DNA from: Hydra vulgaris
Lineage: Eukaryota > Cnidaria > Hydrozoa > Anthoathecata > Hydridae
Length of the DNA: 64,000 nt
Reading direction: 5' to 3'
NCBI RefSeq assembly: GCF_038396675.1
Contig: NC_088922.1
Coordinates: 18,172,501 to 18,236,500, forward strand
Made by a program: the position numbers and the translations under genes. Position 1 is the stretch's first letter; each line of letters opens with the position of its first letter. The notes beneath the pieces are model-generated. The model worked only from the letters and a program-made list of their open reading frames with translations, did not search any database and had not been told where the DNA came from. Below are positions 1 through 64,000 of this stretch, in pieces.

Positions 1-1431
1 TTTAACTGCTTGAGCACCCAGTTGCATCGCTTCTTGTTCCTTAACTAAAAAAAGCATTTGAGAATTGTGGTATGTTTTTAATATCTGCAGATATTAAATG
101 ATATGATTTTAGAATCTGCAAATATTAAATGATATTTTTTTAACATCTGCCAGTTTTTCATAAAATAAGAATGCGTCCCAAACTCACCCGATTATCATCT
201 TCTTTTTCAGAGATCGTTGAAAAATTTGAGGGGAAAGATGGTTTTCTTGGACTCAAGATTTGTTTTTTTGAATGAAATTATGGAGTGAAATTATGAATAT
301 AAACAATTTTTGAAATGAAATTATGAATATAAGATTGTGAATAATAAAATAAAGCTGTTCAACTATACCTTGTTTTTACTTTAGAAGAAGTGTGTTACTT
401 ATTTTTAAATAAAAAAACAAAAAGATTTTAACTTGTTTCGAAATTGTAATGAATTTTTTATATAGAATTTAATTCTCAAAGGAATTAAATAGAAAAATAA
501 TTAAATGCAATTTCACAATATCAAATTAATTGGAATGAATGTATCGAGAAAGAATGCTTGAAAAGTGTTGGAATGAGAGTAACTTCCGCCGAGAGGGGGT
601 GGCGAAAGAGACAATTGTCCCGGGCGGCAGATATCCAAAGGACGCCAAATGAAAAGAAGGTACCTCAAAAAACAAACAAATCATTCATCTATAATATAGG
701 GCAATTTTGATAAATAAGGGCGCCAATTAGGGCTGCTGTCCCAGGCGGCGTGACGGCGTGTCGGCGGCCCTTAACTTAACTGATTTATGTAACATAACAT
801 TGATAATGTTTTAAAACAAGCCTTTTGTTCGGATAAGTGTTATGTGATTCGAATTTTAACTACATTTGCAATCATTTCTTCCACGCAGAAAAAATAGTAA
901 TTGTGAAAGTTCCATTTAACTTAACCTAAATTTCAATTTCATTTCATGTTATAAAACTTTAAAAATCTTACAAACTATATTATAGAAAAAAAAAATCTTC
1001 TATTTTGTCTAAAATTTTTCTTCTTTTTTGTCTTAAATTTTTCTTTAAATTTTGTCTTAAATTTTTTGCTTAAAATTATGCAAATAATCCGTTTTAAAAT
1101 GCATATAAATTTTGCAAAATGCTAAAATTGTTTTTAAAAGAACGTGAAACTATAGTATATTTCTACTAATTTAAAGTAAAAGTAATATAGACATACATAT
1201 ATGTTAATGCATGCGCATTTTTCTATATTGATATTTAATAAGATATATTGATTTAGTAATAATAACAACGTTTTTTTTATCCAATTTTAATTAAATTTAG
1301 AACAATAAATATTTGATGTCTGTTGTAATAAACTCTAATTGTAATAAGACTCTTTTAGATTCTGTTTTAAATTTCTCTAAGGAGCTGTGCTCTTTATGAT
1401 TATTAAAAATTTTAATAAAATCTTTTATTGA
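1..1431. other. A+T-rich DNA, no gene seen
   Basis: No convincing open frame or RNA gene. A patch at about 590-775 is much more G+C rich than its surroundings and contains gggcggc and ggcggcgtg clusters. It looks like the decayed end of a mobile element, but no partner end was found. Confidence 0.5.
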
Positions 1432-1548
1432 GGGCCGCATGTGCCCCCTTTGTCCGTGTCCGAGGTAAAATGTACCCCAGGTATATTTTACCTAGGGCTT
1501 TTTGGTTCTGAAACTAGCGCTCTAATTACTGCGCTAAAGATGTCCATT
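1432..1548 (-). mobile_element. tRNA-derived SINE relic (first family)
   Basis: Read on the minus strand, the head resembles a tRNA A-box region (tagcgcagtaattagagcgc) followed by an anticodon-arm-like stretch. The body differs from the SINEs at 4, 32.5 and 33 kb, so this is another or older family. It is too diverged to be a working tRNA, and no poly-A tail or target duplication was resolved. Confidence 0.5.
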
Positions 1549-2790
1549 TTATTATATTATCTTCTGGAGTCTTTTTTTTCTGAAGTTTTTTTTTTTTTTT
1601 ACTTTTGCTAGTTACATCAATCTGTAAAAGTTCATTAAAACATTCAATTATACGAGTTGGTGGGCAAAAAATTTAATATAATATTTTAGTTAACTTTATA
1701 TTTAATTAGTTAAAACCATCTTTATTATTATCTGTATAATTACTTAAACCTCTTAACAAACCGCAAACATTCGTTTTCATAAAAATGAACAATGGCACCT
1801 TTTGTACACTAATGAAACCCGGTAGGCGGAAAACGAGAATTAAACGGAAATATCCTAATGTTCTTTATTTAAAATTTATTTAAGACTTCTTGAAAAAATT
1901 CCGTTCAAAATTTTATTTATTTCATTGTTATATAAATAAAAGCCGTTCTGTAAATGTTTTTGAATTGTATTATAATTCAACGGCACGAAGCAAACTCCAC
2001 TCTCTTCACAGCTTAGGAACAAGGAAGCTTTATAAAAAGTTGCAACAGTTAAAGCTTGAAAAAAAAAACAAAAATATATAGCCGTAAAATATTAGCCTCT
2101 TTATCTCAAATATGAGAATAATGAATCAAAAAATTCACATTATTCAAAAATTTAAATCTTTATACAACATAATCTTCTTGTTTAGAAATTAAGTTTACAA
2201 TATTGAAAGGTTTAAATTTTTCATGGTCATAATTTCCGAATAAAAAAAGAAATTATTAAATGAAAATCAAAACCAGTCCTTTACCACGTAAATATTGTTT
2301 ATCAATAATATATTACCAAATTTGGTGAAGATGGACTAACATATTACAACTTATTGTTCCTAGGCAATAATTATTACAACGTTTTTCAAAGCACTTTTAT
2401 TCGTTATAGGTTAGAACGTGCGTAACCTTGGAGTTTGCTCAATGCATAAAGGTCCATTACCAAGTATATTAATGCCACCCATCAGGATATATTATTTTAA
2501 AATTAAAATAACCGATAAAAAACAATCACTAGCAATAATATTACAAAAAAAGTTAATGGCTAAATGATGTATCCAAAATGTAATTAACTAACATCTACAA
2601 CGTTTTGATAAAGTTCTTGTTATACAAGCTGTTAGTTGAAGATCTATTTACACGCTATTGGTAGGTCTCTTAGTAAACGTGTCTGTGCATTTCTTTACTA
2701 TTGTGTTAAACAGTGCATTTGTATATTATTAAAAAGCTTACATTTTGTTGTCATTAGAATACAGATTTCAATCGTAATCTTCATTATTAG
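1549..2790. other. A+T-rich spacer, no gene seen
   Basis: Short open frames here are poly-A/poly-T rich and show no recognisable domain. It includes the 3' flank of the glycine-rich gene on the minus strand. Confidence 0.5.
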
Positions 2791-2794
2791 GTTG

Positions 2795-3268
2795 TTAACG
2801 ACCATAACCACCTCCGTATCCACCACCCCCGTATCCTCCACCTCCACCTCCATAACCCCCGCCTCCACGACCTCCATATCCACCTCTACCGCCACCTCCA
2901 TATCCTCTACCTCCCCCTCTACCCCCATATCCTCCCCCTCTGCCTCCGTATCCGCCTCCGTATCCACCTCCTCCGCCTCCATATGAAGCTACATTGTGGT
3001 GGTTTAGATTTTGTCCACTACTGATTAATGCAACACTACCTTCATCTTTATCTTCGACGGTTTTATCATCTTCACCATCGGCATTATCTTTACCTTCAAT
3101 TACATCTTCACCACCGCTTTGATATTCATCATCAGCATCAGCTCCATAACTGTTTTTACTATTTTTGTCAATACTTTGTTTTTTATTTCCACTAGCATTC
3201 CATTCTGAAGGCAAACAATGTATTAAAATTAAAGCACCAGCAAAAATAAAAATATGTTGTATGTTCAT
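2795..3268 (-). CDS. Secreted glycine-rich protein with acidic linker
   Basis: Intact single-exon frame of 157 aa. Residues 1 to about 19 form a hydrophobic signal peptide (IFIFAGALILIHC), so the product is probably secreted. The mature start reads CLPSEW. A charged, mostly acidic linker with many D, E and K residues follows (about 25-90), then a 60-residue tail of GGGY/GGRGG repeats rich in Gly, Tyr and Arg. The protein therefore has an acidic half and a basic half. The CLP-x-EW start is shared with the glycine-rich gene at 7261, and the two genes are head to head, about 4 kb apart. Such low-complexity secreted proteins are known in cuticles, glues and capsule walls, but the role here is not determinable from sequence. 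Antisense frames over the tail are codon-repeat artefacts. Confidence 0.75.
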   Translation of the reverse strand: MNIQHIFIFAGALILIHCLPSEWNASGNKKQSIDKNSKNSYGADADDEYQSGGEDVIEGKDNADGEDDKTVEDKDEGSVALISSGQNLNHHNVASYGGGGGGYGGGYGGRGGGYGGRGGGRGYGGGGRGGYGGRGGGGYGGGGGGYGGGGYGGGYGR

Positions 3269-3298
3269 TTAAAGATTTTACTTTGTATTTAAAAATAC

Positions 3299-3975
3299 GT
3301 ATTTAACCATGGGCATACTTTTACTAGCTTATACTATTTTATTATATATATATATAACAAGTAATAGTAGTTGTTCTGAATAAGTAATGGTTGTTCAATG
3401 GTTTTTAGCTAAACATTAAACAAGTGATCTGATAGGTCAAATCATGTTGTGCATAAACATGAACATTTTCGTAGTAACTAAAACGCTAACTGACACAAAA
3501 ATGAGAAGTTTATTACTTGGTTGATTTTTGATTTGTTTTTATTATTAATAATAATGCTTACTATTAATGTGTGCATGTGCACACATTAATAGCACTCACG
3601 CGCACGCACACTTTTTAAACTTTTTTAACCGATCACTAATTATTTGACAACTATAAAACAACAAAATATCCAATATTAATTAAAATAAAATCGGTTCAAA
3701 CTTCTGAAATGTGTTTTATAACCAATCAATTATAAATAAGTTTAGACCAAATGCATCAGTTGTTTCAAAAACAAAATCGAAACACATTCTTCGTTATTTT
3801 TAGCACTATCTTTATACATACGATTCTATAAGTAAAAGCTTTCAAACCACCAAACTTGAGATGGTGGTACTTATAGTGGTGTATACTTTTTTACTCAATC
3901 TATTTTCAATAAAAAAAAGTTCTCAGCATCCAAAAATGAGCCTTTTTTTTTTTTTTGTGTGTGTGATTTCTATCA
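3299..3975. other. 5' flank of the minus-strand glycine-rich gene
   Basis: No coding signal. It probably contains the promoter of the gene ending at 3268. A hairpin with 15-bp arms (ctattaatgtgtgca, repeated inverted) lies at 3560-3591, followed by CA/CG-alternating sequence. Confidence 0.4.
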
Positions 3976-4162
3976 CACACTCATCAGATGCCTCAAGAAG
4001 ACCTAACGTTCTTGTCATAGAGCACCGCAGAAGAGCATTTAACCAGGAAGTTCACGCCTCCTTCCTTACCGATGGCGTAATATATGCCCAGAGCTCGCAT
4101 GGAACACTGGATTTCTTGCTTCCAAAGCAAACGCTCTAACCACCGCGCCGCGGCTGCTCTAA
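3976..4162 (-). mobile_element. tRNA-derived SINE (second family)
   Basis: On the minus strand the element starts with a tRNA-like head (gcggcgcggtggttagagcg), has a conserved middle (ggtaaggaaggaggcgtgaa) and ends with the same tail as the copies at 32461, 33133 and 33449/41546 (gctctatgacaagaacgtt, then cttcttgaggc). An open frame running across it on the plus strand is an artefact. Confidence 0.8.
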
Positions 4163-4449
4163 TAATTAAACATCAAGTATACCAATCACCATGCGGAAAT
4201 AAAAAATTATTTTAAACAAATTTAAAATGTTACTTACTTAAAGTAAAACAAAAAAAATCAAATTTACCTCACGGGAGAGACTTTAACTTTAACTTTTTTT
4301 AAATTACAAAACAGATAACAATGTAAGACGTTTCCAAAACACTCACTTTCAATGCAACATGAGCGACATAAACAACTATCTTTGTAATAACTATGGATTT
4401 AGAAAAGGTCACCCGTAAGTAATTAAATTAGTTAAAGATATTTGAAATA

Positions 4450-5140
4450 AGGGTGCAGCAATGCTTACTTTTCGCCAATGCTGATGCCGATTGGTATAGG
4501 TCAATATCAATGCATCGGCATCGGCTCTAAATTCGAATTTGTACTCTTTTCTTTTTTACTAATAGGTAAATTAGAATTTTTTTTTTATGTAATGTTTACA
4601 GTCAATTTTAATTCTTGCTTATTTGCTAAAGTTTGCTTAATTTAAATGTTTGCTTATAATCAACTAAAAGCCTTATAGACTGTTTTGATATACATGAAAA
4701 TAAACGTTCGAAACAATTTGTAAATCTTGAAAAATAAAAATATTAAGAAGAGGAACATCTGGCAGAAATTTTTTTTTTACATTTACATTTTTTGATTTTA
4801 AACTAATCTATTATTGTATAATTTGGATCTATAAGTCACATAATTGCTTGCCTAATTTATAAAAAGACACTAAATGCAGGAAGCTCCTGATAAAAAGCAA
4901 TTCAAAAACTAAAAGTTTATTGGTCGCAGATGTGTCTATATAATAACTTGGCTTATACATACATATTGGGCTTTTACATACATTTTCGTTTATGGAATAA
5001 TTCTTTTTTTGCATTTAATAATGAAACAAAAAAAAAATCCAATCACCATTGGCCAGTGGTTACCAAGACGGATTTCGATACCAATGCATAAGCTAAATGG
5101 TTGCTTCATAGGCAGCTCGATGCCGATGCAGCAACCTAGT
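4450..5140. mobile_element. Possible decayed MITE
   Basis: The ends are imperfect inverted copies. The left end reads gggtgcagcaatgc with catcggcatcgg further in. The reverse complement of the right end reads ggttgctgcatcggcatcg. No transposase and no clear target duplication. Confidence 0.4.
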
Positions 5141-7260
<2,120 letters not shown>

Positions 7261-7635
7261 ATGAATTTAAAAGTTATTTGTTTTGCTGCTGGCTTTGTAG
7301 CCTTAGCTAGTTGTTTACCAGAATGGGGAGGAGGTGGCTGGGGAGGTGGTGGTGATAGTGGTAGAAATCATTGGGGAGGTAATCGTTTTGAAGGCGGTGG
7401 TCATGGTGAACACGAAGGACCACAAGGACATCACGGTGGAGGCGGATATGGAGGTGGTGGATTTGGAGGAGGCGGATATGGTGGAGGCGGATATGGTGGA
7501 GGCGGATATGGTGGTGGACATCACGGTGGTGGCGGTGGTGGTGGTTACGATGACGGAGAACATGATCATCACCATGGACATGGTGGCCACGGTGGAGAAG
7601 GTGGAGATCATGGATACGGTGGAGGCGATTATTAA
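7261..7635 (+). CDS. Secreted glycine/histidine-rich protein
   Basis: Intact 124-aa single-exon frame. The N-terminus (VICFAAGFVALASC) is a signal peptide, followed by CLPEW and then WGGGG, GGGGYGGGGFGGGGY repeats and a His/Asp-rich C-terminus (HDHHHGHGGHGG) ending GGDY. Secretion is the safe inference. The His/Asp tail could bind metal, but that is speculative. CLPEW matches CLPSEW of the minus-strand gene at 2795-3268, which suggests the two are diverged paralogues in divergent orientation. The ATG at 7261 is the first Met before the signal peptide. The TATA-like ttatataaat lies only about 4-13 bp upstream, too close to act as a normal TATA box. A polyadenylation signal follows about 230 bp after the stop. 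The overlapping long frames in other phases are shadows of GGN codons. Confidence 0.8.
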   Translation: MNLKVICFAAGFVALASCLPEWGGGGWGGGGDSGRNHWGGNRFEGGGHGEHEGPQGHHGGGGYGGGGFGGGGYGGGGYGGGGYGGGHHGGGGGGGYDDGEHDHHHGHGGHGGEGGDHGYGGGDY

Positions 7636-7862
7636 TAGAAGATCACTTAAAGAAAACAAAAAACGAAAAAAGAGTACCATCCAAAGAATGCATTTGTTAA
7701 AAAGCAACATAGCGTGTATTCCAACAACAAACAAAGATCGAAAACATTCAAAGAACTAGTTTATATAATTTAATTGTGTACAAATAGCTGTTATTTTTTT
7801 GGTAAAGAAAATTGAAAGAAAAAGCTTTTTGTTGTATTAAAACGGTAATTTTAATGCAAGTA

Positions 7863-7868
7863 AATAAA
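7863..7868 (+). other. Polyadenylation signal AATAAA
   Basis: First canonical AATAAA downstream of the glycine/histidine-rich gene, about 230 bp after its stop. Confidence 0.5.
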
Positions 7869-7889
7869 ATTTTAAAAATAGTATAATTA

Positions 7890-8064
7890 CAGGGACTGGA
7901 TCCATTTTACTTTCTAATCCCAAAGTCAAATTTAAATCTGTTTATTTTTTGATAAAACCTCCAGCTTTAACCCGTTTAATATATTCGAAAATAAAAAAAA
8001 AGCAGATTCTGTTTACTTTTCATTTAGTTTATTTTGAGTGCTTATATTTGGATCCAATCCCCTG
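7890..8064. mobile_element. Short inverted-repeat element (MITE candidate)
   Basis: Left end cagggactggatcc; the reverse complement of the right end is caggggattggatcc. The start CAGGG fits hAT-type termini, but the 8-bp flanks do not match, so the class is uncertain. It begins just after the 3' end of the glycine/histidine-rich gene. Confidence 0.55.
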
Positions 8065-8475
8065 CAAAAGTAATATTCATTATGATTGCAGTATTATTGA
8101 TTATTTAACACAAATTTAAATGTTTTAATAGGCAGGTGTTCAGATAAGTTGAAGTCAGGTTATTAAAAAAATATTTTTCTATTTTTAATTAAATTTTGTT
8201 TAATTATGTTACATTTTTATTTAATACTATCTACATATAACATATGATAATTTTTCATTAACTTTTACTATTTATTACGTAAAAAATACAACAAAGTAAA
8301 AATAATATATGAAAAATAATATATGAAAAATAATTAGAGTAAGAATCTCACAAGTTAAACTTGAGATAAACACTGAACGAATATATGGCCCGGAAAAAAC
8401 ATATTTTGAAAGATCAAAACAAGTTCAGGACATTCAAAATGTTGACTAAAAGCCTGATATTAAACATTTATACAA

Positions 8476-8478
<3 letters not shown>

Positions 8479-8519
<41 letters not shown>

Positions 8520-8520
8520 T
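8479..8520. repeat. (TA)n microsatellite
   Basis: Short TA array, about 20 units. Confidence 0.9.
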
Positions 8521-8664
8521 ATGTATAGATCAAATTTTTTGAAATTAAAAGAAAGTTTAGTTTTTCTAATTTCAAAAAAAAACTTTCTAAACATGATTTT
8601 TAAAGTTTTTTGCACCACAAGAAATCACGTGGTACTTTTTACGGTAAACTACTTAAAAGCACTG

Positions 8665-8865
8665 AAGCATGGAATAATCTTTATTTTTCAAAGTTTAATG
8701 TAATTAATACTAGTATAATTGCACACGTGCAGTTATACTAGTATTAATTTTTCATTCTAAACTAAACTAAACAATCTAAATTAGCATTAATTTTTCTATC
8801 CCAAATTTCAAAGTTTAATGTAATAACATTAAACTTTGAAGTTTGGAATAAAGATTATGCATTCT
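8665..8865. repeat. Nested palindromes
   Basis: A near-perfect palindrome taatactagtataattgcac / gtgcagttatactagtatta lies at about 8705-8746. It is flanked by inverted copies of caaagtttaatgtaa (about 8688 and 8809, the latter forming a second hairpin) and of ggaataa-agatta. It looks like a small foldback element. Confidence 0.6.
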
Positions 8866-8904
8866 AAAATCCTTAAATTCTAAAATCCTTAAATTCTTAA
8901 AATG

Positions 8905-9395
8905 TGTTCTAACATCCAGTGCAATGTCTATCCACTTTCTCTATGTTATCTTTCTTGACTCGACTACTTCTGACTTTTAATTTTATTTACTTCTATTCTT
9001 TCTTAAACTCACTTACTCTTGGTCCGTCAAAGCGGGTTATGATGCTCTTTAGTTAGATGAACTTGTCTTCGCGTACCTTGGTATGTGGCCTCTATATGGC
9101 AATTAGCCGAAGGAAGATAAAACACAATACTTCAAAAATGAATGCAATAACATTAGTCTAATTTCACATTTATAACATCTAGTGCAATGTCTGTCCGCTA
9201 TTCTCTAGACTATTTTTCTAACTCAACTTTTTCTGACTATTACTTTTATTTACTTTTATTATTCATTAAACTTTCTTACTCTTGGTGCGTCGAAACGGAT
9301 TATGATGTTCTTAAGTAAGCTGAACTCATCTTTACGGACCTTGTTATGTGGTCTCTAAATGATAATAAGCTGGAGAAGGATAAACCGCAATAAGG
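8905..9395. repeat. Direct duplication of about 220 bp
   Basis: 8905-9126 and 9171-9392 are diverged direct copies. Shared landmarks include agtgcaatgtct, cttactcttggt-cgtc, ttatgatg and atgtgg-ctct. No coding potential is evident. Origin unknown. Confidence 0.65.
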
Positions 9396-10200
9396 ATCGT
9401 CCATAAATGACACAATGGTAAATTTGTTAAAAAACAGAACTAGGAGTTCTTAAGCTCTTTTACGCATAATCAATAAAACTAAAAGTTTTGTCTAAAAATC
9501 GTTTCGAAGTTTACTTGACGTTTATGTGTTTATTGGATAACTATTTTTGAAGTATCGACTTCAGGTTTTCATATATCTTTAAAAAAAAATACATCTAATT
9601 ATGGTTACTAACTAAGACGTTTATCAACTGTACTAAAAGCAACAATTTTATGTGTAATAATACTACATTTATGCTTTATAATATTACTGGTATTTTGCCA
9701 TAATATAATGTAATGCAACTTTATGTGTTATATTAAATACTATGTTTTAGGCGCAATATAAAATACTAATAATAGATTCTTAATGATATTACTAATATAA
9801 AAAGGGAGCATTTAAATAAAAGTGCTTTTTCTGACAATTTTTAGTATTTTTTTTAGTATCTTTTAGTAATTTAGTAATAACTATGAAGGAAAAAAATCCA
9901 ATCTTGAATATTAGTTAGAGAGCTCTTCTTATTTAGAGTTAAAAATAATATGGTCATAGTTATATAAAAATATTATAATGACCCTATTATTATAATGCGA
10001 ATAGGTATGTGCGTTTCCGGCGATTTTAAATTAAAAGTCTGTGACTCTTTTTTCAAAGCGTGTTTAACGTCTGTGTTGTAAAGATGAATTTGTAGTGTAT
10101 TTATTTATAATTTTATTTAAACTTTGACTTTTTATTTATAACTTTATATTAACTTTGATTTTTTTTTAAAGTAGAATTGTTTAAATTTATTGTGCTTAGT
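9396..10200. other. A+T-rich spacer, nothing recognised
   Basis: No coding frame, RNA gene or repeat recognised. Confidence 0.5.
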
Positions 10201-10216
10201 TTTTTTTTTTTTTTTT

Positions 10217-10467
10217 GTCGTTATTAACGTTTCTATTTACTTTATCGTTATTACCGTTTCTATTTACTTTATCGTTATTAACGTTTCTATTTACTTTATC
10301 GTTATTACCGTTTCTATTTACTTTATCGTTATTAACGTTTCTATTTACTTTATCGTTATTACCGTTTCTATTTACTTTATCGTTATTAACGTTTCTATTT
10401 ACTTTATCGTTATTACCGTTTCTATTTACTTTATCGTTATTAACGTTTCTATTTACTTTATCGTTAT
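10217..10467. repeat. 27-bp minisatellite with strict dimer alternation
   Basis: About nine copies of a 27-bp unit cgttattaacgtttctattt plus actttat. Units alternate at one site between ttaacg and ttaccg, so the true period is 54 bp. Frames through it give (NDKVNRNVN)n or similar on the minus strand and FLFTLSLL repeats on the plus strand. I treat both as read-through of the repeat. Confidence 0.9.
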
Positions 10468-10705
10468 TAAAAACTGCGATCATGTTCTGTAAGTGCATCA
10501 GTATCGAAATTATGTTAAAATAATTTTCTAACGTATTAATTAAATTTTCTACGTCCATTTTTATGTACTTGCCAAATTTCATAGAAAAACAACGATGCTC
10601 TAAGGTACCTAAATTTCATCTTGTCATTTTATTTATTATCTATCAAGTTATTATATATTATCTTAAAATAATAATAGGTTGTATTTAATTGAGACAATAA
10701 AATAG

Positions 10706-11469
<764 letters not shown>

Positions 11470-13345
11470 CATATCTACCTGCATTCAAAAATAACCGACT
11501 CGCTTGCTTTTGTTTGCTATAAATTTTTTTAAAGAAGATGAATAATTACTTGCCCACGCTATATTGCAATAACTAATGTGGGTATGAATAAATGAAAAAT
11601 ATAAGCTTTTTAAGCACACTATATTCAAAAGGTGGTACGTTTTGAAAAGGATCCCAAGAGCTTTTGAAATGTTGTTTTCCACTAATCGGATATGGTTTTT
11701 CCAATTTAAATGATCGTCAAATATTATACCTTGGATTTTCATTGAATGAACTCTTTTTACTTTAGTGTTGTTTGTAAGTAAATCAGGAAGTTTCAGGGGT
11801 ATGTTATCAGTTTTCGAAGGTTTTATGAGCTGAATGTATTTAGCTTTATCAATGTTTACGGACAGTTTATTGGCTTTAAACCAGCCATTGAGAATTATTA
11901 GCTCTGTGTTTACAGTAGAAAAAACAAATTTTAAGTTAGACAGTTTTTTTGTTTTTTGTAATATGCCCCTGAAAAATAAAATTAGTACCATCAGCAAAAA
12001 GAAAAAAGTTAAGGAATTTAGAGGATAAGTGAGTGTCATTAATATATAAGAGAAACAGCAGAGGAAGAAGTATTGAACCCTGAGGGACACCACAATTAAT
12101 ATCTTCTATTTGCGCACAAGTTAAATTATACGTCACACGTTGCTTACAATTTTGTAGATAAGACTGTAGCCATTTTATATTAGAATTTCGAATTCCATAA
12201 TTTTTTAATTTATAGAGGAGGATTTTGTGATCGACAGTGTCTAATGCCTTCGATAAATCAACAAAAACTTTCAAAATATTGCTAGCCAAATCCATCACTG
12301 CAAGCTCAGTGCAATGATTCTCCAAAACCCAAACTGTTTATAATATAAAATATAGTTTTTACCAATGAAGTTATATATTCTATTATACGTAATACGTTTG
12401 AGAACCTTTGAAAAATAGGAAAGAATTGAGATGGGTCTGCTGTTTGATTCTAAAGAATCGTCGCTGTTTTTATAAATTGGAATTATTTTAGCAAGTTTTA
12501 ATGGATCAGGAAAGTCCCCGTTTTCTAATGAAAGTTTAAAAATAATGAAAAGAGGCAATTCAACAATATTAAAAACACTTTTAAAAACATTGGCATTAAT
12601 TTCATCAAGACCTGGACTTTTATTTGTCAGGAGTCAAAAACTGAACAAAGTTCTAAAATGGAAAGTTCCGAATTGTCCATAATAAAATCTGACTTTTTCA
12701 AAAAAGACTGGAATGTTTTGCTATTTGGAAAGATTTCTTTGGCTAAATTTTCCCAACATTTATAAAAGAATTATTTAGTCTCTCAGCAATTTTTTTTATT
12801 AAAAATTTCATCTTTAGTTCAGTCAATTTGGGATGTTGCAAGATGTAATTTTTATTTTCCCTGTTATTTCTTTTATTATAGTGCAAGTTTATTTAGCGTT
12901 TCCAAATGATCTCTGAAGAAGAACAAAATAGAAATTTTTTTTAGATTGCTTTTTATTTTTTCGAAATAATTTTTGTATTTTTTAGATTTGTTTTCATAGT
13001 TTTTGTTTTTTAAAAATTTTTCGTATAGCTTTTTTTGATGATTTTAAAAGACCTTTAGTCATCCATGGGCTATGCACACTTTTGGATTTTATAATTTTCT
13101 GAATTTAAGGAAAAACTTTATCATATTGCCTTGTAACGACGCGGATAAAGAAATCGTATGCGCTACGTGTGTCATTGCAATCATTCAATAATTCCCAATT
13201 GATTTCATGCAAAATCTGTCTAAAGATCGCAATCGAGTCTTTGTTTACATGTCTTATGTATACTGTTGTGGGTTTTTTATTTGTTGTTAAAAGAACAGAA
13301 AAATGGTCGCTGATATCCGTTTTTATTATACCACTGTTTCTATAA
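11470..13345 (-). mobile_element. CR1-like LINE, 5'-truncated and mutated
   Basis: Minus-strand relic of a non-LTR retrotransposon ORF2. In coding order: end of an AP-endonuclease-like domain (ISDHFSV at about 13305-13290); a linker; RT entry region with PIYKN and RPISILSYFSKV (12558-12295); motif A VFVDLSKALDTVDHK; motif B CGVPQGSI; motif C reads FADG where catalytic FADD is expected; then WFKANKLSVNIDKAK and the thumb region with HISYCNIAWAS (to 11485). Frames overlap or shift at several points (about 12300 and 12000), and the missing catalytic Asp in motif C makes it inactive. CR1 elements are known to be abundant in Hydra. Class assignment is by motif style only. Confidence 0.85.
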
Positions 13346-13992
13346 GACAGATTATACTGAATTTAAAATTTATATTTTTTAGCATTAATTTTAGATTTTT
13401 AAAGTTACTCGCCATTTTTGCTTATAAATATTGATATTCTGTCATAACAATATAGACCATAACCTCTATTAAAATGCTGCAAAAGTTGAAACAAAAGAAA
13501 ACTAAATAACATACTTTAGAAAAATTCTTACTAAATCACATACTCGAGAGTGGTAAGGATATGGCTGCTTATGCTTTCCACATATGGTCTCAATGAAACT
13601 TACAAGTACGAGCATAAAATGGCGTTCGTTCTAAATTAGTCTGGTTTTATTGCTATAAGTGTTATAGCCTCAAGTAATCTGTACCACAATAATTAAACGG
13701 TGAAATAAATAAACAAAAAAAAAACAAAAAAATAATAATAATACTTATAATTAACTACATTATTTTAATATAACTATTTAATTTGTATTATATAGTTATA
13801 AATTATATTAATATAATTTATATTTATAATATAAATATAACAATAAAATTAATTATAACAACATAAATTATAATAATATTTATGAATAATATATTAAGAT
13901 AATAAAATTAATTAAAAGTAACACATATTTTAATTGCAATAAAAATAAATTACATTTTTTTTTTGGATTATTATTCGCCATTTAAATAAATA
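13346..13992. other. A+T-rich spacer
   Basis: Very low-complexity A/T sequence between the LINE and the hAT element, with no gene seen. The 8-bp target duplication of the hAT element sits at 13993-14000. Confidence 0.5.
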
Positions 13993-14000
13993 CTACAATT

Positions 14001-16821
14001 AAGTGCCGTAGCGAGGGGGGAGGACATTGGGGACCTAGGCCCCGAGCGCCATTTTGGTAAGGGCAGAAAATAGGACAATTTTACTTTCAATATTTTAAAC
14101 TAGCTTATTTTAAAGGTGGCAATTTTCAATTATTAAGATTATTTATCTCCTCCCACTTCATCACTTGCAAGTTTCCTTCCTCAATGTCTGGCACGATTTA
14201 TAACTTAAATTAAAAAATCTCATTTATGTGATAATTAAATTTTGTAAAAGGACCGTAAAAAAGGTATTTTGCGCAATATAAAATTATTAAAAATGGCACC
14301 TCCAAAAAAACCATCAGGGGCATATTACAAAAAAAAAAAAGACAAAGAGAAGAAAGTGAAAAGAAACCAGAAAAATTAAAAAAAAAAATGGTTTGTGAAA
14401 GACGCTGATAGTTTTGTTAATGCATCACAAAATGAAAATTTAACTGAAAATTAAAATTCAACTGAAACAAATCCATGTCAATTGCAGGCTTTTATGAATA
14501 CATCCAATCAAGATATAAACGAAATTCAGTCTTCCTCGGCGTTATTAAATCAAGATCTAAACAAAACTAAGGTTTTCCAAATTTCATCTGATATAGACAA
14601 AGCACTTGTTGAGGATTTTTTTGTAGGTGATAAAGAAAATAACTTTTAACCATCAAATCCCAAAGAAGAAGGAAAAAAAGATATTCCAAACACAAATTTT
14701 GAGCTAAAGGATCCTGCCACATGACCACAAATAACTGATCAAATGAGGTACTTTTTTTTATTGAAAATGGACCTGAGCAGGAAACCAGAGAAACCTTTCC
14801 ATCAACTTCTTCTTCTGATACAAAAATAAGACATTTCAGTTCAAAGTGGTACAAAAGATGCTTGCCAATGGCGAACTGGTGAAAAAGGCAATGGTTGCTA
14901 TATAGCAATTTAAAAGATGCAACATTCTGTTTTTGGTGTTTTTTTTTTCCTCAACAAATGCTAGTAAGATGTCTAATATTTCTAAAGGATTTAGTTACTA
15001 GGAAAATTTTAATCCCAAAGTTCCTAAACATGAGAATAGTCCTGAGCATAGAAAATGCTGTGCAATTTAGAAGGAAATGGAACAAAATTTAAAAAAAGGC
15101 CACACTTTAGACAATGACCTTCAGAGAACAATAAACCGAGAAGCAAATAAATGAAGGGACATTTTAAAAGTTATTGTTGATGCCATATTATTGTGTGCAA
15201 ATAATAATTTAGCTTTAATAGGCAGTAATGATGCAATAGGGGAACAAAAAAGTGGAATCTTTTTAAGTATCCTAGAGTTGATTAGTCGTTACAATCCTCT
15301 ATTGGCAGACTATATTGCAATAATAAAAGCCAAAAAAGCTGCAGTCTCATATTTTTCACCACAAATTCAAAATGAAATAATTACATTTGTGGGAGAAAAA
15401 GTTAAAGGAGAAATTCTCTCACGGATTATAAATGCAAAATATTATTCCTTGTTTATTGACTGTACACCTGATATTCCTCATAAAGAACAGCTGAGTAAAG
15501 TGATAAGATATGTTCTTACAAAAAATGGAATGTGCTCAATAAAAGATGTTTTTGTGGATTTTATAGAGAGCCATCAAAAGACTGGAAATGGCATTGCAGA
15601 AGATATCCTAAGAAAACTGAAAATTGATGGATTAAATATTGCAGATTGCAGAGGCCAGGGCTATGACAATGGAGCAAATATGGCTTGAAAATACATAGGA
15701 GTTCAAGCACAAATCGTTAATATCAATGGACTAGCATCATTTTTAATATATGCAGCCCATTCTTGATTTGGTTGGCGTTCATGCTGCTGAAGTCTCACCT
15801 CTTATAGTTACATTCTTTGGATCTATTCAAAAAATATTCACATTTTTCTTCAATTCTACATTAAAAAAGGAAAACCTGATGAAAGACATCACAGAATCTG
15901 CCAGTCAAACAGCAAAAATAATTGACATTGAGACAGACTTAATTAAACGAAAGAGAAAAGAGTCAAGCGTATGATGGTTGATGAGGCTAATGATGATGGC
16001 ATTTTAATCAAACCAGAACAAGATTTTGTCATTCAATTCAATTGTGTGTTTGGCAGCATCTATTTCTCACTGGAAAAGAAAATCTCCCTTAACTCTGTTG
16101 AAGTACTTAAGCAAAAAGCATTTAGCCTCGCCCAGAAGTTCAAAAATAATTTGGATTCTTTAAAACTGCAAGCTGAGATTGAGAGTTTCAAGTTTCAGGC
16201 AAAAGCTATGATGGAAAATTTGAAATGTGCTAATCCAATTGAAATACTGCAATTCATACACTCGAACTCTTCAACAGATGCATATCCGAACATTGAAGTT
16301 TCACTCAGGATTTTTCTAACACTTCCAGTGACAGTTTCAACATGTGAAAGAAGTTTTAATAAACTTAAATTAATCAAATATTAGTTGCGATCAACCATGG
16401 GACAAGAACGCTTATCCAGTTTGGCTATAATTCCAATTGAGAATGAAATAGCAAAGAAGGTAAACTATGACCAAATTAAAGATGATTTTGCATGCATAAA
16501 AGCATGAAAAGTCAATTTCACTTAATGTTTATTAAACTTATTTGTTATTGTTAATAAATTTTTAAGTGCTAAAGAACTTTTTATTTGGGGCCATTTTCAA
16601 TTTTTTTGTTACTATCACTCAAAGTTTCAAACCACCGCCTGTAAACGTGATTAAAAGTTACTAAATTAGTTTTTTGGAGAAGGGAGGTCATTTTTAAGGG
16701 TAGTTTATTTTTATGAGGGATGAAGGGGGTGGGGGTAGGGGGGGGTGGCAGGGTTATATTTAGTGGGTAGGCGCCAAATTTTCTCAGACCCCTTGCGCCA
16801 TTTTAGCTTGCTACGGCACTG
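14001..16821 (+). mobile_element. hAT transposon with TTF/ZMYM-type transposase and perfect 8-bp TSD
   Basis: Bounded by identical 8-bp sequences ctacaatt (13993-14000 and 16822-16829). The ends are inverted: left aagtgccgtagcgag, right end reverse-complemented cagtgccgtagcaag, the usual hAT terminal style. G-rich subterminal DNA with gcgccatttt occurs at both ends in inverse orientation. Length 2821 bp. The intact target duplication means the borders are exact, but the transposase inside is dead. Confidence 0.9.
14293..16508 (+). pseudogene. hAT transposase (ZMYM1-like), broken
   Basis: Coding order is recognisable: MAPPKKPSGAYYKKKK start; an acidic/Ser-rich region with stops; a TTF-type zinc-finger region (HFSSKWYKRC ... 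QWLLYSNLKDATFCFWC, about 14835-14945); the DUF4371-like catalytic region at 15191-15688, with FIDCTPDI and CRGQGYDNGANM; a shifted segment at 15750-15974; and the C-terminal hAT dimerisation domain at 15971-16508, with LPVTVSTCERSFNKLKLIK, a stop, then RSTMGQERLSSLAI. At least four stops or frameshifts are present, and there is a deletion after the IFTFF segment (about 15850). The transposase would have cut and pasted this element. It cannot make a functional protein now. Confidence 0.85.
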
Positions 16822-16829
16822 CTACAATT

Positions 16830-17379
16830 CAAAAATGAATAATAAATATTTACATGGCCGTGCAGTGGCCGGATTTTCGATACATGGTAGACAAAATTAT
16901 TTTTTTATTTATTAAAACTATTTAAACGTCCAAACAATCACTTTTTATTAAGATATATTTACTTTTATTATAAATTTTTATTAAATAGTTGTTAATACTT
17001 TTTAACAAACTAAATCATTTAACAAACTTTAAAAAACTTTAAAAAAGCGGATTTATATATTTTTTAATTTCAAATCCCTTAACTTCTTAAAGTTGTAGAG
17101 CTGAATAATAAATTCTTCTATATTTACATTGGTGTCAAAAATACCTAGGTGAACAACACTAATATAGCAACTTAGTCTCATTAACTCTCATCTGGTGGAA
17201 TAAACTTTAAAAATAAAAATTTGCACTTACATACGAAAAAATGAACATTTATCACTAGATTTGAAACTCTATTATTGAATTATTATATGTCCACGACGTT
17301 TCAAAGGTTTGTATATTATCATATCTATATACAATGATGTATTTTTTTATTATTAATCTATTATTAATTCCTTAAGCAT
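16830..17379. other. A+T-rich spacer
   Basis: No gene or repeat recognised beyond the right-hand copy of the hAT target duplication. Confidence 0.5.
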
Positions 17380-17840
17380 TACGGTTAGTACAAGAGTTTG
17401 TACATCGAGCAGCCTTTTAAGAATGTGTTTTAGAAAATCTTTTTGCGCTATGTGTGCAGAGTAATCATCTACATAAATGTTCTGTTTAAATATATGTGGC
17501 AACCTTTTTCGCGAGCATTGTTTATTAGAAGCTGGTATGTTGATCTTGATATACCACCATCAATAATTAATGCTAAAGCTTCATCAGGTAAATATTTCTT
17601 CGAAAATTTAATGGGGGTTTTATTTCAAAATTTAGCAACTTTGGTGCTAGTCTCATACTTAAACTCACTTCTTAGTTTTAATTTTGTTGCATGAAGTAAT
17701 TCAGAACTAGATAAACTATCAATAACATTGTTAAGTTTCTTTTTTTTTTTGCTCTGTTACAAACCTTTTCAAAAGAGCAACATGGTTTCCCAACTTCATT
17801 AACTGATGATGAAAAATTTTATATAAGTATTACGATATAC
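17380..17840 (-). pseudogene. Unidentified coding relic
   Basis: On the minus strand a protein-like segment can be read: NNVIDSLSSSELLHATKLKL, then an RSEFKYETSTKV region, one in-frame stop, then KYLPDEALALIIDGG followed by STYQLLINNAREKGCHIFKQ and DDYSAHIAQKDFLKHI. Residue use is protein-like rather than random A/T translation, and the segment is interrupted, so it is a decayed gene or transposon ORF. I do not recognise the family. Confidence 0.45.
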
Positions 17841-19239
17841 TTATATAAATTTTTGCACTCTAATTTAATATCTACATAAGAAAGAAGAGTTAATATCGAT
17901 CAAAAGAATGGTATATCATTTGGAAATTGTTTATTTTGTCGTATAAATCCGTGAATGTCATGAATTTTCAACTTAAAACAAAACTTTCAAACAAATAAAA
18001 AAGTTATCAGCCATACATTACAATTTGAATTGAATTAAATAATAAACATTTTTTGTTTTGAAGGGAAAAAAAAAAGATAACTTCAAGCAAATAACATATC
18101 AAAAAAAGAAGTTAGGGACAATGCATATAGTTCAACTAGATTGTAATCATATAACATTTACTAGTTCAAGCACTTAATATAGGCTCTCGTAGCCTCAAAA
18201 CAAAATAAATGTATTAAATGTTAAAAATTTACCTTGTTATTTTAATGCCAGTTTAAAAGTATATCTGATCTTTACTTTACTTTTTAATCATAAAGCTATA
18301 CTATATATATATATACTATATATGTAATATATAAACTAATTCCGTACATTTTGAATTTTAAAGTTACTGTTTACTATAGCTATGCATAAAAATTAAAAAT
18401 TTCATGTTTTTTTTAAAAAAAATTTGTTTTCATTATACATGCATCTGATTTTTGTGGTTTTGTGGTTAAATACTAGTATACTCAAAACAATTTTTAACAT
18501 AGTAACATAGAGTGTTTTATTATATGGTTTTATGTATAGTAATTTTTTTTTATAGGTTTTATCTGGTCCACAGTGGACTTGTGCAAAAAGAAGTCTATAG
18601 AAGTCTGATCGCTTAGCCTCATAATTTAAACCGTGACACAACATAATAAAAAAAAACAATTAAAACATCAAGATGTATGTTGAAAATATATTGGAGAAAA
18701 AGCATTTAATAAAAAATTAAATAAAAGAGTTGCTTTAAAATAAAAAAATTAAAAAAAACAATTGTTAGTTAGAACAATTAATCAATAGCTATTGATATAA
18801 TTATGAGTTACTTTTACTCTGTTTTAAGTCAATATTAGGCGCAGAAAAAAGCAAACCAGGTAGCTTGCTCGCAGAAAAAATAATTAATAAAAATTAATAA
18901 CAATAAAAAAAACAACTAAGTAAAAATAATAAATATAATAATAGTCTATAAAAATAAATTATAATTATAGTTAAACTATAGTAAAAGTATAATATTATTT
19001 ATAATAAGAAGTTGATGATTTATAAAGATGGTGTCTCCTTTAAAAACGTCTTATCAAAGGAGTGACACCAATTTTAAATATAATATGAATAATTTCATTT
19101 AAAATGTTTTGAGATAAGAACAAATTTTGCTTTGAAAGACACTGCATTCCTTAGATTTCCATGATATAATCTAAAAAATCAAAAATGTATGAGCTCACAC
19201 ATGTACGAAACTTTTCAAAATTTTCTTAAAGAATCTTAA

Positions 19240-19365
19240 AACATCATCTAGTGTTTTTTTTAGTTCACTGTAAACATCTTCTAGTGCACTGTACCTTCTA
19301 GTTCACTGTAAATATCTTCTAATGTACTGTATCATCTAGTTCACTGTAAATATCTTCTAGTGAGA
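19240..19365. repeat. Tandem repeat, about 49-bp unit
   Basis: Diverged units built on catcttctagtgcactgta and tctagttcactgtaaatatc, about 2.5 copies. Confidence 0.65.
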
Positions 19366-20497
19366 TTAAGTGTATGAAATTTTTAATCTTTCTCAAATAA
19401 CTTTCTAGTAAAATGGGGTCTAATAATAATTATAAATAGTATCAACTCCGATTAAGTACCTCTGAAAAGTAGTGCTCCCCTTAATTCAGTTTTTTCAGCA
19501 CTATTTTTCATTATAGGTCAACAGTATTACCAATGTAAAAACCTTCGATGTAGCTTCGATGTAGCACTTTTGCCAAAAATACAAAAATATTCTGCAATCT
19601 TGCTTGCTTACATTCAAATAAAGAAATTTAATATTACAATAATATTTATGACATTAATATAGATATGGAAATATTTTGTGATGCGTAGTTCCTGTCACCG
19701 TTTTAATAGCATTAAAAATTGGTAATAATCAATAATAAATCGCTTTGTTTATCATTAATAAGGCTTAAGGTATTTTGAATGAAATTTTGTTTTTTTCATA
19801 TTTTTATAATACGTCATTTTGTATTTTGAATTTGCTTTGAGCTCAAAACTAAGCTAAAAAGCTTAAGGCATTTGATCACAAAATCAAAAGTTTTTAAGCT
19901 ATCATAAAAATAATCAGTAATCAGTAATGTCAGTAAAAATAATCAAAAGATGATTTTTTTGACTTAACAGCATTGTTGTGCGATATTTTTTTGTCTCTTT
20001 ATGACTCATACTTTAATTTTTAATTGATGAACTAAAATAGGTTATTTTATTTGTATTTATGACAAAAAATATAACACTTATACTGTATTTTTAAGTTAAA
20101 AATACAATTAGAAGTATAACTAGTCCTTCTAATAAGGAGTTTACATTACCAGTTTTATAATTTATTAAAAGTAATATGTTATACGAACACTCTCTATCAA
20201 TAAATTCTTTGTAAAATTATCACAAAACCATTACTTTCAGGCATTTCGCAAAATCTAAACTTAAGTATGGAGTACTTTGAATCTATCCCAAATGATTGTT
20301 CTTTACAAAAATCGTAGTGACGGAAGCCTGGAAATAACTAGTAAACCAAAAAAAAATTCTTTTTTCAAATCCATGCTTTATGCAAGCAGAGTTCTATTGG
20401 GCCTAGAAATTCTTTTTTTGTTATCTTTTGTAGAAGGAAAAATTACTGTTTTTTTTTTTTTTAAATTTAAAAATTACTGTTTTTACTAAATTTTTGT

Positions 20498-20606
20498 TTT
20501 TTAACTTAATAACTTAAGACTTATTAACTTAATAACTTAAAACAATAGGTTTTTAACTTAATAACTTAAGACTTATTACTTAATAACTTAAAACAATAGG
20601 TTTTGA
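20498..20606. repeat. Tandem duplication, about 54-bp unit
   Basis: Two copies of ttaacttaataacttaagac plus a tail ending aaaacaataggtttt. Confidence 0.8.
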
Positions 20607-20865
20607 ATCGCAGCGCTTTAATGTCTTCGAAACTGCAAATAATTTGCAAATCAATGATTTTTGTGACGTAATACGCAATTCATATCAAATAAATAAAATG
20701 TATGGGAAAATACAAATTAAATTTTTGTTAACTTAATGAACTTTTTTTGGTCAAATTTTTCCATTTCCTTGTATTGTCATCGAAAATGATTAAGTGTGCA
20801 AAATTTGAGCAAAATTGGTTGAGAAAAAAGCTTTCAAAAATTGATTTCAAATTTTGTGGCACACA

Positions 20866-21902
<1,037 letters not shown>

Positions 21903-21930
21903 TAATTTTTTATTTAATACACAATTTCTA

Positions 21931-22008
<78 letters not shown>

Positions 22009-22037
22009 TTATATATATATGTATATATATAAATATA

Positions 22038-22124
<87 letters not shown>

Positions 22125-22139
22125 TTATTTAATACACAA

Positions 22140-22190
<51 letters not shown>

Positions 22191-22193
22191 TAA

Positions 22194-22269
<76 letters not shown>
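21903..22269. repeat. Duplicated (TA)n block upstream of the DEATH-domain exon
   Basis: The segment ttttttatttaatacacaat followed by ttctaata(ca) and a long TA array occurs twice (arrays at about 21931-22118 and 22148-22269), with a few taaat and tgta interruptions. The second array ends only about 10 bp before the proposed splice acceptor of the downstream gene. Confidence 0.85.
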
Positions 22270-22270
<1 letters not shown>

Positions 22271-22282
22271 GATTTTTATAGC
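22271..22282 (+). other. Candidate 3' splice or spliced-leader acceptor
   Basis: gatttttatagc fits a 3' splice site ending at AG 22280-22281, 33 bp before the ATG at 22315. Hydra is known to add spliced leaders, so this may be a trans-splice site or the end of an upstream intron. The same 12-mer occurs at the acceptor of the NB-ARC exon (56891-56902). Confidence 0.4.
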
Positions 22283-22314
22283 TCAGTCGAAATAATCATA
22301 AAAAATAAAACGAA

Positions 22315-22683
22315 ATGGAATTAAATCCAGAAGATTCAAACGAATTCGACTATTTAAAAGGTAATTTTTAATTTTTAACACTCAATACTTCCTTTTTTTT
22401 TTTTTATTATAATGTTTATATCTTTTAGTTGAAAAACTTTCAAGAGATGTGCTTAAAACATTTGCTGAAGAGTTACCAAAGCACTGGATGAAACTCGCTC
22501 GTTTCTTAAACATTAGTAATGAAGAAATTGAAAGAGTTTTACTTGAGTGTAGTACATCTCGAGAACAAATATATGAAATTTTTAGTTGTTGGTGTAGGAA
22601 CAATCCAGATAAAAAATGGAGAGATTTAAAATCTGGATTGATGTTTTGTGAAAGAAAAGATGTCATCGTTAAATGCCAAAGAA
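22315..22683 (+). CDS. DEATH-domain exons, proposed 5' part of a Hydra-type NLR
   Basis: Exon 1 (22315-22360) starts with the ATG of [15 protein letters not shown]. It ends in phase 1 at a gtaattttt donor. A 68-bp intron (22361-22428, GT...ttttag) follows. Exon 2 (22429-22683) continues [20 protein letters not shown] in frame and contains a complete DEATH-fold pattern: W-x2-LARFLNIS-x2-EI, then [10 protein letters not shown], then L-x6-CERKDVI. It ends at an excellent donor (gtgagt, 22684) in phase 1. DEATH domains form homotypic signalling complexes in innate immunity and cell death. The open frame runs on only about 60 bp into the intron. Donor phase fits the acceptor of the NB-ARC-TPR exon at 56902 on the same strand, so I propose they are one gene. 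Alternatively it is a separate small DEATH-domain gene with other 3' exons. Confidence 0.7.
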
Positions 22684-22746
22684 GTGAGTGCTTTGTTTTT
22701 TGTTTTAATTTATTAAAAAATAAACAACTTATAAAACACTCATAGA

Positions 22747-23889
22747 TTTTGAAATAAAAACCTGTCTTGGGTCAACTAAGATTTCATAACTTATCTGCAT
22801 GCTTGATTTTAAATATAAAACACTTTTCAATGAATTTTTATGGGCTGATAACTTTTTTTACAAAAAAGTCAGTTTTTAATATGTTTATATTTTTGTTTGT
22901 ATTTGTTTTAAATGGAAAGCGTAATATTTTTGTTCCAAATCAAAAATATTTTTCTGTATCTTTATGTCATGTCAAGAAGAGTGATTTCAAACTTATTTTA
23001 CTACCAAAAAAAAAGTGACTTCACAGTATCATGTTCTTAACTGACATGCGGACAATGCATGTCAGAAAAAAATTGTTTCTGTGAAGTTTATGTTGCTTTA
23101 TGCATCTGCGTATGAAGCACTTTGTTTAATCTCTATTTTGATGGTTAACTTAACAAATTATATTAAAGAAGTTCTTCAAATTTGGGACCATCTTGAATCC
23201 GACATGGTTTTGGCGAACAGGTAGAGTTTCTATTTGCTGGAGTAAACGTGGGAAATACGTAACACTCCATTTTGAAATTAATAATTTGAAACCGTCTGGA
23301 TCTGTGTATGCTTTTTATTTATTTTTTATCTATCAGGGTTAAGATTATCATGAGAATATTACCTTTTTTTTAAGGCCATTTGGTCAATGACATTTAAGAA
23401 ATTCAGTCTTTAAATTATTTTTCAACGTATGAAGTGATTTCGATTTGCGTCATTATTTAGCTTTGATTATTATTTACAAAGGTTATACGTTGCCTTTTTA
23501 ATAAAGCTTGTTTTTTACTTATAAACACACTTGACATCACATTCAGAGAAAATCTGAAGTATGCAATTCGATTGATTTTAATGTGATATTGTGAGATAGA
23601 GGAAGACTTGCTGTTAGTACAGTATGAGAGTAGCTTGCAATGTTACTCATGTTGTGCCATTGCTATATCTTATCTACATCGATTGCAGCCCAAACAGATA
23701 CAAGTTATGAACACCATAAAGTGACGTTATCGCAATCTTTTCATAGAGTCCCTTTTTAAAAGAATATAAAATCGTAGATTTATATAATAAATAGGAAGAG
23801 TAATAAATCGTTTTAATAAATCGTAAATATACAGCATTAATATCGAGTATAATATAAATATAAAACTCATAATAAATATACTAAAGAGA
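22747..23889. other. A+T-rich spacer before the satellite
   Basis: No gene recognised. The last 100 bp contain diverged forerunners of the satellite unit (taatataaatataaaactc). Confidence 0.5.
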
Positions 23890-26485
23890 TTGTATTAAGA
23901 AGTATATAACACGTATAATATAAAGCTCGTATTAAGAAGTATATAACACGTATGATATAAAGCTCGTATTAAGAAGTATATAAACACGTATAATATAAAG
24001 CTCGTATTAAGAAGTATATAACACGTATAATATAAAGCTCGTATTAAGAAGTATATAACACGTATAATATAGAGCTCGTATTAAGAAGTATATAACACGT
24101 ATAATATAAAGCTCGTATTAAGAAGTATATAAACACGTATAATATAAAGCTCGTATTAAGAAGTATATAACACGTATAATATAAAGCTCGTATTAAGAAG
24201 TATATAACACGTATAATATAAAACTCGTATTAAGAAGTATATAAACACGTATAATATAAAGCTCGTATTAAGGAGTATATAAACACGTATAATATAAAGC
24301 TCGTATTAAGAAGTATATAACACGTATAATATAAAGCTCGTATTAAGAAGTATATAACACGTATAATATAAAACTCGTATTAAGAAGTATATAAACACGT
24401 ATAATATAAAGCTCGTATTAAGAAGTATATAACACGTATAATATAAAGCTCGTATTAAGAAGTATATAACACGTATAATATAAAGCTCGTATTAAGAAGT
24501 ATATAACACGTATAATATAAAACTCGTATTAAGAAGTATATAAACACGTATAATATAAAGCTCGTATTAAGGAGTATATAAACACGTATAATATAAAGCT
24601 CGTATTAAGAAGTCTATAACACGTATAATATAAAGCTCGTATTAAGAAGTATATAACACGTATAATATAAAGCTCGTATTAAGAAGTATATAAACACGTA
24701 TAATATAAAGCTTGTATTAAGAAGTATATAACACGTATAATATAAAGTTCGTATTAAGAAGTATATAACGCGTATAATATAAAGCTCGTATTAAGAAGTA
24801 TATAAACACGTATAATATAAAGCTCGTATTAAGAAGTATATAACACGTATTATATAAAGCTCGTATTAAGAAGTATATAACACGTATAATATAAAGCTCG
24901 TATTAAGAAGTATATAAACACGTATAATATAAAGTTCGTATTAAGAAGTATATAACACGTATAATATAAAGCTCGTATTAAGAAGTATATAACACGTATA
25001 ATATAAAGCTCGTATTAAGAAGTATATAACACGTATAATATAAAGCTCGTATTAAGAAGTATATAACACGTATAATATAAAACTCGTATTAAGAAGTATA
25101 TAAACACGTATAATATAAAGCTCGTATTAAGGAGTATATAAACACGTATAATATAAAGCTCGTATTAAGAAGTATATAACACGTATAATATAAAGCTCGT
25201 ATTAAGAAGTATATAACACGTATAATATAAAACTCGTATTAAGAAGTATATAAACACGTATAATATAAAGCTCGTATAAAGGAGTATATAAACACGTATA
25301 ATATAAAGCTCGTATTAAGAAGTATATAACACGTATAATATAAAGCTCGTATTAAGAAGTATATAACACGTATAATATAAAGCTCGTATTAAGAAGTATA
25401 TAAAACGTATAATATAAAGCTCGTATTAAGAAGTATATAACACGTATAATATAAAGCTCGTATTAAGAAGTATATAAAACGTATAATATAAAGCTCGTAT
25501 TAAGAAGTATATAACACGTATAATATAAAACTCGTATTAAGAAGTATATAAACACGTATAATATAAAGCTCGTATTAAGGAGTATATAAACACGTATAAT
25601 ATAAAGCTCGTATTAAGAAGTATATAACACGTATAATATAAAGCTCGTATTAAGAAGTATATAACACGTATAATATAAAACTCGTATTAAGAAGTATATA
25701 AACACGTATAATATAAAGCTCGTATAAAGGAGTATATAAACACGTATAATATAAAGCTCGTATTAAGAAGTCTATAACACGTATAATATAAAGCTCGTAT
25801 TAAGAATTATATAACACGTATAATATAAAGCTCGTATTAAGAAGTATATAACACGTATAATATAAAGCTCGTATTAAGAAGTATATAAAACGTATAATAT
25901 AAAGCTCGTATTAAGAAGTATATAACACGTATAATATAAAGCTCGTATTAAGAAGTATATAAAACGTATAATATAAAGCTCGTATTAAGAAGTATATAAC
26001 ACGTATAATATAAAACTCGTATTAAGAAGTATATAAACACGTATAATATAAAGCTCGTATTAAGGAGTATATAAACACGTATAATATAAAGCTCGTATTA
26101 AGAAGTATATAACACGTATAATATAAAGCTCGTATTAAGAAGTATACAACACGTATAATATAAAACTCGTATTAAGAAGTATATAAACACGTATAATATA
26201 AAGCTCGTATAAAGGAGTATATAACACGTATAATATAAAGCTCGTATTAAGAAGTCTATAACACGTATAATATAAAGCTCGTATTAAGAATTATATAACA
26301 CGTATAATATAAAGCTCGTATTAAGAAGTATATAAACACGTATAATATAAAGCTTGTATTAAGAAGTTTATAACACGTATTATATAAAGCTCGTATTAAG
26401 AAGTATATAACACGTATAATATAAAGCTCGTATTAAGAAGTATATAAACACGTATAATATAAAGCTCATATTAAGAAGTATATAA
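23890..26485. repeat. 37/38-bp satellite array with higher-order repeats
   Basis: About 70 head-to-tail copies of a unit that reads aagctcgtattaagaagtat, then ataacacgtataatata. Variants are: aaactcg instead of aagctcg; aaggag instead of aagaag; ataaacacg (38 bp) or ataaaacg instead of ataacacg. Variant order repeats in blocks of about 450-475 bp. The pair aaactcg then aaggag recurs at about 25080, 25528 and 26002, each followed about 140-160 bp later by aaactcg then ataaaggag. Block-wise amplification is therefore visible on top of unit duplication. Confidence 0.95.
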
Positions 26486-26619
26486 GTAGCAAAGTTAGCG
26501 ATAAAATAGTCAAACAAACAAAAATTAATTAGTTAAAATAAAAATAATTTTTTATTGTTGAGATCATTACATTTTAAAAGTTTCTTTTTTTACCTGAAAC
26601 TTATATGAACTTAAGGACT

Positions 26620-28340
26620 TCACCGTAAAATCCTTTTGACAACCACTCCATAATTCTGGTCTTCGATAAGATACACAATATTCTGAGAGTTTGTTACATT
26701 TCCGAGGCAATTTTTATTTCATGTTTCTATTTGATCTTAGATTATACTTATTATTTAGCTTTATTTCGAACTTATTATTAAAATTTGCTGGTAAAAGATT
26801 GTTGTAGTATCTATACATTAAAATTAGATGCTGGTAGATATTTATTTCAAATATATTCATCATTTTTATATCTTTCATAAGAGGTTTTGCCTGTTCACGT
26901 TTATGTTTAGAGTATATGATTCGGCAATTGTGTTTTTGTAGCTTATAAATTTTTTTAAGTTTTATTTTATGCGTACTTGCCCATGATATATTTGCATAGT
27001 TAATAAAACAGTGAATTAGCCCAAAATATATCAATTTGAGACTTAAAATCTTCACGTATGGGCGGACTCGATACATTACGCCAATAGTTTTGGTGATTTT
27101 TGATTAAATATAGTTTAACTGGGGAAGCCAGGATAAACTTTCATCGACAAGAATTCCTAGGAACTTTATACTTGTTTGCTTTTTAATAAATTTATCATTT
27201 AAATAAAGTTCAGGCAACTTAAGTGGAATGTTTAATTCTTGTTTTTTTTTTTATGAAATAGAGTATAATTTGTTTTCTCAACATTAAGTGACAGTTAGTT
27301 TGCCCTAAACCAAATTAACTTTATTTAATTCCATATTCATAGCTGAATAGAGATGTTTAATATTAATATTGGTAAGAAATAGACTTGTATCATCTGCAAA
27401 CATTATTGAATTTAGTTTTAATGATGCATTACAAAAGTCATTAACATAGATAAGGAATAGGAGCGGACCAAGGATTAATCCCTGCGAAACTCCGCATACG
27501 ATATTTAATGTTCCGGATTGTTCATTATGAACATATTGCTTTCTATTTGTAAGATAACTTTTAACCCGGGAATATGTTGTATTATTTATATCGTAATGCT
27601 TAATTTTTTCTAAGAGAATGCAATGGTCAACTGTATCGAATGCTTTAGATAGATCTATAGATACTCCTAGAGTATATTTGTTATTGTTAAAACCATTAGT
27701 TATATGGTTGACTATTTCAATAATGCATGTTCAGTTAAGGGATTTTTCTGGAACCCGAATTGTTTTGGGTAAAATAAATTGTTTATAGTGAGATACTCGA
27801 ATATCCTATTATAAATTAGGCGTTCAAACAATTTTGAGAATACAGAAAGTAATGATATAGGTCTATAGTTTGTAATGTAAGAATAATCAGTGAATTTGTA
27901 AATTGGGATTATTTTAGCTATTTTAAGAGCAGGGAAAATACCAAAATTTAATGAAAGTTTCAGTATATGAAACAAAGGTTTGCTTAAGCTAGTTTTGTTA
28001 AAAATCACTATATTACTAGAGATTTCATCATACCCTGGGGTTTTTTTTTTTTTTTAAAGAAGAGTACGCTGTTTCAAGTTCTTTATAACTTAATTCATTA
28101 TCATATAATATTTTGTTATTTAAAGGTTTTAGATTTTAAATGATTCTGATGTTGCCAATATTTTGTTAGCAAGTTTAGGTCCAACATTTGTGAAGTACTT
28201 GTTGAACTCTTTTGAGATTAGGTTTTGACAGAATATATCGGTGTTTTCAATATTAATTCTCTTACGCAGTGAAGAAGCAATATTTTAGTCTTTTCCGATG
28301 ATGTTGTTAATTATGGGCCATGTTTTTTTTACTATTGAAT
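26620..28340 (-). mobile_element. CR1-like LINE relic with intact FADD motif but broken frames
   Basis: Minus strand, in coding order: linker (28340-28010); RT entry region at 28008-27712 with PIYKFTD and NYRPISLLSVFSKLFERLIYN; motif A region with SKAFDTVDH; motif B as CGVSQGLILGP; motif C as MFADDTSLFL (about 27410); thumb and C-terminal domain at 27076-26714 with HCFINYANISWAST and YNLRSNRN; tail to about 26620. At least two frameshifts between 27700 and 27080 split the frame. It lies directly after the satellite and is the second of three related fragments in the window, all on the minus strand. Confidence 0.85.
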
Positions 28341-29442
28341 TGGCAATTCGAATTGCAATCAATTCGATACAAATAAAAAAAAGATTTATAAATGAATTTA
28401 TGGGATTCAAACTATTACTGTATGTTTTCGTTTAGGTGAAAAAATAAAATAGTAAATTTATATCAACTAATGTGAACAAAGATTTTTCTGATAAAAGATA
28501 TTTTAATTATTGGATCGACTGAAAAAAAAAAAAAAAACAATATTTTTTGTTTAATAATATAACTAATTATCAACAATTTTTTTAGAACTTTTTTAATTAA
28601 ATTCTCATAATTTTATTAAACCAAGTTAAATAATATTATTTAAAATTATATATATATATATATATTGATGAAAGGCAAGGAAGACCGAAAAACTTATCCT
28701 TTATTGTTGTCGTTGCATAATTGTATTTATTTTGATTTAGAATGTTTTTATCTATTAATGATCATTCTTCCATCATCTTATCATTATAAATATGCACGCA
28801 AAAATTACATTTAGAAACCAATTCACATAACTAAAATATCTGAAACATTTAAATATTTATTTAGTTTCTAAATAAACACCATTTAAAAACATCTCTTGGG
28901 AAAAGTCGGGTAGCCCCGGACGGCGGGTAACTCCGAATAATTGATGTGCAGCTTAAACTAAAGAAGCTATGTGGTTTTAAATACTATAAAAACACTATTT
29001 GAGTGAAAATATGACATATACAAAATATCTATCATAACATGTCAAAGCGATTGGCTGGGAGTGCAAGATATTGTTTTCCACTACTTTCCCTACCCTCCAA
29101 TTTTGAAACATTTCTTTATTCTAACATGTTTTCTTTTATATTTTGTATATTATTAAGGTAATCAACAACTATTTTTTTGTTTCTAATTTAATAGATAAAT
29201 GTTTATACTTTTAAAAAAGTTGTTTGATACTTTGTTTTATATTGGTACATATGTAAAATCTATTTTTTCTTTTAGTGCCCGGGGCTACCCAATTTTCCTC
29301 TAATATTTTTTGTGATATTATCTGACTAATATATTTGAATAATCCATATTATATTAAAGTACAGTTTTTTCAATTATCAGCTAATTTTAAAATTTTTATA
29401 TTAAGTAATAATTTATAAAAAGATTTTCAATTATTATATAAA
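28341..29442. other. A+T-rich spacer containing one MITE candidate
   Basis: No gene seen. A short (TA)n lies at about 28649-28666. Confidence 0.5.
28896..29304. mobile_element. Inverted-repeat MITE candidate
   Basis: Left end gggaaaagtcgggtagcccc; reverse-complemented right end aggaaaattgggtagccccg. About 400 bp, no coding capacity, and target duplication not clear. Confidence 0.6.
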
Positions 29443-29962
29443 TATGTACGTATGTATGTATGTATGTATGTATGTATGTATGTATGTATGTATGTATGTA
29501 TGTATGTATGTATGTATGTATGTATGTATGTATGTATGTATGTATGTATGTATGTATGTATGTATGTATGTATGTATGTATGTATGTATGTATGTATGTA
29601 TGTATGTATGTATGTATGTATGTATGTATGTATGTATGTATGTATGTATGTATGTATGTATGTATGTATGTATGTATGTATGTATGTATGTATGTATGTA
29701 TGTATGTATGTATGTATGTATGTATGTATGTATGTATGTATGTATGTATGTATGTATGTATGTATGTATGTATGTATGTATGTATGTATGTATGTATGTA
29801 TGTATGTATGTATGTATGTATGTATGTATGTATGTATGTATGTATGTATGTATGTATGTATGTATGTATGTATGTATGTATGTATGTATGTATGTATGTA
29901 TGTGTGTATGTATGTATGTATGTATGTATGTATGTATGTATGTATGTATGTATTTATGTATG
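29443..29962. repeat. (TATG)n microsatellite, left part
   Basis: About 130 units with only two or three substitutions near the right end. Open in all three plus frames (MYVC repeats), which is a repeat artefact. Confidence 0.95.
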
Positions 29963-30533
29963 TAGGCCTGTAAATCGAGCCACGCTTACCAGGGCTCGGC
30001 CTGGCTCGTTTACATATTAAGAGTGTTCAGGTTCGGCTCGAGCTCGTTTCGAACATGAGATTCTTTGTTCGAGCTCGGCTCGTTAAGGATTAGTATTGTT
30101 TGGGCTCGGCTCGTTTTACATGTTGCTCGAGCTCGACTGGTTTAAAACTCGAAATAATTATTGTAACCTGTTAGTTTAAAGCTCGTTTAGTTTAGAAACA
30201 TTTAGTTGTGCAACTTGAAAAAATACCTCTCTAGAAGTTCAAAAATGGCTCCTTCAACAAAATCATTGTGAAAAGAGTTTGAAAAAAAAGTTTCATATAT
30301 TTACTTTTCTGTTTTGCATAATTTGTACACTCTTAAATCCATTAAAAGTGGTCTAAAACATATTGGGCCTGTTGGCAAATGAAAATAGTCAATAGCAGCC
30401 TCACGTAATTAAATTGTTTATATTAATCAATTATTTAGCGTAATAAGAGTTATATGGGTCATATCTCATATGGTTACACTAACACTATATTTTTATTATA
30501 TACTAATATATATAATATCACCATTTTATTTAT

Positions 30534-30618
<85 letters not shown>

Positions 30619-30794
30619 GAGCTTTAATCGAGCCTGTATGAACGAGCCTATGATGTTGAAGCTCGGCTCGTTTAATAAACGAGCCTAATTTTTTGTTCAA
30701 GCCCGGCTCGTTTACCATTCGAGCCGAACATGAACGAGCTCTTGTCGAGCCGATCACCGAGACGTTCACGAACACGAGCCAGGATTTACAGCCC

Positions 30795-30796
<2 letters not shown>
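29963..30796. mobile_element. hAT-type MITE inserted into the (TATG)n array
   Basis: Ends taggcctgtaaat and, reverse-complemented, tagggctgtaaat, a common hAT terminus. Both ends are built of many inverted cgagcc/ggctcg motifs (gctcggctcg). The flanking 8 bp are tatgtatg on both sides, as expected for a hAT target duplication, although the host repeat makes this weaker. 834 bp, no transposase. It holds a (TA)n array at 30536-30616. Confidence 0.8.
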
Positions 30797-30826
<30 letters not shown>

Positions 30827-31062
30827 TGTATGTATGTATGTATGTATGTATGTATGTATGTATGTATGTATGTATGTATGTATGTATGTATGTATGTATG
30901 TATGTATGTATGTATGTATGTATGTATGTATGTATGTATGTATGTATGTATGTATGTATGTATGTATGTATGTATGTATGTATGTATGTATGTATGTATG
31001 TATGTATGTATGTATGTATGTATGTATGTATGTATGTATTTATGTATGTATGTATGTATGTA
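30797..31062. repeat. (TATG)n microsatellite, right part
   Basis: Continuation of the array at 29443-29962 after the MITE, about 66 units, passing into (TA)n. Confidence 0.95.
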
Positions 31063-31739
31063 TATATAAAAATATATATATATATTAAATGACGACATCT
31101 TGTTTGAGAGTTGAATCTATTTTCTTACATTTTAAAACATTACGTAAATATCTCATAAAATTTACAAACTTAAATAAAAGAATATCAACAATTACAAGTG
31201 AAGATATTTAATATATACACGTGTATATATAAAAAAAGAACTTGGAAACTCGTACAAGACCGTATGGTCTCGTAGTCGAGTACCGCTGTAACAAGAAGTT
31301 GTTGCATGTTAAATATTTTAAATAAAAAAGTGTTTTGCAATAATAAAAGAATAAAAAGATTTCAATAAAAAAATTTGCAAAAAAATAAAAACTTCACAAA
31401 AAAATTTCTTAAAGATAATTTGACAATATAGGCAATATAGCAATATAGGCTTGCAGATCGTAAATAATAGAATTACAAATCATACAATTAAAATCATAGA
31501 TTAAAAATCATTTAAACCGATATAAAAATAACAGATAAAAATAATTTCAAAAGGTTTAAAAACTACTTCTTTCAACTTTTTTTTAAAAGATATGTAATTC
31601 CATTCAAAAGAAAAAAATCAAAATTATTTGAGACAAAGTTATTTGAGTTATTTTTTTACAAAGATACGGTCCAGGAAATGATATGTAAAATTTACAATGA
31701 TGAATTTTCGAAAATGGTTGCATCAAAAAAGCATCATTT
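31063..31739. other. A+T-rich spacer
   Basis: No gene recognised. Its right end merges with the 3' untranslated tail of the LINE on the minus strand. Confidence 0.5.
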
Positions 31740-33132
31740 CGTAGATCGTTATCGTTTTTTTGTTATGTTATAAATAAACTATGGAAAAAAGACGGAAATA
31801 ATTTCGTTTTACATTTGTACATAAAATAAAGAATATTATATACGTTAAGTTGATATATGTTTAAAACATTCATTTTTCTTAAGAGAGGGTTTGAATGAGT
31901 TCTTCGATCACAAGTATTAACTAAACGTGGTATATGTTTCTGATGACAAGAAAGAGGTTCTAGTTTACTTTTGTTACTACTGCCCCACGCAATATTTTCA
32001 TAGTTAATATGGCAGTGAATAAGTGAATAATATAGTTGAATTAAAGTGCGCATGTTTAAATAGCTTTTTGATTTGTATAATATTCCAATACTTTTTAAAA
32101 TTTTGTCGCTTAAATTTTTGATATGCTGTCTCCATGCAAGATTTTCATCAATATATATTGCTAAAAACTGAGTAATTTTTAATCTTTTTACTTGAATATT
32201 ATCAATAAATATAGATGGCATTTCGTATGGTAATATATTTTTTTTTTGAAAGTGGGTGTAATAGAGCCTAGTTAGATTTGTCAATATTTACTGAAAGTTT
32301 ATTTAATTTGAACCAGTCAGAAATCTTTTTAAGTTCTAAGTTCATAATTTCAAATAATATAGTAATGTTGCTGTAAGATAAAAATAAATTTGTGTCGTCG
32401 GCAAACATTATTATCCTCACGCTGGATGCTTCTTGGAGATCGTTGACATCTATAAGAAAAAGCGGCCGTAGCGCAGTGGTTAGCGCGCTTGCCTCAGAAG
32501 CAAGAGATCCGTGGTTCAACGCCACCTCTGGACAATTTTAATACATCGGTAAGGAAGGAGGCGTAAACTTCCTTTCAAATGCTCTTCAAGTGCTCTGTGT
32601 GCTTTCAAGTGCTCTGTGATAAGACCGTATGGACTTTTTGGGGCACCTAAAATAAAAGTTAAAAATAAAAAGAAAAGGTCCGAGTATAGAACCTTGTGGC
32701 ACGCCACAAGTAATGTTTAGTAACGTTTTTGGTGATTTATTGTCAATGTGTACTTATTGAGCACGATTATTTAAATAACTCTTTGCCCATTTTAAAACAA
32801 CTCCTGTGATTCCATACAATTCAAGCTTTTTAATAAAAATTTGATGGTCAATGGTATCAAAATCTTTTGATAAATCAATAAAAATCCTAATGTATATTCA
32901 GATTTATTACACGGCTCGTTAATACTACGTGTAAACTGAAGTATTGCATGTTCGGTGGAGTTATTTATTTTGAAACCATATTGATTATTAAATAAAATAT
33001 TATTTACAGAAAAATGAGTGTTGATTTTTTTACATAAGATTCTCTCTAAAATTTTTGAAAATACAGAAAGAACAGAGATAAGGCGATAGTTATTTACTTT
33101 AGTAGCATCCCCTCCTTTGAATATCGGAATTT
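31740..33132 (-). mobile_element. CR1-like LINE relic interrupted by a SINE
   Basis: Minus strand. RT entry region (about 33130-33000) with NNYRLISVLSVFSKILE; motif A region FDTIDHQ; motif B CGVPQGSILGP ending at about 32680; insertion of a SINE (32461-32672); motif resumes LFLIDVNDL, then motif C IIMFADDTNLFLS and WFKLNKLSVNIDK; C-terminal thumb at 32284-31763 with HCHINYENIAWGSS. Frameshifts are present besides the insertion. The 5' end is cut by another SINE at 33133. Confidence 0.85.
32461..32672 (+). mobile_element. tRNA-derived SINE inside the LINE
   Basis: Full-length copy. tRNA-like head agcggccgtagcgcagtggt with A box, anticodon-like arm gcctcagaagcaag and B-box-like gtggttcaacgcc; middle ggtaaggaaggaggcgtaaa; a duplicated tgctttcaagtgctctgtg section; tail tttttggggcacctaaaata and an A-rich end. 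It interrupts the LINE between GPFLFL and LIDVND codons. The target duplication is A-rich and cannot be set exactly. Confidence 0.9.
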
Positions 33133-33330
33133 TAATTTTTTTTTTTTGTAGTTATTTTAGGTGCTCCCACAAGTCCTTACGGACTTACCACAGAACACCG
33201 CGGGAGAGCATTTAACAAAAAGTTCACGCCTCCTTCCGTACCTATGTTGCTTGTTGGGCTACAACTGACACCGAACCTGGAACATCTGGGTTCTAAGCCA
33301 GAACTCTAACCACTGCGCCACGGCTCCTAT
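33133..33330 (-). mobile_element. tRNA-derived SINE
   Basis: Minus-strand copy of the same family: head ggagccgtggcgcagtggtt, middle ggaaggaggcgtgaac, tail gggagcacctaaaataac and poly-A (poly-T at 33133). It sits at the 5' break of the LINE. Confidence 0.9.
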
Positions 33331-33448
33331 TTTTAAATTAATAATTTTTAATTAATTTAATTTATGAAAATCAATAATTACGAATTCTCTCAATACTAAT
33401 TTTTTCATTAAATCTAACAACTTTTGACTATATTTTTATATATTAAGT

Positions 33449-33543
33449 GGGGCCGTGGCGCAGTGGTTAGAGTGCTTGCTTTATAAGCAAGAGATCCAGG
33501 CTCGAAACGAGCATTGGACATATTTTCGCGTCACGGTAAGGAA
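33449..33543 (+). mobile_element. tRNA-derived SINE, left half
   Basis: Head ggggccgtggcgcagtggtt through gtcacggtaaggaa, where the sequence breaks exactly in the conserved ggtaaggaaggagg box. The missing half lies 8.0 kb away at 41546. Confidence 0.9.
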
Positions 33544-34339
33544 CCCAGTGAAAAAGCGCACATGGGATACGCGTGGATTTTTTCCACATGTAACCCATGT
33601 GGGGATTATTATTTTGTCCCATGTGGGTTTCATATGGTAAATCCCACATGGATTCCATATGGTAAATCCCATATGGGATACGCGTGGGTTTTTACCATAT
33701 GTAACCCATATGGGGATTATTATTTTGTCCCATGTGGGTTTCATATGGTAAATCCCACATGGGTTTTATGTGGTAAATCCTACATGGGATATAGGTGGAA
33801 AATACTACATGGTATAGATCTTAAATGCCACATATTTTAATCCAAATGGTATAAAAGTAGTCAATACTAGACAAATGAAAGTCGGAATGCTTCTATGATA
33901 AGTTTTAAAATTCTTTTAATTTAAAAATTACTCAAATGGTAATTTAAAATTAATCATCGAAGCTTTCAGAGAGGCTTAACTTAATCTGGTATTTGCTACT
34001 TTATCCCATTTGGTATTCAAAACGTGTAGCATTTTTGATCTTTTACATGTGATTTTTTCCACCTATAACCTATGTGGGATTTACCTTAAACTATTATGAC
34101 GAAATTTTATAAAATTAAAAAACGTGTTGCAAAATGAATTTATTTAAAAATGCTATTAATCAATACATCCAAAACGAATATTAAAAAATATTATTTTTTC
34201 TTTTGCGATTTACACGCCGTTTTTTGTCAATTGAATTAATTAAATCGCTTCGGCTTGTATAATACCAAAGTTTTTAGTATCTTCTAACTTTCTTCAAACA
34301 TTTTCTAAAAAAAAAAATATATAAATACAAATATATATA

Positions 34340-34340
34340 A

Positions 34341-34409
<69 letters not shown>

Positions 34410-34430
34410 TATATATAAATATAAATATAA

Positions 34431-34466
<36 letters not shown>

Positions 34467-34508
34467 GGAGGGAGAGAGAGAGAGAGAGAGAGAGTGAGAG
34501 AGAGAGAG
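34340..34508. repeat. (TA)n then (GA)n compound microsatellite
   Basis: TA array to about 34444, then an (ag)n run with a few g insertions to 34508. Confidence 0.95.
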
Positions 34509-34773
34509 CAATTTTAATAAGGAACCTTATTAGTAGAGCAATTTTAATTATTAGCCAGTTTGAAGTCATTAATGACTACAATATTTCACAAATAATTATT
34601 TCCTAATTTATTACTTACAATGACTAACGTATTATGCGTAATTGAACACATATTATGCGTAATGAGCTTGAACCCCTGAGGAGAATCCTGAAAAAAAGTG
34701 ATCAATAAGGATAAGTAGTTAAACAAAAAAACAAAAACAAAAATGTAAAAACCTACTTTTTCAATGATGTAGA

Positions 34774-36271
34774 CTTCTATAATAACAGGCCTTGACATCG
34801 CGCAAAATGCCGATTAAACTTTCACTTTTACTTATATTGATATATTTTTATATTAGGTAGGGTGTAATGGCAGTCTATGTTTTCTAATAATAATCTCTAG
34901 TAAAGACGGAAATATAAAAAGAAAACCAAAAAATTGTTAAAAGATACTCATGCTTTTCGTATTTCAAATTTCATTAAGAATATTTATGTAATATTAAATA
35001 GTATCAATAACAAGCAGAACCATAACAAAGTATATATCTATATATTAGAAAGATAACTGTATTTTTAATTTTTTTTTTCTAAAAATGGTAACAATAAAAA
35101 TCACCAACAATAAAAAACACCAACAAAAGTTGATTCAAGCAAAAAAAAAAGTTTTATCAATATATCTCAACAGGGTTAAAGTCCTTATACTTGGCAACTT
35201 GTAGTCAATACACAAACATTCATATAAACTTCGTCGCATAGCAAAATACTCATATGCTCTACATATAATATCTGAAGTATATAAAACTTCACCAACATTA
35301 ACTTTTCTCATAGCATTAAGGTGTTCGAATAGAATATTTGACTGAAGCGAACTTTCTTTATTTTTCAAAAATCTAACTGCTTCAAATAAAGCTGATTTTG
35401 TTTTTATTAACTTTAATTTGTTTACAGCTAAATATGAAATATTACAAATTGTGCCATTATGGTTAGCTACAAATGAATAATCATTGAAAATTACTAAAAT
35501 AAAAAATGGAACACCAAGTTTGTACATTTTTGATTGTATGTGCAAACTTTTTTTATTAAGCTGGAAAACAATAACATCGTTATTATCACTTAACAAAGAT
35601 TGAATATCGTCAAATATAAGTTCATTCTCTTTTAGAAAATCATTTAACTCATCTGGTAAAATGTTTCGAAAACCGCTTGAAGTTACATTTTTTCTAACTT
35701 TACTTGCTGGTGTGGCTAAACAACTAGGCGGAATATTTTAAAAACAGATGGTGGGTTTAAAGGTCGTTGCTTCCCATATTTGCTTTCAAAAGGTGCTTCA
35801 TTTGGCCAATGCAGCTGACATAATGCTGTATAGTCTGTAACAATAAAACCAGTTCTTGGGATAGCTTCACTACATCTTTTTCTCTCCTCTAGATTCTTCG
35901 GGAATTTATAAATTGATATTTTTGTCGTAGTTGAGTATTGATATTTTTGTTGTAGTTGAGATAGTTCGACTTGCAAAGAGATAAACAGCATTTTAAAGGC
36001 ATTTTTAAGGCATTTTAATTATTAAAAAAACTTATCGTTAGTTTGACAATATTATTACCTTACAATGTTAACGCCTTGAACCTTTCAGCGTTATCGTCTT
36101 GATGTTGGGCTATCTAATTTATAAACCAATCAAATTTTAAAGATTTATTAAAAAAGCGCGAACACAAACTTTCGTCTAATGTTAATAGATGAAAATGTAA
36201 ACATAGTATTAGGAATTGGCCTTCAGTTTAACAACTTTGTTGCGCGATGTCAAGGCTTGTTATTATAGAAG
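34774..36271 (-). mobile_element. P/THAP-like DNA element, internally truncated
   Basis: Inverted ends of about 31 bp: cttctataataacaggcctt at the left and cttctataataacaagcctt (reverse complement) at the right, both continuing gacatcgcgcaa. 1498 bp. It contains the N-terminal part of a THAP-type transposase. No matching 8-bp flanks found. Nested in the 8-kb element. Confidence 0.75.
35135..35991 (-). pseudogene. THAP-domain P-element-like transposase, N-terminal part
   Basis: Minus strand. 35991-35716 encodes a THAP-like region: IYKFPKNLEERKRCSEAIPR, LCQLHWPNEAPF and KQRPLNPPSVF, a combination typical of cnidarian THAP transposases, where LC...HW supplies the last C and H of the C2CH zinc site. 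The first CxxC pair is not visible. A one-base shift near 35735 moves to the frame PPSCLATPASKVRKN, which runs into 35596-35135, with SDIICRAYEYFAMRRSLYEC and DYKLPSIRTLTLLRYI, the helix-rich region before the catalytic core of THAP9/P transposases. The frame stops there and no catalytic core follows, so this is a deletion derivative. Confidence 0.7.
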
Positions 36272-36469
36272 GCCGCGGTCACACATAATATTCTGAAACT
36301 AATAAACAAACATCTAAATTTCTATAAGTAAATTTATTCTTTGATCATTGCCTTCATATCCTATCTTATCTTCATATCATAATCTATTATGGAATTATTT
36401 ATATAACATATCACAACAATATTATTAAATTTGTGATGTTCAAATATCATATGAACATTCTCTAACATG

Positions 36470-37275
36470 TTCATATGATATTTGAATATAGTTCTTGAGT
36501 ATATTATCTGCAAACAATTGACTGATGCAAGTTCTAATGTTGTCAAAAACCAAGCATGCATGTATGGGACACTGCAGTGTCCCACAAAGAAATGCAGGTT
36601 TGAAAGTCAAATTTTCTTTATTAAAAAAAAAATTAAAATAGGGTAGAGATAGGGAGGTTTCTGTAACTTTTTTTAGGCTCCAAAACTTTTAACTTTATAT
36701 ATAATAAGGTTCATAAAACTTAAGGGACTAACGAAGTACATTGAGGAACAAAAACAGGATATTTACAGAAACTTTTAATCTGGAGTACCACAGTGTAATT
36801 GGGAATAAAGTCTCTGGGTCCAGTATTCAAAATAATATGATCTAAAGTAATATATAAATTAAATAAAATGCTTTAAAATGCATGCAGTTATACATATAAC
36901 TCCTGATAGTTAACTATATGTATAACTAGTTATACATAAAATTTATTATATAAGCTTATTTTTTAAGGTTATGCTTGAACAAATTAGAACCAATTAATTC
37001 AAATTCAAGATTTAGTTCAAGTTCAAGTTATTTGTTCATTGTTTTTTTACTATTTTAAATTTATTTGTTCAAATTTGTTAACTAGTACTAATTCTTACCA
37101 CAGCAAGAATATTTATCATTGTTGAACGTGATTTTATTAGTAACTTAATTTTACTATCAACATATTTTGACAACACCCTTTACATTTTAAATGATGACAG
37201 CTTTACTTTTCTATTGATGTTAAATTTACTACGTTTCAATAACTCAGATTGAATTTTAACTGAATTATGTGTTTA
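36470..37275 (+). repeat. 0.8-kb inverted repeat, left arm
   Basis: Inverse of 40300-41125, diverged by scattered substitutions and small indels. A perfect 20-bp palindrome tgggacactgcagtgtccca occurs in each arm, near its outer side. No coding capacity. Confidence 0.85.
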
Positions 37276-37281
37276 GGCTAT

Positions 37282-37826
37282 GGGATCATCCATAAATGAT
37301 GCCAGTAGATAGAGGGGCAGTGTGAGTTTAACAATAATTGACAATGGGGAGGGGATGCTGAGACCAAAATAATGTCAATTAAAAAATTGAATTAAAAAAA
37401 AAAGTAAAATATTTTATTTTAAAAAAAAGTAAAACAATTTATGCTAGCTATGAGCAGGTTTTAGAGGTATTTAAACCAACAATGTGGTCTAAAAACTTCT
37501 TGCTTTTGTTGCTTAAAACTGTAGAGGATCAAAGGAAAAACAATTTAAATTCAGAAATTAGCTTGCTTATCTGAAAGAACAATTTAAGTTTTTTTTTTTT
37601 ACTTTTAGTACTGTTGAGAATAAATGTATAATTGAACCAGAAAAAAATTGATGGTATATGCATTTTTTATATTATATTAACAATTCAGATATACCATCAT
37701 AATACGATAACAAAAACTGACATCATTTTCAATGGGAGATGGCAAAAAATTGACTGAGTTTGATAAAGGGTGAAGTTGTTCAATAAACCGGGTCATCATC
37801 TGACATCATTATGCATAGATGACCCT
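37282..37826. mobile_element. Non-autonomous relative of the 51160-54771 element
   Basis: Left end gggatcatccataaatgatg, followed by ttgacaatggggaggggatg; right end, reverse-complemented, agggtcatctatgcataatg. The larger element at 51160 has the same start (ggggtcatcgataaatgatg) and the same ttgacaatggggagggg motif 70-80 bp inside. No ORF. It occupies the spacer of the inverted repeat. Confidence 0.75.
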
Positions 37827-38284
37827 ACAATTTAAGTAAAATAAGTAATCAATTTGCCATATTTCTCTTTAGAAAGTGTAAGAAAAAAGCATTGTTATGC
37901 TGAGAACCTACCTATTGAGCAAGCTTTGACCACCTATTTTATAAATTTGAGAGACAGAAGTGGAAGTGCGAATCGTAAAAGAACTAATAACAATGCTCTA
38001 AATTAGTTTTTAACTTTGTAGACTAGCATTTATATAGTATTTAGTAATAATACATGATTTTTATAATTTGTATTTATTTCCATTAATTATCAGTTGTCAG
38101 TCTCCATTTTATAAAATGAATTAAAAAACTATTTGTTTATAGTATTACATATATTTTTATAGTATTTTATAGTAATAATAATACATAAATACTAGTTTCC
38201 TAATGCTATTATCATTACAATGTTAATGGTATTCGTTTTAAAGTGAAATTTTGTATCAATTTTATTGTTTTAATGTTATATTCA

Positions 38285-38484
<200 letters not shown>

Positions 38485-40170
38485 CAGTATGTCAAAAAAG
38501 TCTATCACCCCCTGATGGTTTTTCAATAAAAACAAATTTTTATATGCTTAAATATAGATTTTTGACCCGATTTTTTTTTTTTAAATATTGAATTTATATC
38601 AAAAAGCATTTTTATTACAAGAAATTAATGTTCTTATACTTAAAACAAAAATTATCCACTAAATTAGAAAAAGTGTAAGTCAAAAAAGTGTATCACCCTT
38701 TAAATAATTATTTTGCTAATATAAAATTAATAGTCTCTTTGTGCGCCTTTTGCCTTGATGACTGCAAGACATCTTTTAGGCATTGAATTTACTAAGTTTT
38801 TAAGCCATCGTGTGTCAAACTTTTCCCACTCCTCAATGAGAATTGCATTTAATTGCGACAAACTGGATGGTTTTTGATCAGCTACTTTAATTTTAAAAAG
38901 ATTCCATAAATTTTCAATTGGATTTAGGTCTGGTGACTGAGGAACCCAATCTAACATCTTAATACTGTTTTTCTTTAACCACTCAGTAGCTAACTTTGAT
39001 GTGTGTTTAGAATCTCGATCCTGTTGAAAGATAAAATTACGAGATAAGCCAGCACTTCTGGCGCTTGATCGCAGTTTTCGCTTCAGAATGTCAGTATAAA
39101 CCTCTTTTGTCATTATTCCATCAATGAATTTGAGTTCGCCAACACCACCCCAAGCAAAAGAGCCCCAAACCATCATTTGACCTATGATAAGAGGAAAAAA
39201 TAAGTTAGAAGTATATATTATATTGAAATTTTATAATAAAGCTTAATGTCACCTCCCCCATGCTTGACAGTTGGTCTCATACATTTAGGATTTTGGTGTT
39301 CACCATTTTTTCTCCATTTGCTTATGATACCATCAGAACCAAACAAACAAATTTTTTTTTCATCGGGCCATAAAACTCTTTGCCATTGGTCAATAGTCCA
39401 ATTTGAGTGTTTCTTAGCCCAAGCCAATCTTTTCTTTCCATTCTTTTTACTCAAAAAAAGCTTTTTTAGAGCAACTCTACCTACAAAACCTTGATTTTTC
39501 AAGCGATTGCGAACAGTTTGAGGATCTACAATTATACCATGATCTGTTTGTAAATCTTTCGCAAGCTTTGGTGCAGATAATCCTCGATCTTGTTCAACTT
39601 TTCGAATAATTTCTCTATCAATGCGTTGGGTAGTCTTAGCTGGGCGTCTTTTTCTTGGCAAATTTTTAACAGTACCTATTTTTTTATAATTTCTAATGAT
39701 ATTTCTTACACTAATAGGCTTAACATGGACTATTTTAGAAATAGTTTTATATCCTTTTCCACTTTTATAGTGTCCCAGGATCAGTTTTTTTACTAAATCC
39801 TGAATTTCATATCTTTTCGCCATAATTTTCTTATTAAGAACCTAAAAAGAAAACAAACTTTGCTAAAAAATTAGTTAGAAAAACTTCTATCAATCAAATT
39901 TGATTGTTTTTGACTTATTTTCTGCAATTTTACTAATTTAAACAACAGAAAAGTTAAAAAATGATTAGGGGGTGATACACTTTTTTGACTTTTTCTAATT
40001 TAGTGGATAATTTTTGTTTTAAGTATAAGAATATTAATTTCTTGTTATAAAAATGTTTTTTGATATAAATTCAATATAAAAAAATAAAATTGAGGTAAAA
40101 AATCTAAATTTAAGCATATAAAACTTTGTTTTTATTGAAAACTCAACAGGGGGTGATAGACTTTTTTGAC

Positions 40171-40176
<6 letters not shown>
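38485..40176 (-). mobile_element. Tc1-family transposon, apparently complete
   Basis: 1692 bp inserted in (TA)n, as expected for a TA-specific element. The inverted repeats are about 215 bp long (38485-38702 and 39963-40176). Each holds two direct copies of a probable transposase site: outer gtcaaaaaagtctatcaccc and inner gtcaaaaaagtgtatcaccc, an IR/DR layout. The outermost bases differ slightly (cagtatgtc against taatatgtc). It carries one transposase gene on the minus strand. Confidence 0.93.
38727..39823 (-). CDS. Tc1-type DD34E transposase with one 71-bp intron
   Basis: Exon 1 is 39823-39253 and exon 2 is 39181-38727. The intron 39252-39182 is GT...AG and restores HGGGQMMVWGSFAWGG. The spliced frame is 1026 nt, 341 aa, the usual Tc1 length, with no stop. 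Residues 1-110 are paired helix-turn-helix DNA-binding regions (AKRYEIQDLVKKLILGHYKS; RKRRPAKTT as a GRPR-like basic hook). The catalytic triad is D154 (in LWPDEKK), D245 (in FQQDRDSKHTS) and E280 (in PDLNPIENLW), with 34 residues between the second Asp and the Glu. The enzyme excises and reinserts the flanking element at TA. All signatures are intact, so it may be active or recently active. Without splicing the frame reads into a stop shortly after HGGG. Confidence 0.88.

Positions 40177-40240
<64 letters not shown>
40177..40240. repeat. (TA)n microsatellite at the right Tc1 border
   Basis: Rest of the TA array in which the Tc1 element sits. Confidence 0.95.
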
Positions 40241-40243
<3 letters not shown>

Positions 40244-40299
40244 TTTACTTTATTTACAACACCATTTGATATACAACAAACCCTTACAAAGCTTACAAT

Positions 40300-41125
40300 A
40301 ATTCAGTTAAGATTCAATCTGAGTTATTGAAACGTAATAAATTTAACATCAATAGAAAAGTAAAGCTGTCATCATTCAAAATATAAAGGGTGTTGTCAAA
40401 ATATGTTGAAAATAAAATTAAGTTACTAATAAAATCACGTTCAACAATGATAAACATTCTTACTGTAGTAAAATATAGTACTAACTGTTAAATTTGAACA
40501 AATAAATATAAAATTAACAAAAACAATGAATAAATAAGAACATTAACTTGAACTTTAACTAAATCTTGAATTTGAATTAATTGGTACTTATTTGTTCAAG
40601 CATAACCTTAAAAAATAAGTTTATGTATATTTTATATATTAATAATAATTATATGTATAACTAGTTATACATATAGTTAACTATCAGGAGTTATATGTAT
40701 AACTATATGCATTTTAAAGCATATTATTTTATTTAAACATTACTTAGATCATATTACTTTGAAAACTGGACCCAGAGGCTTTATTCTCAATAACACTGTG
40801 GTACTCCAGATTAAAAATTGAAAAGTTTCTGTAAATATCCTGTTTTTGTTCCTCAATGTAGTTCGTAAGTCCCTTAAGTCTTAAGGACCTTATTATATCT
40901 GAAGTTAAAAGTTTTGGAGCATAAAAAAAGTTACAGAAACCCATCTCTATCCTATTTTTTTCTTTTTTTAATAAAGAAAATTGGGAATTCTTTGACTTTC
41001 AAACCTGCATTTCTTTGTGGGACACTGCAGTGTCCCATGCATGCAAGATTGGTTTTTGACATCCTTTCAACTTGCATCAGTTAATTGTTTGCAAATAATT
41101 TACTCAAGATCTATATTCAAATAAC
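40300..41125 (-). repeat. 0.8-kb inverted repeat, right arm
   Basis: Partner of 36470-37275. Shared landmarks include aaataaaattaagttactaa, gtggtactccagatt and ctttgtgggacactgc. The arms are 3.0 kb apart and enclose a MITE, TA arrays and the Tc1 element. Confidence 0.85.
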
Positions 41126-41545
41126 TATTATATTATCCTAATAATACGTCTATTTGCACAAATCTTAATCTTATTTCTAAAAAGAAAGATAAAAATTATT
41201 CGTGGTACTTACATACTTGCTTGCCATTCTCTTTATTAATATAAAATATTTTCACACAATATAAACGTAACGCAATGTAATGTCGATTTAAACTTTTTTA
41301 TTTAGTTTCCAGCTTTTAAATTAATTCCCATGCAAATCCCACAGGAAACCCACGTGGGATTTCCCATGTGTGTAAATACCATATGGTTCCCACATGTAAC
41401 CCATGTGGGATTACCCACATGGGTTTAAGGTGACAAATTTCCATACGGATACCACATGGGAAAATCCGTCCCACATAAATCCCATCAATCCCACACGGAA
41501 CCCACGCGGAACCCATGTGGGACGCGGTTTTTTTTTTTCACTGGG

Positions 41546-41660
41546 AAGGAGGCGTGAACTCTATGGTTAAATGCACTTCCGCGGTGCTCTGTGACAAGAG
41601 CGTTAGGTCTTCTTGGGGCACCTAAATAACAGTATAAAAAAAAAAAATTAAAAAAAAAAA
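41546..41660 (+). mobile_element. tRNA-derived SINE, right half
   Basis: Continues the copy broken at 33543: aaggaggcgtgaactctatg, then tgctctgtgacaagagcgtt, tail ttggggcacctaaataac and poly-A. Confidence 0.9.
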
Positions 41661-41819
41661 ATATTTTTGATACTAGCATATTCAGCTTTGATTACCAACT
41701 ATTTATTATATTAAATTACAAACAATTGGTTACTTCACTTTTTAATGGCTTTTTTAAAGTTTGCGAACTTTAAACTTCTGTTACTTAAGCATAAAAAACA
41801 TGGCGTCCAGAATTGCGTT

Positions 41820-42210
41820 TTTACATATTGACCATTACCTAATTTCATACCTCCGTTCTTAGGTCCGCATTTGTTAAACTGAATTTCAATTGATTCTCAA
41901 ACTTTTTCAAATTTTTAAACGTTTTTACTTGATCCCTTTTTATATTGCATGGACATTTAAATTTATGATGCCCAATTGCAGATTGTTCCCATTTTTCTTC
42001 AAATACGTTTTTTTGGTGGTGTTTTATTCTTGTTTCTATTTTCATTTTTGTTTCGCCGAAGTATTTTTGTATGCATTCTATTAGGTATACTATGGGGTAG
42101 CTATTTGATGGTAATTTTGTTTTGTTGCGCAAGGTTAGCAAAAATCTAAGATTTGCACTAGATTTAAAGACTGTCTTGTAACCTGTTTTCCTAAAAAAAT
42201 TTTGGTGATA
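41820..42210 (-). pseudogene. Penelope-like element, GIY-YIG endonuclease fragment
   Basis: Minus frame 42141-41845: SYPIVYLIECI...KYFGETKMKIETRIKHHQ...SAIGHHKFKCPC. The pattern (YPIVYLIEC for GIY, YFGET for YIG, R-x2-HH, and a downstream SA-x2-HH) matches the C-terminal GIY-YIG nuclease of Penelope-like retroelements. The reverse transcriptase part is not found upstream, so this is a 3' fragment. It starts in the flank just after the split SINE. Confidence 0.7.
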
Positions 42211-43065
42211 ATATTGGGATCCACTTTATTGTTGTCATGATTGCTTTATTGTTAGACAAGATTATTTTATTATTTGAGTGTCGTTTTTTTGTAAAAAACG
42301 CAGTTATGGGCACAACATTTTTTATACTTACGTAACATTAAAGAAACCCAATTGAATGATATATATTTAACTTAATGTCTAACTTCGCGAAAATTCCGTT
42401 GAAAAAACTGAAGCAGTTTTTTTAAGCTTGTAAACCGGTAACTGGTGATTACGTTATATTTGTATATAAATAAACAAGTTTATTAATTTATTTGTAAACT
42501 GTTTTTTAAAGCATTAGTACATAAGGAGTTTTAGTTTGGATATACGCATCTTTTTTTACTTTTACAACTATAACTTAAAAGTATTTTGTAGGAAAACTTT
42601 GAGTTATTGTTGTAAAAAAATATATAAATAATTATGGAAAAAGGTAAAAGATAATGTTGGTATAAAGGATGAGGTATATGTTTTTTATTATTAAGGTAGG
42701 TTTTTAATATAAAAACTTTAATTATATGGAATTTTCAAGAATGAAAGAAACTATCTTATAAAGGAGTTATTTTCTTTTTTGACACAAAATAAAAATAGTA
42801 TTGCATATTTTTTATAAACCTTTAAATAAAACAAACTTATTGAACTGTTGTAATAATTCAATCATGCTTTGTCAAGTATACAAGTTATAAAACTTTTCAT
42901 CGGTGAACTGCAAAATATGTTGATGATCTATGTACAAAGCCTGTTAAGAAATCAAACTATTTGCACACGTCAGACATTTTTACTATGAAATTCTCTAACA
43001 AAAAATCTTACTATAAAACCAAGTGTTTTTCCTTATAAACAGAAGAAGAGGCTGATAAAAGGAAA
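42211..43065. other. A+T-rich spacer
   Basis: No gene or repeat recognised. Confidence 0.5.
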
Positions 43066-43073
43066 CCAGCAAG

Positions 43074-43239
43074 CAGTGACGGATTCAGGGAGATGTGGGT
43101 ATGCATTCCCCATACTAGAATCTGAAAGTCCTAAAATATCCTAGAAATGGAGAACCTTTTTTTTTAGGAGATGCAAATGTGATACAAAAATATTTTAACA
43201 TACCCCGTCCCCCACAAAAAATTTCAAGATCCGTCACTT
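43074..43239. mobile_element. 166-bp hAT-type MITE with perfect 8-bp TSD
   Basis: Flanked by ccagcaag at 43066-43073 and 43240-43247. Ends cagtgacggattcaggg and, reverse-complemented, aagtgacggatcttg. It is G+C richer than its flanks and non-coding. Confidence 0.88.
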
Positions 43240-43247
43240 CCAGCAAG

Positions 43248-44039
43248 AACTTTAATATAGTTCGAATACTCACTAGATATTTTATTTTGTTCAAAAAGAA
43301 GATCTCTCCTTTTACTCCACTTTAATAAAAAAATTTATCCAGAAGACCTTTGGTCAAAAGTACGACAGTTGCTAAATTTTGATCCTATAATAGAGTTTCT
43401 CAATAAAATTCTTTTTAAAGCAGATTTTAACTGACATATATATATGGATTATCATTGAAATGTTAATGAATGTTAATAAAAATGAATTCAAGCAAATAAC
43501 AATTCAATGTGATCTTATGACATTTTATATGTCAAAGTAAACTTAAAAGGATTCTCAAATTTTAATAAAATGTTAAGTGATATATCTCTAAAAGTTTGTC
43601 TAAAGATCTAATGAAATTAACAGTAAAAATTAAATTTCTTAGATTTAATAAAAAAATTAGTATCGAGAGCACTCGTATTCATTAATGTTTATATAGTAAG
43701 TTAATTCAACTCTCATAAAAGATGTCTTCATTCAAAATTTATTTCACTGCTAAATACGGAGCTGAGCTTTATAAAGAAACAAAAAAATTACATAAAGTTA
43801 AAAAAAATGTCAAAACTGAAGAATCAATATATCTTTCTTCAAAAATGTATAAACCATAAATTAATACCAAATTGCTACGAGTTGTATGTCCAATAAATAA
43901 CAAAAGAGGAAAAGACATAACTAAAAGGTACCGTTTTCAATTACTAATATGTATTAAAAACTACTCTACAACACTTTTTTTATCAATTAAAATTAGGAAA
44001 AGATATCCAAAACTATTTATATAAAAATTTAACTCAAGA
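43248..44039. other. A+T-rich spacer, possible hAT 5' remains
   Basis: No intact frame. Short coding-like bits (KETKKLHKVKKNVKTEESIY near 43770) may belong to the hAT relic that follows, but this is weak. Confidence 0.35.
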
Positions 44040-45272
<1,233 letters not shown>

Positions 45273-45649
45273 TTACCTATCAATAAATTACTGTTACTAA
45301 TCAAATTGTATGATTAAGGGAGCTCACCTCTATCAAAATTGCTAAAAAATAATTTTTATTGAAGTTTTTGGTTATTCATATTTCAAGTGTAAAAATTAAC
45401 GAGGAATCTGATTCTGAATTAAAACTTTCAAAAAAAACACATAAGTATGTTTATTTCTTGATTATTTGATCATGGTATAAAATAATCTTCTTAGCAACGT
45501 TCATAGCAACATTTTTTTTTTCTCTTTTCCACTTATCTACAACACCTTTTTCTTAAAAGTTAATCTTATATTATTAATCTGAGCCATGCAAATAGCCATG
45601 AACAAAGGAATTATAAGTGATTTTTGACATATGGCATCTAATAAAATTA
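45273..45649. other. A+T-rich spacer
   Basis: Nothing certain. The end may hold diverged 5' sequence of the Mutator-like relic. Confidence 0.4.
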
Positions 45650-46110
45650 ACAATCTTCATGTTAATTGTCCGACCGAAAAAATAGTTGGTGCGGGTATCA
45701 AAGAGCTGTAGCGAGTAAAGTTGACAAGTTTTGGCATTGTCCTGGCTTGCCAACAAATATTGCATTACGAGTTAGAAAAGTTATAAATGAGTTGACATGT
45801 AATTCACTTCTTGACAAGAGCTTACATGGAAAAACACAAAATCAAAATGAGTTATTTAATTATATGGTTTAGGGAACGTTTGCCGAAATCAATATTTGTT
45901 GGTTTACAACAACTTTCTTTGGGCATCTATGATGCTGTATCTAACTTTAACATTGGAGCTAAAGCTGTTATTAATTTGTATGAAAGACTAAATATTATTC
46001 CAGGATTTTATACCAATCTTGGGTATGATAAAATCAATACCAAAAGGATTAAAAATTCAAAAAAACATAGTGAAGTGAAAAATTTTCTGTCATCGTCAAA
46101 TTAGAGGACA
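45650..46110 (+). pseudogene. Mutator-like transposase C-terminal relic
   Basis: Frame 1 (to about 45870): RKNSWCGYQRAVAS, FWHCPGLPTNIALRVRKVIN, NSLLDKSLHGKTQNQNELFN. Frame 2 (from about 45865): WFRERLPKSIFVGLQQLSLG, YDAVSNFNIGAKAVINL, LNIIPGFYT. The string HG-x-TQN-x-NE followed by W-x4-PK-x2-FVG and FN-x-G is characteristic of the Mutator-like transposases widespread in cnidarians. A frameshift near 45868 and the lack of the N-terminal catalytic part make it a relic. Confidence 0.65.
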
Positions 46111-47040
46111 AAAAAAACAAAAAGATGATAAAAAAAGCAAAATGAAGGAAAAACCTATAAAGCATAATTATTTTGAAGTTAATTTTAAAGATGTTGTTTT
46201 TATTTTATTTAGTTTTTTTATTCTGGATATGCTGTTTTCTCATTTTTAGTTATACATACAGTTTTTTTATATAAAATTACAAATAATGTAGATGTTGTAT
46301 AAATTTCCATTATCAAAACACCTTTTAAATTGATTTTATTATGTCTAGAATTGAAAAGCTTTAAAAAGTAATATCTTACAATAGCTCTTTTTACAAAATG
46401 TTTTACGTTTTCCTTATTTTCTCAGATGGCTTTTTTTCTGAATTTAATAGAATTTGGAAATGTGGTAACTTTGGTTCTATTATAGTTTTTGAGCTGGTAT
46501 TTTCACACAACACACATAATACATTGTTTCATGCAATAAACCAAAAGTTTGATTTAAATATTTTATATTGTCTATGATTAACTTGTCTAAAGTTCAATTT
46601 TAAGTTGGAAATATAGAAAAACATTGATAATTTTTTAAAAACTCAAACAGGCATCCTTCCCGAAATAATATTTCACTTATTTTTGGTTTATTGCATGCAT
46701 CTAATGCAAATAAATAATGTTAGAAAGTTTTATTGAAAAATAGTGTACTAGGGGAGACATTGAAAAATAGTGTAATAGGGGAGGTTTTGTTTCCTTATTA
46801 AACTACTTTAATAAGGAAACAAAGCCTCCCCCTTCATACCCCCATCCTACCCGTACAATTGCCTCTGATGTCATACCAAGGTCCTGTTTATTATCTTTAT
46901 TGAACTGATTGCAGGAGTTGATAAGCTTATGACAAATTCTAAACTTTGCTTGTGACAAATTCCAAACTTTGAGAAGAGTACCTTGAAGTTTAATAGTTTC
47001 CTTGTGTATATCAGTATTGTTAAATCCAATTTCGATTGTT
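46111..47040. other. A+T-rich spacer with a hairpin
   Basis: No gene recognised. Confidence 0.5.
46735..46835. repeat. Foldback sequence
   Basis: A direct repeat (ttgaaaaatagtgtactagg, then ttgaaaaatagtgtaatagg) leads into a hairpin with about 24-bp arms: ggaggttttgtttccttatt and its inverse aataaggaaacaaagcctcc. Confidence 0.75.
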
Positions 47041-47252
47041 GGTTTTCAACCACCAATCAAATGATTTTTCAACCACCAATCAAATGATTTTTCAACCACC
47101 AATCAAATGATTTTTCAACCACCAATCAAATGATTTTTCAACCACCAATCAAATGATTTTTCAACCACCAATCAAATGATTTTTCAACCACCAATCAAAT
47201 GATTTTTCAACCACCAATCAAATGATGTTTCAACCACCAATCAAATGATGTT
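47041..47252. repeat. 23-bp tandem repeat
   Basis: About nine near-identical copies of tttttcaaccaccaatcaaa plus tga. The last units read tgatgtttc. Non-coding. Confidence 0.95.
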
Positions 47253-48023
47253 TTTTTTATCATTAATAACTATTTAAAGTGTTAAGTCTGTTTTTTGAAG
47301 ATTTTATATATAATAATTGTAAATAATAAATAATAATCTTTTTTTATATACATAATAATTGCAATATTGTGTACCTAGATAATATTTTTATTTTAACATA
47401 AATACTGCTCATGTTTGCTTTTAAACTGATCATTTTTTTCAGCAGATATTTTGGCTTTTGAAATATTTGATTTGCTCAGAATGCATTCTCTTTAATTTTC
47501 ATTGAAGGATTTCAAAAGAGTTGCAGTTTGCTTAATTGTAAGACTTATGCTTTCTCCACATGTTTTGCTCATATTATGTTTTATCTGTAATTATCAGCGA
47601 ATTGTGCGTAAACATACATCTTAACTTTCTTTGTAGGCTCTTGGTGTTGATATGAAGCATAAGGGCTAAAATGTTGCGTAGTTTATTTAAACTCTTCAAA
47701 ATCATACTACACGTTTCCTTATTTTAAATTTTCGTATTTTTTGTTTTGTTATAGTAATTTGACAATTTTCTGTTTTAGTAAAAATAGTCTTACACTTGGC
47801 CCACCTTTCAGAAATTCAATTACATTGGATGTAATTTGAGATATTTTTTGTTTTATTATATGTAGAGCAGTATCTTCAATATTCCTTGGTATAACACTTG
47901 CTGAATCCAATTTAAATATATCTGAAAGGTTTATTGGCAAAGTTGATGACGATGATGTTGATCGTGATAATGTTGTTGAAATTAATATTTGAGTTGTCTG
48001 ACAAGTTTTTTGATGTTTCTTTT
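47253..48023. other. A+T-rich spacer
   Basis: No gene recognised. The left copy of a hAT target duplication (gttctgac) lies at 48024-48031. Confidence 0.5.
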
Positions 48024-48223
48024 GTTCTGACTAGGGATGGCAAAAATCACGGAAATTCTCAATCCCGGGATTTCGGGATTACAAATTTGTCCCCGGGAAA
48101 TCCCGGGAAATCCCGGGATTGAATGAAAAACTTACAATCATAGAAGATAAAGCCTGCGAAGAACTTTTAATTATCAAACACTATTATATAATTAATTTAA
48201 CTGATGAAGTAAAGTAATTTAAA

Positions 48224-49640
48224 CTATAAATAACATTTTTGTTGTTTTATTTTGGTCAACATAAACTCTAATGCAATGTCAGCTGTAATTAAAGTTGCGT
48301 CTCGTCGACAAAGTGCTTCCACAGTGGCTTTAACAGGAGTCAAAAGTGCTACTAAATCAGATACAATTTTATATTCATTTTCGTCCATCTTAATTGAATC
48401 GTCAATTTTGGAATCCAATTCTAAATCTAGAAATGCCTTTTTAACACAATATTTTAATTTGTCAAATCTTTCAAGCATAAGCAATAAGCTACTCCATCGG
48501 GTTTTACAATCCATAATCAAATGGATGACCTTTCCAAACTCAATATTTACGTACTTTTGTAAATAATTTTCATTTTTGGTTGAGGACCTCTTAAAGATTT
48601 TTACAATTTTCCTGTCCTTTCTTATAACAGGTCCAAAAACTTGGTGTTTAAAAGTAACCTCAGAGGTTTGATTAAACAAAAATGAATTATTTAAATCTTA
48701 AATACAATCTTCCTCTTCAGAAGCATAGTCATTAATACAATCATTATCTTTTTCTTCATCACTGTGGTTCTCTAAACTTGCAAAGGTAGTGTGCTCATCA
48801 TCTAAAATTTCATCGATTTTCAAGTAATTGGGGTCATTTTTATAAAGAACTGATATTACTGCCAGCGTAGAGCGTGGGCAAAGCATAGTTGTTGATCACT
48901 TTCTATAATTTTTCCAAGTTTCTTCATGACGCTTGCACCATCCGTGGTAATACCAATGATATCGTCCTCAAGTTTTATTTTAAAATGTTGAGTCTCGAGC
49001 AGAAAAGTGCGTTTAGAAGTGAAACGCACTTTTCTGCTGGCATAGATCCTAAAATGCGAATCAAACCTAAATTCCAATAACTTTTCAACTCGTGTACGTT
49101 CACATTCATGTATCTGAAGTTTCCAAAAGAAGTCCACTCATCAAGCGTTAAGGAAAACTTGAAGCCTCTTGATATTTGATCAATTATTTCCTTTATAACT
49201 AGTTTTTTAACCTGTTCATAGTAGTCTAACACCATTTTTCGAATAGTGTTTCGTGATTTTGGGACATTTTTAAAGCCTCGTGCAACTAACACAGCTCGTA
49301 TATCAGAAGAGTTGCATATTGTATTAAATGATATACCATCTTTTGCTGCCATACGGGCAAATACTTCAGGTAGGCATTCATCTTTTTTCGATGTTGTTGG
49401 AAAATAACTTGTGATTTTCGGTTTTTTATTTTTCGGTTCTAATAATTCTTTTGAAGTTGAAGGTATCGTGGATAAACTTGATTCCTGCGATGTTAATTTA
49501 ATTTTATGTATGGAAAGTAAATGGGTATGAAGACCTTTCGTTGAACCACCAGAAATTTTTAATATTTTTTTGCATGTAATTATTTTGCATAAGGCTGTTT
49601 CATCTGCTCCTTTTAAAAAATATTTCCATATAGATTTTTG
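48224..49640 (-). pseudogene. hAT transposase with BED zinc finger, broken
   Basis: Minus strand. From about 49640: KYFLKGADETALCKIITCKK and GGSTKGLHTHLLSIH, a BED-type finger (C-x4-C ... H-x4-H); then a linker KITSYFPTTSKK. 49352-48975: core start with FKFSLTLDEWTSFGNFRYMN (first catalytic region). 49137-48856: ITTDGASVMKKLGK and QQLCFAHAL. 48886-48698: acidic DSDEE-type linker. 48679-48224: DCKTRWSSLLLMLERF and LLTPVKATVEALCRRDATLI. The frame then stops with no hAT dimerisation motif before the right subterminal repeats, so the 3' end of the gene is deleted. Frameshifts occur near 49000 and 48870, and a foldback insertion disrupts the region just upstream of the BED finger. Confidence 0.82.
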
Positions 49641-49642
49641 CT

Positions 49643-49705
49643 GTTGAATTCAGCGTAGTTGACTAACTACGCTGAATTCAACAGCGTAGTTAGTCAACTA
49701 CGCTG
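49643..49705. repeat. Double palindrome inside the hAT element
   Basis: 49643-49682 is a palindrome (gttgaattcagcgtagtt, loop gact, inverse arm). It is followed at 49682-49705 by cagcgtagttagtcaactac plus gctg, the exact inverse of the core of the first. Two inverted copies of one hairpin in tandem. Confidence 0.9.
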
Positions 49706-50155
49706 TTAGGATATTAGGCTAATTTCTATCTTATTGAAAAAAAAAAGTTATATTTTAAGCTATTTATTGACTAATTATCTTTATTTATAATTCAAAATGA
49801 ACTTATGTGAAAACAATTATACTTCGAATTAATAAATAAACTTTATTTAATATACCTTCCGTATTTGATAACTTTTAATGTTAAAGAACTTGTGACTATC
49901 ACGCCAACGTTAAGAATTTAAAAAATAAAAGGAAAACATTGCATGGAGAATAAGCAGCTCAACAAATTTTATAGCGAAAATTTAGACATTTTAAATAAAT
50001 AAATAAAGTTTAATCACTTTTTGTTTTTATTTATTGTTTATTACAATCCCGAAATCCCGGGAAATTTTAGAGACTAATCCCGGGATTTCGGGATCATGAA
50101 TTTGTCTGTAATCCCGGGATTTCGGGATCCCGGGATTGCCATCCCTAGTTCTGAC

Positions 50156-50555
50156 AGTTGTGTGATTTTAAATACCACAATCTTGCTTGCATACTTCTCG
50201 TAAATTTTCAATAATATTGGTTGACAAAATTAACCAATTATTTGGAATTGAAAAGAAACGTTTAGGGCATTTTGTTTTTGATATTAGTTTGCCAATGATA
50301 AGTGGTAATAGACATAGTGCGCAGAACGAATGAATACTTTATATTGTATATGATTTATTGAGTGTCTAGTTAAAATATTTACACTAAAAATACTTTAAGG
50401 TCTTCTACTTATCTTTTTTCTTTTTATTATTGTATTTTAGCTTTTTGTATTTATTATTTTGTATTTGTATTATATAGTTTATATAAGTATATATATATAT
50501 ATATAAATACGTGAATAAAGTTTTGCTTTTACTCATAAGCAATTGCTTGCTCTTA
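50156..50555. other. A+T-rich spacer
   Basis: No gene. The motif gcttttactcataagcaatt at about 50524-50545 recurs inverted near 56690-56712, an outer inverted repeat around the next nest. Confidence 0.4.
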
Positions 50556-50812
50556 GGGATTGTCCATAAAGTACGTACGCTCGGAGGGTAAGAGGCGGTC
50601 TTCAAATGGCGCGTATGAGTAGGGAGGGCAGTGGGTCAATTATAAAAAAAAGGAAACACTAAATTAAGAAAAATATCATAAAATGTTAGATAAATAAGTT
50701 AAAAGCGTAGGTACTTTTAGGGAGGTGGAGGATACTCAAAAAAACGTATTGCAAAATGCGGGGAAGGAGGGGGGTGTTTGAAAAAAAGTTTACGTACTTT
50801 ATGGACGACCCC
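50556..50812. mobile_element. MITE with TTA duplication (PIF/Harbinger-like TSD)
   Basis: Ends gggattgtccataaagtacg and, reverse-complemented, ggggtcgtccataaagtacg. Flanking TTA at 50553-50555 and 50813-50815. 257 bp, non-coding. A 3-bp TTA duplication is typical of PIF/Harbinger, but no transposase is present to confirm this. Confidence 0.8.
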
Positions 50813-50977
50813 TTAGGGGTAAATGCTTTATACCGCTGTAGTATAAGATTTTTACTCCCACGTTTTTTTTTATTCTTAAGTAAAAATCTCATATTAAGTT
50901 TTTACTCCCCAGTAACAATCGCATATGAAGTTTTCACTCCACAGTAAAAATCTTATATTAAATTTTTGCTCCCATTA

Positions 50978-51103
50978 GGGGTCATCCATAAAGAACGTCA
51001 CGCTAAATTTAACTAATGGCAAGAAGTAGAAGAATTTTGGCTCTCGTGCGCAGAGATTTTTTTTGTATTATAGCGCCTTATGACGACCTTTATGGACCAT
51101 CCC
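50978..51103. mobile_element. 126-bp MITE with TTA duplication
   Basis: Ends ggggtcatccataaagaacg and, reverse-complemented, gggatggtccataaaggtcg. Flanked by TTA at 50975-50977 and 51104-51106. Same class as the 257-bp MITE just upstream. Confidence 0.85.
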
Positions 51104-51159
51104 TTATGAGATTTTTACTCCCATAAAATATTTTGCGGCAAAATATGTTTTACAACTAT

Positions 51160-54100
51160 GGGGTCATCGATAAATGATGTCAGTAAATATAGGGGGGAAG
51201 GGAGTGCTGGAAAGTTTGACACTAATTGACAATGGGGAGGGGGGTGTTGAGGACAAAATGATGTCCATTTAAATTGTTTTTTTAGTTTTAATGAGCAAAT
51301 TTTAACGGTATTAACATCTACTAGGAAATTAATATTAAATGCGGGGAAATTCATATTATATTTTATTAAATTATTTATAATATAATATTATAAATTAATA
51401 TAATAAGTTTCCCAGAGACATTAAATAAATAACAACTACTAACGTAAAATAAAAATTACTATCGTTTTATTAATATATATTACCATTTGACTGCGAATCA
51501 AATTATGTTAGAAATATTAACTCTTTGTATATAAAGTTCACAATCGTTATTCGCTCCTTAGCGGATTATAAAATGCGGTTCAAAGTAAACTCATAAAAGT
51601 AAACTCATAAATTTGTTATTTTTTGAAATTAAGTTGTTGTTATTTCAAATACGAAACTCTAATTGCTCTCAAGTTAATTGTAAAACGTGATGCAAACACA
51701 TAAAGTCTATTGAATGCAAACACATGAAGTCTATTGAAAATTCGAAAACGCTAATTTCTCCCAAGCGGGTTGAAGAAACTTTTTTAAAAAACTTGCGCTA
51801 ACGATGAGCAAAATCATTATTCTGATTGTGAATTAAACAATACTAATAAATCGATATTTAGATATGGATAAAACCGCATTACTTAACTTATTGATGATCT
51901 CGTATGGAAATGCTCATCCCGATAAAAAAAGGCTAATATCCAGAAAGAAATCCATAGTATATGGAATTCATTAAAAGAAGAGAAACTGGTGCATAAGGAT
52001 CTTGAATCAAGAGTAATGTATTTAATCAATTTATTTAATGAAAAGGCAATGAAGTTCAAGAGCAAGCAATTATCATTTTGGGCCAATACTCCAAAACAGT
52101 CTGTGCCCACGTATACTCCACTTGAATTTGACAAGACTTCCTCACAGTTTGTTGAGCCCACCAATGAGCGATCTGTTATTGATGATCAACAAAGTGCATT
52201 AGCTTTGAGTATGTTGACAACGAAAAATCAAAAAAATGCAAGAACAGTGGCTTAAGATCGACTCAATTCTGAGATCGCAGCTTTAAATTGTAAAGTTGCT
52301 GGACTGAAGTCTAGAAAGAGATGTGGATTCATTATTGAAGCTGAAGAAGATGATTTGAAAAAGGAAAAGAAGAAACTAGCTCATCTATGTAAAGAACTGG
52401 CCAAAAAAAAGTATGATCAAGCTCAACAGAAGAAAACTAGAGAACTGAAAAAAGGTAGAATGGAGGAAATCTGCTTGGAGCATCCAAAAATCAAAGAAAA
52501 ACTAAAAATCAGAAAGAAACCTGGTTAACCATCATTAGATGTAGATCAACCTCTTCTTTTGAAGGCAATTATGGATATTGCTCTCCATGGTTCATCCGTT
52601 AATGTTTGTTAATATTGTATTTGTTAGAATTGCACTATTGTAAATATCCTTGAAACGTTAACAACTATTTTCAAGATTTGATTTGAATATAATTTACGAA
52701 GTAAATCTCGTTTTCTGTAAATCAGTTAATTACGTCCAAATATATTTCTTTATTATTTTGAGCATTAAAACTCTCGACGAATTAACATCCGAGATGAAAA
52801 AAATTGGATTTGCAATTAGCAATTGCGCCCTCTATACTCGTCTACTTCCGAGAAGTTACGGAACATTAGAAGGCAAAAGGCACGTCAAAACAGTCCCTGT
52901 TAGATTGATCAGTCCTCAGAACCAATCTCATTTAAAAAAAGTTGACGGACTCTTTTGCAGTTCAACTATAAAATATGTGGAAGAAGTTTGTTCTATTTTA
53001 GGGCCAGATAAAGTGTGTTTCATTAGCCAAGACAACAAGGCTAGAGTGCCAATTGGAATTACAGCAGTCAAAAAACAAGCGCCGTTGTTGATGCATTTGG
53101 AGTACCGGGTAACTATCCCTGACCACGACTGGGTTGTGGCTGCTAAACACAAGCTTATACCATCTGTATACGCTGGAATTACGATCAAAAAAGATAGTCT
53201 CGAAAAAACAGATGCTGCTACTAATTAAGGACCTACCTACATTATTGTTCAATCTGGAAAAAACACATCCTCGACCGCCTTCGCTCATGGCTTAGACTTT
53301 CTGCGGCTCTTGGATATCAAAGAATTCGACTCCATTACCAGAGATCCTCAACTATTATGGTTAAGCCTATCGTTGTGTTTAGCGTCGATAGAGGACCCGA
53401 CGAAAATCCCAGATACCAGAAAGTAATTGAAATCGGGATTCACCATTTCTTGAAGAATAACCTTGACGCTCTTTTCATCATGACGAACGCTCCAGGCCGC
53501 AGTGCATTCAACAGAGCTGTGCGACGAATGGCACCTCTAAGTAAAGAATTATCTGAGGTGATTCTTCCGCACGAACATTACGGAACTCATCTTGATTCTT
53601 AAGGTAGTTACAATGACAAAAGTTAATTTGTAAAAATAATAATATAATTTTTAACCTATAATAACCAATATATCTTTTTAAATCAGGCGGGACAATAGAT
53701 GAAAATTTAGAAAAACAGAACTTTGGTTTTGCTGGACAGGCTTTGGCTGATATTTGGTCTGATCTACAAATTGACGGTTATTCAACCATTGCAGAGTATA
53801 TTAATCCAGACAAATCAGAGCTAGATTCAAGGAGCCTTTTATTACAAGATCAACGTTAGATTGCCGATCATCTTTGTACAATATTTTACTCAAATTGTGA
53901 AATGTGAAAATCGTTCTTGTTTTCGGACTATTAGAAGCTCTTACTTTACTCTAATTAGAGCAAGATTTCTTCCGCCACCTGTCCCTTTCAACCAAACGAG
54001 AGACGGGCTCAAAGCAGCAGATGTCTCAGAAGGAGCAAAAGAATTGTTTCCATCATCCGTCTTTATGCTCATTGCATCAAACATTGAAAGTATTCTTCCT

Positions 54101-54771
54101 CGTACTGCCAAAGTATTTCCAATTTTGCCGTATGATGCGTTTTGTCCATCAAATCAGTCTAGCCTAGCTGATAGAATCTGTAAAAAGTGCAATATCTACT
54201 TTGCCTCTCAAGCTTTGTTAAAAAAGCACGTTTCTATCCATTCTTCTGATATAACACTCCCTCTAATCAAAGGGTTAAACCTGTTCGTATCGCTGCCAAG
54301 CGTCAGACAGAATTTTTGGCAGTCATCGCCATGCAGAAGAGTTTGGAAAACTGCTGAATGGTTAGATGAAAACGAAGTTGACGCAACGAATTTGATTGTA
54401 CCTCAAGAATACGATATCCTTTTAGAGCGCGGAGAGCATTCACTACCTATTGTTTCAATCGATAATCACTTCAACAACCCATGGGAAGATTATATTAAAG
54501 ATATATAATACTAATTGCTTAGTTGATTATTTAATCAGATATCGACTATTATATAATATAATTTGATGAGATCTACTATTATATAAATGTATAATTTAGT
54601 CAGAAAAAAAATCAATGGTTTTTAAGCATTTTTATTGTTTTTTAGGGGGGGAGTACTTAAAACTGACATCATATATAACAGGGGGTTGGCCAAAAATTGA
54701 CAGTTTGACAAAGGGGGGAGAGGGAGTCGAAAATTTCAGAAAAAATACTGACATCATTTATGGATGACCCC
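51160..54771 (+). mobile_element. 3.6-kb DNA transposon of unassigned family
   Basis: Terminal repeats: left ggggtcatcgataaatgatg; right, reverse-complemented, ggggtcatccataaatgatg. Both continue tcagta and are followed by G-rich runs and gtttgaca/ttgacaat motifs. Flanking bases are TAT on both sides (51157-51159, 54772-54774), possibly a 3-bp duplication. It contains a multi-exon transposase-like gene. A 545-bp relative without coding capacity lies at 37282-37826. Confidence 0.85.
51864..54508 (+). pseudogene. DDE-like transposase of an unassigned family, with C2H2 finger
   Basis: Segments in order. From 51864, MDKTALLNLLMISYG; a frameshift near 51950; then DLESRVMYLINLFNEKAMKF; a stop; a Lys-rich coiled region (about 52260-52530, KKEKKKLAHLCKELAKKKYD). 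Probable intron about 52596-52767. Then KTLDELTSEMKKIGFAISNC and VCFISQDNKARVPIG, shift near 53225, FSVDRGPDENPRYQKVI, TNAPGRSAFNRAVRRMAPLS and HYGTHLDS. Next come a stop where Gln would fit (53600-53602) and an 83-bp GT-AG intron (53604-53686), followed by GGTIDENLEKQNFGFAGQAL. From 53861 comes a further frame with CKKCNIYFASQALLKKHVSI, a C2H2 finger (C-x2-C-x12-H-x3-H). SQD and SVD-x-GPDEN are plausible first and second catalytic Asp blocks of an RNase-H-like fold (inference). Dead by at least three lesions. Confidence 0.65.
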
Positions 54772-55370
54772 TATGTTGTATTTGGAGGATATTTTTTAAC
54801 GTTTTAAAGATGTGACTTTTTGAAAAGTAGTAAAGAAACGATTCCGTTTAATTTAAGCATTTACTCAAAACTTTTGTAGCGGTTAAATTAATTGACAAAA
54901 TGTTAGGTGTTATTAATAAACAAAATGTCGCCGTTGGACGGTTTAACCTAACTCTTTGTTTGAAATCCATAGAACGAATATATGTAAAAATATATTAAAA
55001 AACTATATATACTGCTTCTTCAGACCAGTTTATTTATTCAAACTGGCAATGAAGATGAACATAAATCAGTTTTGCTAAAATTTTCTAACCGTATGCGCAA
55101 CGAGGTACGCGAGGAAATTATTAGGTATTTAAATATTGCAGAAAGATTTATTAAGATGCATAATAGTTTGTGATAATAAATTGATCAAAGATGCAACTTA
55201 GGGAACCGATGAGGATATAATAGGATGTACTTCATTTATGAAGGGGGAGGAGGGTTAGCTATTCAAAAATATACAGTAAATATGGAGCGAAAAAAAAGAT
55301 ACAATAACTGAAATTAAACAACAATGTTTAAAATTCGTGAGAAAAATACATAAGTAAATGCACTAGATTT
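54772..55370. other. A+T-rich remainder of the outer element
   Basis: No gene. A G-rich patch (aagggggaggagggtt, about 55241) resembles the inside of other short elements. Confidence 0.4.
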
Positions 55371-55950
55371 TCAACTGTTAATCACAGCGTCAAAATGGAT
55401 TCCAGATGATTTGTCTAGAAATATAGAATAATTGCTTAACTTATTAAGCCGTAAACTGCATGAGTAGGTTATCCTTTTTTTTTTTTGCTCCATGTTTGCT
55501 ATATACTTGGATATGCCTACCTCCATAAATGATGCACATCCAATTACCATCGCATTAGTTGCCCATGTCGCATCTTCAAGCATTTTAATTTTACAAGTAT
55601 GTGTTCCAATTAGCAGATTCAAATATCCCTTTATTTCGTCCTGAATTTTGTGAATCCATATAGTTAACAACTTTGTTTCTAATTGGCTTATGTTCATCTT
55701 CCTTTCCAGCTATGATAAAAGAAACTGCTCCAAAAATTGAGAAAAAAACTCCTTTAATTCTATGGATTCCCCTTGGATAAAAAATTAGATTGATACTTCC
55801 AACAACAACTTGTATTTCCTAACAATTCCCAATTTTTCTGCAATTGATTTTCTCATATCAAAAGTTGCACATTTTGCTATTATTTCATTTGAAACATTTA
55901 CACTGCTTTAATGTCGAGTATTGACGTATGTGTGCTTGATTCCACGTCAT
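55371..55950 (-). pseudogene. Unidentified coding relic
   Basis: Minus strand. 55950-55700 reads NEIIAKCATFDMRKSIAEKL, GIVRKYKLLLEVSI, a stop, then GESIELKEFFSQF. 55697-55371 reads MNISQLETKLLTIWIHKIQD, GYLNLLIGTHTCKIKMLEDA, ATNAMVIGCASFMEVGISKY. The composition is protein-like with helical periodicity, and one stop splits it. It lies between the right border of the 3.6-kb element and the right end of the outer element, so it may be a piece of that element's transposase. Family not recognised. Confidence 0.45.
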
Positions 55951-56299
55951 TGATAATTGGTTTAGTTTTAACATTATCATCATTTGATAGTTTTAACAAT
56001 ATATATGCCACTGCATTAATAGATTACAAATGTTTCAATATTTTTATTTAAATACTCGCTTCTTTATTGCTTTTCAAGAAACCCCATTAATTAAAAAGTT
56101 TAAAAGTATTCACAAAATACAACGAAGTTTGGTTGCAAAAATACATTTGCCGCAATATATTTTATGGGAATAAAAATCTCATAATCGGAGTAAAAATTTA
56201 ATATGAGATTTTTACTGGGGAGTAAAAAAAGCACGGGAGTAAAAATCTCATACTACACCGTTACCAATAGAAATCGTTTGTTTTTATTTTTTTCTTTAA

Positions 56300-56545
<246 letters not shown>

Positions 56546-56888
56546 TTATATATAGTCAAAAAATAGTAGAATAAAGTAGTGAAATAATAAAATGAATGTC
56601 CAATTATATAAAGATAAAACAAAAAACAACACGTTTGTACGCCGTTTTATGAGTTGAAGCTTTTTTATTCACGCCTTTTTCTCTTATATGAGCAATTGCT
56701 CAGAGTAAAAGCTTTCGGGTGCAAAAAAAGCAGTTGCTCAAAATTTTTATTCACGTAATTTGTCCTATTACTCAAAAAACTTGGAGTAAAAGCATCATTT
56801 TATTCAACCGGCCTAATACGCAAAAAAATATAATTATTTTAGGCCGTTAAACTTAAGATTTATTGTAAATTTAGTGTAAATTTTGTCT
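56546..56888. other. Short spacer before the NB-ARC exon
   Basis: Contains inverted agcaattgct and aaaagc motifs that pair with about 50524-50545. No gene. Confidence 0.4.
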
Positions 56889-56901
56889 ATGATTTTTATA
56901 G

Positions 56902-59900
56902 CGATTACTATACGTTCAATATTTGGTGTCCAACCTTCTGTAGAAAATCTATTTTCCCGTGAAAAAGAACTCAATGAAATTCATCAATATTTTAGCAAAT
57001 TACAAGATACAAAAAAGTCAATCTTAGTATTGTATGGAATGTCCGGTGTCGGAAAGACACAAATTGCCAAAAAATATTGTGAAATTTATCATAACTTTTA
57101 TGAAAATTTTGTTTGGATAGATGCAGCATTCGGGAAGTTACAAACTTCAATGAATAACCTTGCCCAAATATTAGGGTTCATTGTTCAAGATTCGCAAAGT
57201 GATTCGTTTAATATTGAAGTGGTTGTTGAAAAAATTCACAACTATTATAAAAATGAAAAGACTTTGTATATTTTTGACAACGTCGATGATGAAAGTGTTC
57301 GAAATTTGGGAATGTACATTTCAAGGAGACCAAATGCTTTTACTTTAATTACCTCTCAATGGCGAATGTGGTCAAGTAATGTAAAGCAAATAGCCATTCA
57401 TGTTTTTTCTTCTGAAGATGCCTTCACTTATGTAAAAATGAATATTAAAGAAAACACAGACAAAAATCTAGAAAAACTAGTTAAAGAACTTGCTTATCAT
57501 CCATTTGCTATTACTCAGGCAATAAAATATATAAAGATGCATAAAGTTTCGATAGAAAAGTATATAGATCGATATAAATCAGAGCCCTTAAGAATACTAG
57601 ACAATGATATCTTTCCAACCGAAGAAGAATCAAAGTCTGCAATAAAAGCAATCACTTTAGTTTTAGTTAAGTTAGAAAAAACTAAAATTATTCCATTAAA
57701 AATACTAAACTGTTTATCTCATTGCAATGGTCAAAGCATAAGTAAAGAATTTATTACACAAATCTCAAAACAAATGACAATAAATGAAGAATACTTAATA
57801 GATGAAGCCATTGGATTACTGTTGAGTTATTCCTTACTAGATAGTTTTGATGATGAAAAATATTCTATGCATGATCTGACACAGTTGTCGTGTAGATATT
57901 TTCAAAGTAAAAACTTAAGTACAAATACCTATCTTGATCTTATTGAAAATTATTTTAAATTTGAGTTGAATGAAGTAAGAGATCATGTGAATTATGGTAA
58001 ACATTTTGTTTTTCACTTTCTTTTCATGTTTCGTATAAACAAAAAGAGAATGTCAAAAACCTTCCATCATATGACATCTTCTATTAAAGATTTATTAATA
58101 TATAAAGGTTTATTTCAAGAAGCAATTGAAATATTAAAACATGTTAGGCAATTTAGTATTGAAACCTATGGAGAAAATAATGAACTCACACTTGATGCAA
58201 GACATAATGTGGCAATCTGTTTGTACGAAATGGGCAAATATGACGAAGCTTTAGAAAATTATTATTATGTTGATAAAAAACAAACTGAAATTTTAGGTAT
58301 AAACCATACATCTACAATGACAACAAAAAATAATACGGCAAACTGTTTACGCGAAATTGGAAAATTTAACGAAGCTTTAGAAATGTATTATAATGTTGAT
58401 AAAATACAAACGGAAATTATAGGTATCAATCAACTATCTACGCTGACAACAAAAAACAATATTGCACTTTGTTTAGAAAAAATGGGAAAATATAACAAAG
58501 CTTTAAAAATTTATTCTACTGTTGATAATATACAAACTGAAATTTTAGGTACCAACCATCCATCCACAATCACAACAAAGCATAATGTTGCAAGTTGTTT
58601 GTATGAAATGGGAGAATATAACAAAGCTTTAGAAATTAATTATTATGTTGATAAATTACGAACTGAAATTTTAGGTATTAGCCATCCATTTACATTGGCA
58701 ACAAAAAATAATATCGCTATCTGTTTGTATGAAATGGGAAAATATAATGAAGCTTTAGAAATCAATTATTATGTTGATAAAATACGTACTGAAATTTTAG
58801 GTATCAACCATCCATCTACATTGACCACCAAACATAATATTGCAGGCTGTTTGTATGAAATGGGAAAATATAAGGAGGCTTTAGAAATAAATTGTTCTGT
58901 TGATAAAATACAAACGGAAAGTTTAGGTACCAATCATCCATATACAATGGCAACAAAAATTAATATTGCAAATTGTTTAAACAAAATGGGAAAATATAAT
59001 GAAGCTTTAGAAATTTATTATTCTGTTGATAAAATTCAAACTAAAACTTTAGGTATCAACCATCCTTCTACAATTGAAACAAAGCATAATATTGCCATCT
59101 GTTTGTATGAAATGGGAAAGTATAACGAAGCTTTAGAAATTTATTATTCTGTTGATAAAATAAAAATTGAAGTTTTAGGTATTAACCATCCATCTACAAT
59201 GACAACCAAACATAATATTGCAGGCTGTTTGTACGAAATGGGAAAATATAATGAAGCTTTAGAAATAAATTATTCTGTTGATAATATACAAACTGAAGTT
59301 TTAGGTATCAACCATCCATCTACAATGGCTACAAAAAATAATGTTGCTAATTGTTTAAGAAAATTAGGAAAGTTTAACGAAGCATTAGAAATTTATTATT
59401 CTGTTGATAAAATGCAAGCTGAAATTTTAGGCATCCACAATCCATTCACAATAGAAATAAAGCATAATATTGCATTCTGTTTGTACGAAATAGGAAAATA
59501 TAAAGATGCTTTAGAAATTAACTATACTGTTGATAAAATAAAAACTGAAAATTTAGGTACCAACCATCCATCTACAATGGAAACAAAACATGATATCGCA
59601 ACCTGTTTGTATGAAATGGGAAAATACAATGAAGCTTTAGAAATTAACTATTATGTTGATAAAATGCGGACTGAAGTTTTAGGTACCAACCATCTTTCTA
59701 CAATAGAAACAAAGCATAATATCGCAATCTGTTTGTACGAAATGGAAAAGTATTGCGAAGCTTTAGAAATAAATTATACTGTTGATAAAATTAAAACTGA
59801 AGTTTTAGGTATTAATCATCCATCTACAATAGAAACAAAAACTAATATTGCTGACTGTTTGTACGAAATGGGAAAATATAATGAAGCTTTAGAAACTTAT

Positions 59901-60650
59901 TATTCTGTTGATAATATACAAACTGAAGTTTTAGGTATCAATCATCCTTCTACAATAGAAACAAAGCAAAACATCGCAATCTGTTTGAACAAAATAGGGA
60001 AGTATAACGAAGCTTTAGAAATCAGCTATACTGTTGACGAAATTAAAACTGAAATTTTGGGTATCCACCATCCATCTACAATAGAAACAAAGCATAATAT
60101 TGCAATCTGTTTGTACGAAATAGGAAAGTATAAAGAAGCTTTAGAAATTAACTATTCTGTTGATAAAATAAAAACTGAAACTTTTGGTACCAATCATCCT
60201 TCTTTAATTGAAACAAAACTTAATATTGCAATTTGTTTGTACGAAATGGGAAAGTATAATGAAGCTTTAGAAATTTATTATCAAGTTGATAAATTATTAA
60301 CTGAAACTTTTGGTATCAATCATTTATCTACCATGACAATAAAACATAATATTGCAGGCTGTTTGTACGAAATGGAAAAATTTAATGAAGCCTTAGAAAT
60401 TTTATACTATGTTGATAAAATAAAAACTGAAATATTAGGTGTCAATCACTCATCTACTATAGAAACAAAATGTAGTATCGCAGGCTGCTTGTACGAGTTG
60501 GAAAAATTTAATGAAGCTTTAGAAATTTTTTATTATGTTGATAAAATGCAAACTGAAATTTTAGGTATTAACCATCCGACTACAATGGAAACAAAAAATA
60601 ATATAGAAAATTGTTTGTTCGAAATAGGAAAATATACTGAGAAATTTTAG
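56902..60650 (+). CDS. NB-ARC plus TPR exon of a Hydra-type NLR
   Basis: A single 3.7-kb open exon. A splice acceptor (gatttttatag, AG 56900-56901) places its first two bases in phase 1. The first in-frame Met after it is inside the P-loop, so an upstream coding exon is needed. Using the DEATH exons at 22315-22683, the protein is 1349 aa. NB-ARC signs: GMSGVGKT P-loop (57036-57059, residues 146-153), LYIFDNVDD Walker B (Asp about 226), TLITSQW, HPFAITQAI (GLPL-like) and SMHDLTQ (MHD, 423-425). From residue about 524, 19 complete and one partial TPRs of exactly 42 aa follow, kinesin-light-chain style: HPST-x2-TKHNIA-x-CLYEMGKYNEALEI-x2-x-VDKI-x-TE-x-LG. The role is presumably cytoplasmic pattern sensing with nucleotide-driven oligomerisation, the TPRs acting as sensor. 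A polyadenylation signal AATAAA lies at 60706. An unspliced start at ATG 56889 is the alternative. Confidence 0.88.
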
Positions 60651-61030
60651 AAAAGCCTTTAGAAATTAATTATACTGATAGCCTTTAAAAATTAATTATA
60701 CTGTTAATAAATAAAAAACGTAAATTTGAGGATTCATCTATTTACGATTATAACAAAACATTATTGTTGCAAGCTGTTTGTACAAAATGGAAAAATATAA
60801 CGAAGCTTTAGAAATTAATTATTATGTTGATAAAATAAAAACTAAATTTTTAGGCCCCGTCTACAATGTTACAATCCCCGTCTACAATGTTAACTAAACA
60901 TAATATTGCAATCTGTTGAATCTTATTGGGAAAAAATATTGAAGCCTTAGAAATTTATTATTCTGTTAATAAGATAAATTCTGAAATTTTAGATATTTAG
61001 CATCACATCAACTGTCATTACAGTGACAAC
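60651..61030 (+). pseudogene. Decayed extra TPR copies
   Basis: After the stop, TPR-unit DNA continues in broken form: gaaattaattatactg, tgcaagctgtttgtacaaaa, aatataacgaagctttagaa, ttgttgataaaataaaaact, then a last partial unit with gaagccttagaaatttatta. At least three units are represented, with frameshifts and deletions. The stop at 60648 arose where a unit jumps from GKY directly to TE-x-F-like codons. The ancestral array was therefore longer, or these are failed duplications. Confidence 0.8.
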
Positions 61031-61419
61031 AAAAAATGCTTTGCAAATTATTTGAGTAATTTAAATAATGTTTAAATATAATAAAGTTTTTCTATACAGG
61101 TAAAATACGTATATTAAAAAAAAATTCATTTATTATTATATAATATTTTATAACATTTAATATTAGAGTTATTAAAACCGAACTTTCTTTTAATTTAAAA
61201 AATCTTTATATGTCTTTAAATAAAATCATTTTATTAAACTGTGGATGCAAACCAATTTTGTTTTTATTGAGAATATCGTAAGTAAAATTTTCTCTAAAAC
61301 AAAATAAAGGATTTAAGAGATACTTGTTAATAAAATAAAAGATTCGAGAGATACGCGTTAATAAAATAAAAAAAATTCGAGAGATACGCGTTAATAATCT
61401 TTTTTAAGAGTTAAGAGGA
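61031..61419. other. A+T-rich spacer
   Basis: No gene. A short duplication (attcgagagatacgcgttaa) occurs at about 61334-61394. Confidence 0.5.
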
Positions 61420-61515
61420 GTGCATATCTTTGGTTAAAAACTCATGATCTAAATCATGGTCATTTATTTCAGGAAACAAATTTTTACATGCAAGCTCTTC
61501 ATTAATTTTATTAAC

Positions 61516-61620
61516 CATGACCATGACCATGACCATGACCATGGCCATAACCATAACCATGACCATGATCATAACCATGACCATGACCATAACCATGACC
61601 ATGACCATAACCATAACAAT
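61516..61620. repeat. (CCATGA)n hexanucleotide repeat
   Basis: Imperfect ccatga/ccataa units, about 17. Frames across it (DHDHDH or MVMVMV) are artefacts. Confidence 0.9.
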
Positions 61621-61779
61621 TTTATTGATCATGAGGAATTTAACATTTTTTTGTCAAGAAATCGTTAACACTTTTGAGTTCATACCTATAACAAAATCTC
61701 TAAACACTTTTTAAATTTTTTCAACAACTTTAATAACACTCGATTAACTTTAATAAGACGGTATATTTAATCGACCAAA

Positions 61780-62760
61780 ATTTTTTAAATTTATGAAAGA
61801 TAGCCTAGATGATTTGCAAAATACTGTGTACTCATAATCACAAACTAAACTATCTGGTAGGTTAATTGCTTCTGCACATATGCAACCAGTTATTTTCTTT
61901 TTAAGAGTTCTAACATTTTAACCAGCTGTGTAACCAAGTATTTCTTGTTTGTATATTGATGTTGAAATCCCTTCAAGACTGCTTGAAATAATTAAAAAAT
62001 TTGAAACAATATTTTTATCTTCATCTTTAAATTCTGCCTCTCTGATTGGTGATCTGGTTTTACTCCATTTCAATGAAAATATTGAACTAGCTGAACTTTT
62101 TTTCAAAAGTTTATATTGTAATTTACATGCATTGAATCAATCAGAAAATTTCGTAAAATAATTTTTTTGAAACTTGACTTAAATTGAAAAAAATTTAGAA
62201 AAAAATGGAAAAAACACCATCACAAGTTATGCTGTGAACATTTATATCATGTTGAACACACAAACTAACTCATTTAATTAAAAGACAAATTAAGTTTGTT
62301 GTTGAAATCTTTTCACCTAGAACATAACCAAGAGGACATTTCCAATGACCTCGAAGTACAATAAGCATAAATACAATGGCCTGAAGAGCTATGCTATTTT
62401 GATCAAAAGCAGATATATTGTATCCATAATCTGAAAAGCCTTCATAGTTACCATTACATAGATTACAAACAAGACCTGATTTTAAATGCATAGAACCAAA
62501 GATCTGTGCACAATCTTTATATGCAATATCTTCAAATCCCTTTTGCTTTAAGTAAGAAAAAGCATTTTTGGAAGAACAATCAATAGATCAATAGTACAAT
62601 CAATAGAACAACTTGCTAAAGGACGTATACAAAGCAAAGAAAATAATAGTCTGACAAAAATGTAAGCACCAAGATTTGGAGCAACTTTCTTTACTTCTTC
62701 TGAATATATGTGACCCCTAGGGTCTTTGCATTTAATCACTAGTTCAGATTTAAGCTAGTT
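61780..62760 (-). pseudogene. P-element/THAP9-like transposase relic, catalytic and C-terminal parts
   Basis: Minus strand, in order: DPRGHIYSEEVKKVA and LGAYIFVRLLF (62739-62600, the region before the catalytic domain); then 62491-62270 with GFSDYGYNISAFDQNSIALQ, AIVFMLIVLRGHWKCPLGYV and GEKISTTNLICLLI, matching the D-x-G and GHWK-P-GY pattern of P/THAP9-like transposases; then 62106-61918 with FKDEDKNIVSNFLI and ILGYTAG, followed out of frame by CICAEAI and SLVCDYEY, the C-terminal Cys region. Several stops and deletions. It differs from the THAP fragment at 35.1-36.0 kb. Element ends not found. Confidence 0.65.
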
Positions 62761-63734
62761 ACAAAGAAGACCAGAAAAGCTATTATCAAGCAGTTAAGCT
62801 GTGTTAGCTGATATAGCTAGTCACTCTCAAGTTTTTTAATAATTTCTGTCATTGTATTCATTATTAATTCTTCTCTTCTTAGCTTCTAGTTTTAGTGTCA
62901 AATTCTTATCATCTGACTATCTAGGGATTAGCACAGTGGAGTGTGCACTTAACGGTTAAGATAATGATTTAGTCTAAATTTTTTTGGATCGGTATGGTAG
63001 TTTGGAAGGTAGCGTAATGATTAAGTCTAAAACCTCTTAAAACTTTTAAATTAATAATGAAAAATAAACATGTTGCAAATTTATATGATTTAATATAATT
63101 CTTCATTTTATATTCAATTTCATCCAATTAAAATTGTATGGTTTAATTCGACTAATTTAGTTTGATGAAATTCTTCGTTTTATATTTAATTCAATATAAT
63201 TAATATGGTTTAGTACAATTTTTCGTTTTATATTTAATTTTTGCTAAATTTTATTTAGTTCAATTTATACAGTTTAATAAATGGTGCATATACGGCAATT
63301 AAGGGAGTTGGTAAACCGGCATTTCAAGAATTACAAATTTAAATCTTCTTTAAAGTCAGAATTTGTGAAATTTGGATTAGTGAAATTTAGTTAATAGCTT
63401 AGTAAAACTAAAAAAAACACAAAGCTAGCTACTGGGTGCCTGAAAATCATGGTGCTAAAAACATAGATCGGCTGAATTATAGAAATGCCATGAATAAGTT
63501 AAAACTTAGAAAAAGAATCTACCCAATATGCATTTGTTTTTCAGAGCTATGCTCTAAATGTCTTTTAAACGTCTTTTAAACATCTTCTAGACATTTTAAC
63601 ATAAAGAACATTTGACGTCTATTAAGACATATAGAAAGCATTTTTTCAGAACAAATGCCAACCGGCTAAATTAACTTATTAGCTTATAAAATAACATTAA
63701 AAACACGTGCAGTTCATAGCCATCCATTTTCACA
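62761..63734. other. A+T-rich region with degenerate repeats
   Basis: No gene. 63075-63280 holds about three diverged copies of a unit of about 65 bp (ggtttaat-c-a-taatt ... ttcgttttatatttaatt). 63555-63600 has a 12-bp-periodic stretch (gtcttttaaacgtcttttaa) like the inside of some Hydra MITEs. Confidence 0.5.

Positions 63735-64000
<266 letters not shown>

Follow-up and report, generated by a model that had tools for sequence, protein, structure and literature searches.

We found that the stretch of Hydra vulgaris DNA analysed here (64,000 nt, hereafter the window, whose positions are used throughout) very probably carries, between 22315 and 60650, one three-exon protein-coding gene for a cytoplasmic NLR-like (STAND) receptor, from which predicted cis-splicing would remove a 34-kb intron (probability about 0.92). 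Its features and those of its second intron are given in Table 1.

Table 1. Features of the DEATH-NB-ARC-TPR gene and of its second intron.
Feature	Position	Strand	Remarks
TGATTTTTATAG, possible acceptor	22270..22281	+	33 nt 5' of start codon
Exon 1	22315..22360	+	46 nt; start codon, 15 codons, phase-1 end
Intron 1	22361..22428	+	68 bp, GT..AG, phase 1
Exon 2 (DEATH domain)	22429..22683	+	255 nt; phase 1 at both ends; donor AA/GTGAGT; Pfam Death E 1.7e-10
Intron 2	22684..56901	+	34,218 bp, GTGAGT..TTTTTATAG, phase 1; phases kept in paralogs
Satellite, intron 2	23892..26485	.	37-bp unit, ~70 copies, 2.6 kb
LINE-type reverse transcriptase remains, intron 2	27305..27730	-	RVT_1 5.2e-18
Tc1/mariner element, intron 2	38600..39950	-	40 places scored, including the window's own
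BED-finger frame, intron 2	48975..49649	-	zf-BED 4.3e-5
Unnamed repeat, intron 2	52600..54600	+	39 other places scored, 88-94% identical
Exon 3 (NB-ARC + TPR)	56902..60650	+	3749 nt including stop; acceptor TTTTTATAG/CG
NB-ARC domain match	56961..57488	+	residues 20-195 of frame from 56904; E 2.6e-11
P-loop GMSGVGKT	57036-57059	+	inside NB-ARC match
TPR array	58194..60650	+	19 units, all of exactly 42 residues, followed by an incomplete 20th (~19.5 units); TPR_12 E 7e-133
Apparent decayed TPR units, shifted frames	60651..61050	+	3' of stop; three frames read by eye

The original prediction had closed the DEATH exons with a gtgagt donor in phase 1 and opened the NB-ARC-TPR exon with a phase-1 acceptor on the same strand, and both could be confirmed in the sequence, with coordinates, sites and phase. 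Joined in phase 1, the three exons give 1349 codons and a stop, open throughout, as predicted; the 1350 codons counted earlier include the stop, and the protein has 1349 residues. The anticipated NLR-like domain order was also recovered, with an N-terminal Death domain (41.3 bits against a Pfam cut-off of 22.6), an NB-ARC domain with its P-loop (43.7 bits against 23.5) and a C-terminal TPR array. Upstream of the start codon, TGATTTTTATAG is a possible acceptor for a spliced leader or a 5' UTR exon.

In NB-ARC proteins, binding at the sensor leads to nucleotide exchange and oligomerisation. We infer for the window gene a transcription start upstream of 22315, normal cis-splicing in phase 1 that would take out the 34-kb intron, and a receptor made of a DEATH domain, an NB-ARC switch and a TPR sensor, in which, by analogy, a signal bound by the TPR part would promote nucleotide exchange and oligomerisation, cluster the DEATH domains and thereby recruit death-fold partners. 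Splicing, expression and signalling are all predicted here from sequence.

Pairing of DEATH and NB-ARC exons across the genome

Comparison with other Hydra NLR loci had been proposed as a check, and we searched 911.5 Mb of genome on 15 contigs, which contained 19 close DEATH exons, counting that of the window. Sixteen of them are followed by a same-strand NB-ARC match at a gap of 7,387-36,336 bp; the three with no such match within 40 kb downstream lie at C15:41.45, C15:41.42 and C14:33.32 Mb. With strands flipped, no DEATH exon (0/19) had an NB-ARC match within 40 kb, and at most 2 of 19 were paired under random placement and at most 4 of 19 under shifts of 0.1-1 Mb (2000 draws each). The 19 loci are partly clustered and hence not independent. 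Satellite and simple repeats are abundant between exons 2 and 3, and their distance might reflect an assembly join of unrelated pieces, a reading that we regard as negligible given that 15 linked loci on five contigs, besides the window, share the same order and strand.

We then read the junctions in 17 linked pairs, namely the 16 paired loci and C14:33.77 Mb, in a tally made by eye and partly checked by script. The phase-1 GTRAGT donor is kept in 15 of the 17 and the phase-1 AG acceptor in all of them, 16 at the same codon and one (C15:41.79 Mb) one codon off. A distant relative at C15:1.15 Mb displays the same phases across only ~1.1 kb, its acceptor lying one codon further upstream. A short first exon like that of the window was found in 18 of 21 loci (17 via script, one by eye), followed by an intron 1 of 64-101 bp in the 19 loci that the script placed correctly; the script was wrong at C5:1.59 Mb (donor) and at C15:41.80 Mb, where the usual exon-1 ATG is altered, and gave no placement at C14:33.77 and C15:1.15 Mb. 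Moreover, DEATH and NB-ARC protein distances correlate over nine loci (r 0.80, a value reached in 29 of 20,000 permutations). Genome-wide pairing, conserved phase-1 sites, congruent divergence and the distant relative all support the earlier proposal that the DEATH and NB-ARC pieces form one gene.

The same loci bear on the possibility of two genes, in which a DEATH-only protein would end by read-in or polyadenylation in intron 2 and the NB-ARC-TPR gene would be translated unspliced from a Met at 56889. The unspliced frame of the window does hold this ATG, 13 nt 5' of exon 3. Once spliced, the window gene has, as predicted, no Met before the P-loop, the first after the acceptor being that of GMSGVGKT. 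This does not extend to the family as a rule, since a Met precedes the P-loop within exon 3 in 9 of the 16 linked loci checked, where exon 3 alone could thus be translated. Against two genes, the frame upstream of exon 3 reaches a stop without a Met in 14 of 16 linked loci (all except the window and C11:33.05 Mb), paralogs keep both splice sites and their phase, and the two exons travel together in position and in divergence. We therefore consider two genes highly improbable and retain the single three-exon gene.

Content and history of the second intron

The proposal that intron 2 is filled with transposons is supported: it contains a Tc1/mariner element, a second repeat, remains of a LINE-type reverse transcriptase and a 2.6-kb satellite, and the BED-finger frame perhaps belongs to a hAT-like transposon. 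With 99% identity to its best other copy, the Tc1/mariner element seems to have inserted recently. The size ratio to the small introns, earlier put at about 100, is in fact ~500 (34,218 bp over 68 bp). The comparison does not support an exceptional status of the intron within its family: all 16 linked loci show a gap of 7.4-36.3 kb, that of the window being the second longest; a long second intron thus appears usual in the family.

Such an intron could conceal additional short coding exons or a different first exon, the NB-ARC exon still being joined to the DEATH exon. A phase 1-1 cassette would fit between the two, and a spliced leader is carried by nearly half of the Hydra non-transposon Iso-Seq reads, according to the portion of PMC12220107 consulted. 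We compared ten second introns for conserved non-coding sequence, and this returned scattered repeats, a close C15 pair, and stretches of 939 and 365 bp common to the introns of the window and of C5:2.79 Mb (70-72% identity). The shared stretches would suit an additional exon, but the C5:2.79 Mb stretch has another match elsewhere in the window intron and so looks like a repeat, and no plus-strand frame of at least 25 codons recurs in more than three of the ten introns. What the ten introns have in common is mostly repeats, and additional exons seem unlikely. The same part of PMC12220107 puts transposons at 65.3% of the AEP genome. The second intron of the three-exon gene is probably an old long family intron in which inserting transposons and satellites have replaced earlier sequence and added length, for the most part independently from one paralog to the next.

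Selection, damage and relatives without a DEATH exon

The results show that the window gene is conserved under purifying selection: against four paralogs, dN/dS is 0.14-0.30 for the DEATH part and 0.27-0.35 for the NB-ARC part, ratios that are rough because the NG86 dS values are large (0.43-1.24). These ratios (0.14-0.35 overall), together with the frame open throughout, argue against a pseudogene in the making, to which the apparent decayed TPR units beyond the stop and the damage seen in several paralogs would point, and which we consider improbable. The damage comprises a lost donor (C11:55.43 Mb), a frameshift (C15:41.79 Mb), a stop within the NB-ARC match (C15:41.47 Mb) and stops within the DEATH part (C14:33.77 Mb), so that an intact window copy is no proof of expression.

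Among the 103 closest NB-ARC places, 53 of which are no more than 5 Mb from a contig end, 94 lack any of the 19 DEATH exons in the 40 kb that precede them. In 17 of 26 such DEATH-less loci sampled, the old acceptor is lost and an AG of unchanged phase is present 8 codons further downstream (scripted over 31 rows, with C5:2.03 Mb read by eye); these loci may thus be joined to a different N-terminus or begin behind a trans-spliced leader. Several candidate N-termini were rejected. Four DEATH-like matches lie 58.7-68.5 kb upstream of NB-ARC places (three on C1 and one on C7, the latter at 61.3 kb) and five more were considered, including one that precedes the NB-ARC place at C1:72.16 Mb by 30.3 kb; a script found no phase-1 GTRAG donor in frames of at least 60 codons in these nine regions, and the matches appear to be DEATH exons belonging to other genes. 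The NB-ARC place at C13:45.57 Mb is preceded by a DED frame at 29.3 kb and the one at C10:4.38 Mb by another at 77 kb, but these are the only two, out of 44 relatives of the first frame, that have an NB-ARC place in the 100 kb following them; of seven TIR matches none does (both counts over 39 of 132 NB-ARC places, those on the contigs concerned). When the sequences preceding three DEATH-less loci, one of them partly N, were compared for frames of at least 35 codons, only the NB-ARC exon was common to them.

Since exon 2 is in phase 1 at both ends, skipping it would keep the frame. We tentatively raise the possibility that the long phase-1 intron serves a rapidly evolving family of receptors as a point of exchange, at which this symmetric 255-nt exon may be skipped, lost or replaced with the NB-ARC-TPR exon left in frame.

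Relation to known receptors

The receptor class is already known from Hydra, and the window gene joins it. The HyNLRs of Lange et al. 2011 are reportedly NLR-like proteins from Hydra that combine DEATH or DED with NACHT or NB-ARC and with repeats; the likeness to them lies in domain make-up. Apaf-1, with CARD, NB-ARC and a WD40 repeat sensor, shares the plan of death-fold, NB-ARC and repeat sensor, the window gene having DEATH in place of CARD and TPR in place of WD40. Among the best 25 of 37 matched families, CARD and WD40 are absent, with Death and TPR found instead, as are the NACHT and LRR of vertebrate-type NLRs (NACHT-LRR). In a search of solved structures at E up to 0.01, the sole match was a plant NB-ARC resistance protein (PDB 6j5t chain G), whose NB-ARC core is weakly alike (E 0.0074) and whose N- and C-terminal parts are unlike those of the window protein.

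In the sections of PMC7642931 consulted, NACHT/NB-ARC receptors with TPR number 103 in H. viridissima, and two gene sets from H. vulgaris hold 38 and 29, with Death or DED named as N-terminal domains; the window gene resembles them in repeat type, nucleotide-binding domain and host genus. Neither the arrangement of exons nor the second intron is mentioned in those sections. Placozoan NB-ARC receptors, as described in the consulted part of PMC6321704, likewise have NB-ARC with TPR or WD40, a death-fold N-terminus and no LRR; they differ in phylum and in having mostly CARD or death-like domains. A search of titles and abstract openings, which did not cover Lange et al. 2011, found no announcement of the exon plan of Hydra DEATH-NB-ARC-TPR genes.

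Predicted junctions are now given for 17 loci. If automatic gene models were to break at this 7-36 kb intron, the numbers published for effector-less Hydra NB-ARC-TPR proteins would be too high; otherwise, the finding is that of a long intron within a transposon-rich genome.

Pairing of DEATH and NB-ARC exons across the genome

Re-reading the window bore out the exons, splice sites and phase that the original prediction had assigned to one DEATH-NB-ARC-TPR gene. The joined frame is open as claimed, but the 1350 codons counted include the stop, leaving a protein of 1349 residues with Pfam matches to Death (1.7e-10), NB-ARC (2.6e-11) and TPR_12 (7e-133). The TPR array has 19 units, each of exactly 42 residues, and one partial unit; apparent decayed units occupy the ~400 bp 3′ of the stop codon. 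Exon 2 (255 nt) is in phase 1 at both ends, so that its skipping would keep the frame.

Since a phase match alone has a one in three chance, pairing was examined genome-wide (911.5 Mb, 15 contigs). At E ≤ 1 the DEATH protein had 137 matches, of which 19 with E < 1e-20, the window's own included, form the close set. NB-ARC places numbered 132 after merging the 103 matches of one search with 31 of the 127 of another, judged absent from the first. The arrangement that the original prediction proposed looking for at other Hydra loci, a DEATH exon followed by an NB-ARC exon, was found: for 16 of the 19 close DEATH exons the next same-strand NB-ARC match lies 7,387-36,336 bp downstream (median 14.4 kb; match-to-match gaps, near intron lengths but not exactly equal to them). 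Three, at C15:41448630, C15:41415953 and C14:33316584, have no downstream same-strand NB-ARC partner within 40 kb. With strands flipped, 0/19 were paired within 40 kb. In 2000 draws each, random places on the same contigs gave 0, 1 or 2 pairs out of 19 and shifts of 0.1-1 Mb no more than 4, the 19 exons being partly clustered and hence not independent.

Splice sites were read in 17 linked pairs, from alignment rows and for five acceptors also by script: the 16 plus C14:33774493, matched in two pieces (46-47% identical, gap 31.3 kb). A GTRAGT donor one base past the codon aligned to residue 100 is kept in 15; C11:55427055 reads CTAAGT there, and at C14:33774493 the exon is damaged and followed by GTAATT. 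An acceptor AG stands two bases before an exon 3 frame codon in all 17, at the codon aligned to exon 3's first full codon in 16 and one codon off at C15:41.79 Mb. A similar short first exon precedes the DEATH exon in 18/21 loci (17 recognised by script and the one at C5:1.59 Mb by eye). Of the other three, C15:41.80 Mb has a changed ATG, C14:33.77 Mb has a stop, and C15:1.15 Mb gave no clear reading; intron 1 measures 64-101 bp in the 19 loci with correct script placement. A distant relative, C15:1146830 (DEATH 30%, NB-ARC 41% identical), has both phases as in the window, with the parts ~1,100 bp apart and an acceptor shifted upstream by one codon.

Protein distances for the DEATH and NB-ARC parts correlate (r 0.80; 29/20000 permutations as high) over nine loci where both parts were fully read and contained no stop. 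C11:55427055 (donor lost) was among the nine; left out were C15:1146830 as an outlier, C15:41797748 because of its frameshift, and seven linked loci in which exon 3 had been read only in part. Between the window and four paralogs, dN/dS (NG86) was 0.14-0.30 for DEATH and 0.27-0.35 for NB-ARC, at dS of 0.43-1.24. Judged from sequence, the DEATH and NB-ARC-TPR exons most likely form one real gene, as originally proposed. At C15:41.26 and C15:41.64 Mb the DEATH exons differ by a distance of 0.02 and the NB-ARC parts by 0.15, possibly through gene conversion.

Coordinates of features (positions within the window unless a contig is named)
Feature	Position	Strand	Remark
Exon 1	22315-22360
Exon 2	22429-22683		DEATH
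Intron 2	22684-56901		34,218 bp
Exon 3	56902-60650		NB-ARC and TPR
Met in unspliced frame	56889		13 nt 5′ of exon 3
Decayed TPR units	60651-61050		apparent
Repeat of unknown kind	52600-54600
C2H2 finger frame	53825-54508
Glycine-rich frame	2795-3268	-
Glycine-rich frame	7261-7635	+
Reversed NB-ARC fragment	~4718-4878 of stretch L027	reverse	paralog C5:2.79 Mb
DEATH/DED pair	C1:28994055-29021079	opposite	identical scores
DEATH/DED pair	C3:36788291-36815337	opposite	identical scores
DEATH/DED pair	C10:40931603-40958658	opposite	identical scores
DEATH/DED pair	C14:12153548-12180593	opposite	identical scores

Contents of the long intron

The intron had been described as transposon-filled, and a Tc1/mariner element, a LINE-type reverse transcriptase, repeats and a satellite were indeed found within it. 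For the Tc1/mariner element 40 places were scored, its own included (best other copy 99% identical), and likewise for the repeat of unknown kind (others 88-94% identical); a 37-bp satellite spans 2.6 kb, and there are also TATG and AT runs. Of 18 window frames run against Pfam, 12 lie in intron 2, and five of these have a family match with E ≤ 0.01; a BED-finger frame was found there, and the C2H2 finger, one of the five, scores under Pfam's own cut-off. Elsewhere in the window, two small glycine-rich frames, with N-termini resembling secreted proteins, match no Pfam family at E ≤ 0.01. In the AEP haplotype of Hydra vulgaris, transposons are given as 65.3%, or 596 Mb (PMC12220107, available text).

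Compared pairwise, ten introns have scattered repeats in common, and those of the neighbours C15:41.26 and C15:41.64 Mb several long stretches. The window and C5:2.79 Mb introns have 939 and 365 bp in common (70-72% identical); because this shared sequence has a further match elsewhere in the intron of the window, we take it for a repeat, an old common piece of intron being the alternative. No plus-strand frame of at least 25 codons recurs in more than three of the ten. The common parts being mostly repeats, the introns therefore appear to have been filled largely independently of one another, with the exon borders staying in place. The C5:2.79 Mb intron also holds a reversed NB-ARC fragment.

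Start codons and DEATH-less paralogs

The claimed need for an upstream start codon applies to the window without being a rule of the family: in 9/16 linked loci (C15:41.79 Mb not among them) exon 3 contains a Met ahead of the P-loop. Upstream of exon 3, a stop is reached without a Met in 14 of these 16, the exceptions being the window and C11:33.05 Mb. An AG stands no more than 28 nt 5′ of the start codon in the 18 loci given one by the exon-1 script, sometimes preceded by a run of pyrimidines; since chance often puts an AG this close, a spliced leader or 5′ UTR exon joined upstream is only plausible. A spliced leader is reported on 48.1% of Hydra non-transposon Iso-Seq reads (PMC12220107, available text).

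Among the 103 NB-ARC places (others 67-75% identical to the window), nine have a member of the close DEATH set (19 exons) no more than 40 kb upstream and 94 have none. We sampled 26 DEATH-less loci (20 and 6 more), reading C5:2.03 Mb by eye and the remainder by script: 17 have no AG at the old acceptor and carry one 24 nt downstream with the phase unchanged, four have the downstream AG and another 3 nt from the old place, two have both AGs and three the old AG only. No first exon was found among frames of at least 35 codons common to three upstream stretches, one partly N. Of the 103 NB-ARC places, 53 lie no more than 5 Mb from the end of a contig, against 16.1 expected if evenly spread on their contigs, clusters making these places statistically dependent; NB-ARC-TPR genes crowd near the ends of C1, C6, C7, C8, C9, C11, C13, C15 and others.

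Apart from this family, a DEATH frame of 86 codons (40.6 bits) and a DED frame of 141 codons (27.4 bits) recur together with identical scores at several places, on opposite strands and ~26.7 kb from each other, perhaps as a large multi-copy mobile element carrying both death-fold genes.

The predicted protein would act as a switch, with a TPR sensor, NB-ARC and a DEATH output. The window gene is most likely an ordinary member of a receptor class already described (PMC7642931, available text), and its long intron 2 is typical of the gene family rather than special to the window.
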